Positions 1 through 64,000 of a DNA stretch of 64,000 nt are shown piece by piece; the first letter of the stretch is position 1, and each line of letters begins with the position of its first letter. Location: assembly GCA_001632425.1 (NCBI GenBank), contig KV425623.1, positions 73,555 to 137,554 on the forward strand, in the 5' to 3' direction. Position numbers and translations under genes: made by a program. The notes under the pieces are model-generated. The model did no database searches. It had not been told where the DNA came from and saw only the letters and a list, made by a program, of their open reading frames with translations. The DNA is from Neolentinus lepideus HHB14362 ss-1 (lineage: Eukaryota > Basidiomycota > Agaricomycetes > Gloeophyllales > Gloeophyllaceae).

Positions 1-1030
1 GCAGATTAGGGAGGTTGCTGTCGTTGTATCCGTTCGGGTAGCGCTTGTACCAGTTGGGAGGCGGCACGATCTGACTCGAGTTGTAACCCGGCCTTGTAGC
101 ATACTTTTTCGCTTCGCCGGGCCAGGCAATGCCTTGTTCGGAGAAAATATAACCCCCGTTGCTGTTGCCGCTCGAATCGATCATCGTCAAGTTGGAGAAT
201 GTATCTACCGAGAAAGTTGAAACATTCGAAGTAAAGATGCTCACGAGATGGACGTACCGTTGAAGAGCGAGTTGGCGACGAGACCGCACGGGTAGACGGC
301 AACGCCATTGATCGTGTCTACAGGCTTGCAGTCGCCGCCATTCAAGGTGTGTGGGCTGACATATTGTCCTTTCAGCTGGTTCGAGTCGAAGCTCTTTACG
401 TAACGCCGATGGTTTTGATAAAAATTCGTCAGCTTATAGTACAGGAGGACAGTCGCTTCGAGGTTGGCAGGTACATCGAATCGTACAACGCAGACGGTTT
501 GGGAGGAAGGGTCGGGGCTCGAGGAGTTGTTGATAAGAGCGTATGACGGCGGAGCACTGGGAGAGGAGTGGTCGGATGAACGGAGAGAATACTTGAATTT
601 CGAAGAGGGGATGTCGGTGAAAGTAGCGGAATCGAGGGTGTCAGCTGCTGACAGATTATTACAATCTGTGTAGTCAATGGTTATCTCAGATACCTGGATA
701 TCCGCAGGCGTGAATACCTCTCCATCATCGAAGTATCCAAGTGTGCACGTACCAGACCACTTCCCCATATCAGAAGCGCTCCGATAGGCGCAAATATAAT
801 ACCGATAATGAACAATGACGGTAGTACGGTCTTGGGTGTAAGAATTGGCTGCCACGCCTTCAGCCGCTGCTGCTTGAAGGCAGTGTCTAATGCAAACAAC
901 TCGATGAGAAGCCATCTCCAAGTCATCACTGTTGGTACTCACTGGCTGGCCGCCTCCAACTACCCTTCTCCTTCTTCTGCTCGCCATTGTTGTCGGCGTT
1001 GCTCCCACCGCGGCGGCGAAAGAGGCCCAT
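1..1030 (-). CDS. CDC50/LEM3 family P4-ATPase (flippase) subunit, 3' end beyond window
   Basis: Seen: the start ATG is at 1030-1028. Exon 1 runs 1030-943 and encodes a basic N-terminus ([18 protein letters not shown]). After a 56-nt intron (942-887) exon 2 starts with [19 protein letters not shown], the juxtamembrane signature of the family, followed by a membrane segment ([19 protein letters not shown]). A second intron (donor GTACGTGC, acceptor ATATCCAG) joins to [12 protein letters not shown]. Then come [17 protein letters not shown] and [13 protein letters not shown], both diagnostic. A third intron sits within FN-D, and the ectodomain continues with [17 protein letters not shown] and [13 protein letters not shown] up to the window edge. 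Known: CDC50/Lem3 proteins are glycosylated two-pass partners of type IV P-type ATPases, needed for ER exit and phospholipid flipping. The C-terminal membrane segment lies outside the window. The family call is safe; which paralogue (Cdc50, Lem3 or Crf1) cannot be decided. Confidence 0.93.
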
Positions 1031-1439
1031 GGCAAGAATGTAGTTAGAGGTCAAGTCCGAGAGCATCCGCCGCTGCTCGCTGAGGTAACCTTCCCGCGCC
1101 TCCGTTCTCGGTGAAGCCGGCGATTGCCTTCAAAGCTGCAAGACGTAATTACCAACCACGGCAATTTCTGGGTAACATGCTGTAACAGCCTGATGATCCG
1201 TTATACACTCTGTCATGTTCTCCTTATACTCATCGAAATATAGCAAGGTCGGCCTCTAAACTTGCCTTTGGGTGTCGCGGACATTCCACGTCTTTAAATG
1301 CCTTCGACAAGCACTTTCATCCGCTCTACTTCGGTATGCCGCTGCCCTTACGCTACCAGACATCGTCCAATAGTTTCCGGCAGCCAACGTCGAACGTCGG
1401 AAACTAGGCGCAAACATTCCGACTCGGTTATGCAACAAT

Positions 1440-2522
1440 TTGAATTTTGCTCCTGGGATTAGTAGCGTCAAGGGCGAGCAGCAAGTCGAACTTGAGATCT
1501 ATCCGTCACCGCCAATTCCTGTCCTTGTGGACCGCTTGCTCCTGTTCTTGATATGCTCAGTGACGACTCTCGGCGATAATTTCCGTCACCTTCCTAATCC
1601 AAGAATTTTGCATCGGCATGGGGAGCGCGCTGAGTTCAGTGTTTTATCGGAACTATCCGCGCTCCCTGACGTGCGCAAGAAGTATCTTCGCTGGCTTGAG
1701 TTGTTCTTGTGCCGTGTGGCTGCCTTGCGATATTTATCTCTGCGGAGGGGCGGTGGATGCGATTACATCCTCCTTTTCTTGTCCTGCGACACCACGCCTC
1801 CAAGCTATCGCATACAGAGTACCTCAGGATATCTGCGTACAGCGACGCTGATCAAGCCTCTGTCAGCGCATTCACAGAGGCCTTGACCCACCTCACGACT
1901 ATCCAGTGTCTCGGTTTGGATTTCTACTTCGGAGGTGAGGCGACCCCACCGTTTGTCTACGGCAAATCCTATACCAACGGACTCCTGTTTGTGCGTGGGG
2001 ATTGAAATGAGATTATTGTCGCTCGCATTTAATGGCATGGACCTATGATCGGTGTCAACAGCTCGCTGCATGTCTTCCTGACCACCTAATGATGCTCAAA
2101 TTGGGCCCGTTGCATTTATGGCCGGACTCGAAGATTCTTATATGTCCAAAGGAGATGTTTGCTAGTGACGATGACCATTGGATAATGAGAGATTTTCTTA
2201 TCGAAAACTATATGAACCGTTGATCGCATATGTTCTTTGTAGACGCTGTTCCGAGTCGCTAGAAAAGCCAGAGTTACCTCAAGGTCACGTCAGTATATGC
2301 CTTACACATCCATATCTTGAGATCACACAGAAGCAGATTGTTGAGAATATCGTGCTCATAGGAGGCAAATGTATGTATATGCTATTTTGCCACGAACGCC
2401 AGCAGACTAACGGTTACGACAGCATCTCATACTCGCTTTCGCACACCACTGCACCACTGCGTAAAGACAAGAAAATATTGAGGCTATATGATACAACAAT
2501 AATGCAGTCAACCAAGAGATAA
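1440..2522 (+). pseudogene. possible decayed F-box/LRR-like gene
   Basis: No single long frame exists. Successive overlapping plus-strand frames carry leucine-rich patches, for example FSVLSELSALPDVRKKYLR and VAALRYLSLRRGGG near 1640-1750, then LRISAYSDADQASVSAFTEAL and LTTIQCLGLDFYF near 1820-1930, and a hydrophilic stretch at 2032-2220. This looks like the leucine-rich tail of an F-box-like gene broken by frameshifts, but a short-exon gene of another kind is possible. No F-box motif proper is seen. Low confidence; no function claimed. Confidence 0.25.
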
Positions 2523-2543
2523 CTATACTACAAGGTTCCAATG

Positions 2544-4082
2544 TCACTGCCAACCTTCCTCTCCCGTCTTCCTTCCTCTATAATTACACTCCACAAGCAG
2601 AGGGACAACACCGTGTTCCACGGGGTCCGTATAGAAGTCGATGAAAGCCCACCCTCTAAGCCTCGGTCCGTCCGTACCGCTTCGACCACGTCCTTTCTCT
2701 AAGTCATTACAGTCGTGGTCTCTCGAGTCTTGACTGAGCATATCAAGCAACCATTTCCCGACTCGAGAGTTGACGCCTTCAACACCGAGCCCCACTCCTG
2801 GCCAGCCGAATCCCCGGGCAATGGTGGGCGGTAAGCCGAGAGGGAACGAAGCCGCTGAAAAGTACGTTATTGAGAGTGTAGGAACGGGAGGGTTCCTCTC
2901 GGGCGATAGGAGGATCTTGGTCGATAATTCTACTTTCTCTGGTATAGACAGGAACGAGGGTATTGCATACCTGCACGACGGTCAGTCACTGTAGACGTGG
3001 AGCAAGATGGGAGTCCGACCAGTCTTGAGTCCTAACAAGAGTATTCTTACACGGCCAGGTGAAACCCATCTTTTCGCTGTCGGGCCAGTTGGTAGGGTGC
3101 ATGCCCAGTCCTTCAGTGCCGCCCTCCCAGCCAGTCCCATCTCCTCCAAATCGACTGAACATAACCACTCTACCTCTAACTTCACCCAAGTTTGGCACAC
3201 GGTTCTCAAGAAACCACATGTCACGCCCGCCCGGGCCATTCATGACCTCATCATGTACGCGCTCGGAGAAGATCGCAGGGGAGGTAATCTCAAAATCCTC
3301 CTGTTTAATTGACATAATCAGCGTCTCACGGCATGTTGCGGGCGCAGTGAGAAATGCGTGGACCGTAGAGAGAATGTGTTGGAAGGGTGCGCGCTGCGGT
3401 GAAAACCCGTGATACGCAATCAGTCGGCCTTTGATGACTGAGAGGCGTATGTCCAATACGCGGATACCGGACTGCAGTTGAACAGGCAGAGACGTTTCCA
3501 GAAACTGACATTGCGAGACTGGCCAGCCGTAAAAAGCCATGCTGTATCAATGTATCAGCAATCCATTGTGAGTAAAATGATGGAGAATGTGCGTACGTAT
3601 CATGGGTCCCAGGCAGTAGCAAGGATGACAAGGGAAGGGAGTCTGGCAACTCCGACAAGAATGATGATAAGTTACGCTTGGGAAGAATCACAAGCTGTTT
3701 ATGACGTCTAGAGATCTATCAAGGGGAATATTTGAGTGCCGTCATCATGGTTTAGATGGATTGAACTTACTCTATTCTGATAAATGCGCCAGGGACATTG
3801 TTCGGCCAGTTTGATAACCTTCCAAGACCTCCCAATGTTCCGCTTCGTCCTAATACAGACCGAGAAGTTATGGAGCAGTCTAGTGCATTCATCCGAGGTC
3901 GAGATGTCCTCTCTTGCCTTCGAGGATTCACGAGAATCAATACGAAGCCTAAAGCTCAAGCCCATCTTCGTCACAGTCGCAGATGATGATGGGTCAATAA
4001 CCAAACAGCCTTCACTGTTCTTTCCAGTTCCATCGTCATATGATATGGTGTCGTCAGTTAAGTTCGTAATCGTAGTATGCAT
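2544..4082 (-). CDS. phosphatidylinositol-specific phospholipase C X-domain protein
   Basis: Seen: several exons. The N-terminal exon (start ATG 4082) encodes MHTTITNLTDDTISYDDG, a leading beta-type region. A second exon around 3690-3600 holds LSSLLLPGTHDTYA, with the first catalytic-type His. The next (about 3540-2990) holds FYGWPVSQCQ, LQSGIRVLDIRLSVIKGRL followed by IAYHG (second His region), CRETLIMSIKQED, VPNLGEVRGRVVMFSRFGG and TNWPDSEKMGFTW. The last exon (about 2800-2544) ends GRKTGEEGWQ after WAFIDFYTDPVEHGVVPLL. Known: this is the bacterial-type, single-domain PI-PLC fold with two general acid/base histidines; such proteins cleave PI or GPI to inositol phosphate and diacylglycerol. 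No signal peptide is visible, so a cytosolic location is inferred. The exon junctions between 3600 and 3540 and near 2990-2970 are approximate. Confidence 0.9.
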
Positions 4083-4412
4083 GTTGGGTCGTCGAGGAAG
4101 TCGGTTGCCGTGCAGGCCAGGAGACAGCCAGAGAGTAACGCCACCGCCACCGCCACCGAACCGACTAAAGTCGGTTATTTGCCTACTGGTACTTAACTAA
4201 GTACTAAGTACTAAGATGCAGTATGCAATCTACTATCAATAGGCAACTATCACGCGTGCTCGACTCGGAGGAACAGAAAAAAGCCCGACTCCGATGTTTT
4301 ATCGTCGTATCGATGCTAACTCCGGGTTGAGTACGATTCCGATGTTATCTTTGCTGGCAGAACCAGCGACCTGTCATACGAATTCAACACTCGTTAATAG
4401 TACTCATTCGCC

Positions 4413-5403
4413 ATGTCTGCGTCGGAAAGCGGTATAACAACGGTAGCTGTATATTGTGCGTCATCTTTGGGAACACAAAAGGCGTACCAGGAAGCCGCGA
4501 TGTGTACGTTGCACTGTGTTTCGTCGGTATCAATACTGATTGATGTCATAGCCTTGGGTCGGGCTTTAGCTGCAGCGAAACGACCGCTCGTGTATGGCGG
4601 TGGGTCTAAGGGGATCATGGGCATTGTGTCGGGTGCTGTTCTCGAAGGAGGAGGGCAGGTCACCGGCGTGGTACCGTACGCGATGATCGCAGCGGGAGGA
4701 GAAGAGGACAAGACCGGAAAGGGAGATGCAAAGGACTATGCGGTATATGTGACATTGAATGAGAGGGGAAGAGAACAGGTGCGTTGTGACAGCTGTGATC
4801 AGCTGATACAACGTTCGAAGCGGAACCCTGATCTATGATTCAGGTTGACACTGTAGGCCGACTTTCGCCATATGATCGATACCAAGGCTAATGTTCTGAC
4901 TTGTGATAGGTCATCGTGAATTCTATGCACGAACGGAAAGTTGAGATGGCGAAACGCTCCGCCGGATTTATCGCGCTACCAGGCGGATTTGGTACGTTTG
5001 AAGAAGTACGTCTAGATGATGCCACACATACACTATCGAATCTGATAATTATCACAATCTCAGATCATGGAAGTCACAACATGGACGCAGTTGGGTATTC
5101 ATAACAAACGTATGTTGATCTCTTTCAGTTTGTGTTTCGGAGATAATACCTAACACCGCTCGTAACTCAGCGGTCGTATGCCTAAACGTTCTGTCCTACT
5201 GGGATCCACTACGCGCTCTGTTACAGAATGGAGTTCGAGAAGGCTTTATCCCCGAGAAGAACGAGTCGTTAATAACTTTTGTGGATGGCCCTGCTAATTC
5301 CGAAGAGCACCTGACATTTGACTGGGGCAAGGCCGCACTAGAAGCACTAGATGGCTGGAATAGAGAGGAAAGGGCGGGCATGTTTGATTGGAGTAAGACA
5401 TGA
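4413..5403 (+). CDS. LOG-family protein (lysine-decarboxylase-like phosphoribohydrolase)
   Basis: Seen: five exons with four short introns that I could phase. The joined protein begins [18 protein letters not shown]. Exon 2 resumes at [20 protein letters not shown] (the GGGSxGLMG-type nucleotide-binding loop, here GGGSKGIMG). Exon 3 begins [17 protein letters not shown] and contains the signature PGGFGTFEE. Exon 4 is short ([15 protein letters not shown]). Exon 5 begins [14 protein letters not shown] and ends [16 protein letters not shown] with TGA at 5401-5403. Known: the PGGxGTxxE motif defines the LOG family, which releases free base from nucleoside 5'-monophosphates; in plants and some fungi this activates cytokinins. 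In this fungus the substrate is inferred only from the family. It is complete, with all key motif residues present. Confidence 0.93.
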
Positions 5404-6045
5404 GAACGGTGATATCTTCAAGATCGTATAGAGGTATAAAATTGGTCGCTTTTTCCAACTGATTTGGAATGGAGCAATGATACAGTGTTTGCGCTGGGGT
5501 GTGACTGATCTCCCTTTTTGAATGGTGTGATGCTCACTGAAGAGATGTATCTTTGTTTACAAGGTCTGTTGAAAGGTGATTAACTATTTCTACGGTAGCC
5601 GGTATGTGGTTTTCAAAGCTTTCTTATTCCATTATATATCACAGACAGCTCCGCACTTATTAACAAATAGCTACTCTAACTTCGCTATCGAAATGGAGAA
5701 TACAGGTTAACTGCTACACCGAATACAAATACCGCAATACTGATTATAAGAACGAAAGCCTGGCTAAGAAGACGCCAACGGCTAGAAATGTAAGATTTCC
5801 TAGAAAGTGTATGTGTTTTTCCAATAACGATTATAACCACTGTAAACTTTAGGACCTCTAGTCGCTGGCAGATTAAAGACAGATACGAGAAAGTCTTGGG
5901 AATTCAATATAATTATTCTTCGATCGAGAGCGAAGGAACGGAGGCTTGATATCCTTGAAAACAAATAACCTTGCGTGAAGGGATCGACACGTTAGTAGGG
6001 ATCCAGAGGTTGTGCTATACGTCCGTAAGCATGAATTTTGTGTGA
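5404..6045. other. intergenic, AT-rich
   Basis: No open frame of note. It lies between the stops of the convergent LOG gene and the minus-strand secreted repeat gene, and is AT-rich with several short T runs, consistent with two 3' ends. I see no repeat or RNA gene. Confidence 0.5.
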
Positions 6046-6722
6046 TCAGATATCCTGGTACGCACGAGTGATGCGGGGATCACGACGTTTGTAGGGGTCC
6101 ATTATCACCACAGGTGTAGAAGAAGTAGCAATGGAGGTAGATGTAGCTTCCGTGGAAGATCCTGAAGATGGTTCTATATAATGGTGAGCCATCCGATTAT
6201 ATCGCATAGCGATGCTCTTACCGATGGANNNNNNNNNNNNNNNNNNNNNNNNNNNNNNNNNNNNNNNNNNNNNNNNNNNNNNNNNNNNNNNNNNNNNNNN
6301 NNNNNNNNNNNNNNNNNNNNNNNNNNNNNNNNNNNNNNNNNNNNNNNNNNNNNNNNNNNNNNNNNNNNNNNNNTCGCGACGTTTGTAGGGGTCCCTTATC
6401 ACCACAGGTATAGAAGAAGTAGCAATGGAGGTAGATGCAGCTTCCGTGGAAGATCCTGAAGATGGAACCGTATAATGGTGAGCCATCCGATTACATCGCA
6501 TAGCGGTACTCTTACCTATGGAACTATGCAGATCCTTCTCACGTCCCCACCATTCTAGATCGTCCGAGAGAACAGGAGCTATTGAAAATCTGGTCAGAAT
6601 GAACGTTGAAGGTGTAGTGTTGACCTTGACCCACCTCGAGCTTCAACAGGAGCGGCTGTGGCCTGGAAGCCGGTGGACGCGACGACGCCGAAGATGACCA
6701 CGAGGGAGAAGAAGTGCTTCAT
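6046..6722 (-). CDS. secreted repeat precursor kepA (Kex2-type dibasic sites; contains N gap)
   Basis: Seen: start ATG at 6722. Exon 1 (6722-6635) encodes a clear signal peptide (MKHFFSLVVIFGVVASTGFQ, then ATAAPVEAR). A 56-nt phase-1 intron (6634-6579) is followed by exon 2 (6578-6046). Exon 2 opens with APVLSDDLEWWGREKDLHS, then a module running from SIGKS to DPYKRR. An N run of 145 follows, then a second copy of the module and the tail DPRITRAYQDI before TGA. The two visible modules are 49 residues each with about eight substitutions, rich in Ser/Thr, and both end K-R-R. The reading frame is preserved across the gap (copies offset by 294 nt). Known: signal peptide plus tandem modules ending in dibasic sites is the layout of Kex2-processed repeat proteins. 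Inferred: the modules are released as secreted peptides. It is related to kepB and kepC by the E-W-W-G motif and the intron phase. I do not recognise the family by name. Confidence 0.72.
6229..6373. other. assembly gap (145 N) inside tandem repeats
   Basis: A run of N separates two near-identical copies of a module (6080-6228 and 6374-6520 on the plus strand). The gap lies exactly between repeat copies, so it was probably caused by repeat collapse. The number of modules in kepA is therefore unknown. Confidence 0.95.
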
Positions 6723-6833
6723 ATTAACTGGGGATAGATGACGATTAAGCGAAGGATGTGAGGAAAGGGAGTAGTTGAAGAAGAAGTATAGATATGTTGT
6801 TGGCTGAAGAGCTTGGCTGACTCCTGACCTCCC

Positions 6834-6840
6834 TTTATAT
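6834..6840 (-). promoter_or_regulatory. TATA box of kepA
   Basis: ATATAAA on the minus strand about 110 nt upstream of the kepA ATG. The stretch between is CT/AG-rich with no other start codon in frame, which supports the chosen start. Confidence 0.55.
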
Positions 6841-8910
6841 CGTCCAGATACTCCATGGGCGATGCATCCACCCACATACGAGTCATCCTGGCACACATGC
6901 TGTGACTACAGTTCCTCAACCAGTCCACTGTATCATCCGGTTTAGGAACCGTGCTGTCAGGTTGCCATGTTTGACAGTCGTGGGTTCTGACGTTGTTGCT
7001 TCAGCCACCCAAACCAAGCGCGAACGATCAGCATTTACAGATTTGATCCATGCCACAGCTCGTCCTTTCGCAGGTCCGTGATGGCTCAACTACGGTCAGA
7101 GAGGGATATCTTCCTCCAATCCGATCTGCGGGAACGGCTCAAGAATCATATCCGTAGTTGTGTTCGGTCCCACACCTTAACCTGATTGTTCGCAGGGCGC
7201 GCAATGTAATCACGCAGCACTGAGGCGGCATCGGTTTGACTGCGGGTTGAAAAACGCATTCGAAACAACCTGGGTGTACGGAACAGTCTTCCGTTTTCCG
7301 CCTCGCATCCTATGTCGGGAGTTTCACGAAGCATCGCTTCGCTGGACAGATAATCAGCACATAATAGAGCGCCAGCTTAGACAAGGCACAGGTCCCGAAC
7401 CCAGTGAGATCCGAATCTGAGACGTTACAAGGCGAGCGCGTACCGCGTCCCCGGATCTAGACATGGGATTCCTTTGACTTGTGTACTCATACTACTCGCT
7501 GTCATGGTTAGATTGTTGACATGCCGGTACCGCGATGGATCAACGGATCATAGATCATAGATGCGCCGTTTGGTGGCTGGGCTCTTAATATATAGCAGTG
7601 CAATCCCATAGCGTTTGTGGCTAAGATACTGACTTGAGCAAACTGCCAGCCCCGAGTCGAATCCAATAATTTGAAATGATCTATGCACCAACTCGAGGAA
7701 TATTCGGATCAACCCAAGCTGCCAAGTGGTTCAAGCAGCAGAGCTCCAGGGCATTGCAGTCCATAACCATTACGTAGCTGTACTCAGAGAAGTCAGGTCT
7801 TTGTTGGGCATGCAGTACTGTAACCGGCTTCTTGAAGACATCTCGGTCTTTTGCTCGCTCTGCCCATAATTAACGCTTACTAAGGGATGCACGATGATAA
7901 TGTTTGATACAAGAACAGATTAAGTAGGTGGTTGTTCCAACAATACACCCAGTCATTTGATCATGGAACATAAGAATTTGCGGTCTATACTGCAGATGTT
8001 TCAGACTATGATGCACTTATATCGCCGCTAGTTCGACTGGTGGTGCTAGTGCGCCGTCTTGCAGGTGCTCTCCATACCCAAGTTCAGTTGTCGATCCTGG
8101 TTTTCGCGCAGAATTATCTTATCAACAGTTATCATCGGCGCGCCGGAAAGCGTGAGACGTCCGAATACTGTGACATGCTTGCACTCCGGTAACCCACAAA
8201 GACGTATTTTGGATGTCTTTAGCGTGTGCGTATCAAGTGTTCACGTCCAATCAGAGGCGAACTTGGTCGTTCAATGATCACCTACAAACAACGTCGTCAC
8301 AAGATGCTATATCTAGCAGCAGGACAGATAATCACCGTATGAAGGCTGTGCGCCTGGCTACTGCAGTGCGTGTTAATCGGTTGCACTTGAAGCAGGTCGC
8401 CAAGTGTAGATCAGATGCAGTGAAATGCACTCTGCTCCGTGATTGATGCGCCGCCCCGAACATATCGATATTCCGCGCGAGTCCGTATGTCAGGTCTTCT
8501 TGTACTAGTGGCAATGAGATAAACGTGCCACTGAGCATTGCAATAAATAGACAACCTGACTGGATTGTGAGTTTTCAGAAGTCTGTCCGGCGGCGGAATA
8601 GAAAATCACAGTCCTGGCAATGACAGTATAGGTGACTTGTAAACAAGGTATCCATGGTGACAAGTGAGTCAATTTGACCGACAGGTCTGAGGAAATGAAT
8701 CAATTATTTAATTGACCAGTCACAATGGTACAACGGAATATACCGGCGTCATTGAAAGGCTGAATCCCGGACGTCCCCGACTACGCCGTTACTTACCTTT
8801 CTTTCACCGGTGAGGCGCATATCCCGTGGTACCCTCAGGGAAGCGCTGGACTAACTGCCACTACAAATTTCCACAGGAGCCAGAACAACAAACGGTGCTG
8901 CTCATCAACG
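6841..8910. other. intergenic, about 2 kb without a supported gene
   Basis: Only short open frames occur (up to about 77 codons), with no recognisable motif. The first part is the promoter side of kepA and the last about 100 nt lead into the F-box gene. No tRNA, tandem repeat or transposon end was seen by eye. Confidence 0.4.
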
Positions 8911-10470
8911 ATGGATTCAACAGAAGCTACAGATCGAACAATTCATTCAATTGCAGCCTCCGAGATTCATATGCGCTCAAACCATAATCGGCTTCAACTT
9001 ATCAATTGCCTGCCCACGGAACTGCTTTGTGACATTTTTCTGTGCATCAAATATCATGGGAATGCCTGGAAGCTACCACTTATGCCAGTGTCCCATGTGT
9101 GCTCTCATTGGCGTCGGATTACCCTGGCATATACATCCTTATGGGATCACATTGATCTCAACCAAATGAGCTCTCACGTCATATTAGAGCTTCTTCGTCG
9201 GAACAGGAGCAGTGGTCTATATGTTCGTGTCTGCGACGCAGCTCTCCGACACCTTGGACGCCAAGACATAGTCCGTTTATGGCCACTGATTATCCCAGAT
9301 GCTCTCTCTTTGAGCATCTGGTGCTCTGCGATACCAAACCCTGTGTTTCTTGACTGGCTTATCACATTTCCCGCACCACGTCTGATAACACTAGAGTTAT
9401 CGAGCAATTTCAACTTTTCATGGTGCCTGGCAGCTACGGATTCAGCGGCCTTCTTTGGAGGACGGCTACCTGCTCTCAAGGTTCTGCAAACTACCAACTT
9501 TCCCTTGGCACTCCGTCCCGGGTTATACAGCGGACTCACGCAGCTGCAGTTTGAGATGGACGTGAGCGTGGCGATCGACCGCGAGGATACGGGCGCACAT
9601 ATCATCCAGGTCTTGCGCGATTGCCCGACTCTGGAATCCTTACGGCTGGGAGGGCAGCGCATACATACGCTAGGCCCGGACTTGCCTGACACCGTTACGC
9701 CCCTCAGCCTGCCAAGGTTGAAGTGGATATCCCTAGACTTGCCAGGGCGTCTTTTCCTCTATATCAGCCGCTGCATTGTTGTTCCTGAGACAAGCGCAGT
9801 CCATATTTCCACATGGGACTTGCAGAACCTTGCTGATGCCCTTCAAGACGTGCCATCCCGAATTCTACCCATCGGAGTCTTGGCCGAGATATGTATTCGC
9901 ATTCGGGCCGATCCTGCCATGGAGGAGCTTCCTCAAAGGGAGTTGTGGATATCAGGACGTACAATTCACGGTATCAGTGTCAATTTCACCCTCCACGACA
10001 CATATGCAAGCTCTGTATTCCAGACAGCTATCATTGATTCCATTCTTCGGACCTATGCACTGTCAAATCTACAGACAGTATATATCGTGGGCGAGCATGC
10101 CAGACCTCGTATGCGTGTGGAGACCGAAAATTTGGACGCTATCATTAAACTCCTACGACATCTTTCTGCACTGCAGACGTTAACGCTGTACGCTATGTCA
10201 GACAAACTCTGGGACCGGCTCGCTGGTCATTGTCATGACAAAGTTTCCCCGCTTTTACCAGCTTTGAAAGAGCTGAAGTTCACCTTCTGCGTCATCAGTC
10301 CAAGCCTGATGAAATTCTTCAAAGCGTGGCAATCCTTGCGAAACCTCGAGCGACTCGAATTCAGAGCTTGTATGAAGGAGCGGGTCATGTACAGCGGCGA
10401 CATCATTGCTCAAATTACGGAGTATCTCAGCTGGTCGTCGCACAGAACTGAAGTAGTAGTCAAGCAATAG
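8911..10470 (+). CDS. F-box-like domain protein with LRR-like C-terminal part
   Basis: Seen: an intronless 519-residue frame. Residues about 28-75 form an F-box-like motif: LINCLPTELLCDIF, then PVSHVCSHWRRITLAYTSLW followed by DHIDL. This L-P-x-E-L-L-x-x-I-F / V-C-x-x-W-R / P/S-L-W pattern is that of the agaricomycete F-box-like expansion. The remaining about 430 residues are leucine-rich with irregular repeats (for example LRDCPTLESLRLGGQRI, LRHLSALQTLTLYAMSD, LPALKELKFTFCVIS, WQSLRNLERLEFRACM). Known: F-box proteins bind Skp1 in SCF ubiquitin ligases and present substrates through the C-terminal domain. The substrate is unknown; these genes are numerous and fast evolving in mushrooms. The frame has no internal stop and looks functional. 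It sits between kepA and kepB with no obvious link. Confidence 0.88.
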   Translation: MDSTEATDRTIHSIAASEIHMRSNHNRLQLINCLPTELLCDIFLCIKYHGNAWKLPLMPVSHVCSHWRRITLAYTSLWDHIDLNQMSSHVILELLRRNRSSGLYVRVCDAALRHLGRQDIVRLWPLIIPDALSLSIWCSAIPNPVFLDWLITFPAPRLITLELSSNFNFSWCLAATDSAAFFGGRLPALKVLQTTNFPLALRPGLYSGLTQLQFEMDVSVAIDREDTGAHIIQVLRDCPTLESLRLGGQRIHTLGPDLPDTVTPLSLPRLKWISLDLPGRLFLYISRCIVVPETSAVHISTWDLQNLADALQDVPSRILPIGVLAEICIRIRADPAMEELPQRELWISGRTIHGISVNFTLHDTYASSVFQTAIIDSILRTYALSNLQTVYIVGEHARPRMRVETENLDAIIKLLRHLSALQTLTLYAMSDKLWDRLAGHCHDKVSPLLPALKELKFTFCVISPSLMKFFKAWQSLRNLERLEFRACMKERVMYSGDIIAQITEYLSWSSHRTEVVVKQ

Positions 10471-10674
10471 CTAATCCGTATTTTTCTTACTATTCTTTGC
10501 GTCTCTGTTGTTAACAGATTGATATAGTCATCGTACCACGCAACTATACTGTGGCTGCACTGAACATTTTACTATATCTGGTCCATGACTAGGAAGTAGT
10601 CGTAAAATTCTAGTGGAACCTTTACTATACGTGTGTGTATCCCGTTATAATGTTGTGCGCTGAGCCTGCCCATT

Positions 10675-11288
10675 CTAGTAGGGATCCGGCGGCGGGGTGC
10701 TCGTCGTCCTCTTGCCCCACCATTCTGAAGGGACATTGATGTCGCTATTAGTACTCTGTCTACATGGGTACTCTTATTACTCACCGACCGAAAGTGTCGA
10801 AGTGACACTCGTGGGCAGTGAGGTGGAGACTGTAATGGTTTCCGCCCTTTTGCCCCACCATTGATCGTCTTCTCAGGATATTCAGTATGTGACTTCATAG
10901 TCAAATCGTATACTACCTACCTGGGGTGCTCATCGATTCGGTCGTCGTCGTGGCATCTGAAGCATGGTAAGGACTCGGGGAAGAAGCTAGCTGCGAATGT
11001 GTTCACATACTAAGGCTGGTCGAGGTGCTTGTGATTGATGAGGTGCTAACTTGTCTTTTACCCCACCAGTCAGCTGTATCTGTTAGATCGATTTAACATG
11101 CTGTGCGGATAACCAACGGAGAGAAACACCCGCCAGTTGCATTAATGCTAGCTGTAGCTTCAACCTGGCTGTCAGCAACTTGAGGAAAGACGCCTATCAG
11201 GACTATGCATACCGCTCATTTGGGGGGCGGGCACCCCCAGCACGACGGACAGGCAGCTCAAGACCACGAGAGAGAGGAGTGCTTGCAT
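10675..11288 (-). CDS. secreted repeat precursor kepB with three WWGKR sites
   Basis: Seen: six short exons (11288-11213, 11168-11130, 11073-11011, 10956-10921, 10868-10785, 10724-10675), five introns of 44-60 nt, all phase 1, giving 115 residues. Exon 1 is a signal peptide (MQALLSLVVLSCLSVVLG, then VPAPQ). Exons 3, 5 and 6 each begin with a tryptophan pair followed by a dibasic site: ADWWGKRQVST, DDQWWGKRAETITVST and EWWGKRTTSTPPPDPY (stop TAG). Between the sites the sequence is almost entirely Ser/Thr, with one N-A-T sequon. Known: Lys-Arg after a signal peptide is the Kex2 cleavage signal, and Kex1 then trims basic residues, so the predicted products are Ser/Thr-rich peptides ending in W-W-G. 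Inferred: a secreted peptide precursor, possibly signalling or RiPP-like. A plain genome annotation would easily miss it because the exons are 36-84 nt. The consistent splice phase and repeated motif argue against chance. Confidence 0.75.
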
Positions 11289-11348
11289 GGCTCAGTGTGT
11301 GCTTTGTGAGAGTTTCTTTGTGTTGGGTTATATTCACTGACCGTTCGG

Positions 11349-11356
11349 CTTATATA
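11349..11356 (-). promoter_or_regulatory. TATA box of kepB
   Basis: TATATAAG on the minus strand about 61 nt upstream of the kepB ATG. The first ATG downstream of it opens the signal peptide, which supports the start. Confidence 0.6.
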
Positions 11357-12924
11357 CCTCGTAGGTGGACACGGCTATACGCCGTAAGTGGGAGGAAAGG
11401 CGCTCTCGCCCCAAAGCAATGCCACAGATGATCTGTAGCAAGTCACTTGAATATCGCCTCTCTGTGGTCGCTCTCAGTGCCTTTGGTTCTCCCACCTCTC
11501 AGACAGTCCGTTTGACTGGTACCATTTTCAATTAAGTCGCGTTTCGACACAAGCGCGCCGATAGATCAAGTTTAATGGAACACATCATCTTGTACCAGGA
11601 CGGCTTCCGAGGCCTGGTCTCACATTGGTGATACCGTCAGCTCTAAGAACTTACACAGAACAGTGATTGCTGCCCTAGTGAAGTCAAGGTCTGAATATTC
11701 TAGCCTCGAGTGGCTCTATTTGCGGAAATATTTGCTGAATCTTATCTATTCCTCTCTGTATGTGACTCTTTCAGGGGCGATATCAAGGGGCACAACCTAG
11801 CACAGCATGCAATGACTTCAAAGCCGTCTCCAGTTCCGATGTCTCCTCTCAGCTCTGACGTGCCACACCCGAGCAAGGCTGTGCCGGTTGAAATTCTACT
11901 CTAATTGTCTATCCTATGTAGACGTTTCCAACCTCTAAGAGACTCTGGCTGCCACTCGAGACCACCATGATGTCATGTTCAATGCTGTACATGCCTTCTC
12001 ATCTCAACGACATCGCTATGTACACAAAGAGCCTCATGAAATTGACACCATCAGCCGACGGGCCGCTACGGTCTGGTGGCATCATCACAGAGCCCGCATA
12101 ATGTCGGGCATCTAGGAAACTGAGATCCGGGAAGTTGCATTCTGGCTATCAGTGCCTGTCATTACTGATACTATGGGAGGGAAGGGCGATCAAGCCATTT
12201 TGAGCCACAAGTGAATCCCATACGCTCCACTGTACTTCGATCTCTGTTCGACTGAGAAAACGCGGGCTATCGTATAAACCCTCTACCCGTGTCTACGGAT
12301 ACGTGATATATTCCATCAGACAGACCCTCATACAAACTGGCCCCATCTCACCCGTGCTGCGGTGTTTAATTGGCATATGCCATTGAGATGATCACGTCAT
12401 CACAAGATGCGACGTCTTCAATTTGGTCGATCCTCCTTGACGTGGACCTTCCATTGACGGATTGGCGAGCTACGTCTTGAAAGTTCTCTGTACCTTGGGA
12501 TATGTCAATGACAGGCCAGGTTAGGATAAGAATGAAAGGCGCCACCAAGTCCAACCACTCGGGAGCCTGGCCTGAGCAAAATTTGCCTCCTAGGGTGGCG
12601 CATGCGGACCGTCCAAAGGTCGTCACGGAAGTTTCAGCCTATGCGTTGTGTTCGTCTGCAAGAACTTGACGTACATGGCGTTCAAGATACTGAATGCGCT
12701 GTGGATTGCGGATCACACACTAAGTGAAACGAACCTTCAGCTCTGCCACAGAAGATGCTAGGACCAAGCTGTACCAATCTACTGCCGCAGTGTTCGATCA
12801 GACAACTGTTGCGCCTGCTCCGTATCATAGAAATTCCTCACCAATTCTGTGCCGTTGGTGATCCTTGAGACATATTGCTATATCCAGGCGAGTCACTGCC
12901 AACGTGACCAGCCTGCTATACAGG
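11357..12924. other. intergenic, no supported gene
   Basis: Scattered short frames only (for example 64 codons at 11710 plus, 86 codons at 12366-12626 minus). None has a recognisable motif or a convincing splice chain. It ends where the segment duplicated at 55.96 kb begins. Confidence 0.4.
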
Positions 12925-15345
12925 CAACAACAAACTGAAGACAGCGCAAGCGGGGCTCTGACTCATATTTGCAATCTGCGACCTCTCAGCAAGCATCAAA
13001 TCCGGGAGTCTCACCTTTGACGCTGCCGAACAGTGCAGGCGCCTTCTTCCAGACAGGCTATCAACATCGCAAAAGTTCGAAGGGTATTCCAGATCATAAA
13101 TGAAGGTCTTGCGAGGTCCCTGCGAGCCTGAAACCCTTCCATTCACGTGCTTGTCAATGACCACGCTCTATTCTTACCGAGGTACTGAAGGCTTAATGTT
13201 TTAGTTGGCACGCTTCCATGGCTGAATGCTCCGACGCTGGCGTATCATCGTTTATCATCAGGTGCCAAGCAAGGCCGTTCGGTGTTTCACGACAAGGCGG
13301 TCGCAATTAACCACCCGATCGGTACAGAGCAAGAGAACGAGAAGTATTAATGATGATGTGGATACCGTTCAGGTTATGAGGACCAGAACGGGAGAGTTGA
13401 GACGAGCCGCGCTCTGTAACGCCACCGCACTCGGAAGGCCGGCGCAGTTTCCGCAGCTATGATTTACGATGATGCACGGCGACCGCTCGTTGCGACAGGT
13501 GGCGGTGAGCAGCTTCTGCATTCGAGAGGCATTCACTAAATGATGTGGTGCACAGATACATCCGCTGCCACTTGGTTAGACACCGGCGGCTACGATCACA
13601 ATAGAGATCATGCTGAGTCCTAGGCTGGGCGCTTGCGCCAAGTTCCAGAACAGCGCCGACCGAGGACGGGTCCTGAGCGTAAAGGGCGGAACTCTCTGAA
13701 CGAGAACTGTCGCCCCTATCCCGTCTGCCAAAGCCTTTTCGTGCGGTAGAAGGGGCGTGAACTCCACTGCATGATCCTATCCACCTACCTACCTGTCCAC
13801 CCACAGCGTGGTCGAGCTCTAACCTACCTTCTGAGCGGCCACAGTCGTGTTTCAAATTGTTTCCACATCCAGTCGCAAGTTCACGATGCAGCGCAAGTAT
13901 GCCAGAATGTATTCCGAGAGTTCCTTAAACATCTGTGACCGACGGAGACGCTATACCCGTGGCCTAGTCAGTTCCCAGCCTTTGGTGCCTCTGCCGCAGC
14001 TGTGCTCTTTCTGGATGTTGGAACGATCTTCCTCGTGGGGTCCATGAAGCGCGAGATCTCGTCATCTGTGACCTTTGCTCTCCGCTGCATCGGAACAACA
14101 GATTAATGAAAAGCCTGATCTAGAGGAGTCTCTTCTCAGACGAACCTCCTGGAATGCCTTGACGAAATCTTGTAAATACGCGATGCACTTGGCCTTGAGC
14201 TCTCCAGTGAGTAATCGACCGGCGCGGTATTCCTGAGTGCCAGTCAATTAGCGTATGTATGTAGTGCAAAAACGGCTGAGGACGCACCCTTCCGATCCGC
14301 TCTAGTTCCTCATCGTCGTCCAAGAAGAAGCTCAGATACTGATAACTAACATCCACATCTGTATTACCCCCCTTCTCGCGATGAATCTCCTCTGTCTCTC
14401 CTCCCCCAGAGAAACCGTGGCGATTGATCTTGTTCTTAATACTGTTCATCGCGTCGTTCATGAAGATCCCGGAGTTGGGGTCCGACGCGCTCATCTTCGT
14501 CTGTGGGCCCTGGAGGGCGGGGAAGAACTTGGAATGCAGAAGCGTGGGCTTAGGGTACTTGAGCTTGACGGCGACGTCGCGTGTCAGGCGGAAGTACGGA
14601 TCCTGGTCTATTGCGCAGGGAATAAGGCACGGGATGTTGGATGTCGTGCCAAAGATCTGCGGGAAGGAATTGGAAAACGAGGGGGCGGCTTGTATGGAGG
14701 CGAAGTGGATTTTTCCGATGTTGTCGCTAGAGAATCTAATTCATGATGGAGTGGCAAAGGAGGAGATATGGCACATACGACTCAGTGAAGCCAAAAGTTG
14801 CTCGGGCTTGGCTGAACGTGATCTGGCGGGAGATCTTTGAGACATTCTTATAGAACGCTCCGCCGACGTAATCGTAATCGCTGAATATGAATGTCTTCTC
14901 TAGGTTGAAGCCGACGGCAATGATATCTCTTGCATTCTGCCTGGCGAACTGATAAGTTTGTTCTACCTTTAGCTCGTGCTTGAATAGGAATTTTTCGTCG
15001 TCTGTAAAGAAGAGCATAAGAGAAGCAGTGATGACAGGATATACTGACTAACCTGTCAACTGCACGACGAGAGGGACATCAAAGACTTCCTGTAACCATC
15101 TTAAATAGAGTTAAGCGTTCTGTAGTGGTGTGTACGCGAGAAAACACACTTGGTGAATACAAATGGAATCATATGCCCCAAATGCATACTATCACTACTT
15201 GGCCCTCGCCCAGTATACAGGAAGAAAGGCTTCCCCTGTTCATAGCGATCCAGAATTTTGTCGAATTCCCTGCCCATACAGTCCTTCAATATAGTCCAGC
15301 TCTTTTCGAACACTAATATCACTCACCGATGACTGAAAAACATAC
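12925..15345. repeat. segmental duplication, copy 1 (contains intact WRS)
   Basis: From about 12925 (GCAACAACAAACTGAAG) to about 15345, this interval aligns by eye, in the same order and orientation, with about 55961-58232. The two share the stretches GCTCTGACTCATATTT / ACTCTGACTCATATTT, the remains around 13740 / 56700 (TTTCGTGCGGTAGAAGGGG) and all WRS exons from the SHR exon to the C-terminus. The part at 12925-13850 carries coding-like remains (for example PLLPHEKALADGIG in one minus frame) that I could not assign. Confidence 0.85.
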
Positions 15346-15767
15346 CCCGCCTCAACAACACGTGCGGTTTATGCCCCGTGAGTCTCTCAAAGCGGTCCAA
15401 CAATGCCTGGTCGATACGTTTCGTCCCAAACTGCTCGATCAGCTTGTCGTAGTCGATCGCAAGCTGCTTGCCGTCGCTCGAGACGGAACCCTGGACATCC
15501 CAGGGCGTGACGACCTGCTCGTGAGTAGAGGCTGGTTCGACGGGCTTGATGATAGGGACGTCTGAGCTGGACGCGGTAGTAGGGTCCTGAGTGGATTCAT
15601 TTGGCCTGCAATGTATAAGACGACAGCAGCCTCCTGATCCAACGTTACGGTGCTCACCCATTCAAACTTACATCTCCCAACTTCTGCGTGACATTCTCTG
15701 TCGTTGCAGGCGCAACTGAGTCTCTTGAGAGCCCGTCCGAGACAGTGGTAGATGGAGCATTGCTCAT
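13968..15767 (-). CDS. WRS1: cytoplasmic tryptophanyl-tRNA synthetase
   Basis: Seen: eight exons from ATG 15767 to TGA 13968. N-terminus [16 protein letters not shown]; the first donor is GG|GTGAGC, joining to [13 protein letters not shown]. Then [31 protein letters not shown] joined to [20 protein letters not shown], the HIGH-type motif [26 protein letters not shown] joined to [48 protein letters not shown], the KMSKS-type motif [34 protein letters not shown] joined to [15 protein letters not shown], and a last exon [19 protein letters not shown]. Every junction could be phased and no frame is broken. Known: class I synthetase that charges tRNA-Trp with tryptophan using ATP in the cytosol; fungal and animal enzymes share this layout. 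A TATA-like run sits just upstream at about 15794-15805. A truncated copy exists at 56.9-58.2 kb. Confidence 0.95.
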
Positions 15768-15805
15768 GTCTGCCGTATTCCAAGAAATCCGAAGAACTTA
15801 TATAT

Positions 15806-17099
15806 ATTTCTGCGTTTCTGTCTTGCACCTAGTTCCAGAATACAGTGTCGTAACAAATCTAACCACAAGACTCAGATAGTAACAGAGTGGTATAAGTGCA
15901 ATCAGGGGGATAGCTACGCCACCGCTACAGGCGCAAGAGAATTTGACTCATCCATCAAGTATCGCGATAATATTATCCCAGATCGATCAATGTGAGATCA
16001 CAATGCTGACGTGCGCCCTACGTTTCTTTATACATGCATATATTCACACTATTTTTCTATCAGAGCGCTATGTCAATTTGTGCGAGGATGATGCCTGGGA
16101 AGAAGAGTCAAGTGTAAAGTCAGTGGGTTGGGCGCTTACACAACGAAATGGGAGCGAAGCCCTTTTTTGACGACCTCGGTCTGACTGAAACGTCTTCGGA
16201 TTACACGGTAGCTCGTTTTCTCAGATGCAGTCAGGTTCTAAGCCTTTGGTAAGAGGTCTACCTGCAGGTGAATAAGATGACACAACCAAGTGTGTTCTAT
16301 ACCCGTAGAATCCCAGGAGAGGCGTCAGACACCCAGCAGCCTGCCAATTACTCGCAATAACACCTCAGGAAAAAGCAAATACCACGTCAAAAGGAAGAAG
16401 AAGAACCGCCAGTGCAGCATGAAAGAGGCACGGGAAGCTGCCGGTTCTAATTAGAAAGCGTATGCAAAGAAACACCGCCGTACAGACCAAATTCTTTATA
16501 TCCAAGTCGACGTGCAGTCCTTACATCACAGTGGGTCAGTGTATCGATCAAGCCGTGACTACGGGACTGAAGAGAAGCAGATATAGGATTGCACTTTGGA
16601 GCGTCCGGTCGTACAGGTTCTGATCTGTGTCTAGTGGGACGGTCTGTACGTCCATTCAGAGGACATCTCTTCAATGCCCTGACGAATGAAACTAGGCCAA
16701 TCACACTAGACTCGGACAGCTCCGACATTGAGACAGACTGGCGCTCCTCGTCAAAGCTGGGGTGAGGTTACCGTCGGTGCAGCAGAAGTATTAAACAGTC
16801 AACGTTGAGGGATTATTTAACCGCACAACAGACTGCCACCGAGGAGGCAGGCTTCCCGCTGCCGCCTTGTGAATGGGATACGGTGGTGGACAGCCCGTAC
16901 GCATAATACCTTGGTATATATTGATCTAAGCACTAGACACTTCGGTCCTTGCAGGAGACCCGCAACATTTCCTCCATCTCAACAATCAACACTACCATCT
17001 TCAACTCTCTTCTTGCTAACGCATACATCAAGCGCATCCTCCGCTTCCAGGACCATGGGTGTTCATGTATGGGTATAAGAACGTTTACTGAACTCTATA
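15806..17099. other. intergenic, weak coding signals only
   Basis: A 93-codon minus frame (16447-16728) ends in a hydrophobic, glycine-containing stretch (RRLGYKEFGLYGGVSLHTLS) that looks peptide-like but has no known motif or start context. A CT-rich stretch near 16960-17050 resembles a 5' leader. Nothing else is supported. Confidence 0.35.
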
Positions 17100-17532
17100 A
17101 AACTCCAGGTGCCTTTAATCTTCAGCAGAACCCCTGCACGACTACGACAGCTTTGTCCTGAATGCAGTCTGCGCCAAACACCTTAACCTAAAACAGGTCT
17201 CGACGGGTAGCGCATACGCGTGCTGCTGTTTCACCTTGGCCCCGATGCCGAGTCATACATATACAACCGTCATAGCGACCTCATTTTTGGCTGCTGCGCG
17301 ATCACTGCACTAGGAAAATATGACTCCAAGCGCGGTGGGCACCTCGTTTTGTGGGATCTTGGTCTGGATGTCGAATTTCCTGTCGTGCGCACGACCTTCA
17401 TATCAGCTGGGATGCTGCGATACTCGATTATCCCTGTGGGACGAGCAGCACACCGAGGTAGCTCAATGGACTCCCGGTTCTGTGTTTCGCTGGCATGACT
17501 TGGGGTCCATGTTGGGCAGGGAATATGAGTAA
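17100..17532 (+). pseudogene. remnant of a dispersed basidiomycete DSBH/oxygenase-like repeat protein
   Basis: Seen: the frame around 17270-17470 reads HSDLIFGCCAITALGKYDSK, then RGGHLVLWDLGLDVEFP and SAGMLRYSIIPV, followed after a frame change by FRWHDLG. This pattern (H-x-D, then FGWCAITALG, GGHLILWDL, IPSAxLRHSN) is one I know from a high-copy agaricomycete protein family with a double-stranded beta-helix look, often carried by repeats. Here the Trp of F-G-W-C is replaced by Cys, the helix end is cut and the frame shifts, so it is a decayed copy. The family assignment is from memory of the pattern, not from a search. Confidence 0.5.
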
Positions 17533-18118
17533 GAGAAGGGCGAGGGTGCCGACGGGTTGAAAATGCCACCTACGCTCCGTGATTCTAGTAATTCATGGAT
17601 CCACATGCTCCTTTGCCGCTCAGTATATGAGCCTAGCCACACAGTCGAAGGCATGCCCGTTGAATTTAGTAGAGCATTTTCATCACATTCAAGATAATCG
17701 TTGGATTTACAGCTGTTGTAGAACATTAAATGTACTGAGAGGTGAGTCCGGACACCTCGATCATGCCCCAGTGACCTACCCGTAGATCGTTCTCCATGGC
17801 GCGGGGGGCGGCCAAGGTATCTCTAAGTGCATCTCCACGCCCGGTATACACACATAGACCGGTTTACCACCATGGCGTCGACACCCTCAGTGAGATCGAG
17901 AACCATGATCTGAGGATCTGCGGTGACTCCGTCGCAGAATGTAGAGAACGAGGGAGCGCTGCGCACAATTTACTGCTCCATAAGGTCGAGACCATGCTCT
18001 AACGGTAGTCGCTACGTCCGAAGAGTTGATACAAACTACATTTCCTGACGCCAAGCTCAAGACACAGGCAGTTGTTGCAACAAGACATACACAAGAACTG
18101 AGACAACAGACGCGAGTG
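17533..18118. other. intergenic, nothing recognised
   Basis: Short frames of under 100 codons on both strands with no motif. It separates two pseudogenes. Confidence 0.4.
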
Positions 18119-18860
18119 TTATATTCCAACAATATCTTTGAAAGCTTCGTAGCAGCGGAGAATCGCCTGTCTGCTGTCAAGGGGCTTCATACCCTCGCTG
18201 TAACGGCGGTTAGGTCTGGGCAGAACAGGGACATGGGCAGAAACAATAGTGGGTTCTGGTGGGTATGTGCCATGACGAATATTGCGCACAAGCGCCGCAG
18301 TGATAGGAATTTTGTAGAAGGTAGGCGTCGTACCGACGAGGACAACTCCCGGTATAGTCTACAGAGAATGTGAGCAGAACACATCCACTGGATAAAAACA
18401 CGTACCTTAGATTCGATAGTTCCCTCTCCTGCAGCCATTCGCAAACTGCTGTTATAACTGAATGCAGCGATCGCCTTGGCGATGAGCTGAGGGCGAGGAT
18501 TGCGGCTTTCAGTTGGGTTGAAGCGCTTGTCCTCTTGCACGAGGAGAAGAATGTCGTTCCGCGAGCGGTCGATGAGACAGACGTCCGTCTGCGCGTCTCC
18601 ATTCGACAGCGAAATCGTCGACGGCGGATTCTCCGTGCAGGCTTCATGGCGAGGTCAAGAAGGTTGACGAGCTCGACGTTTCTGTTGGACGACATGTCTT
18701 CCGCCTCCTGCACAGACAGTATCTCCTCAGCGAGCAGCGGCAAATTGTCCTTTCCGAAGAACGTCGCCGCATCTTCCAGCCGCACTTGAATGTTGTAGGC
18801 TTCTAGATCATTTTCGGTCCAATCACTGCCGGACTTTGCAGAGCGGATGATATTGGCCAT
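18119..18860 (-). pseudogene. decayed copy of an agaricomycete 'QEDK' repeat-family protein
   Basis: Seen: start MANIIRSAKSGSDWTENDLE (ATG 18860), then AYNIQVRLEDAATFFG and VELVNLLDLAMKP. The frame then shifts to ESAVDDFAVE and again to AQTDVCLIDRSRNDILLLVQ followed by EDK, with about 25 residues missing between. After an intron (donor GTACGTGT, acceptor CTCTGTAG) it reads TIPGVVLVGTTPTFYKIPIT, HGTYPPEPTIV and GMKPLDSRQAILRCYEAFKD, ending at TAA 18119-18121. I recognise the layout from a large family of uncharacterised mushroom proteins. The E...Q-E-D-K pattern resembles a PD-(D/E)xK nuclease core, which is an inference. The frameshift pair and deletion make this copy non-functional. Confidence 0.6.
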
Positions 18861-19040
18861 AGACGCACAGACGCACCGTCCTCTACCACAATTTCTGAGT
18901 GGTGCGGTTAAGCCCGAGCGTTCAATATTCAATTCCCCCTTTATGACAGCGTGGAAATTATTGGACAGCCACTTGTGGAGTGCTTCGAAAAGTGCCAGAG
19001 CAAGTTCAACTCTCTGCAAACATAGAAAAGTGAAGAAATC

Positions 19041-19960
19041 ATGCATCGTAGTCTTCAAATTCTCGAAATGCTAGAGCTCATTGTCAAATATCTCTGCTAT
19101 GACTCTCCAGGACTAAGAGATCGTGATACTTCATTGAATGTACTTGCGCGGACATGCAAAGCCTTTTAGGATCCCGGACCAAACCGTCTACGGCTTTCTC
19201 AACCGGAGAAAACGGCGACAGGAATATTTCCAGCACATTCATTCCCTACTCTCTAACTGCTCTCGATCACCGCAGGGAGCGTCAAAACCTACACGGACTT
19301 CCTCAGCTCTTTAGATCTGTGTCCTCTCCACGACATAAAGCTGCGTGGCGGGATAACAGTACCAAGCGATATCTTGTTCCTTGTCACTTGCCTCACTCGA
19401 CCATCCTTTGTGGGAACACTGATTGATTTCAGCGTACGAGGATCGTCTGCGCTATATTTCGTGGTCCCCTCAGTGATCCTCTGTTCTGAATGGATTGCAC
19501 TTTTCCCGGAACTGGCAATACACTCACCAACTTGGCTGGCTGAGTCTGCGGAAACTGGTGTTGGGTCAGTGCCCGCTCTTCAAAGACTCACAATGGACCA
19601 TCACGGGTCTTGGACAGCTCGTCAAACATTGACCTACCCTCGAATCTCTGACGATTGTGGTTGACGCTCCCCTGTACTATTACGACACGTGGGTGTTTAG
19701 AGACGTACAGTGACACGCTTCCCGTCTTACGCTTGGGCACGTCGAGTATTACCAAGCCGGCCCCGGTTGCGATGTTGCTAAGCAGACTCTTCCGCCGACT
19801 GTTAACGGTCGAGGTAGACCAGCCAGAAGACGATGAAGACGGCGGACAGCGGGATCGGGTATGTGAATATGTCGTGCTGCTAACAGTGGCACGAAGCGAA
19901 GAACGTGAGGTTTCTCGCGCTGAGCAGTGATCACCCAACAACCCGCATGGGAGTTTATCG
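19041..19960 (+). pseudogene. decayed F-box/LRR gene with nonsense transitions
   Basis: Seen: ATG 19041 opens MHRSLQILEMLELIVKYLCY, SLNVLARTCKAF and then TAG at 19167-19169, where this F-box-like type normally reads C-K-x-F-Q-D-P (CAG to TAG). The frame continues DPGPNRLRL, a further stop, TDFLSSLDLCPLHDIKLRGG, and LGWLSLRKLVLGQCPLF with DSQWTITGLGQLVKH, where a W-P is replaced by TGA (TGG to TGA), then PTLESLTIVVDAPLYYYDTW. The order (F-box start, spaced leucine-rich segments) matches F-box-like genes of this clade. At least three stops make it dead. Confidence 0.6.
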
Positions 19961-20437
19961 TGTATATCATTTGACACGATGATCACGAACTTCTCTCAAG
20001 CAGACCCTGATAGTGGGTGGGCTAGTGTCACAGCACCACTTAAATGTGTGGGTGGGTGGACCGCGGGGGGATGGAATGGGAAAGAAGTTTAGGGATAGCG
20101 CAGAAATCAAGAGAAGGGAGCAACCAAGGAAGAATGCTGCTAGGCATCTCCATGTCATATGTATAAGCTAAGGTTTAGCAGCGACCTTCTCGCACAACGA
20201 TTTTCGGACAGCGATCGTACCGACGCTTCACTCCATCTCGGTGGCATGTAGATGAGCCTCCGCTTCGACTCCTTGAGATCGACTAGGAACAAAGCATTAG
20301 TTCTGAGCGCAAACCTCTGCGTGATTCTCAGTGGCTCAACACGTAACATCCGTGTTTATGACGCTGCGTAATTTGTCTAGGCGCTAGCGAAGAAAGCAGG
20401 TAGCAAACAGACACATTATCATATTCAAGGATAGTTC
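19961..20437. other. intergenic
   Basis: No supported gene. A minus frame of 63 codons (19967-20158) has a hydrophobic start but no continuation. It ends at the 3' end of the macrodomain-SirTM gene. Confidence 0.4.
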
Positions 20438-22351
20438 TTACCCGGCATTGGATTTTAGAGGCTCCAACAGATGGCCCGCAACATCACGAATCTCGCCTTC
20501 GATGCCCACTGCCCATCCCCTTCCCTCCAACTCCCAATCCACATGCCCCGATTCCCGCAGGCCAACCCTGATTAATCTCACATTCCCCTCGCCCCATCTG
20601 ACGTATTCCTCGTTCGGATATCTCAGCACTGCAGGCGTATTCATCCCTACACCAAATTCCAGTATCGCCAGCTTGTTGTCTCTACCCCCCTCCTCGTCCA
20701 AGAATCTATCAATAAACTGCCTGAACCGCCTCTCGCCCTCTATCCAAGGCTGCTCATTGAACCATGAGCCACCCCTAACGCATAGAAACATCTCCCCACC
20801 ACAATACTGGCACCTAGGAATCTTGCTCTCGTCCATTAACACCTGCGTCTCCTTGTTGATACACGGCAGCGCCGCATCTACGTACGGCTCGGAAGGTGTA
20901 TATGCGTCTGGCCGGCACTTTCCTAGACATTGCAAGATAGCATAGCGCCCCTGGGGAGTGGAAAGCCTGTCGTCCGGGAAGCCGTGGCGCAGGAACATAC
21001 CGTCGGTGTTTGTCGTGCGGACAAAGAAACGTTCTGGATCACCATGGAATTTTGTCTCGATGAGATCCCGTATGTGAGTGTATGGCGACGGCGAGGGCAA
21101 GGGGAAAGTTCGATTCATATCGAGGCTGGTGAAGTAGTAGCCCCACTTGTGGCACTCGGAAGGCCAGGACTTGAACCCTATAATGTCGTACATGCACGTC
21201 AGACCTATCTGAAGCATGCCAGGGAAGTACTTTGCGAATAAGGCCTCGGAGGTGTAGTCAAGACCGATAGCAGCGGATAAACCTGCGCCGGCCGTTATGA
21301 GGAGATGCGTGCAGTCCCTCAGAATGTCCTGTACCGCGGAGATATTGGAAGATGTTAGTGGATTTAAAGGCGGTGGTGGAGGTGATCTAGGCACCGCTGA
21401 AAATGCAGGGATAAAGCTCGTCAAATTAGCATGATAGAGGGCGTAGTCCTGCGTCGTGAATACATTGAATATAACGTGCGTTACGGTAGAGTTCGGATGC
21501 GCCTCAAACCATTCCCGTACCGCGTTGACAGCGATCGACGCCGCCTCGGAAGGTGGAAACGCGAACATGCCAGTCGAGATACAGCAGAACGCGATGACCT
21601 TTCTGCCATCAGGGAGTGCTGGCAGCGCGTCAGCTGCGTCTAGGCAGGAGCGATAACAGCTCCTCAGCTCCTCGCATTCACTTTCCGTAGGCGATGCGCC
21701 TCTTGGAAGGTGCGGACCTACCGTGTGTAGCACATACTGCGCTGGCAGATTATATCCACTCGTCACCTTTGCAAGGCCGATAGGCTCCTCGTAATCCTCC
21801 GCGTGGACGGCCATGAGCGTATAGCAAGCCTCGCGCAGACGAGGCCCAGCGGCAGAATGAATGGCATTGTCGATGCACGGATGGTTAGGCCTGAAGCAAC
21901 CTAGCAGCGCTGAGTTGGCTGCATTGACTATGGCACTTGTCTCGCTCAAGTGGGTAATGTCACCTTTCCAGAGCGATACGGACACCCTGCTCCCATCGAA
22001 AAGAGGGTATGCTGGGATCGAAGATGAAGGGGTCAACATAACCTTGGTACGCTTGTAAGCCAGAACGGTATCAATGCTCTCATGAATCTCGAGAGGCAGA
22101 AAGGGCTCTGCAGGGCGTATGACAAGGAGATGGTTTAGTGCACCGAGTTGTTCGTAGGAAGACGGACAACCCGCTAGGATCCCTGACGCTTCCTCCTCTT
22201 CGTCTTCATTGCCATGATGGTGGTGGTGAGATCGAATGTGGTCCTTGTAGAGATATACTAGGGCCTTCTTCAGGTTGCTAGATGCTGCAAGGCTGGACGG
22301 CGTGGGTGGCGTTGTCCACAAATCGTGTCGTGTGGATGTGCCGCCCTGCAT
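20438..22351 (-). CDS. macrodomain fused to SirTM-type (class M) sirtuin
   Basis: Seen: one intronless 637-residue frame. Residues about 60-110 (LNHLLVIRPAEPFLPLEIHE) match the N-terminal extension of Zn-dependent macrodomains. Residues about 125-320 are the macrodomain: SLWKGDITHLSETSAIVNAA, then NSALLGCFRPNHPCIDNAIH (Cys/His cluster of the Zn-macro subgroup), LHTVGPHLP and CISTGMFAFPP. Residues about 340-630 are sirtuin-like: LLITAGAGLSAAIGLDYTSE, RTTNTDGMF, a reduced zinc site (CQYCGGEMFLC) and LEFGVGMNTPAVLRYP. Known: SirTM sirtuins ADP-ribosylate protein targets and linked macrodomains remove the mark; in Firmicutes they lie in an operon with GcvH-L and lipoate ligase, and fused forms have been noted in fungi. 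Inferred: a self-contained ADP-ribosyl writer/eraser. Neither a lipoyl-carrier nor a ligase gene is in this window. Confidence 0.92.
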   Translation of the reverse strand: MQGGTSTRHDLWTTPPTPSSLAASSNLKKALVYLYKDHIRSHHHHHGNEDEEEEASGILAGCPSSYEQLGALNHLLVIRPAEPFLPLEIHESIDTVLAYKRTKVMLTPSSSIPAYPLFDGSRVSVSLWKGDITHLSETSAIVNAANSALLGCFRPNHPCIDNAIHSAAGPRLREACYTLMAVHAEDYEEPIGLAKVTSGYNLPAQYVLHTVGPHLPRGASPTESECEELRSCYRSCLDAADALPALPDGRKVIAFCCISTGMFAFPPSEAASIAVNAVREWFEAHPNSTVTHVIFNVFTTQDYALYHANLTSFIPAFSAVPRSPPPPPLNPLTSSNISAVQDILRDCTHLLITAGAGLSAAIGLDYTSEALFAKYFPGMLQIGLTCMYDIIGFKSWPSECHKWGYYFTSLDMNRTFPLPSPSPYTHIRDLIETKFHGDPERFFVRTTNTDGMFLRHGFPDDRLSTPQGRYAILQCLGKCRPDAYTPSEPYVDAALPCINKETQVLMDESKIPRCQYCGGEMFLCVRGGSWFNEQPWIEGERRFRQFIDRFLDEEGGRDNKLAILEFGVGMNTPAVLRYPNEEYVRWGEGNVRLIRVGLRESGHVDWELEGRGWAVGIEGEIRDVAGHLLEPLKSNAG

Positions 22352-22909
22352 GGTGAGGTACGGTGCATCTCGTAGACTTCAATAGCGTCGATATATAGTA
22401 TGGTAGCCCAGAGAAAGACTGCTGACATATCTGCTTACAAGCCATTTTCATGTCGCGTAAGGAAGTGTGCGTAAGAAGCAAGGTCAAGCTGCGAAAATTG
22501 GCATCGATGTAGCCTCAAACAAGGGTGATTCTTAACGATGATAGTGTATATATTATTCTGATGTGCATCTGCATTGCACAGTCCACTATTGCACAATTAG
22601 CAGGCGATAAAAGACCAATAATCTAGTAAAATCCGATCGAGGGAGAAGAACAAGCATCAACCGTGCGCTACGTCCGCTCATCCACCTGATGCCCCTCGGA
22701 CTCGACGTGAACATTTTATGCCATCGCCATCCCAACCCCCATCCCAAGTCATCGAGCTCCCACACATGAACAGCGCAGAAACAAAAGAGAAAATGGAATC
22801 ATCGATGCCTTCGGTGTGGGTATGAGATAGACAAATGGGTATAGGAAATCATGAAAGGGGTTGACATGAGAAAGGGTGAGCATAGCAGAAGGCAGGAATA
22901 GCGCCGGTA
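22352..22909. other. intergenic between sirtuin promoter and TBP 3' end
   Basis: No gene supported. It includes the upstream region of the macrodomain-SirTM gene and the 3' flank of the TBP gene. Short frames only. Confidence 0.45.
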
Positions 22910-24086
22910 TCACGGCTTGCGGAACTCGCACAGCACCGTATAGATGGTGTTGAACGCTGTGTAGATCTCCTCCCGAACCTAATGCACCAAGTAATAAATG
23001 ATGGTTAGCATCCCGTGAACAACATCGTAAACCCTCGGACAGAACCCGAGTCAAAGATCATCTCGACGGCGACCAGCGCATGCCGGAGACTCAAGAACGA
23101 TATGAAGAAAGTACTGTACCTTAGCACCCGTCAACACAATCTTCCCCGACACGAAGACTAGCAGTACGACCTTCGGCTTAATCATACGATAGATCAAACC
23201 AGGAAAGAGCTTGAGGAATATTAATAGCCGTTGCTGATAAGTACTGCGTTGTCAACGCACCTCAGGTTCGTAACTGCTGAACTGTCCGTGACTGTACGCC
23301 AAACCCTCAAGACGAATGGGGAACTTGACATCGCAACTGCCAACGATGTTCTGGATCTTGAACTCGGAGAACTTGGCGTCAAACCCGAGCTTCTGAATGA
23401 TGCGTGCATACTTCCGCGACGCTAGCCGAGAGTCGTCTTCCGACTTGGCACCCGTCACGACCATCTTGCCCGACGCGAAGATCAGGGCGGTGGTTTTTGG
23501 ATCGCGTATCCGCATGATAACAGCGGCGAAACGCTATGTGATGACGAACAAACCAAAAGTTCGACATACACGCAGCGATGTAAGATCAAAAAATACCAAC
23601 CTTGGGATTATACTCGGCATTCCTCGCGTGCAGCGCGATCGTTTTCAGATCCAAACGACAGTCCAAGTTCACAGTTGCAACGATGTTCTGCAAGGTGGGC
23701 ACGATGCCCTCGACAGCTGTGATGTGTTGTTGTTCGAGGGTAAGGGGAACGGGGGTGGCGGGTACAGCGGAGGTGGCACCTGTCACACCAATGGATTGCG
23801 TCGGGGCAGCGGGTTGGGGGTCAGTCGGGGAGAACTGTGACCGTAGGGGCGACGGCTGACGCGGCTGATGGGGCTGGTGAGGGATAGTAGGAGTGGGACC
23901 AGGTAATGCCAAGTTCGGCGCAGGCAGGTGAGGGGCAGCAGTGGGCAACGCGAGCGAAAAGCTGCTCTGCGTCTGCTGTTGATTTTGTTGCGCCTGCTGT
24001 TGCGCGAACTGTTGTTGACTTTGGAATTGATGAGGGGCGACGTTCGAGCGCCCGAAAGTAACTTGACGCGTGGGCAAGAACGACAT
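22910..24086 (-). CDS. TBP: TATA-binding protein (TBP)
   Basis: Seen: ATG 24086 ([20 protein letters not shown]); an in-frame ATG seven codons upstream (24107) is an alternative start. Residues about 20-105 are a Gln/Pro-rich, low-complexity N-terminus. The conserved core starts at [20 protein letters not shown] with [14 protein letters not shown]. After an intron it continues [80 protein letters not shown], then [20 protein letters not shown] and [11 protein letters not shown] across an intron, ending [19 protein letters not shown]. Both saddle repeats are present with the DNA-intercalating Phe pairs. Known: general transcription factor for all three nuclear RNA polymerases, within TFIID, SL1 and TFIIIB. 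A complete housekeeping gene. Confidence 0.96.
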
Positions 24087-24883
24087 GGCGATGCTATACG
24101 ATGACAAGAGTTATCTGAAGGATGTGCGACGCGTCGATGGAGGGCAAAAGTTAACGCGTAGGAGGCGTGGGAAAATCTGCGGCGGGGGGTAGAGAATGTG
24201 AAAAGCAGAGCGAGAGGCCGCTCTTATATACCTACGCATTCAAACTCCGACGACGGAGTCATAGCCAAACAACTGCAAACTTTCTGCCACACACGCCTTA
24301 TCAATCAACCACCACGTCAACCGGTTGGCTCCGATCTCCTCGTTGCGCCCCTAGATTTCTCGGAATTTCGTCGTCGTCGCCGACGACGTCCAAGCGCTTT
24401 GCATTCTGCATTTCTGGCTTCATTCTTGACGTTCCGTAATTTATTCTGGTTTTTCTTATCTACTCGACGACGCGTCAAGCGCCTGACGCCCACAGCGGTT
24501 ACCCGGTTCCCACCCACCATTACAAATCCCCGCTTGCGCTAGAACCTCTTTGTGGTCCTCAATCAAAAACTTTTGCATTCTTGAAGATTAACGCACATCC
24601 TTTTGTGCTAGCGATTGTATGGTTCTTTGTTCTATCCCGGGATACATGGATTCTTGTCCAAGAGCAGGCGCTTCGAAACTGTCATGAGCATCCCAGGCGG
24701 ACTTCGCATGCACCTGCTCCCTACCACGCCTTCATCGGCTCCCTCGTGTGATTCTCTCTCTCGTGAACAGGCACACAGCAATGTTATAAACTCGTATGAA
24801 GGCACGTATTCGTGCGGATGGGGCCGTCCGGAGCGTGGTCGAACAGCCACCACGTATTGTCCGTCATGTGATATTAGAGCTAT

Positions 24884-26660
24884 CTACCACCACAAACGAC
24901 GTGCACGGACAGCCCCCGATGTATGGTGTGGTGATTGCGATGATGACGGCGCCGGGCTTGTTGAATTCGAGCTGGAACATGACGCCAATCCCATTGAAAT
25001 CAGCTGGTTGCCGGCTTCAACGAAGTAATAATCTCCTACAGATGTCATCAGTTAGCGATCTACTGATGGAACGGACGAGATCTCGGACCATATGTGATTC
25101 CCGTCAGGTTGTTTGGCGGTGAATCGCGGTTATTCACCGTGCCATTGGATAGTAAACTCTGCCACTCTGGTTTCCACGCAAACTCCGTGTTATCACTTAA
25201 CAGCTATCACATCATTGAACGCGGGGCGGATCATATCAATCGGAACTGTATGTCGCTCTCAAACGCGGATGTACACTTACCTTGATGGCAGCATTATTCC
25301 AGTATTCGGCCCCGGACGTGTTCGAAGGGGAAAGCGAGGCCTCTTGCTGGGACAGCATGAGCAGGCCGACCGTCGCGATCATGGCAGCGGAGCTATCTGC
25401 CGGTCGCGGAGGATCAAGAGGTGCGTTGAAGTCCCTGTGTGATTAATGGATGAAGACCTCGGATATTTCTGAAGCCATCGAAGTCACTGACCAGGGAACA
25501 ATACCGTCTGACGGGATTTGTGAAATGTAAAAAGATGCCATCTGCCGGGATGTGTCCAAGTACCGTGTCTGCTGCGTGTTGCGGTACACTGCAACGATCA
25601 CTGGGTCAATCAAGCGTAGCTGCGACGATCCAAATCATGACACAAACTGTTCGCAAATCCGTAAATTCCCCACGCCTGTCCCCGTGTCCATGTACTGCGT
25701 TATCATTGCAGTCATTAGGTTGTGCTTTCTGCGAAGAATACAACATGAACGACGCACCTATTGTCCGCGTAGCCCTGCACAGTTCCTCGCCAAATGACTG
25801 CTCCAGTTGTGGAGTTGTACTCAACGAGGTGGTAGGATGATCCGTCCGGCCGTACGTGGTTCTGCATTGTCTTGTCTGCGTGAGACATAGCAATGTTTCG
25901 CAAGGTGGTGTTCCCTGTTAGTGCTTCGGAGTCGAATAGAACCTTACAAGTCGTGGCAGACGTCAGAAGTAAGAATGACACAGTGTGCGCAGCTCTTGCT
26001 CACCTGAAGATTCATCATGTTGTCGATAATCACCTAGACGAAGTCAGGTGAATCCTCTGATCAGCCCTGCTAAGCCGCCCTAAGCATACTTGAAAATTGG
26101 TAGGATCTGACGTATCCCAACTCCGTGTACATCCGACAATCGGATTGAAACGATCGGCGAGTAACGTAGCGAAAGTATTGACGGCAGTGGTGGCAGTCTG
26201 ATTCGACTTATCCCTGGACAACTATGAACACCTACATTTATTCGGGGAAACAGATTACTCACACAGCGGCCTCGTCCACAAACGGGAAACTCAAAAATCC
26301 TACATCATGCCCAACAGTAGTATACGCCTCCAATGGCACCTCTCCCGTACTCAAGCTCCGTCCTAGCTCCAGAAACTCGTTTGCCGCACTCGAGTTCGGG
26401 CAGAGCGAGTTGAACCGAGTATACATAGCATAACATGATGCCGGAAGAAATCCAGTCGTCCAGTAGTCAGCGGGGAAGTACTGCCACTGGCCATTGTCGC
26501 TTGATGTGTACTGAGGATATTGAATGGGATTGTTAGGTACAGACTGTGCGGTTGTGAGCAGCTTCTGTGCAACAAGCGGAGAGTAAAGTTGGGAGGGGGC
26601 CGAGGCTGCTCGGGAGAAACCGGTGAACGTCGCCAAGCATACCGAAATGACTAGATGCAT
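24884..26660 (-). CDS. secreted glycoside hydrolase family 88 (unsaturated glucuronyl hydrolase-like)
   Basis: Seen: ATG 26660 begins a signal peptide (MHLVISVCLATFTGFSRAAS). The first exon continues with WQYFPADYWTTGFLPASCYA and TTVGHDVGFLSFPF, where H-D-V-G-F holds the first catalytic-type Asp of GH88. Later exons include RFNPIVGCTRSWD (about 26150), AMSHADKTMQNHVRPDGSSY followed by HLVEYNSTTG (about 25880-25800), VIWRGTVQGYAD, DFNAPLDPPRPADSSAAMIA, SGAEYWNNAAIK, and a last exon DYYFVEAGNQLISMGL with a Ser-rich tail ending at TAG 24884. Known: GH88 hydrates the 4,5-double bond of unsaturated uronic acids released by polysaccharide lyases. Secretion suggests action on plant or microbial uronans. 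Many short exons; some junctions (26100-25980, 25700-25450) were not fully phased. Confidence 0.88.
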
Positions 26661-26705
26661 GGTGGTTGCAGCAGAGAAAGTGAACTGGAGAGTGCGACTT
26701 GTCGT

Positions 26706-26713
26706 GTATATAT
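26706..26713 (-). promoter_or_regulatory. TATA box of the GH88 gene
   Basis: TATATATA 46-53 nt upstream of the ATG at 26660, with no intervening ATG. It supports the start at the signal peptide rather than the longer upstream open frame that begins at 27056. Confidence 0.6.
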
Positions 26714-27526
26714 AGCGTCGACCACGCAGGTGGGGGCGCCTGCGAGCGCTCGAGTCCATCCCCGTGACCTTTTTATAGCTTCCCACCCTGCCTAGAATGT
26801 CGCCGTATGTCGTGACCTTTGTGACGGTGTCACATTGAGAGAACCGGCTTTGGAAGACCTTTCGAGGATGCGTGCCCTTCGGACTGGTGTCGTAGGCACC
26901 GGGGACGGAATATTGAGTAACCCCAGGTACCAAATGAAGAGTGTCGCCAGCGCACACGCCGAAAATGGAGTACAGATGCCCAATACCACGGTTATTTGGA
27001 AGCATGCCAAAAGACCAGATTCCAGTCAGCAGACGAGGACATGTTAGACGAGACACACATTTGAATTACGCCAGAGGTCACGGCGAGGAGTATCCACTCA
27101 AGAGTACGTACAATTCAAGTATATCGGAAATAGATGCGTTCCGCCAGGATCCATCCAACCCAGTCGTAAGTATGAGGCGCAGCCAACGCACGGGTAAAAC
27201 AAAGACCAGCGCCGACAAGTAGAGGTGATTATGATCGTCTTGAAGTGTGCCATGGCATTACAAGTCCAGTGGGGCCAGCCGAAGGAATTCACAGTAAAGT
27301 GCCGATGAAATCCGCCAGTTCACTGCTTTTTTTCTGTCCCGACTGCGCAGGCGAGCAATGAGGAGGAAATGATGAAAATGGAGAAGCTTGAAGCTGCGGC
27401 GGAGTTGCTATTTCGGACTTGCCCAGTACGCGTCGCAGTCGCCTGGCTGGTGTCACAGTTTGGTCACTGCACTCTCTTTCCTCCTTTCATTTTCTTCCTA
27501 TACCCCCTACACGACTATAAAGCAAG

Positions 27527-30221
27527 ATGGCGAATTTAGGAACGGAGGTCGTATCGGTTATCAACAAGTTGCAAGACGTCTTCACCGCAGTAGGCTCGTC
27601 GGCGTCCTCGATAGACCTGCCGCAAATATGTGTGTTGGGAAGTCAGAGCAGTGGTAAGAGTAGTGTGCTAGAGGTGTGTAGAGGTGTATTGTGGGACTCT
27701 GAGTGTTGTGCTGATGAAAATTTGTTGGTCAGAACATCGTCGGACGGGACTTCTTGCCTCGTGGAACGGGTATCGTGACACGACGACCCCTCGTACGCCA
27801 ATTTATTCACAAATCACCTGCAGTCACTGACAGATACATAGGTCCTTCAACTTATCAACCGGCCAGCTACTGGAGGGGTAAACGGTGCTGCCAGTAAGTC
27901 TTTCACAAATCAGTGTTACCCCTGGATACATATCGTTCGCAGAGGAAGTAGCCAACGGCGTAGACGGCGACAAGGCCGCCAACGCGGACGAGTGGGGCGA
28001 GTTCTTGCACCTTCCTGGCGAGAAATTCTATGACTTTAACAAGATCCGCGCTGAAATCGTGCGCGACACCGAGGCCAAGACGGGCAAGAACGCAGGCATC
28101 TCACCGCTCCCGATCAACCTGCGTATCTTCTCACCCAACGTACTCACGCTGACACTTGTGGATCTTCCTGGGTTGACGAAGGTGCCTGTGGGCGACCAGC
28201 CGCGAGATATCGAGAAGCAGATCCGGGACATGCTGCACAAGTACATCTCAAAGCCGTCGTGTATCGTCCTTGCGGTAACGGCCGCGAACACGGACTTGGC
28301 GAATTCGGATGGGCTGAAGCTGGCGCGGGAGGTGGATCCGGAGGGAACGAGGACGATCGGAGTGCTGACGAAGGTTGACTTGATGTGCGTAGCCTGTGAT
28401 GGTGATATTACATCCTGCTGACCCGCGGACAGGGATGCCGGTACAGATGTCGTTGATATCCTTGCTGGCCGAGTAGTTCCCCTTCGACTGGGCTACGTTC
28501 CCGTGGTCAATCGTGGCCAGCGCGACATTGAGAGTAACAAGCCGATTCAAGCCGCTCTCGAGTACGAGAGACAGTTCTTCGAGAATCATGCGTCGTACAA
28601 GGGCAAGGCGCAGTACTGCGGTACTCCCTTCCTCGCACGCAAGCTCAACATGATCCTCATGCATCACATCCGCGCCACGCTTCCCGACATCAAGGCGCGC
28701 ATCTCCTCACAACTGTCCAAGTACAATGCCGAACTTCAAACTCTGGGCGGCGCAACTGGCGACGGCAACTCAGGCAACATCGTCCTTTCTGTGATCACTG
28801 AATTCACGTCCGAGTTCCGGTCTGCAATTGATGGTAACACGAACGACCTGTCGCTGAATGAGCTATCGGGTGGTGCACGTATCAGCTTTGTGTTCCACGA
28901 ATTATTCAATAACGGTGTGAAGAGCATCGATCCCTTCGATCAGGTCAAGGACGGGGATATTCGGACAATCTTGTACAACTCCTCGGTAAGCATAGATTTA
29001 GATGGTATGGCTGACAATCTAATTCGCTTCCTAGGGATCAACACCAGCATTGTTTGTTGGTACGACGGCGTTCGAGGTCATTGTCAAACAACAAATCAAG
29101 AGACTCGAGGACCCCAGCTTGAAGTGCAGTCAGCTCGTGTATGACGAGTTAATCCGGATATTAGGACAGCTTCTTGCGAAGCTCGTTCGTGACTTTCTTT
29201 AACTATGCCCAGTTCATGTCTCCTGACTGTTTGAATGCAGCAAGCGTTCAGGAGATACCCTGCTCTCCGGGAACGGTTCAATGCAGTGGTCGTGAGCTTT
29301 TTCAAGAAGGCGATGGCACCCACGACTAAACTTGTATCGGACATGGTCGCGTACGTACATTACTTTTAAAGTAGGCCAGAGTACTGAGTTATGCCGGACT
29401 CTAGTATGCAAGCATGCTACATCAACACAACACACCCTGACTTCCTCAATGGCCACAAGGTACGTTCATATCTCCCTCCGCTGTGACAGAAATTGACTTC
29501 TCATTTGCCAGGCCATGGCCATCGTCACCGAGCGTCTCAACGCCAACAAGCCAGCACAGCAACAAGCTGACCCCAAGAATGGCAAGCTCGCACCGGGGCA
29601 GATTAACAACAACAAAGACCTCGATGTTGATGCGAGGAAGGAGGAGCAGAGCTTCTTTGGGTCGTTCTTTGCGAATAAGGGCGCAACGGTCAAGAAGAAG
29701 GGTACAGCGGCTATGGAAGCAGTGGGTGTTGTTCATGAAACACCTTGTGGGTGACAGTTGAGCTTATCTTCGCTTTCATATTTGCTAGCCGCCGCCAGTC
29801 ATTAGGCCACAGTCGGCGCTGAACGACAGGGAGGTTATGGAGACCGAGGTAATCAGTGCGTATCAATCGCCTTCTCTGCGTTGTTTCGTGAGCTGACGTC
29901 CGCGTTTTCAGAGTTGCTCATTCACTCGTACTACAACATCGTGAAGCGAGAGATGATCGACATGGTACCCAAAGCCATCTCGTTAACACTTGTGAACTTC
30001 GCGAAGGAGAACCTCCAGAGGGAGCTGCTGCAGGAGCTGTACAAGCCGGAGGTGCTCGATGAGCTGCTCAAGGAGAGCGAGTTTGTGGTCAGCCGGAGGA
30101 AGGAAGTTGTATCTATGATCCAGGCCTTGAACAAGGCGGAGGAGTGCGTGTTCAGTGTTTCGTAGTTCTATGATTCCGGCTGATCGTTGTTATCTTTTGC
30201 AGGATCGTTGCGGGTGTTTGA
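27527..30221 (+). CDS. VPS1: dynamin-like GTPase, Vps1 type
   Basis: Seen: ATG 27527 ([20 protein letters not shown]), with P-loop [15 protein letters not shown] split from [20 protein letters not shown] by an intron. Then [33 protein letters not shown], the G3 loop [15 protein letters not shown] and the G4 motif TKVDLM. After a further intron, [90 protein letters not shown], a Ser/Lys/Gln insert (about 29510-29740), and a [23 protein letters not shown] to [18 protein letters not shown] 30219-30221. Known: Vps1 scission GTPases act at endosomes, Golgi and peroxisomes. The order 'PVGDQP ... [24 protein letters not shown]' fits Vps1 better than Dnm1, and no PH or proline-rich domain is present. 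About ten exons. Confidence 0.94.
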
Positions 30222-30547
30222 GCTTGATTAGGGTCTTCTAGATTATGTGCTGTTTTTGTTCTGTGCATAGTAGTACTGTAATATTTCTTTCTCATGGAAC
30301 ACTTTTTGTGTCATTTTCTTGTCAGACCTGGCATCATGATCTGCACTGATTAATACGTTTTCTGCACGGGCCAAGATCACGGTGAGTAACCAGTGGTGGG
30401 TTTCGATGGCAGTTCCAGTTTAAGGGTGCCCCAAGGAACAATTGCATTACAAGTTTGCCTTTCCAATATTACATTGCACGCACGGTTGACAGCAGACGTG
30501 CAGAAACTTCGCATTCTCTATCTTTCTCTCATATCCTTGATCAGTTA
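30222..30547. other. convergent 3' flanks of VPS1 and NTF2
   Basis: Shared short intergenic region between two convergent genes. It is T-rich with no further gene. Confidence 0.5.
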
Positions 30548-31156
30548 TCATGCACCGTAATTAAGGCGGAATATATCATTGAAACTGTGGGTAACGTTCA
30601 GGCAGACTTCTATCACACAGAAAAGGATACTCACACGTAGTAACTTCCACCTTCGGGTATCAGTTGGAAGACCTGACTGAACTGTAACGGGTTCTCGCCA
30701 TCGTCGACCTTTGGCGCGTCGATTCCGTTAGGGAACAGGTAGAGGAAAGGAATGAGTTTGATACACACCAGGAGGAGGCCCGTGACGCTAACGATCAAAC
30801 TCGCGATTGATGGAGAGGATGGTTGAGCATCGAGAGTCGTGATCTTGTGCTGCACCCGCTGGAAAGGGAGACTCTGCGAACCTCCAAATTTGAGTAGCAA
30901 TCCCGTGCCCAGAAACATCAAACTCACAGTCAACTTCTCAGTAATCGCTCCCGCACCTTGGGTGGGCGTGCCCTCGAAAGACAACATCGACGTGTCTCGC
31001 TAGTAGCAGCGTAATATGATCGTTCAGACAGCCGATCTTTTGAGATCGCACAGTGAGCGGACGTACGTAGAGACTCTGCAGCGCCGCCCGGTTCGAGTCG
31101 AATGTCGAGTAGTAGAATTCAGTGAACTGCTTTGCGATGCTGTTAATGTCGGCCAT
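30548..31156 (-). CDS. NTF2: nuclear transport factor 2
   Basis: Seen: ATG 31156, exon 1 [20 protein letters not shown] to AALQSLY. The intron (donor GTACGT, acceptor CTACTAG) joins to [20 protein letters not shown], then [24 protein letters not shown] and [15 protein letters not shown]. The next exon is [20 protein letters not shown] with SYYV, and the last exon [11 protein letters not shown] ends at TGA 30548. The length (about 125 residues) and [10 protein letters not shown] end are those of NTF2. Known: a homodimer that binds RanGDP and nucleoporin FG repeats and returns RanGDP to the nucleus. It is divergent from the gene starting at 31306, with about 150 nt between the two ATGs, so they probably share a bidirectional promoter. 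Confidence 0.95.
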
Positions 31157-31305
31157 CGTCGTTCCGTGTAGTGTAGAAAACCAAAGAATAAACAAGGAGA
31201 AAAAGACGCAGAGAAGATAATCGACGGTCGCGCCACAAGTGCGAAGGGCCGTTCTATATCGAGGAGCGTGTCGCGCTTCGCCTTCCCTTCCGTTGTATAA
31301 ATACG

Positions 31306-32819
31306 ATGGCGGCATACTCGCTGCCTGTCATGATCATGGCCATGGCCCCTGCTGACGCCCAGCGACCCTCCATGCGCAGAAAATCATCCGCACAGAATCT
31401 GTTGTCGTCGTTCAAGTCGAATGGCGGTTCAAGCTCGTCGAATCCGCTGCCTCCACCTCCGCCTAACCCAATTTCCATCTCTACCAGCGCTGTGCCCCCT
31501 GCGAATCATTCGTATGGGTCTGGGACACCGACGACTTCGACACCTGTCAGCAGGGAGTGGGATGTGCAATCGTTGACATCCGACGGGCTGCCATCAGCAG
31601 CGGGCGCGATAAACGGGAGTCCAGCGTTGGGGACGGGGACATCGGTGGAGTACTTGAGGGACTTGGTACAGAAGAGGATAATCACGCTCACTTATATGCG
31701 GAATGTCCATGATGGGTACGTCTAACTGTTACTCAGGAGTGTGCACCATGCCAAATGGGAGACAGCCGGAGTCACTGGTTTCATACTATCATGATGTCGC
31801 GGTCAGAGCTCGATAGAGTGTTCAATAACACAGCTATGAAGAAACGGTGAGATTCTGGTGCCACTGTGACCTCTGGTGCACGATTTAAGCTGCCCAGCTA
31901 ATCAGGACATATCGCTTTGCTGTCCTCGGCATGTCGCTCTCCACATTATTCGACATTCAACAACCGCAGGACCTTCTCCGAGGACTCTTGAACACACTGA
32001 CTGAGTATGATAACATGAAGGAAGGGGACGAGAGGCCCAGAGTGGTGCGTGACTGCTTTCAATCTTGTGTACTGGACTCCTGCGTGATCTGCTATTCCTT
32101 CAGAAACTATTCAGTAGATCAAAACTGTCGAAGCGACAAGCAGGTGCAATGAGTGATTACGCAATCTCCTACTCCGACTCTGCAGATACCTCGTACCTAA
32201 TGATGCCACACATGGTGCGTACTTCGACTTTTGTCATGTCCTGCACTAACAAACCGACGTTCGTCAGCCATTTTCCCTTGATTACCACCAAACCCTTCTC
32301 TCCCTCCTTGACATACTGTCCGAGTTGTACAACAAAATCCTCCGCTTCCTCGGCCCCTCGCCGTTCCCCAGCGCGCAACACATGCTAGGACCATTAGGCC
32401 TGCTGTCTCCACATCCCGGCGTATCTTACCTGTTCTCACAGCAAGGGGATGGCGAAAGCGACAGCGGTCTTTGGGGCATAGCGAACGCGCATGGCACGCC
32501 TCAATCGCAAGTTCCGTTCGGTGGGATGACAGGCTTGGGAGGCTTGAGCGGTCCACCGCCCACTTGGACGCCTGCTCTCGGGGAGAGCGTGCTCAAAATT
32601 GATGGAAAATTCAAGGTCGGAGACATCTCTGCCACGCAGTGTTGAACTGTGTACTCACTAAACCCTCAGAAAATTACCTCAATGTTATTGAAAGAGCTTG
32701 ACACCTTCGCACGGAACAGCATTAAAGATGAACTGGCGTCTCTCGACCCGCTTCTGCGAAATGTTGCTGTGACTGAGGATAGTCGCGAACAGTACGACTT
32801 CGAGGGCAGCATGGAGTGA
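31306..32819 (+). CDS. conserved fungal protein of unknown function
   Basis: Seen: ATG 31306. The first exon is Ser/Pro-rich and low-complexity (about 100 residues, with RRKSSAQNLLSSF) before SVEYLRDLVQKRIITLTYMR and NVHDG. An intron (donor GTACGT, acceptor GACAG) leads to RSHWFHTIMMSRSELDRVFN, NTAMKKR and, after another intron, TYRFAVLGMSLSTLFDIQQP with QDLLRGLLNTLTEYDN. Later exons have SKRQAGAMSDYAISYSDSAD, FPLDYHQTLLSLLDILSELY-like text in a spliced frame (about 32265-32330), RFLGPSPFPSAQHMLGPLGL and LLSPHPGVSYLFS, ending FEGSMEWSTOP at TGA 32817-32819. I know this pattern as a widespread basidiomycete protein without an assigned role. No catalytic motif is visible. It shares a probable promoter with NTF2. 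Confidence 0.8.
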
Positions 32820-33579
32820 CGGTTCGGAGGATTTCCGTGGACTGGTATTGTTCTTTGTATCTTTATTTTCTGTTCAGATTATTCAGTACTATCTCCTTTC
32901 TCGTCTCCAGTGTGTTATGTTTTGTACGATTCTTCGGGTACCATTACTATTGGATAAACTTCGCTACCTTTGTCTCTTAGTGTTGGCTCCGATGACACGG
33001 CAAACTCATCCCTCGATTCATCCCACGTGCTTTCAAGTTTTAATCTAGCTGCCTGGTTCTGCGTTTGAAGCAACATTCTAACAGCTGGTCAAGGTTAGTA
33101 TCGCTGGCTTAGTTTGCCATACCCCGCTCACCGTATGATTAGCTTCTAAGTGAAATGATGGCCCTCTTGACTGGCTTTGCATCCGTGACGCAGAGGCCTT
33201 TTTTGAGCTAGTGACGGGCACCCAGCGCTTCGCGCTTGGACCGTACTCGCCTACTAAGTCTTTTTAGGAGACGCGTACCAAGTCCACTTGGACCGGTGCT
33301 ACGCCACTGACGCACTGTCCCCGATGGCTCGCTAATGTAACTTGTGCGACCGTGATGGAGGTTGGTTCTCGCGAGTTGCCGAAATACGATCCGCGCACTC
33401 TCAGCGTAAGCCTGTACAAGTCTACATCTGACATTCGTCCATCAAGTATAGCATCCGCGCCAAGGGATGCTGAGGCTCAAGTGGCGATTTTTTTTCTTCA
33501 ACTGGTGATTCATCAACCTTCTACACGACCCTCTCCTGGATGGTTTCTCTCGTATCTGATACTCTCAATGTACATCTCT
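32820..33579. other. intergenic
   Basis: No gene recognised. A stretch near 33170-33310 is rich in short inverted motifs (for example CAAGTCCACTTGGACC), possibly structural or repeat-derived. The right end is the 3' flank of kepC. Confidence 0.4.
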
Positions 33580-33993
33580 TCACACTTCCACATCCTTCCT
33601 GTAAGTGGTGGTTTCTTCTGCACGCTTTCCCCACCAGTCAGTATCAAGTGCTGCCAGCTCAAGTCAGTAAGTCCGCAACCCACTATCACCGACGATATAC
33701 TCACATAAGGTCGTGGTTGGTATGTAGATGCTGGTCGGGAAGAAGCTCAGTGAAGTGCCGCGTTTATCCGAGTCGTCTTTGGCCGCTTAGCATGTCGATT
33801 AATTACGTGTTCTTCCATAGGCTTAACTGACCCACCTGCAGCATCTGTGAACCCAGTTCGATGGAATTAGAAAGTGAGGCATGAAGGTAGGCTGCACATC
33901 ACCTGCCGTAACTCCCTGGGGCAAGGCAAAAGCGAGATCCACTCCAAATGCAGCGGTCAAGATCACGGCGATGAGCTTCGCAGACGTCTTCAT
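33580..33993 (-). CDS. secreted repeat-family precursor kepC with one WWGKR site
   Basis: Seen: exon 1 (33993-33903) encodes the signal peptide MKTSAKLIAVILTAAFG followed by VDLAFALPQGVTA. A 9-nt microexon (33844-33836), exon 3 (33785-33705) and exon 4 (33650-33580) follow, all joined at phase 1 by introns of 50-58 nt, giving 83 residues. Exon 3 encodes AAKDDSDKRGTSLSFFPTS with IYIPTTTL. Exon 4 encodes SLDTDWWGKRAEETTTYRKD and ends VEV, TGA at 33580-33582. There are two Lys-Arg sites, the second in the W-W-G-K-R-A-E context also found in kepB. Inferred: a Kex2-processed secreted precursor of the same family, with a single WWG-ending peptide. The 9-nt exon is the least certain part; without that intron the frame ends early in exon 3. 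Confidence 0.68.
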
Positions 33994-34042
33994 GATGTGT
34001 TAGGTATTTCCGGTTTGCTTGGGAGCGGTACGCTCACGGGCT

Positions 34043-34049
34043 CTTTATA
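34043..34049 (-). promoter_or_regulatory. TATA box of kepC
   Basis: TATAAAG on the minus strand about 50 nt upstream of the kepC ATG, at a spacing like that of kepB. Confidence 0.6.
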
Positions 34050-34929
34050 CTCTAGGCCATACCTTCAAGCTGCGAGAAGCAGTGTTCTGCGCCTACGACT
34101 CGTCACTGGTTCTACTTGGCTCTCATGAGGTCGTAGCTCTCGTCCTGTCTAGGTGGCACAGCCACTCAATGTCCGGTGAGTACTGTTATATGGTTACGGT
34201 GATGATTAATGAGGTGTTTGTATGTCGAATTAGAACATCACAGGACAGACAGAACGAGTCCATTGCACCAGTAAGGTTTGTTCTGGGCGGGTAACCTTCT
34301 GTTCGAGATCACGATGTGGATTATCTCGAACTCGCTCGTGTAATTGGCAGCAATAACTATAGCCTGTCTTCGAAAGAGGACTGGACTTCACTATAATGCC
34401 TCGGAACCAACTAATCAATTTAGCTGGGCAGGTTTTATACGTGAAGACGGGATCATCAAGTACGCTCACGGTTGCCCTAGCAAAAAGGCTGCATGGGTTC
34501 TTCCGCATTCACTGATGAACTCAACTGCGATTTCAGCTTCCATGGCCTCTAGTATGGAATCCGAACGTTACTCTCATCGCTGGCCCTCGGACACATGTCT
34601 ATAGGACCATCGTCTTTGCCTCACAGCATATGATACGGTGATTGACAATATCTGTGAGTGGGGCACTGTATGACTTTTAGTCCGTGAGTCGTGAGGGAGC
34701 CAACTTAGACGACGATGAGCTTATGTGCAGGGCATATCACCGGGTCGTGGTACTTCAGCTTCGGCCAACCTCAGGCTGACTCATCACTAAATGGCTGGAC
34801 TCCAGCCTGGCCAACTGTCAATGGCATCGACTGTCCAGTTGATTCAACTCATATTCAGACATGATTGGGCCATTTTACAGAAACAAATATACATAGACCA
34901 TTGAGTTTTGACATACAGGGAAAAGAGAT
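34050..34929. other. intergenic with a short sequence also present near 54.8 kb
   Basis: No gene supported. About 35 nt here (GTGAGTCGTGAGGGAGCC and flank, near 34684) recur near 54819 (GTGAGTCGTGAAGGAGCC), and a nearby piece (ATCAAGTACGCTCACG near 34454) recurs near 54752. This suggests an old dispersed repeat. Confidence 0.35.
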
Positions 34930-36883
34930 GCATTTATCTCATTTTGTGATGCTGGTGTGGCCCTACATTGCCCCGGATGAAAAGTGGCAGGAACAGCCAC
35001 AAACCATCTTCTGGAGAAACTCTCCATTGACTCATACCTATCAGGTTGTTAGAATGAGTCTGAATGACATGGAGTGTGATCTGAAGCCCCGACTTACAGA
35101 CAGAATCTGCAACTCAACTGTCACAGTCTCATGGCCTTCCTTGTTGATGTTCCGGATGTTGAGTATCAACCGAGATACCTTGAGTGCACTGAGTATCACT
35201 CTCGAGTGTAAGTAGATGGAACACACTGATATAGAATATATAGCGGAGGTGATACTGCAGCAATGTTGAAGTTTCAAAATGACAGATGAGAGGAAGTAAC
35301 AAAACTCACGAAAAGCCAATGAGAATTAATTCGCAGTCATGGTATACATACAAAAATGTCATTGCCACTGCAGCTCCTCCTGTCCATGATCATGAGATAC
35401 AATTAAAAAGACTGATAAGAACTGGACTCACCAAATATTCTTTAGATTATTTGTCAGTCACTGATGCAGCCTCTGAATAGGAAAAAAAAACATACACAAA
35501 GAGGTATGCAGCACCATCCCTGAGAAAAATATGTACCATTGGGGAGAGATGGTGCATCTCATACAATTTTATACCATGGTGCCAGGCAGGAGCAAAACAC
35601 TTGTAGGCAAGAAGTACAAAATACAGACCTTCCATATTTGTGCAGGTTAATATCTTATCTCTAGTGAGGAAGACAACCTTTATACCATTAATTGACAAAG
35701 TCAGAGCCCTGATGATTGTTATAATAGATAAATGGCTTCACAGCAGGACAAGACCTACCATGATGCTAAGGCAAGTCCAGTATATGTACTTGCCTCTGAC
35801 ATAATCAGACAGCCAGGCCAAGGGATCTCTGGAGGATGTGGATAAACAGTAGCATGCTTCATCTCCACAATTGTTGTAGCAGCAGTTGTCTAAAGGATGG
35901 TGCTGTTATCCTGATGATGTCAAAGATCATGAGTTGTATTCATGCCACAATCATTGCTGAAACATGCATCAGCTGGTTCAAGCCATGTAGTGTGAAGACT
36001 CACATATATAACAAATGGATACTACTGCAAGTACTGCAGCAGATATTAGTACATATGCCAGGGGAAGTCAGCAACATATCATACTCTGCTTGCTGCGGCC
36101 ATACACAGCCCAGATTCTAAGGGCCAAGAATGCTTCCACAGCCCAGCTTAAGATGGGTAATACATTGCTGACAGGATATCAACCTACATAATCACTTGCA
36201 AGGCACATTCACTCACAAAGCATCAAATCAAACCACATAGCATAATGACAGCTAAAACTATTACAATGAGCAGGTAAATGTGATGATAGCTTATATTTGA
36301 CTCACAACTATACTTCAATAAGTAACTATGACTCAATTGCAGTCAAAGATAACACTCACATGGAGTGAAGCATTGGTGTTTGTCTTGACTATTAGAGTGT
36401 CATTGTTCAGCATCAACTGGAGTGCACAAAAGCAGTACCTGAAATATCCCACCTATTAAAGAGTTATGAGCTCTGGTATCTCTAGGAAGAGAAACACATG
36501 TCACATACGCAAGGAAGAATACACTTATATATCTGATGAACAGGTAAAGGAATTTTACTGCAGTCCACTTTGATCTGGTATTGACTGTGAATCTCACATA
36601 GTATCCGAGGAGTCTCTGTGCTTACCTCCAGACAGTCAAGACCTAGTTTATGAATGGTGATATGGATATCATGATAGTGAATGAGAGCAACAAAGGTACA
36701 TTACCTCCTGCTCTAGTGTTAAGCAGATATCATAGAGCAGACATGCCAATGCAGCAGCTAGACACAGCATTATCAAACGAAGTCCACGGAGCATAGGATG
36801 AAGGGAAGAACACTACCATTGACATAGTTGACATGTCTAATGTCATCCAGAGCCTGCACAAGCTGCTGAAACTCAGATGCCAT
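34930..36883 (-). CDS. DUF6533-type multi-pass membrane protein (first of two)
   Basis: Seen: ATG 36883 begins MASEFQQLVQALDDIRHVNY. After a short intron a hydrophobic segment reads LMLCLAAALACLLYDICLTL followed by EQEV, the Y-D-x-x-L-T-x-x-x-E signature of the DUF6533 N-terminal helix. The next exon is WTAVKFLYLFIRYISVFFLA (R-Y pattern). Further short AT-rich exons carry hydrophobic segments, and near 35210-35100 the sequence SRLILNIRNINKEGHETVTV resembles the usual C-terminal R-L-I-L-N-x-R. Known: these are about 7-TM proteins abundant in agaricomycetes, of unknown role. Exons are many and small, and I could not phase them all, so the 3' boundary is approximate. The region is distinctly more AT-rich than its neighbours. 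Confidence 0.6.
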
Positions 36884-37411
36884 ACCGGTACCGGGAGGGT
36901 ATGTCTTCAGGATCGCGGTTACTGGAGTCTACATTAATATAAAACAATGTGGTTGTGGGTCCCTATCATCCATCATGATTGTCCGAGTCCATGGCAGCGG
37001 AACAACCTTAGCCATATCATACACTGTGTTCTGGACTCGCGTGTTTGGGAATCAAGTAGATATGAGCACAAGTTCTACTCTCACGTATCTGAATGCCAGA
37101 GCACATGTCTTTGCTGAGCCTCGAGTACGTGTGACTAGGCGCAAGCACGCGGGCATGCGACACCTTCAGATGCATTATTTATTTGTGGCTCTGACTAGAT
37201 GCATCTACCCGGCGTATTCTTAGCTACTACAACCTCGTGTACCTGTGCCTGGTTTCAAGCACATTGCTATTGGCTTCGTTGGTCTCTTCAGCTTCAGTTG
37301 CAGTCAGGAATGTGCTAAGTCCAACTTGGACTGAGTTTTAATAATTCAGACTCCAACCGCCCTGGCGCCGCTTCCTCACCCCCTGTTGATATATATATCT
37401 GACCACCATCG
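36884..37411. other. intergenic
   Basis: Promoter side of the DUF6533 gene. It contains two pieces (near 37114 and 37229) of the dispersed 'GAGTACSTGTG' motif found again near 38.7-38.95 kb. No gene. Confidence 0.4.
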
Positions 37412-38500
37412 ATGTCCCTCTCTCTCCATCTCTCACCCCCACTTACTCTTCATTCTCATCGTCTACAGCGAGCTGCAGCCAACGCCAGCGCATATATCTC
37501 CATATTCAACGTCTTTAATCCACCTTCCAGCCTTCGCCAGAGCTTGAGTGAGCACGAGGTATTGTTGCCCTTTGCCTCCATCTTTTTCGAAGAGCTTGAC
37601 TCGGTATATGCATCTCCCCGAACTCCCTCAGTCAATCCCGATCAAGAATCCGGGTTTCATGAACCCGTGCAATTCCCTAGACCTGTATGTGCCTTCCACA
37701 ACACCCGTAATCATTCTCGTCCCTACGATTTATGGATAGGGATCTACAGTCCACGGGGACGCTCGAGTATGGCACATTCGGCATTGTGAGTCCCGCAGTC
37801 GCACCTCGCTGACCGAGTCAAGGCCGCCTGCAGGTCGATGTCGTGCGCCGCCAGTGTGGCTACATACACAAATCCATCGACAAGCAGTTTGTGCTGCGAA
37901 ATGCCAAGATGGGCTGTACCCTTCCATCCCATCAGCAAACTGCCCACCCCCGCTCACCATTATACACCCACAGCAAAGCAATGCTTCCCCCAAGTCGAGC
38001 ACGACCTCCTCCTACGGGCCTTGAAGCACGACAGCCGCTGGGCGCCGCACCCCCTATCCACGTACTAAATCTCGACACACCTCAACCTCGTGATGGACTA
38101 TGCGGAGCGTCTTCAAGTCGAGCCCGCTCTCGATGAAGCTCACAGAATCCGACATGCGCTGGTGGGCTCACGAAATCGTCAGCGCGATCCACTGGTGTCA
38201 CTCACAGGCTTTGTCGACCATCTGTCTATCTACGCACACGCTGACTCCCACATCAAGCCACAAAACTTTGTTCTTGCCTCCTCCGCGCGCTTGCAGCTCA
38301 TCGACTTTGGCACCGCGGCACCGCTGCTCCTTTCCCGTGCAGACGGAAGCCGGCGCGTGCCCCGGTGCTACTGCCTCTTCCCGTGCGACTACATCTCGCC
38401 CGAAATCCTCGCGGCGCACGAGCAGGCGCTCGTGACACTCGACACGGACGGCAAGGGTGAGGGTGACGGGTATGGGCGCGAGACGGACTGGTGAGGCGCA
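37412..38500 (+). pseudogene. protein kinase pseudogene (AGC/rho-kinase-like)
   Basis: Seen in successive frames: STGTLEYGTFGIVS (glycine loop), a broken IDKQFVLRNAK, VEHDLLLRALKHDSRWAPH, THLNLVMDYAE (hinge), SPLSMKLTESDMRWWAHEIV followed by SAIHWCHSQ, SHIKPQNFVLASSARLQLID with FGTAAPL (the catalytic loop has lost H-R-D-x-K in part; the DFG-equivalent is I-D-F-G), CDYISPEILAAHEQALVTL, and YGRETDW followed by TGA at 38492-38494. At least three frame changes and a stop lie inside the domain, and no intron is evident between the hinge and the activation segment. It is dead. It could be a processed copy, or a decayed tandem copy of a kinase repeated in this clade. Confidence 0.65.
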
Positions 38501-38599
38501 GGTGTGATGCTGTACGAGATACGAAGGCATACTCTGCATTGTTATTGTCTCACCGCCGCACCCCACGCAGGCCAGTTATCTGCGCTTACTCGAGAGCCT

Positions 38600-40639
38600 G
38601 TTTTATTTATTAATTAATATATATTTGATATTTGTTAATGATATGGATAATGCGTATATAAAAGTATCTGTGATTATTTATATCCTGGACTAGGCAAAAG
38701 TATTCAATCTTTGGGTAGAGCACGTAGACTCAGGTACTGGAACTTAGCATATGCCTTGCAGACAAACATGCTCGGAGCTTTAAGTTTACTGTGTAGGCAC
38801 AGGTATTCACAAACCTAATACTACGTGAATTTAAGGTTCGAGTACCTGTGACTAATAGTAAGTGTCAAAGTTAAAGGCGGCCACGTGTTTACGGCCCAAA
38901 CAGATGGGCCGGTCGCGTGTAGGCTCAGGTATTCGAACCTAAAATACTTGTGCTTGGAACGCAGTGATATCGATATCATAGAAGCCGGGCATACTCTAGC
39001 AGCTGTTCGGTGCTGGTATCCTTAGTCCGAGTAGTTCACTGTCACACTAGTAAGACTCCTCCCTAGTATGTTAAAGGCGCAGACCGAGCTTTATACGCAA
39101 GATTTGCCTACTTCCCCGACTCCCACGGTAAGTGGGGGAGGGTTCTGTCAGGGAGAAATGGCGATGCTACCTATACGCGCGGGTATCTCGTGTGAACAAC
39201 TCACTTAAGTACGCTACGCAGTCATCCCGACTATCGTCATCATCATGCTTGTTCGCTCTATCGCAGTATCGATATCGTGTTTCGCACCTTCCTCGTCCAG
39301 GAACGCCTCTCGCGAATATCTAATGGAAACAACAGACCCTTGGGTGCCGAAACAGTAGTGTTTTGTTCTACACCGATAGTGAACTGGTTCAACTGGAGGT
39401 CTTCTAATAAATATTCTCCATCCTCGTATTTACTATGCACTGTACAATAGCTATGAAAATCTATGCATTCATCACTAGTGCCAGGCAATTTCTGACTCAT
39501 ATGGAATCGGGGACTGGCGCTTGCGCCGCTACGATGCGATTGTCCTATAGCGAAACATCTACATACAGGGTACATACAGGGGTGTGAAATTTCTGAATGG
39601 ATCGCCATCATGGGATCGTGAACCCAAGTACAGGTCTAGCACTACTCCCTCACTGTTCAAAGTTCTTGTCGATTAACTGAGCATGCTATGACGATGGACT
39701 TTCTATTTCTGCGACACCGATTTATGGTCCACCACAACAAACATATGCGCGCGAACACAAAAGGACAGTACTCAGTATTCATCTATCAATCACCGAGTTA
39801 ACGACATCTATATGGTGCATCTGTGATATGGGGACACTGGAAGATACCACAAATAGGGTGAGCTTCTAGTCAACTTCTTGTGAACGCGATACCGTCATCA
39901 CTCATGGGATGATATATCTCCATCCCGCCTCCCCTGATTAATACTAAGGCTCGGATGCTTCCCTCGTCTGGCGGAAGTACAGCCAAGAAAGCGCACAATA
40001 CGATCGTTGTAACTGGCCGAATATGTACTCTTTCAACTCGTAGTGTGCGAGTTCGACGAGCACAATCAGCTATTTGTGCGAGAAACTATCGCTATGAATG
40101 TTTTCTCATGACCTGTAGCCCCATTTCAGCGATGGTCAGTGGTTACAGACTAGAACTTGATATGCACCGTTCCGCACATCTACTGGGAAAGATACAAGAA
40201 GGCAATGACAAATGGTTTGGCCAAATTTAGCCCCGCATCTGCTTCCCCTTCTTGCACCATTGCATTCGAGCGCAACGGCACACCCGAGTAGTACCGCTCG
40301 CTGAGTTCATCATATTTTGACTTTGTTCTGTGGAGCGCTAATACTGGTGCTGACATTCGTCTCAGATATTATCAGAATCAAAGAGCACTGGAGCAGAGCG
40401 AGCACAGCCCTTGCATACGTAGTATGTGAACGGTTTGAAACTGGCAACAGCCATAAGCTCACAGGCTGAGAGCAATTGAATCGCTGTACATGATGTACAT
40501 CTCTTTGACATTAATGTTCATTACCTTACATTGATTGAGATAAAATGTATTGTGGTACAATGCAAATGTCTTCGGCGTGTGTGCACCGGGTATCTATACG
40601 AGAGATGCCCACCCCATGCGGATGTTCTCTGCTCCTCAA
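38600..40639. other. intergenic with repeated 'caggtattcgaacct' motifs
   Basis: Near 38.71-38.97 kb four related pieces occur: TAGACTCAGGTACTGGAAC, TAGGCACAGGTATTCACAAA, GGTTCGAGTACCTGTGAC and TAGGCTCAGGTATTCGAACC. Some are in inverted orientation, as in small hairpin elements. The rest (39.1-40.6 kb) holds only short frames without motifs. Confidence 0.4.
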
Positions 40640-42190
40640 CTAGAGGTAAGCCTCTACGAAAGCCCCCCACTTCTCTATCACAGGCTTGACAATCGCCTCC
40701 CATTCCTTTCCTTTGTACCGTCCCTTTTCTACCCTTGCGAAGGAAAATATCTCTTTATGTTGTTTCCCGCCTATCAACAGTGAAGAATGAGACAAATGCA
40801 CATCAATCTAACTCAGCACTTACAGTCTGGACAGATCTTATACAACTTCCCCTTGCCCTTCTTCGGCGTCGGCGTCGGGTTCACCCTCTTCGGCGCACTA
40901 ACATTCGGCCACCCAGGATCGAGATACACCATACCCTCCGCGAGATCCTCGAGCTCCAAATGCACGAGGCGCTCTAACCGGTGGCACCACGCCCCCTTCT
41001 CGCCCGCCCGCACGCGTCCCTTCATCATGCTCTCCTTCGTATCGTTCTGGTCGGGATAATACCCGCGCAGCACCTGCTCCTTCGACCCACACTGCTTGCT
41101 CCATTGGTCGAGCCGCTTGACGAGGTTGACCGCGCGTCCGACCTTTAGGTAGACGAGCTTCGGCGAGTTGTCGAGGATCTCGAAGGTGTAGATGTATCCG
41201 GGCTGGTCGGCTGTGGACCGCGCGCGCTCCATCTCGGTTCGGAGCGCAACCTGCGTGGCTTCACTGAGGTAGTCCGGGATCCAATCTTTCGGGAATGTGA
41301 TAAGTAAGAGTGTCGTTGAGTAGTATGTATTAAAATCCCTTACCCGCAAATTTGATGAAATCCGATCCAGTCTTGCGTGAGTAAAACCCACTCGGTGACA
41401 TAATCTCTTTCGAATGCTGATGGCAATAGCGTATGACCTCGCCATCTTCCTCTAGCTCCTCCAGGCGGGAGCCAAGCTTGACCGTGCGCGAGCAACGCTT
41501 GCCAGCCTTCGTTATGCCGCTGCATTGGACGGAGTCGCCGTTGGTAATAGAGCTGACGGAAGGAGAAGGTGGAGGAGAAGAAGTTGCGCGCTTGTGTACT
41601 GGACGACGTAATGGAGACACCGAGACGGTTGGTTTTGATTTGGATGGTGGTGATGGAGAAAGGGGAGGAACGGGAGGAACGGGTTTGATATCAGAGTCCG
41701 AGACCGGGCGAGAGGGACGCGATGGACCAGTTAAATAAGGCACAGGGGAAAAAGTGGATGTGAGCTGGTCCGCGGTCGGTCGCTGGGGGCGTGGTCTCGG
41801 AGGTGGCGGAGTGGCAGGCGCCGAGACAGGTAACGTAGGATGAGGTGCTACGTTCGAAGGGGGGGACAGCGCATAATGCATCGTCATCGACTGTTGTCCT
41901 CCATAGTTATGATGTGGTACGGGTATCGATATCATTGCAGGCGGTCTGGGTAACGGTCCCGGAGGTGAATGGGGCTGTAAGTAAAGCACGTCACTCGAAG
42001 GAACTGGGAACGCAGGTGCAGACTCCGGCAACGAGGGAAGAGGCTTCAAAGTTGAGTCCCCTGCCTTCGATCCTATCCTGAATCCACCGATGAAACCAAG
42101 TTTCTTCTTCTTCGTTGCCTTCTCGGAGTCAGCCAAGGCGAGGGCGTCGAAACGTTGCACCAAATCATCGCTAGACTTGGAACTGGACAT
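40640..42190 (-). CDS. T5orf172/MUG113-type GIY-YIG-like domain protein
   Basis: Seen: ATG 42190 (MSSSKSSDDLVQRFDALALA). Residues about 25-215 are low-complexity and Pro/Ser-rich. Then a zinc-finger-like Cys/His cluster appears (VQCSGITKAGKRCSRTV ... VIRYCHQH). After an intron comes the T5orf172 domain: QPGYIYTFEILDNSPKLVYL followed by KVGRAVNLVKRLDQW (Y-x-Y / K-V-G-x-x-x-x-x-x-R-L), CHRLERLVHLELEDLAEGMV. A last intron (GTAAGTGC to TGTTGATAG) adds CGKQHKEIFSFARVEKGRY and ends AFVEAYL, TAG 40640-40642. Known: this GIY-YIG superfamily branch is widespread in fungi (S. pombe Mug113 is meiotically upregulated); nuclease activity is unproven. A broken relative lies just upstream at 42.9-43.3 kb. 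Confidence 0.85.
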
Positions 42191-42939
42191 ACTTCGTTTA
42201 GGTATAGGTATACAAAAGACCATAAAACGTGCGCATTAATATAAGCAGACACTTGCGAAGAAACTCGATACTAATAGCGATGTGTGTCGGTGGCACTGCC
42301 AGTGACAGTGCCCGTAAATACTCGCGCCCTTTGTGAATCGCAATGCGATTCCCCGAGGCTGTGCTGCGGCTGTGCACCGTAACTTCGCTGTGACGCGTGA
42401 CTGTCACTATCATATGAACGGCCTTCGTCTTCTAAGACAGCTGCTCTCCTAATACCAAGTCTGATTTGAGAGATGCAGTATCAAGTATAGCCTTCGTCTG
42501 GTGCAGAAAATACAATTTGTGCTATGCAAATTTACAGATCAAGCTGGGCTTACGCTGACAACCTTGATCTTGAAGGTCCCATGTATACTCTTCAAGTTGA
42601 TTCTATCTCCAAGAGACTCAAAATGGAGTCCAACCCATCGTAATATTTACTCAGACTCCTCCTCTGTGCCCCTCGAAAGTTCCCGGTCCCGTATTTATGA
42701 TGCCGGAGTTGCAACTGCCCCTACACATCCTCCCCTCCGTGAAAACAAGATACTCATACATAATTGTTGATGAAGCGCCCCCACTTATCGACCAAAGCCT
42801 TAACCAAGCAGTCGTATTAATTTTCCTCGTACGGTTCGTCCTCCATCCTTATAAACGCGAATATTTCCAGGTGTTTGCGGCGACTTACATCTAAGAAAAC
42901 ATAGAAGTCTCGCACACGAACAGGCTCCAAACGCCCCAC
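42191..42939. other. intergenic upstream of the T5orf172 gene
   Basis: Promoter side. Only short frames without motifs. Confidence 0.4.
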
Positions 42940-43262
42940 TTACAAGTACATTGCGATCTCACTCTTGCTCGGTGCTTCGACATCCAGGAACTCCGGATCA
43001 AGATAGACCTTTGAAGCCTCCAAGTCGACGAATATCAAGCGCTCCATACGTTGGCTCTATGCAGTCTTGTTTCCCAATTTTACCTGAGGCGACAGTTCCT
43101 GCAATGGCTTCATCCAGTATTGGATAATATTTTTTGAGCACCTGCTTCTTGGGGCAATTTCTATCACACTCTACCAATCGCTTGTAAGGCTTTAGTGAGC
43201 GACCCACTTTGAAGTAGAGGATGTCGAGCAAATCTCTACGATCTCGTACGCATGTAGATGTC
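42940..43262 (-). pseudogene. broken second T5orf172 domain copy
   Basis: Seen: three minus-strand frames together read YEIVEI, then LDILYFKVGRSLKPYKRLVE and CDRNCPKKQVLKKYYPILDE, then QRMERLIFVDLEASKVYLDP followed by EFLDVEAPSKSEIAMYL. This parallels the intact gene at 40.6-42.2 kb (LVYLKVGRAVNLVKRLDQW ... EQVLRGYYPDQND ... HRLERLVHLELEDLAEGMVY). At least two frameshifts, and no upstream zinc-finger part. Either a partial duplicate or a decayed paralogue; it lies about 750 nt upstream of the intact gene. Confidence 0.6.
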
Positions 43263-43520
43263 CGTGAGTGGGTCCTTCATCTGCTTCGTCACGCGATCCT
43301 GGCCCTCTACGGTAATTTTATTCATTTCACACTCCTCAAAGTGTCTGACGGTATTTTCTCACTTTTATATTCGATGAGGCCACCACAGTTGAGGCTGTGC
43401 AGCTCGCGCGATTACCACGAGGCAGCCTTTACCTATTTTGGTGCCGTGTTCTTGACGGCATCCGCCACTTCCAATACGAACTTCAGCCACCTCTCCGCCT
43501 CCTCGGCGCCAAATATTGCT

Positions 43521-43940
43521 ATGTTCCACAGACGGGTTCCTTTACTCATTGCCTTTGTTCTTCTTCTCTTTGCGCTTCATCGCCTGATACCCAGACGTCC
43601 CCCTTTGTCGGCACCGAGCGCTACCCAAACCGTCACGATCGAGGGCCGCTGGAAAGACACCAGAGCATCACTAGGACTCCTGCCCCTCCAAGACAAAGTC
43701 GTCTTTGAAATCACTCCTCCAATATTCCATAGCCGGGTAGTATCACGCATCGAGCTGCGACGGCGCACCTCTTCCGCGGAACAGCAAGAAGAACCAGAGC
43801 TGCACTTCACAGAGGACGCGCTGGAGGAGCCGAAGGTCTCTCTGCACGAGCTGGGCAAATCTTTCAGAGCGATTACTTTGGCTGAGAAGGCGAGTGCCTC
43901 GACCGCTTCAAGTCAAGGTCGGAAGAAGGGAACGGGTTAA
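43521..43940 (+). CDS. short single-pass membrane protein, unknown
   Basis: Seen: an open frame continuing from 43221. The likely start is ATG 43521 because it directly opens a membrane anchor (MFHRRVPLLIAFVLLLFALH). Then comes a Pro-rich linker (RLIPRRPPLSAPSATQ) and about 90 soluble residues with acidic and Ser-rich parts, ending SSQGRKKGTG, TAA 43938-43940. About 139 residues, type II orientation inferred from the basic residues before the helix. No family recognised. The upstream part (43221-43520) overlaps the broken T5orf172 copy and is probably not coding. Confidence 0.45.
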   Translation: MFHRRVPLLIAFVLLLFALHRLIPRRPPLSAPSATQTVTIEGRWKDTRASLGLLPLQDKVVFEITPPIFHSRVVSRIELRRRTSSAEQQEEPELHFTEDALEEPKVSLHELGKSFRAITLAEKASASTASSQGRKKGTG

Positions 43941-44345
43941 GCGCCAAACTATCGGTTTCGACCGCCAACGAGCTTTTCGTCCAAATCCCACCCAATGAAT
44001 CTTAGCTGGAATCGTCAGGCAACGGAAAACACTCGGCTCAAGTCAATGGAACTCAGTCTCGGACAATCAACCAAAAAAAGTCAAGCAAGGGCCGTTTCCA
44101 CGCACAAATCAAGATATGCGCGACTATCACTACACATCTGTACTATCAGCACTCGCGGAGAACGATGCCATCTCTTGTATCCTGTATCCTGCCTTGTACT
44201 ATCTCTCTGAATTCAATGTAACGAAACACTGCATATTAATCGACACCCTATTCATAAAGGCATAATATCATGAAATATCATAACATGAAGCAGGCTCTCG
44301 TTCCGGGTGTAGGGCTGTGTTGGCGTGCGGACATAGCATTATCAA

Positions 44346-46581
44346 TCACTCCTCCCCGGCCTTGTTCTCCCCCTCATCACCATTCTTACCCTTCTTCCAG
44401 GTGACGAACTCGTCGAGCATCGTCGGCCAGGCCTGCAGCGTTCCTGGCATTCAGAACTATACGAGGGTACATAAGCGAAAAGCATGCTCACCCCGTCAGC
44501 TTCATAGTTGTCCAGATTCGGACTGACAGTTTCGCAGAATTCCAGAGTCTGCAAACACCAGAGTGAATACTAAAAATAAACTCTCGCCGCGAACGGCGCA
44601 CCATATTCCACAAATCTTTATTTACACCCTTGAACGTCCCCTTGGCCTGCAATCATGTTATTCTTCACAAGCAGTCATAGAAGATATTTCGACCTACGTT
44701 GATGAAGTCGAGGATCTCCGCCGTAATCGGATATTTGGGAACGACCAACACAGACCAAAACGCAGTCGCCGTCTAGTAAGGAGATTCGTGAGCACAGAGA
44801 GTATTCTCCCGGGAAGATCCTCTTGCCTCCATATCAATATTCCTTGACCCCCTGCACAGCACAAACTCGTTCAGTATCCCAAGCAAATCGGGATGAACCT
44901 GACTCACTCGGTCTTAGCCAACCCAAAGCAGAACTGATACAGCTCCAAAAAGGCCCTCTCTTTCATGAAGGTATAGCGAAAATACCGATCGCGGTCGTAC
45001 GGGCCATCGTTTTCGGTCGGAACAGCTTTGGTCGCCTTCTTCGACGGCGGAGTCGAAAACCGCTGCATGGGCGGCTTACCAAGGATGAGCAGGTCCTCGA
45101 GGTCTTGTAATGCAAGAGCAAGCGTTTTGAGCGAAGATATTCTGCATTCCATTCCATTAATTCACCGGCATAGTAGGAGTAGCCACAATTCGCTTACCTC
45201 AAATCCTCCATCCCCTTCACCCACTCCTCCTTCCGAATCTTTGCCATCTCCTTCGTCCCGAGTTGCCATGCCAGAATCAAGGGTTGCGCGCCCTCCATCG
45301 GCACACCAGCCTCCGTGCAAAGTGTCTCGAGGCCCTCGGGGCCGATCACGTCCGGCTCCTCCACGTCAGCAAACCTGGCGAACAGTTTCAAGGCACCTGC
45401 GGCACTGTAGGGTGCTCCATCGGATATTTCGGATGAGGCGGGCTTGATATTCTTAGCAGTTGATGATTTGACGGACATCGGAAGTTTCTTGGGACAGTGT
45501 TAGCGGACACGTAATGTCCGAAATGGTCAAGGAGAGTGAGAGGGAGGGGTACACACCTTGGATTTTCTGGAACCCTCATCTTCACTGTGGTAGATAGTAC
45601 GATTAGGAACGCAGCACACGATGGAGGACAAACGCATGCCCTGGACGCGTCAGGGAAGACGAGAAGCGAAGCCAAAAAGAACAACTGCAGTGAGGCCACC
45701 GAGACTAATGACCCTTGTCTTGCGGAGCAGGGGAAATTGGAGTACCGAGACAATGCAACAATCGGACTCACCCAGCGACAGCAGCACTGGTCGGCGCCTG
45801 CTGGAAGGAAGTCAGACTGGCGAGAAAAGCGGTGCAGCGAAATATGATATTCACGTCATGTGTGCTATTTTTGGAAGCAGAATTTCGAGTTGTGGCAAAT
45901 TTGTGGAAGGGCGTAAGTAGAACTTAGTGGTATGGAGTAAACGGGGAGGAAACGTACCCGGCCTTGGTCTTTGATTTGGACTTCGTTGCTCGCGCCGGTT
46001 TGGCGGCAGTTGTTACTTCCTTCTCCTGCTTCTCCTGACATCGCGAACGAAAATGTCTGGAAGGGGAGTGAACATTGAAGGCAGGGAACTCACAGTTGCA
46101 TCCCTGCATACACCGAGGTAAACTGTCTAATCCGTAAGTCTCCTTTCAAGACGGAGAACATACTCTGCTGGTGCCTTGGTGGCACTCGCTTTCGTAGCTT
46201 TCGCCTTCGAAGGGGTGGCTGTAGAATCCGTTGGCCTAGTCTTCTTGGGCAGGGGCACATCCTATTGTATCAGCCAAAGAAACAGAGCCCATGCCACAGT
46301 CTCTCGAGATAAACGCGATAGTATGTACCGTGTGCACGCACCTCCGCGATGTCCGACGCAGCATCGTTCGCCGACTTTGATGGCACACTTTTCGCTGGAG
46401 ACAATTTGCGGCTGAATGAAGTTCCCTTCGCGGCCGTAGCCCGTGTTGAACTGCGAGTAGCTCGAGTCGAACTAGGAGCAGCAGTTTCCTCAGCAGTACT
46501 GTCTGCCTCCGTCCTCTTGCGCTACGCGTTGTCAGCTTCTGTGTGCTTTACAGGTATACGTAAACGTACCTTTTGTGGCAT
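44346..46581 (-). CDS. Dcn1-like cullin neddylation factor with basic N-terminal extension
   Basis: Seen: C-terminal exons are clear. YSAAGALKLFARFADVEEPD, VIGPEGLETLCTEAGVPMEG and AWQLGTKEMAKIRKEEW (EF-hand-like part), LYQFCFGLAKTEGSRNIDME across an intron, ASAVFWSVLVVPKYPITAEI, TLEFCETVSPNLDNYEADG joined to AWPTMLDEFVTWKKGKNGDE, TGA at 44346-44348. These are the cullin-binding (PONY) residues of Dcn1/DCUN1D. Upstream exons back to ATG 46581 (MPQK, then RKRTEADSTAEETAAPSSTR, DVPLPKKTRPTDSTATPSKA, EKQEKEVTTAAKPARATKSK) are in frame with good splice sites and encode a Lys/Ser/Thr/Ala-rich extension. Known: Dcn1 is the scaffold E3 that helps load Nedd8 on cullins. The shorter start at 45478 (MSVKSSTAKNIKP) is possible; the usual UBA domain is not seen. 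Confidence 0.8.
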
Positions 46582-46717
46582 TTTGGATGCTTGAAAGTGC
46601 AAGTCGTATGGAGTCTAAGGATGTGGCAGAGCACACAATGGCGCAAGAGTCCAAACAGCCTGATCGGAATTTCCCGACACGAGACGCGCAGTGTCTAAAG
46701 ATAGCCTCTTGAAGTTC

Positions 46718-47662
46718 TCATCGACAGCCGCGACAATTAACTATCGACCACTGCTTGAAGGGACTCGTGGCTTCGTTCTGGAAAGTATCGCATATGTTAT
46801 CTTGGCCTTCAAGCATAAACTCGCGCTCGTCTCGATCAGCTGCGACTTGCTCGGTCCTGATGTTCTTCGCCGGCTCGGAGACTCCGAATAGCACTGGCAG
46901 CACTCCTGGAGAAAGAAGCCTTGAAACCCGATCCAAAATGAATACATCTGTGACTTGATCCATATAACTAAACTTGCCGCTTTTGCCGAGTATTCTCGTG
47001 CTCAGCGCGCGCTGTGCCTGCATGCTCGAGGATGGTCAGCAACAGCGCGCTTGGACCGGCAGGGATACTGCTTGCGTGCACCGCATTTCTCGGGGGAGAT
47101 TCTCGTCTTGTCTGCCTCGTCGGGTCACAGCAGAACAATAGGCGTTCTAAGACACTCGTCCAAACAGTGGCGGTACGTAGACTTGATCTTTATCCGGAAA
47201 TATATCATCCAGATAAGGTGAATTTCTGCATTGCCTCTCCGTGGAGAAGAACTCAGAAACAACTATCGTGTTGCAGCCAGCTGTAAGGCAGACCTGGTAC
47301 TACTGAGGCTGTCTGTTTTGTCTTCCAGGCGCTCCTTTGCACGAGCGTGACAAAGGCCTAATCTAGTCAACAGACAGGTCCTTGGTGCTTCGGAACCCTT
47401 GTACCAATATTCAAGATGAACGGACTTCTTCCGGAGTCGCCTAAAATAACTTGGATTCAATCTCTTGACTGCTCTTTTGTTCAGTGCGCTCACCACGCTT
47501 GGCTGCGGCACCCTCCGGGTCACCCACCTTGACACACTGCCGAACTCCGAATTTCCTTGTGCATGATTGCAACGCTGACCTGAATAATAGACCTTGTCCT
47601 CGATGGTACTTACTCGCCTCCGGGTGCACTTTCTCCAGTACTCCGTTGACCCATTTCGCCAT
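46718..47662 (-). CDS. possible small hypothetical gene
   Basis: A minus-strand ATG at 47662 opens MAKWVNGVLEKVHPEAS before a GTAAGT donor. Further down, frames at 47380-47270 (HARAKERLEDKTDSLSSTRS) and 47023-46718 (GKSGKFSYMDQVTDVFILDR, VSRLLSPGVLPVLFGVSEPA) are coding-like. I could not connect them with confidence and recognise no family. It may be two genes or decayed. Confidence 0.25.
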
Positions 47663-47807
47663 CGTATTCCGAATATCTGTATATTCTGCTCAATGGAGGT
47701 GCCTTAACCGCTTCATAGCGTCCTTAGTGTGGAGCAGAGGTGCTGTATGCAGTAGAGTCAGGTTTTGTTCTCGCCATTTGGCCTGATGCACAGCCCTCTC
47801 CCAACAG

Positions 47808-47815
47808 TATAAAAG
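47808..47815 (+). promoter_or_regulatory. TATA box of the small secreted cysteine-rich gene
   Basis: TATAAAAG about 70 nt upstream of ATG 47886; the leader between is C/A-rich without another ATG. Confidence 0.65.
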
Positions 47816-47885
47816 ACCGTTTCTATCTACTTCTGACCACCAGTGAATCCATTTCACAAACACTTCGCTACTCAACTAAATCAAG

Positions 47886-48302
47886 ATGTACTTCTCTCGT
47901 ATCGTCACCGCGATTGTCGCCGTTGCCGTCCTGGCTGTCGGCGCGAACGCTCAATGTTGCATGGATGCTGCGTGAGTCGATTGATACACTCGAATTCGAG
48001 CAGAGGACTGGTGCTGACTGCGGGCTAAATACGATAGAGGGCAATACGAGTGCGCGGGAGACGGTACTGGCACTTGCTGCCTTCCTTACCATAGGTGAGT
48101 AGAACGAGGATATCGTGTTTTGAGCGTTGACTGATGTGTCGCTACTCTAGCTACTGCCAGCCGTAAGTGCTGCGTGTGTAATGAGCTGATTGAACCTGGA
48201 TTCTGATCTAGCATATTTTTTGCTTCGATCATTTAGCTGCCCGTAAGAAATCCATCTCATTATCCGCAATGGAGATTGCTAATCGTCATTCGCAGCTGCT
48301 AA
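47886..48302 (+). CDS. small secreted cysteine-rich protein built from microexons
   Basis: Seen: five exons, 47886-47971, 48038-48094, 48151-48162 (12 nt), 48237-48242 (6 nt) and 48296-48302 (7 nt including the stop), with phase-2 junctions throughout, giving 55 residues. Exon 1 is a signal peptide (MYFSRIVTAIVAVAVLAVGA, cleavage near NAQ). The predicted mature part begins QCCMDAAGQYECAGDGTGTC and continues with CLPYHSYCQPCPC: about 33 residues with eight cysteines, two of them as CC pairs. Known: such small Cys-rich secreted proteins are common in fungal secretomes. No family is recognised and no function is claimed. The two microexons and last exon each restore a Cys-containing codon in frame, which supports the model, but RNA evidence would be needed to confirm 6- and 12-nt exons. 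Confidence 0.6.
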
Positions 48303-48914
48303 ATGGTTTCCTTGAAAACATCGACCATACCGTGGTCATTTGTTGTACCATGCCTAAGTATGGAATGCATTGTGCGTTGCCGTTCTGTTCTGTTGTATCC
48401 CGAATGCACTCTTCATCACAAGGACATGTATCTCCTACTCAATAAGCAGCGGCAACTGCGGGCGGGGGAGGATGTACCTTATAACTGGGAATGTCCCTGC
48501 TCCTCGTCCGTAAACAAGAGAGAAACAAATCGCCCTCGATGATATCTCAGGACTCTCGGATCATGAGAGTGACTAGACAGGCCACCTGCTACATAATGAG
48601 GAGATACAAGTAACACGAATAATACGTAGACTCTGAAATACAGAATCTGTATATGAGAGAAACGATAATAAGACAGGGGGAGAGATTTGGTTATACAGCT
48701 TGTATCAGATCTAGGAAGCAAATTTTCCAGACCGTTTATTAATAAACAATAAATATCGTTTTATTGAGAGAAATAGTGTTGTACCCTGAATAAAGTTAGC
48801 TGACACGCTGCTGGCCCAGATTATTTTTTGTCCTGCTGGGCCTGGAAAACGTACAGCGGAAGATCCTTAGCACCCATGACCGATGCCAGAAGGCTATGAC
48901 CGGAAACCTCCAGG
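48303..48914. other. intergenic
   Basis: 3' flank of the cysteine-rich gene, then an AT-rich stretch at 48720-48800. No gene. Confidence 0.4.
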
Positions 48915-50730
48915 CCTTACCACCGAGCAGCACATACCGTTGACCAGGCTAGTGATCTCAACCGCCTTAGCAAACTTGAACTCATCGTGGCGTCAGGTTC
49001 TCTGACAGCTTCCAACCGCTCAAGGGCATAAACTGTGAATAAATCGATACAGGAGACAGGTAGTACGTACTTACCAATGATATTTTGCTTAAGTTGAGGC
49101 AGCGGTGTGGAAACGAACACAGTCGACAGAGCCTGTACGAATACAGGATCACAGCACATCACTTGTGCATGTTTACATAATGGCATACCGGTGGCGACAG
49201 CCATGTCCATAAGTTACATGTAGCCTAAATGGTGGAAGAGATCTCCACCTCCCGACGAATTGTAAGTTCATACTGCCTTGTTGGGACAGCCAGGGCACCC
49301 GCTGCCTGCCTCATCCCCTCCATGCGTAATAGAAGTCTTGACACAACAAGGCTTGTCATAGACCAGACAAAGCTTGTGAGGCAAAAAATAAGACTTTCAG
49401 ATATGAATCATGCAAGTCTGATATACTCACAATGGCATAACTAGGGAGTAGTCGCCCTGTTATATGGGATCAATTGTCGAGGTTTTAATAACAACACATA
49501 ATGACGTACATTAGGTATGCTGCTTATTATGCTCAACATGATCCGGAAACCTGCACATATATTCATGTCACATTTGAGATAGTGAGGTTGGAATCTTACC
49601 GAATAGAGCCTAAGATGATGTCAAATATTGTGATCCTCACAGAAAGGGAAGTCACTGATACTCACAACAAAGTAGACCAGGCCATCACGGTAGAGGCTAG
49701 AAACTAGTTGACTTTGAATACGGCGGGGTCGGTCCGCAGCATTCAAAAATGTTGCCATGACTATGTAGATATCAAATGCTACCTAGTGTTTTGGATCACA
49801 ACTTCCGACAGTGAGAATGCAGTGGAAAGAGAGCATACCTGTGAGGCCCATATTGCTGGAAGGAATCTAGGTCGTTTTGTAACTATGCATGTGTGGTAGA
49901 GCTGGGGCTCATAAATGACCACATCTGCAGATTAACAGCATGAGCTATCTAATGAAATAGTGTAAATAAAGTAGAGCTTACCTACAACATCTATGGCAGT
50001 CACAATTCCAAAGCCAAAGGTTGCAGTATATGTTACAATGAAGCCGATGAGGAGTGTCTTTAGAATATGTCTCCTACAATCCCACAACATGTAGACTCTT
50101 GTTACAATTATCACTATAGGTAGCCTAGTCAGCTCAGCCATTGTAAGATAGTAGCACTAACAATCAGCTGTTCCTGTGTATAGCAAGGAATAGCATATCA
50201 TGAATGCTGCCCATATTCCGCAACTGTTGAATCCCGGGTGAAATTACTTTTTTTATTTGAAGCTGACTGGCACTTACAACTAGGAAACAAGTGACATCAG
50301 AATGACCATTTCGGGGAGTACTGGACTTACTTTATCGGAGAGATTATGTGCAAACCCACTGGTCACTGATGTTGAAGGGAGTAATCAGACTACAGCACAC
50401 TAACAAAAAACAGATATCAGAACATGCTTACCATGTGTCGATAGTATGATAGCTCCAAGCACCCCGTAGCGGATCACACAAAAAGCCGACTTCCACTTCG
50501 TAGTGGATTGCCAGATTAGTCGTATCTCCGCGTTCAATGTGAGGAGGTAATCCCATAAAAGTACGACTAAACCAATGACTGGAAGCAGGTCAATTCACGG
50601 GATAATCAGCTTGCAAGACTTCGACCGCACGTGTTACATATTTTGTTCCCATAAGCGCACCGTACGGCATTTCTAGCTCTGCTACCCCGGCTTGAATGAT
50701 GCCCTGAAGGGTAGTGTTTGGCTCAGCCAT
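48915..50730 (-). CDS. DUF6533-type multi-pass membrane protein (second of two)
   Basis: Seen: ATG 50730 begins MAEPNTTLQGIIQAGVAELE. An exon around 50560-50440 encodes GLVVLLWDYLLTLNAEIRLI followed by WQSTTKWKSAFCVIRYGVLG, the DUF6533 signature (D-Y-L-L-T-L-x-x-E-I-x-x-I-W ... R-Y). An exon at about 50141-49990 encodes RLPIVIIVTRVYMLWDCRRH followed by ILKTLLIGFIVTYTATFGFG, two membrane segments. A downstream exon near 49210-48915 (DMAVATGMPLCKHAQVMCCD ...) is only tentatively linked. As with the copy at 35-36.9 kb, exons are short and AT-rich. The donor after the first exon is not canonical-looking, so the first junction and the 3' end are approximate. Confidence 0.6.
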
Positions 50731-51659
50731 CGTGTCAATGCATGAGCGGGTGGAGAAGTATGTATGAGAGAGGATGCCAACTCGACCTTATATGAAGTGT
50801 AGTTAATTCCAGTGGTGGCTCATAGCTTCCGGTTTGATAGTGGCTCTGGTAGAAGCTTTTCACGCCGCACATCGAGCACTTCCAAAACTCTGGAACCCCG
50901 CAGCCATCCATCTCATTCCAGGGCTTTGATCATGTCCCGTGGGCATTTCGCATCGTCCTTCTCGATCACAAATGGTGAACAGCGCTCAAGGAAGGCACAG
51001 GTAGTATCAGATTGCCTCAGATGACGAGTGAATGATATGGGCTGTGTATGCTGAATCAGCCTTTGAGACATATAGAGCGGAGCGTAACGGTTGCAGAACC
51101 TGAATATCATCATTCTTCTCGATCGCCATCGGCAGTGAAGAACATTTGATATTTCAGTTGTAAGCATGATGGAGGTGTTATCACATTGCCTAGACTGAAG
51201 AGTAAACCATATGTCAATCAGCCCCTGAAGAGTCTGAATCATCTAGTGCGAATTAGTTAAGGAACATGCCTGATTACGGTCAACACCGATTGCCTGCAAC
51301 AGGCGGCGGGCAGTATGGATAGCGAGGACAGTCTTGAGGCAGCGCTTCCTTTGAAATGAGGTACCTCAAATATCTTAGAAAGGTGTTCGCCCGTATATCA
51401 GGCCAAATTGAACGATCTTCAATGTCATGTTCTCTTCATGAACCTTCGGATTCTCACGATAAAAGTTCATTATTACTAAAAGGCAACTAGCATGACTGAC
51501 CGCCAACTATGGGCAAAACGTGTGACTCTGTCCGGTGTAAATACTTGCAATATAGCATACGAGTGATCGACCACATCATCACAACAAAAAGGATACCAAA
51601 CATAAACAATAAGCAAAGAGTCCAAAGCCGCACGCGGCATGACCATTGTTACCCTCGAT
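50731..51659. other. intergenic
   Basis: A minus frame of 109 codons (50913-51242) and smaller frames without motifs. No gene supported between the DUF6533 promoter and the transporter 3' end. Confidence 0.4.
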
Positions 51660-53788
51660 TCAGACAGACTTCCCGTTCTGGGTCAACTCGAGCTTGCTTT
51701 CCTTGATACCCCAGTCCTCGTCAACCGATGTGTGCAATGGGAGTGATTTCATCCCGAGACTTATAATCAAGCCAGCACCCGAAAATCCTATAGCCGCATA
51801 CCAAATATGACGGAGACTCTCTCCAAAAGCCACACGGACTTGCTCTTTCAGCGGTTCTTCTAGGTCCCTGATAAGAGGAATAATCGAGTACGCGATGGCA
51901 GTTCCTCCAGGAAACTGCGTCTGGAATTCGACGGGGAGTCGTTTGACCAACCCGTTCTGGAGGATAGTGCCCCCTATTGTAACTCCCCACACCTAGCACA
52001 CAATTGGTCACACTTGTACAGAGAGTCAACAACTGAGCATACCTGAGCAAAATTTCTAAAGAATGTGAAGAATGCGAGGGCATGCGCATTTGAGGATACG
52101 GGCAAGGGCGCTAAGACAGGGAAGTACGTTGTACTTGTCAGGATGCCTAAGCCGGCACTGGCTACTGCCTGGAATCCAATAGAATGGCTCCGGGGTGTAT
52201 CTGCATGCACAGTGCTGAGTAGCCCTGCACCGATGATAGCCAGTATCCACGCCAGATAGATCTGAGGACAGTATTTCTTCGACGCCGCTACAGTTGCGCC
52301 TGCAATAATTCCGCTGGGAGCAATAATGCATGCGATAGTCAATGTGTCAACACCGGACCTGATAGGCGACGCATCCTTGCAGGACTGGTAGTAGGTCGGG
52401 AGATAATCTATAGCAGATATGACAATCAAAGGAGTATCAAGTGTAATTGCCACTTACACACGAGGTCCAACATCATGACGGGCATTAAGAATGTTTGAGC
52501 ATACCCACTTATGCCGGTTCTAGATGCCATGAGATTGAAAGGAACCTGTACAGACGTAAGCTTTGGAAGGGAGTCGCTAACAACGCTTACAATTGGATGA
52601 TCCGGAATTTTAGCTTCATAGATCACAAAAGCCACTAAGCCCAGTAATCCTAAGATTAACGGAACAAGGACATTTGCGGAACCCCAAGAATACTGGATCC
52701 CGCCCCAGGTCAAAGCAATAACGACAGCAGTTGTGGATGCGATGACCATGATATTTCCACTGTTCTAAGAGTTAGAACCAAGACGAGAGGCTTAAACGGA
52801 ATTACATACATCCAGTCCATCCGTCGAAGCTTCTCCCTGAATGTCCCGGGAGGTGTACGAAGCTGCAAGAACACCATCACAAGCAGAGCTGCGAAACCAC
52901 AGATAGGAATGTTGAGGTCTCCATGTGATGTTATCAGCCGACATGGCGCCCACTGTTATGGAAACGACTCACAGAATAACCACCTCCACTTGCCGTGTTC
53001 AGCAAGCGCCCCGCCAACAATGGGCCCAATGGCACTGGCTGTGGACCAGGCACTACAGCGTAATTGAAGTAGGACATATTGAGGCAAGTGATTATGGACT
53101 TACATTCCAATCAAACCGTTGAATATACCACGCTCGCGTAAGGGAACCAAGTCGGATAAGATGATTTGTACGAGAGATGCAATCCCACCGCCGCCCAGAC
53201 CCTGGACAGCTTCGAACGGGGTTAGCATCCATGGCAATAACAACACAAACACAGACTTACTTCTTCCAGCGATCAGGAAATTCATGCTCTTCGCTGCACC
53301 GCAAAGTGCACTACCAAGCGCAAAGATAACGAGTGAGGCAAGCATGATGACTTTTCTGCCGAAGATCTATGTTGTCAATGCGTAAGTACATACACGACCG
53401 CAACCGACTAGACGGTTCGGCGAACCTGAGCCAGGCTCCCGCTAAGGGGAAGGAACGCAGTCGATGCAAGCGCATAAGCGGAACCGACCCAGATAAATTC
53501 CTTGCCATGAAGGTCATCAACGATGGTAGGCAGAGCTGTCGATACGGCAACCTAATATGAAGCACATCAGGTCATCTCGGAGCAAGATACAGAAAAGAAT
53601 CATACCAGCTCAAGGGCAGCGATGAACATAGAGCACGCAATGGAAAGAATGACAACCCAGAATCGCCAACCGCGCTTCTTAGCAGGTTCCTCGACAGCAC
53701 GACCGGCAGTGGGGCTTGGGGAGCGGTTGTTTAGGCTAGCAAGTTGGATCCCCTCTGGCGCATTGTCCTTGAGGCGTACAGTGGACAT
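51660..53788 (-). CDS. MFS transporter, drug:H+ antiporter (DHA2-like, 14 TM)
   Basis: Seen: ATG 53788 (MSTVRLKDNAPEGIQLASLN), a hydrophilic N-terminus, then membrane segments starting FWVVILSIACSMFIAALELV. A short exon has TALPTIVDDLHGKEFIWVGS and AYALASTAFLPLSGSLAQ. Next are IFGRKVIMLASLVIFALGSA, AVQGLGGGGIASLVQIILSD with LVPLRERGIFNGLIG (DHA motif C-like region), AIGPIVGGALAEHGKWRWLF and YLNIPICGFAALLVMVFL. The C-terminal half has VLVPLILGLLGLVAFVIYEA, PIRSGVDTLTIACIIAPSGI, FQAVASAGLGILTSTTYFPV, FRNFAQVWGVTIGGTILQNG, ending at 51660. The G-R-K, W-R-W-x-F-x-x-N-x-P and G-G-G-G-I motifs place it in the DHA2 group of fungal multidrug exporters; the substrate is unknown. About ten exons, frame intact. 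Confidence 0.92.
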
Positions 53789-55402
53789 GACAGCGCTGGT
53801 GAACAAGCAGAAATGGTGAGTATAGGTGTGCTAGTTGAGCCTTGTAGGAGAAGGTTTAATCGAACGAGTGTATGATCTGGGAAGCAGCGCCCTCCGCGAC
53901 AGTTTATCTTCTCATGATGGCCGCAGTCCATTAAAATTTTGCCACAAGGATGAATGCAGCAGAACGGAACATCTTTCTGGAAGATGTAGCTGTGTCTAAT
54001 TTGGTCGACGAAGAAACAGGAAAGAGACGACATCAATGTGTCTGACGCAGGATCAATGCACTGTTCCCGTGACCAAACATGAGTGCCTTGCATACTGTTG
54101 GGCGGATGCAATGTGGTATGTCGGATAGCAAGATTAGACTATCATGGAAGAAGACGCAAGGCCTAAGGCTGTTCAACGGATTAAGACGATACAGCTCTTG
54201 AGCCCGTTGCTTGGCGATGGGGGCAGGAGGGCAGGGGCAGTCGTCGATAGGCGCATACTCGACCCTCCAAAGTTCCCCATTCTCCAGACACATAAGTATG
54301 GCTGCCATTCATTGAGCGCGAGACGCACATTGACTTTGCCTCAGAGTCCGGTGCTAGCGTCTTTGAAACTCGTTGTCTTTCTAGACTCTGTATGGATCTG
54401 CCGTCGAGTTTCTCATTTGCAATATGAATTGTCAGTTTGCCGCTATCCTGCCACTTCATAGGAGGAATCATGTCTTCAAAACCTTGTCTGGTCTGGAAAC
54501 TCAGTGTCCGAGTTCATAGTATGTGGCCGCTCGGTCCTCAGGGAAGACACCGGGAGATGCCGATCTCATTGGCAGCCGCTGCTTGAATGACAGATGCTTC
54601 ATCATGATCTGCTTGTGCCGTACCAAGAAGTACGGAAAGAGGAATGCGGACTCTGCCTATAGTATCCTGCAACGGCGTGGACGTGATATGCCCTCTCGCT
54701 AGATTATACCCTAACGAGGTGCGTTCACACATGATGCATGAGGACGAGAGCATCAAGTATGCTCACGAGATGTGTTGACCGATAATATCGTTGAGCTAGG
54801 GGGTGAGTGACTTCTCGTCTGTGAGTCGTGAAGGAGCCGATTTAGACGGTGATACATCGGACAAGATTATGGTTAGTGAGGGAGTGCTTCGTCATCAGAA
54901 GAGGTGCCCTGTTACTCTGTTTTTGGCGTCTTCCAGAATCCAGAATCCAGATCGATTCGACACCCATCGGACAACTGTTAGAAGCCCGAACAGAATCATG
55001 CAACTACGGCAGCGTGTTAACTCGGTAGCGCTCTGACAGATGCATGGATGAAGTACTGTCCTTTCGTGTTCGCGATACAGCTTGACCGAACGCTAAGGGC
55101 CTGTTCAGATCCCCGATGGTCGATATCTCGGTCCCGGAACGTATGCTCCCTCAACACAGCCACCGCTGGCCACCACAAATATATCATACAGAAAACACTA
55201 ATTTTACCTTTTTTTATGCGTGCATCGTGTTGCAGTGCGTAATAAATGTGATTGAACTCCTTTTGTTTGCGAATACCAAGCTGAACATGAACACACAACA
55301 CACCAAACACGTCTGTGGTGCCACCGGGCAGCCATGAGAGTCTTTGCCACTCGATGTATGCAAGCTCACGCTCTATCATGAGACTAAATGAGACCGGTTG
55401 AT
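53789..55402. other. intergenic with coding-like remains at 54.03-54.76 kb (minus)
   Basis: Minus-strand frames read VRIPLSVLLGTAQADHDEAS with VIQAAAANEIGISRCLP (54.66-54.54 kb), MIPPMKWQDSGKLTIHIANE with KLDGRSIQSLERQRVSKTLA (54.47-54.34 kb), and CLENGELWRVEYAPIDDCPC (about 54.29-54.23 kb). They look like parts of one protein interrupted by frame changes, possibly a pseudogene or a gene with unusual splicing. Family not recognised. Confidence 0.35.
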
Positions 55403-55962
55403 CTATGGTGCGGGTTGGCTAGTCACCGCCACTTTTGTACAAAGAATGTAGGAGCCCCATATTTTTTCCGTTTTCTTATTCCTCTAGTAGAAATGCTCCA
55501 TTTGGGGCATAGAACAATTCTACCAGACAGAATTTCAATAGGGCCAAAATTGGGCGAGATACATTTTCGGACCAGATCGTATTTTGCCGCATGGAATGTA
55601 TTTCTATATATAGAAATAATAACACCTTAATTATTTCAGACTGTGCCAAACTGGTGCAGCAGCGTCTCCGGAACCCGTCTGTGGGATGTGTATTGATGAG
55701 AACTGAATTGTCTTACCCTCAACTGAGAATCTTTTGCACCCAGACCATCATGAAGCGGTTTCGAGGTGCGGTGCTATGCAACACTGTATATATTATATAA
55801 AATCTACAGCCAATCGATGTGCCGTTCTATTGGATGTGCCCAGATAGGCCTAGTTTACTATGAAATCTAGGGGAAAATAAGGCAAAAATTGAATTTTTTG
55901 CGAGTCCGACCCGATTTTGCCGCTGTACAAAAGTGGCGGTGACTAGCCAACCCGCACCATAG
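55403..55962. mobile_element. MITE with 39-bp perfect terminal inverted repeats
   Basis: The left end (55403-55441: CTATGGTGCGGGTTGGCTAG and on to TTTTGTACA) is repeated as an exact reverse complement at 55924-55962. TA lies at both edges, so a TA target duplication with the element starting at TGGTGCGG is possible, as for Tc1/mariner-type MITEs. The 560-bp body is AT-rich without a transposase frame. Its right end abuts the start of the duplicated WRS segment. Confidence 0.85.
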
Positions 55963-58232
55963 CAACAAGCTGAAGACATTGCCAGCGGGACTCTGACTCA
56001 TATTTTTAACCGGAGATCTCTCAGCAAGCATCAGGTCCGCGGGCCTCGCTTTTGGCGCTGCCGAATAGTGTAGCGCCTCTGGCTATTAACACCGGTGAAG
56101 GTCGGAGGGGTCCCACGAGGATCCTGCGAGCCTCAAAACCGTCCATTCACATGCTTGCCAATGGCCACGCTCTGTTCTTAACGTAGTATTGGAGGCTCGA
56201 TATCTGGGTTGCCACACTTCCACGGCCACATGTTCTGGCGTATCATTGTTATCACCATAAGTGCCGCTGAACCATAGCACTGCCATTTAGCGTTTCACGG
56301 CAACAAGGTCGCAATTAACCATCCGATCGGTACAGAGCAAGAGAACGGGAAGTATCCATGATGATGTGGACATTGTTTAGGTCATGAGGATCAGAACGGG
56401 AGACGACACAGTGACCACAGCTATGATTCACCCTGATGCACGGTGACGGCCCATTGCGACAAGTGGTGGTGAGCAGTTTCCGCATTCGAGACTGAAGCAT
56501 TCACTAAATGATGTGGCGCACAGATACATCCGTTGCTGAGATGCCGGCGGCTACGGCCACAATAGAGATCATGTTGAGTCATAGGCTTGCACCCAGTTCC
56601 AGAACAGCGCCGGCCAATAGCGGGCCCTGAGTATGAAGGAAGGAGGTACCTCCCTGAACTAGGGCTGGAGTCCCTATCCCCGCCTCCCAAAGCCCTTTCG
56701 TGCGGTAGAAGGGGTGTGAACTCGATTGCATGAGCCCACAAAGGATCTGTCCACCCACAACATGGTCGAGCCCCTACCTAGCGAGCGGCGGCCGCAGTCG
56801 TATCCAGTCGCAAGTCCACACATAACGCAAGTGTGCCAGACCATTCCGAGAGTTCCTGTTACCGACGAAGACACGATACCCGTGGCCTTAGTCAGTTCCC
56901 AGCCTTTTGGGCCTCTGCCGCAGCTGTGGTCTTTCCGGAGGCTGGGACGATCTTCCTCGTGAAGTCCATGGAGCACGAGATCTCGTCTTCCGTGACCTTT
57001 GCTCCCGCTGCATCGGAACAACAGATTAATGAAAAGCTGATCAAGACGAGTTTCTTTCAAGACGGACCTCCTGGAATCCTTTGAGAAATGTTGTAGAAGC
57101 GCGCTGCACTTGTCCTTGAGCTCTATGAACATTCGACCAGTGAGATATTACTGAGTGCCAATTAATTAGCATATGTGTGTAGTGAAAAGACGGCTGGTGA
57201 CGCACTCTTACAATCCGCGCTAGCTCCTCATCGTCGTCCAAGAGGAAGCTTAGATACTAATAACTAATATCGACATCTGTATCATCCCTCTTCGCGCGAT
57301 GAATTTCCTGTCTTTCCCCAGAGAAATCGTGGCGATTAATCTCATTCTTAGTACTGTTCATCGCGTCATTCATGAAGACCCCGAAGTTGGAAGTGGGTCC
57401 GATGCGCTCATCTTAGTCTGGGCTTTGGAGGACGGGAAAAATTTGGAGTGCAGAACGGTGGGCTTGGGGTACTTGAGCTTGACGTCGGCGTCGCGTGTGA
57501 GGCAAAAGTACGGGTCCTGGTATATAGCACAGGGAACAAGGCGCGGGATGCTGGGTGTCGTGCCAAAGATCTGCGGGAAGGAGTCGGAGAACGAGGAGGC
57601 GGCTTGTATGGAGGCGAAGCTGAATTTTCCGATGTTGTCGCTAGAGAATCCAGTTGACGATGGAGTGGCGAATGAGAAGACATGGCACATACGACTCGGT
57701 GAAGCGAAACATTGCTCGGGTTTGGATGAACGTGATCTGGCGGGAAATCTTTGAGACGTTCTTATAGAATGCTCCGCCGACGTAATCTGAATATGAACGT
57801 CTTCTCTAGGTTGGAGCCGACAGCAATTATATCTCGTTGTTCTGCCTGGTGAACTGATAGGTCCGTTCTGCATTTAGCTCATGCTTAATAGGAAATTTTC
57901 GTCGTCTGTAAAGAAGAGCATAAGAGCCGCAATGATGACAGGATATACTGGCTAACCTGTCACCTGCACGAGAGGGACATCAAAAACGTTCCAAACATCT
58001 TTTAGTCGTCTATGACCAACGCAAGAAACATACAAACGAAACCATATGCCCCAAGTGCGCACTGTCAGTGGTCACTACTGGGCTCTCACCCAGTATACAG
58101 GAAGAAAGGCTTCCCCCGTCCATAGCGATCTAGAGTCTTGTCGAATTCCCTGCCCCATACAGTCCTTTAATATAGTCCAGCTCTTCTCGAATAATAAGAT
58201 CACCCACCGATTGCCTGAAATACATACCCTGC
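55961..58232. repeat. segmental duplication, copy 2 (decayed)
   Basis: Diverged copy of 12925-15345 in the same orientation, bounded on the left by the MITE and on the right by a sequence leading to the poly-T of a LINE. It contains the WRS pseudogene plus about 0.9 kb of its 3' flank. Confidence 0.85.
56923..58232 (-). pseudogene. truncated tryptophanyl-tRNA synthetase copy
   Basis: Seen: WRS exons are recognisable ([40 protein letters not shown] with [24 protein letters not shown], and a C-terminal RLD/ELKDKCSALLQHF). The copy has substitutions at conserved sites ([15 protein letters not shown] to [15 protein letters not shown]), an insertion after KMSASDP that shifts the frame (P-L-P-T-S-G), loss of bases in the [11 protein letters not shown] exon, and no exons 5' of the SHR exon. 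So it lacks its start and the HIGH-motif exon region is broken. Non-functional duplicate of the gene at 13.97-15.77 kb. Confidence 0.85.
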
Positions 58233-58273
58233 CTTAGGCTCGTGACCACCCTCTCGATTGAGATTGGGGCAGA

Positions 58274-60234
58274 ATCTTTTTTTTTTTTTGGTGGAGCGTT
58301 GACCTACCCAATAGGGCGGTCGGTCCGTCGCAGGCGACGTGATCGCCCACTAGGACCCGCTAGGCTTTGGTCTCTAGACCAGGTGTGTTTCACCGTGGAG
58401 AAATGCAATTACGCACAATTCGAAATATACCGAGTGTGGGGCTCAAACCGGGACCGAATATACCATGCAGCGCTGTATCCTCTACTACTCACCTCGTACC
58501 TCACCCAACCCCCTGCGCTGCTTGGTCCCGGGCTATACCCACTAAAACTCCGCCCCTCCTCACCCAGTTCGGGGGGAGGTTGTCCTCGCCGAGGAGGATG
58601 CTCGTCCACGTAGCAGTAACCCGCACATGTGGAGTGGCTCGTTTTTTAAATTTCCTAGTATCAGTCATTAGGCAGTCAAGGTGGACTCGTTGGTTCATAG
58701 TCGCTAGCCAGCGGTTCCGTACTGCTCTGGGGTCGAGGGGGACTCCCTCATTCTGTATTATGCATTCACAGCGTAACTTCCAAATCAGGTGTAGAGACTC
58801 GGTCATCAATATACGGTACAAATGCGCATCCCCATATTTAATATGGCCCTTCACAGTTTTAAACTGTCCATTACAGCATGCAAGGAGGAGTCCGAGAGAC
58901 GGCTCGTACCAGTCAGCATTTCGCTTGAGCCACAGCGACCGTGCTAGATCCCAGATCTCACGCTGTCCTGGGGAGTCGCAGGTGGTTAGGATGTGCCCGA
59001 GTGTCTCGAGGGTTCCGCAGGTGGGGCACAGAGCTCGTGCCTGCTTCTCCGCAGGGATGTAAGGCCCTACCACTTAACTTCCTTATAGGGAACACACGTT
59101 GTATGCACGTGGAATTGCGGAGATGTGCGAATTACGAGCAAATTTCGCTAAGTCAAGCTATTGGTGATACTCAATGATACTCGTAGTATGGTGGACTATG
59201 GAATACTGTGTAATTACTACTACATGCATATATCCTTTTAGAACTTGCACAAGTCATTATATCATCTTAAGCAAGAATGTAAGTAATAGCTCGAAGCTAA
59301 TGTGGTGCCCATTTTGAAGGCTTCCTCTGGCTAGCTAGTCGAGGGTAGCCCGGACTGTCCGGCTGTCCCGCTGCTTCCTCTGTGAGTACTCGCGGTGGCA
59401 CCATATTTGCAGCCAATTGCAACATCCGGAGAACACTACAACCGACCAGTGTGCCAGTGTTGCTGCCTTCAAGCTTGAACTCACCATTTCACCCGATTGC
59501 GTCCTCTCCGTCCTGGATACGGTACATTAGGCAGGCCAATTATATTCTTCTTATATGATATAATGGTACCAGCTCTCAGAGGATGTATAGTAGTAATAAT
59601 GCTCTATTCCATACTACGAATGTCACCAATAGCTTGACTTAGCGAAATTTGCTCGTAATTCGCACATCTCCGCAATTCCACGTGCATACAACATGTGTTC
59701 CCTATAAGGAAGTTAAGTGGTAGGGCCTTACATCCTCTCCGCAGAGATTGAGGGGCGTAACCACTTCTCCCCAACCATGTACGCATCATGAGTCGCCATC
59801 CACAGGAAGCAACGAGCTTCCCAGGAGACGTCCTTGGACCTCTGAGCTCGCCATATCTGGCTCTCGGAAGGCCTATATCCAAAAGCCTCCTCCGCTGCAT
59901 CTTGGGTGAGTGCAATATTCGCTGCCGTTCGGGTGCGTGAGGAGTATTTGTCTAACTTGTATTGGCATATGGCATGGTAGGCCAGCGCTTGTGTGATGGC
60001 AGTTACCTTCACACCACTCACTCGTAGCCAGGAAGCCGGTTGAGTGTTAAGGTCGGAGGGGTCCACGAGAGCAGCTCCCATGCTAGCGGCCTGATCAGCC
60101 CGCTCATTCCGTTCATGGCCAGCATGTCCTTTGACCCAGGTGAGGTACATGGAGTGTTCTTGTGCACATAGACGGGCGACGGTTTTTAGGCTATAAACGA
60201 CCTTTGCGAAGACGTGTAGTTGTCTGTAGCACGA
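58274..60234 (-). mobile_element. 3' part of a non-LTR retrotransposon (RNase H and C-terminal region), 5' lost
   Basis: Seen: minus-strand frames MYLTWVKGHAGHERNERADQ (RNase H, about 60140) through ARCFLWMATHDAYMVGEKWL, then, beyond a 681-bp insertion, IPAEKQARALCPTCGTLETL with GHILTTCDSP (zinc-knuckle-like C-x2-C...H...C typical of LINE C-termini) and a tail ending at 58501. A poly-A run (poly-T on the plus strand, 58274-58287) closes a 210-nt 3' region, as expected for a LINE 3' end. The 5' side is cut by the copia LTR near 60235. No reverse transcriptase domain remains. Confidence 0.75.
59055..59735. mobile_element. Mutator-like MITE with about 115-bp TIRs and 9-bp target duplication
   Basis: The left end GGATGTAAGGCCCTACCACT and the next about 95 bp are repeated in inverted form at about 59622-59735 with one mismatch visible. 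The element is flanked on both sides by TCTCCGCAG (59046-59054 and 59736-59744), a 9-bp direct repeat. Removing the element and one TSD rejoins the LINE frame (PSISAE to EKQARALC). Long TIRs with a 9-bp TSD are the hallmark of Mutator-like elements. It carries no transposase, so it is non-autonomous. Confidence 0.88.
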
Positions 60235-60546
60235 CAACAGTAGCTACAGGTTACAAGTAAGCAAACAATGAACAAATGAACAGATAAAGTGCACATCTCA
60301 CCTCAGCTCAGCACGTCTTTCGGGACAATGCAAAGATGAGGGCGGCGTACGAGATGCACGCGGTACAAGTACTCTAACAAACATAGATTGAATCTTGGCT
60401 TATCAAAAGGGTCTTGTCAGAAACTGTCAGATAATGAGGGTGTATGACGACAGAACATGGAAACTGTCAAAGAGATAGGATGTGTCCATAAAAGATATTT
60501 GTTATAGGAAAAGAAGGGGGCTCGGTGCATGTTTGTTCATCCAACA
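60235..60546 (-). repeat. 3' LTR of the copia element
   Basis: On the minus strand the polypurine tract TTTGAGGGGGAG (60547-60558) is directly followed by TGTTGGATGAACAAAC, the start of an LTR. It continues to about 60235, where the LINE RNase H frame resumes. The inner boundary is clear; the outer one is approximate because the partner LTR is outside the window. Confidence 0.75.
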
Positions 60547-60553
60547 CTCCCCC

Positions 60554-63500
60554 TCAAACTGCGCGGAGACCCAGCTCAGCAGCAAAATGTTTGACTTTCA
60601 GAGACGGTAAAGCCTTCGTAAGAGTGTCGGCCACCATGTCGGCAGTGGGGCAGTAAGTGAGGTGAAGTTTGCCCTGCTCGACAACCCAGCGAATGAAATG
60701 GAACCAAACATCGATATGCTTCGAACAGCCGTGATATTGGTGATTTTCAGTGAGCGCGATCGCGGACTGATTGTTGGAAAAGAGGGTGATGGGTCCTTCG
60801 AACGGTGTGAGTAACTCACCAATAAGGTTCTGCAACCAAAGAGCTTCCTTCGCAGCGTGTGCGGCAGCCACGTATTCACTCTTGGTCATCGATAATGAGA
60901 TGATTTCTTGTTTCTTCGAACTCCAGGATACAGCACCACCATCAATAAGGAAGGCGTACCCGGATACAGCTTTGCGATCTTCTGCCATACTCCCATCCGC
61001 ATCCGCATAGCCCGATAATTCTTTCCTAGCCCCTCCATACGTCAACCACAGATCCTTCGTACCTTTCAGATACCTGAAAATTCGCTTGACCGCATCCCAA
61101 TGGGCAAGACCAGGCTTGGCGGAGAAACGCGCAAGAGTTGACACTGCAAAGGAGATGTCAGGCCGCGTACCGAGAGCAGCATACATCAGTGAACCAATCG
61201 CCTCATGATAAGGTATGTTGCGCATAGCTGCAAACTCCTCATCGGTTGAAGGCGACTGAGCAGATGAGAAATGCAGATGGGGTTCCATTGGCGTGGAAAC
61301 TGGCTTCAGCTCATCAAAGTTGAAATGTCGGATGATAGATTCGATATATGAGCGCTGCGAGAGCTGGACTGTTCCCACATCACGATCGCGACGTACTTCA
61401 ATCCCAAGCAGCCAATGCAGCTCACCAAGATCTGTAACCTCAACATGCTCGCGTAGCCCTGCCTTAAAACTGTCCACCAGTCCGATCGTTGTTGCTGCTA
61501 TGGTACAGTCATCCACATGCACAACAACGATGATCAATCCCTTTTCATCCCTTCGGTAGAAAATGGCCTGATCAACTTCAGAGCGAGACAGGCCAAGTTT
61601 GTCGACAAAGATAGAGGTCAACTTCTGGTACCAGCGGCGGCCAGACTGCTTCAAGCCATAGATTGTCTTGTGCAGCCGTAAGACTTTGCTGTCGGAGTTC
61701 GGTAACGGGTAACCAGGAAGCTGTCACATATACAGAACCTCAGAGTCAGTGAGCTCTCCATTCAGATAGGCGCCTTTGATGTCAACCTGGTGAAGCTCCC
61801 AGTTGTTGCCTGCAGCAAGAGCGAGAACAGTTCGAATAGATGCAAGCATAGCCACAGGTGCAAACGTGTCAAAATAATCAACACCGGGGACTTGGCTGAA
61901 ACCCTGCGCAACAAGGCGTGCTTTGTGACGCGCAATGTGACCCTTTGCGTCCTTTTTCGCGCGAAATACCCATTTCGAACCGATGACATTTGCTCCCTCA
62001 GGCGGTGTTTCAAGCGACCAAGTGCCAGCGCTATCCAAGGTATCAAGCTCCTCGAAAATAGCGTCCTCCCAGCGGAGCCAATCCGGGCGCTTTCTCGCCT
62101 CACGAAGATCTCGTGGGTCAAGGGCTTCAACCTCGCTCGTTTCGGCAACCAAGGCATACTCGACTCCCCCTGCCTCATCGCCCTCATCCGGCACATCCTC
62201 AATCATTATGGAACGACTTGGGACTTGCAAACCAACTGGTACAGAAGGATCTGCAGGCTTCGTGGAGGTGCTACCCTCTCCGGAAGTCAAATCACATACG
62301 TATCGCGATGGCTTTCGATCACGTTTCGGACGTTCTACAGGCTCGGGTAGTGGGCGCTTTGTGCGCGCTCTACGCGCAAGTACTGGAGCAGGGGCGGGAT
62401 CAAGGACAGGCTCGGTTTCGAGTTTTTCAAGTGGCTGGTTCGACAGGGATGATACGTCTGGGTTAGGGTCTTCAGGCTTAGCATCGGTAAGTGATTCTTT
62501 CGGCGGTGGAGGCATTTCGCTAATGACTTCGAAATCCTCGCTACTCTCCCCCTCGAAATGATCTTCAGCCACCGCCGTGTCATCAAAGTACACATTCCGC
62601 TCGACAGTTACCGTGCACGTTCGCGGCCAATAGATGCGATACCCCTTCGACTCATCTGACATCCCCACCAAACGTCCATCGCGAGCTTTCGCCGCAAGCT
62701 TCGAGTCTGGGTGCTCGTGGCGTACCCACACAAGGGAACCCCAGGCACGCAGGCCTCGCAAGTCCAGCTTCGTGCCTGTGAGTGCCTCGTATGGAGTCAT
62801 CCCATCGAGTGCCTTTGTGGATGTGCGGTTCTTCAGCCAAACAGCATGATGCACAGCCTCTCCCCACAAAAACTTAGGCAAGCTGCTAGCATGCAACATT
62901 GCCCGCACCTTCTCGAGAAGCGTACGATTCAGGCATTCCGCAACACCGTTCTGAGCAGGTGTATCATGCACAGTTAGTTTTGCACTTGTGCCAGCCTTTC
63001 GCAGGTGAGTGATCATCTCAACACTACGATACTCTCCGCCTCTGTCTGAGTGCAATGATTTGATAGCGGTACCGCGCTGCGTGCGGCACCACACCTCAAA
63101 GTCTTTGTATGAATCAAAGACCCCATCCTTTGTGCGCAACAGATACAGGTGTGTATGTCATGTTGCATCATCGGTATATGTGACGTAGTAGCGACGGCCA
63201 CCTAGTGTTTGAATGGATGATGGGCCCCATACGTCAGTATGTATTTCATCACCAAATCTCGTCGCTCGCTGCCCTTCTCGGACTTTAGGCACAGACTTTC
63301 GAGTTGCCTTCACCTTTACACATGATTCGCAGAAGAACGGCTCGACCGATGACGTATCGAGAGCCAATCCAGTCACAAAACCCTTCTCAACAAGACAGCG
63401 TGCTATTTCCGGTGAGATGTGACCCATGCGACGGTGCAGCTCGATAACACTGACTCGCTCTGTTGCAGCACTTGCAACTTCGGCGTCTGGCTCAACAGAC

Positions 63501-64000
63501 TCGTGCACAACACAATACAGCCCTTTCGAGGACTTCGGGATCTGTCCGACCACCTCCCCGCTTTCGTCACGGACCTCGCACTGGCCCTGGCCGAATGTCA
63601 ACGTGTATCCAGCCTCATCAAGACGTCCAACGGATATCAGCGTATAGCCAATCTCCGGCGAGTAGAGCACCTCCGTCAAATGGAGCTTCGACGGATCAAC
63701 ACCATTAGGTACGTCTACCACAAGATCACCCTTGCCAACCGCACTGAAATCCTGCTGGTTCGCAGCAGTGAAGGCCTTCGGTGGTATCTCCACGAATGAT
63801 TCAAAGTCGTCGCGGTACGGTGAGAGATGACGTGTCGCACCAGAGTCATATAGCTCCTTCCTTGGTGTGCCATTCGTGCATGTCTTGTCACTAATGTGTG
63901 CGGTTGTTTCGGGGGCATCCTCGACAACAGCATCAATAACAGCCTGCGCCTCTGCAGTCTCGAAGCTCTGAAGCTCGACAGCGATAGCATCGACGGTTTC
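60554..64000 (-). pseudogene. Ty1/copia polyprotein, interrupted by two TGA stops, 5' end beyond window
   Basis: Seen in one continuous frame: protease motif ELYDSGATRHLSP (about 63860), a zinc-knuckle GAG-pre-integrase part (ELHRRMGHISPEIA ... FCESCVKVKATRK), integrase (HTDVWGP, LHSDRGGEY, PAQNGVAE), reverse transcriptase (IGSKWVFRAKKDAKGHIARH, QVDIKGAYLNGEL, VVHVDD), and RNase H (GYADADGSMAEDRK, SWSSKKQEI, HIDVWFHFIRWVVE), ending ELGLRAV just before the LTR. TGA stops interrupt it at 63158-63160 and 61724-61726 without a frame change. The pol order integrase then RT defines copia. Key RNase H positions are altered (S-N-N-Q instead of S-D-N-Q; T-K-S-E instead of T-E-x-E). A recent but dead copy. 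Confidence 0.92.

Follow-up and report, generated by a model that had tools for sequence, protein, structure and literature searches.

Three short genes of the mushroom Neolentinus lepideus as candidate precursors of linear secreted peptides

The window analysed here, a stretch of 64,000 nucleotides on contig C73 of the brown-rot mushroom Neolentinus lepideus, carries three loci, kepA, kepB and kepC, which an earlier note had described as one family of Kex2-type secreted precursors. All three were found in place, on the minus strand:

6046..6722, minus strand: kepA precursor gene (spliced model, partial NCBI model, Heliocybe homologue)
6834..6839, minus strand: TATA-like box TATAAA of kepA, 117 nt upstream of the ATG
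6516..6578, minus strand: kepA exon 2 with its single EWWGR motif, conserved in the homologue P0003
6374-6522 and 6080-6228, minus strand: the two readable kepA DPY-KRR repeat copies, a direct repeat, 92% alike, with the gap between them
6229-6373: assembly gap of 145 N, hiding part of kepA
10675..11288, minus strand: kepB precursor gene (spliced model; NCBI model with the same start)
11351..11356, minus strand: TATA-like box TATATA of kepB, 68 nt upstream of the ATG
33580..33993, minus strand: kepC precursor gene (spliced model)
34044..34049, minus strand: TATA-like box TATAAA of kepC, 56 nt upstream of the ATG

The spliced model of kepA has exons at 6722-6635, 6578-6516 and 6455-6374 and, beyond the gap, at 6228-6222 and 6161-6046. 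Its readable protein has a signal-like start, continues as APVEAR-APVLSDDLEWWGRE... and reaches ...PVVIRDPY-KRR before the gap; after the gap it reads ...PVVIMDPY-KRR-DPRITRAYQDI and stops. The claimed WWG-(K)R motif is present in kepA, but it is no dibasic Kex2 site there, with one basic residue (WWG-R-E); the dibasic sites of kepA are the DPY-KRR ones, which the earlier note did not contain. The pattern (V/I/M)I-x-(D/E)-P-Y-K-(R/S) occurs twice in the whole genome, both times in kepA, and its reversed control has no match. The repeat copies differ at 7/60 intron versus 5/89 exon positions (Fisher p 0.23), and these differences do not prove coding constraint.

An NCBI model exists for the 5′ part of kepA (P0002, NEOLEDRAFT_1245341, partial). 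Its first 77 residues are identical to kepA, it uses both 5′ introns independently, and it ends at the assembly gap. A homologue, P0003, was found in the sister genus, in Heliocybe sulcata (E 1.1e-24), and the alignment shows a common signal region, EWWGR and DPY-KR repeats. P0003 shares with kepA the tail DPR(I/V)T behind the final KR(R), and it contains three [DE]PY-KR units. The score of the 77-residue part against P0003 was above that of 1000/1000 shuffles unmasked and of 2000/2000 with WWG masked. This conservation in Heliocybe is the best support for the precursor reading, and it comes from outside the window. The absence of further homologues in related species, together with a lack of transcript support, had been set as the result that would speak against the proposal; a homologue was found for kepA only.

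For kepB, the spliced model (exons 11288-11213, 11079-11011, 10956-10921, 10871-10785 and 10724-10675) gives 105 aa. The modules DTADWWG-KR, EDDQWWG-KR and EWWG-KR each lie on a separate exon, in phase and with no stop after splicing, and the C-terminus is TTSTPPPDPY. The NCBI model P0001 (NEOLEDRAFT_1151462) begins identically and shares the first intron, but its splicing differs and keeps one of the three WWG-KR modules. When the modelled second intron of 54 nt was replaced by a frame-shifting one of 20 nt (11010-10991), the re-spliced protein equalled P0001 except for one extra Arg, so a further splice site probably differs by 3 nt. An alternative model with an extra exon was discarded because the 34-nt intron in front of that exon is very short and is unused by the NCBI model. 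The protein search with kepB, using an approximate query that still included this exon plus one Gly and one Ser, covered 32 candidates with E values up to 10 and matched no species other than N. lepideus itself.

The third gene, kepC, has exons at 33993-33903, 33844-33836 (a doubtful exon of 9 nt), 33785-33705 and 33650-33580, and encodes 83 aa with the sites DSD-KR and DTDWWG-KR-AEETTT. It has one WWG core alone and is hence not a repeat protein. No database protein matched it at E up to 10 (one candidate scored).

Several claimed common features held up well. All three genes have hydrophobic N-termini that, read by eye, resemble signal peptides; all 10 modelled introns are in phase 1; the spacers are rich in Ser and Thr (S+T 41% in kepB, 22% in kepA, 25% in kepC); and the WWG-basic motif occurs in each gene. 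The TATA-like boxes are also there, although their distances (117, 68 and 56 nt) extend beyond the claimed range of about 50-110 nt. The window contains five [DEQ]-WWG-[KR] codon strings, all inside the three genes, against 0.02 on average and never more than 1 in 300 first-order Markov simulations, for a pattern picked after inspection of the data and with 3/5 strings being copies within kepB.

That the three form one family could be upheld in part, as their kinship rests partly on the motif. With WWG[KR] masked, the score of the 77-residue 5′ part of kepA was reached by 1750/2000 shuffles against kepC and, a borderline result, by 111/2000 against kepB; the kepB-kepC score was reached by 2/2000, for which Ser/Thr-rich composition may be the cause. 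Outside the motif, kepA is not convincingly a relative of kepB or kepC. The suggestion of a larger genomic family found no support in the genome-wide pattern counts. WWG-K-(R/S) gave 11 matches, four in the window and seven elsewhere, the latter without an acidic residue before WWG, and the reversed pattern gave 6; the looser TGGTGGGGNARR gave 114 matches versus 97 reversed. Searching the genome with P0003 returned one match, kepA exon 1. The search with kepB returned four of its own exon pieces and two weak matches (E 0.45 on contig C9 and 0.82 on C4), and distant paralogues may escape it, because kepA and kepC were missed although E values as high as 10 were allowed. The rest of readable C73 (N stretches at 1-11554, 79783-79927 and 138180-141009) holds no additional WWG followed by K or R.

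These results bear on a narrower reading, in which only kepA is a real precursor, kepB is a relative in decay, and a signal-like ORF and one WWG-KR string came together by chance in kepC. kepA alone has a homologue outside the species, the annotated frame of kepB differs from the modelled one, and the likeness of kepC to kepA is gone once WWG is masked. On the other hand, three in-phase WWG-KR exons free of stops are unlikely under decay, kepC has a TATA-like box, phase-1 introns and a DTDWWG-KR-AE in common with kepB, and few masked shuffles reach the kepB-kepC score. We regard this narrower reading as unlikely. A call as Kex2-type secreted precursor suits kepA well, given its homologue, and kepB reasonably; for kepC, a putative relative, one motif and the gene structure speak for it.

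Kex2-type precursors (KEPs) are already known in fungi, and the three genes would add to that kind. The pipeline of Le Marquer (2019) asks for a secretion signal peptide, at least four fragments of at least two residues after cutting at KR/RR, and at least three similar fragments. Cutting gives four fragments each, C-terminal one included, for kepB and the H. sulcata homologue. Three of the kepB fragments end in WWG, and their likeness is confined to that end. kepC gives three fragments, below the required four, and one WWG end. The readable parts of kepA give one and two fragments with the assembly gap between them, and two DPY-KRR ends are readable beside it. The genes resemble described KEPs (Le Marquer 2019; Umemura 2020) in the signal-like start, the KR-bounded fragments, the repeated C-terminal ends and in that no DUF3328 gene was found on the contig, while kepC differs in having no repeat.

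Among Agaricomycete KEPs, those ending in -AADW or in the XSDW motif of Le Marquer (Lentinula edodes KEP 2599 and Pleurotus ostreatus KEP 1091723 among them) likewise have (A/T)DW near the Kex2 site, as in TADWWG-KR and DTDWWG-KR; here W-G is added before KR, and kepB and kepC lack STE13 dipeptides. The detected peptide QIPAELPTKSINGNIEPYK of Coprinopsis cinerea KEP 497993, the only part of it compared, has ...EPY-K where kepA and P0003 have ...(D/E)PY-KR, a likeness of three or four residues that is possibly chance. Laccaria MiSSP8 probably has the core D-W-(K/R)-R; a literature search for DWRR returned no paper on fungi. It too is a precursor with repeats that is cut at Kex2 sites (PMC7329392). 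The string WWG is absent from the main texts of PMC6339444, PMC7329392 and PMC9769878.

The best reading appears to be that the three genes form a small, local group encoding precursors from which linear peptides are secreted. We consider it likely that kepA and kepB, and probably kepC, are cut by a Kex2-like protease at KR/KRR and trimmed by a Kex1-like carboxypeptidase. The open-frame gene structures, the cut sites and the likeness of kepA to its Heliocybe homologue are visible in the sequence; that the products are secreted, actually cleaved and uncyclised, and that kepC is kin, is what we infer. The products would be linear peptides, about 10-35 residues long, whose C-terminal end is conserved, ...VVIxDPY for kepA and ...(D/E/Q)WWG for kepB and kepC, and phase-1 exon duplication would multiply such modules with the frame intact. 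Linear KEP peptides have been detected in Coprinopsis, Lentinula and Pleurotus, the latter two ending in ...AADW (PMC9769878). Some products of Coprinopsis KEPs expressed in Pichia were apparently cut after a single Arg (PMC9769878), which would allow a cut at the kepA WWG-R as well. The peptides would most likely function extracellularly, as signals or in encounters with other organisms, a role also proposed for further KEPs of mushrooms.

Structural peptides coating the hyphae, like the Rep1 repellents of Ustilago, which are characterised by amyloid-like fibrils at the surface, are an improbable alternative. The apparently secreted, repeated proteins, Ser/Thr-rich after the signal, would fit, and TATA-type promoters would suit strong expression, but short peptides with a conserved C-terminal end would point to recognition rather than coating. 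Just as doubtful is the idea that WWG-(R/K) is a recognition tag and not a product, read by a single dedicated enzyme of the fungus that would process or modify precursors whose cores otherwise differ. The motif occurs once per kepA precursor, near the start, in two genera; in kepB and kepC, with three and one copies, WWG lies beside all cut sites but one.

WWG-(R/K) mimics the animal G-K-R amidation signal. The amidating enzyme PAM is reported missing throughout fungi (PMC6529398), and C-terminal amidation was considered here: the PHM domains PF01082 and PF03712 gave no match in the genome, in a search that found them in no control genome either.

Modified, cyclised products of the dikaritin type (RiPPs) are very unlikely. 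The Tyr at the DPY-KR cut site and 11 UstYa matches (DUF3328, PF11807) in the genome would suit them, but the proposed check for a neighbouring UstY-like oxidase placed none of the 11 on the readable part of C73, and DUF3328 genes lie near 6.1% (103/1680) of basidiomycete KEPs (Umemura; PMC7329392). Least probable are alpha-factor-like pheromones for mating or self-signalling: the precursor layout is the same, and the dipeptide behind the final KR(R) in kepA and P0003 is D-P, which has the X-P form (in kepA after that site only, the residues after the first readable site being hidden in the gap), but kepB has QV, AE and TT and kepC GT and AE after KR, with no X-A or X-P. The A-E that had been likened to alpha-factor is real in kepB and kepC, but not in the X-A/X-P order that STE13 removes. 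Furthermore, none of 23 STE3 matches is on C73; they are located on C88 and C6. The a-type basidiomycete pheromones carry a C-terminal CAAX and show linkage to STE3 receptors, and the ends found here are DPY, VEV and QDI. Basidiomycete mating pheromones are of this a-type (PMC9769878).

Annotation of the neighbourhood is partial, with Pfam run on 20 window ORFs, chosen out of the 62 that reach 130 aa; an Rfam search of it gave no match. Trp-tRNA synthetase is duplicated in the window (13-15 and 56-58 kb), the 57-kb copy having, by eye, no intact frame. A tie to Trp-rich peptides was dropped; the remaining PF00579 matches are spread over three contigs, so the 14-kb enzyme may be the normal cytosolic one.

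Mushroom genomes contain many Kex2-type precursors. Short multi-exon genes of this kind get mis-modelled, and most of the repeats described here do not show in the gene models now available. Because kepA and kepB are mis-modelled and no protein turned up for kepC, genes like these could be undercounted when protein catalogues are surveyed. Read as precursors of linear secreted peptides, the set would yield short, testable peptides, ...VVIxDPY and ...DWWG, one kind of which is conserved across two genera.

All three candidate Kex2-type secreted-precursor genes, kepA, kepB and kepC, lie on the minus strand and give open reading frames with GT-AG splicing. The kepA protein starts with MKHFFSLVVIFGVVASTGFQATAAPVEARAPVLSDDLEWWGRE, followed by PVVIRDPYKRR and a 145-N gap; beyond the gap, a second unit containing PVVIMDPYKRR precedes the tail DPRITRAYQDI. 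Its repeated end is (D/E)PY, and a single WWG-R lies early in the readable part. The gap (6229-6373) sits exactly between the two repeat copies; assembler failure on a tandem array might be one source of it, withholding of the stretch another.

A homologue in a related species was sought, and for kepA one was found. The protein search returned two proteins among 704 candidates: NEOLEDRAFT_1245341, a partial model from the same strain that covers 63% of the query at 100% identity, and P0003, a 156-residue protein from Heliocybe sulcata, which like Neolentinus lepideus belongs to the Gloeophyllaceae. The first 77 residues of the partial model equal those of ours, so both 5' kepA introns are used in it. 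P0003 is 57% identical to kepA over aligned columns. What aligns is the signal region (MRHFFSLVIIF...ATAAPVEVRAP), the EWWGR motif, three repeat units (VIRDPYKR, VVIRDPYKR, VVIYEPYKR) and the tail DPRVTPQPMEPY. The score of the 77-residue 5' part of kepA against P0003 was reached by no shuffle, either unmasked (0/1000) or with WWG masked (0/2000). This conservation is the strongest evidence for a real gene. According to the part of PMC7329392 consulted, Umemura's widespread KEP type #7 takes in Neolentinus and Heliocybe; that the kepA search gave only those two proteins argues against membership of P0003 in this type, although it does not settle the matter.

The kepB model encodes 105 residues with three WWG-KR modules (WWG, then a Kex2 site) and ends in TTSTPPPDPY, so DPY closes kepB as it does the kepA repeat; kepC encodes 83 residues with one DTDWWG-KR. 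The only protein match to kepB was NEOLEDRAFT_1151462 of N. lepideus HHB14362 ss-1, identical at the first 25 residues and at DTADWWGKRQV. This annotated model has intron 1 in common with ours and departs from the KEP frame past the first module; re-splicing kepB with a 20-nt second intron reproduces it save for one extra Arg. Such an intron seems implausibly short, and the annotated model is therefore probably wrong, dropping two of the three modules. The phase-1-only introns described in the earlier note were recovered in our models (10/10; three in kepA, four in kepB, three in kepC), but because splice sites were picked partly to keep frame, this uniformity is not independent evidence, which comes instead from the database models.

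Whether the three genes form one family, as had been proposed, depends on the pair considered. In unmasked local alignments, with kepA entered as its 77-residue 5' part, the score was reached by 0/1000 shuffles for kepA-kepB and for kepB-kepC, 14/1000 for kepA-kepC, 6/1000 for kepB-P0003 and 48/1000 for kepC-P0003; here and after masking alike, the shuffles preserve composition within no more than two blocks, and scores are inflated where Ser/Thr-rich stretches align. With WWG[KR] masked, the counts were 2/2000 for kepB-kepC, 111/2000 for kepA-kepB, 1750/2000 for kepA-kepC, 467/2000 for kepB-P0003 and 825/2000 for kepC-P0003. By the masked counts, kepB and kepC show weak kinship beyond the motif, the case of kepA and kepB is borderline, and the other three pairs show none.

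All five [DEQ]-WWG-[KR] strings on either strand of the window fall inside these genes, against a simulated mean of 0.02 and maximum of 1 (300 simulations), for a motif chosen post hoc and with three of the five being copies within one gene. The WWG-string scan also took in the contig beyond the window, N stretches aside, and met no further WWG with K or R behind it there. Across the 33.8-Mb assembly, the WWG-K-(R/S) codon pattern gave 11 matches, four in the window (reversed pattern, six); all seven outside were translated, and in none is WWG immediately preceded by an acidic residue. The (D/E)-WWG pattern, which by construction cannot match kepA (R-E) or the kepB copy with Q-WWG, gave five matches, three in the window (reversed control, seven), and by their codons the two outside read WWGKE and WWGQQ. 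Both genome matches to (V/I/M)I-x-(D/E)-PYK-(R/S) are in kepA (reversed, 0). WWGKR did not occur in the literature searched, nor WWG in the main texts of PMC6339444, PMC7329392 and PMC9769878, where most KEP sequences sit in supplementary tables.

The genes lying between the three include F-box, Trp-tRNA synthetase, macro-domain and dynamin genes; the Pfam scan covered 20 of the 62 window ORFs of at least 130 aa. Other features are:

12928-15330 and 55963-58211: cytosolic-type Trp-tRNA synthetase gene, segmentally duplicated, ungapped blocks 78-100% alike
20441-22378, minus strand: 646-aa ORF with a macro domain
40816-41451: ORF with a T5orf172/MUG113 domain, which we take to be of GIY-YIG type
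59731-60243: RNase H ORF, beside the retroelement ORFs
60557-63157, minus strand: retroelement ORFs with RVT_2 and a retroviral polymerase SH3-like domain, presumably Copia-type

The synthetase copy at 14 kb matches solved TrpRS chains over 147 residues, and the copy at 57 kb shows no intact frame by eye. Past its macro domain the 646-aa ORF looks sirtuin-like by eye, and it is possibly a macro-sirtuin fusion. The search for neighbouring UstY-like (DUF3328) genes came out negative, with none of the 11 UstYa matches in the genome on C73, the contig of the window (positions 73555-137554). STE3 gave 23 exon-level matches, two of them below the family's cut-off: 20 on contig C88, where the receptor-type matches cluster between about 49.5 and 106.5 kb, and three on C6, forming one locus.

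KEPs (KEX2-processed repeat proteins) enter the secretory pathway through a signal peptide, are cleaved by Kex2 behind KR or RR and lose the basic residues to Kex1. The kepA, kepB and kepC precursors would likewise enter by their putative signal peptides, be cut after KR or RR and lose the basic residues; the predicted products are ...VVI(R/M)DPY (kepA), QVST...DDQWWG and AETI...VEWWG (kepB) and GTSL...DTDWWG (kepC). STE13 takes off X-A or X-P; the comparison with alpha-factor made for kepB and kepC fails because their A-E does not fit. The sections of PMC9769878 consulted describe Coprinopsis peptides whose N-terminal Gln exists as pyroglutamate, which bears on the Q start of the kepB fragment, and Coprinopsis KEPs expressed in Pichia, some products of which seem to follow a single Arg, which bears on WWG-R in kepA. 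The same paper reports six kep knockouts in C. cinerea with no detectable phenotype, so the known cases give no argument for a role. As secreted-precursor genes, kepA is well supported, kepB fairly and kepC weakly.
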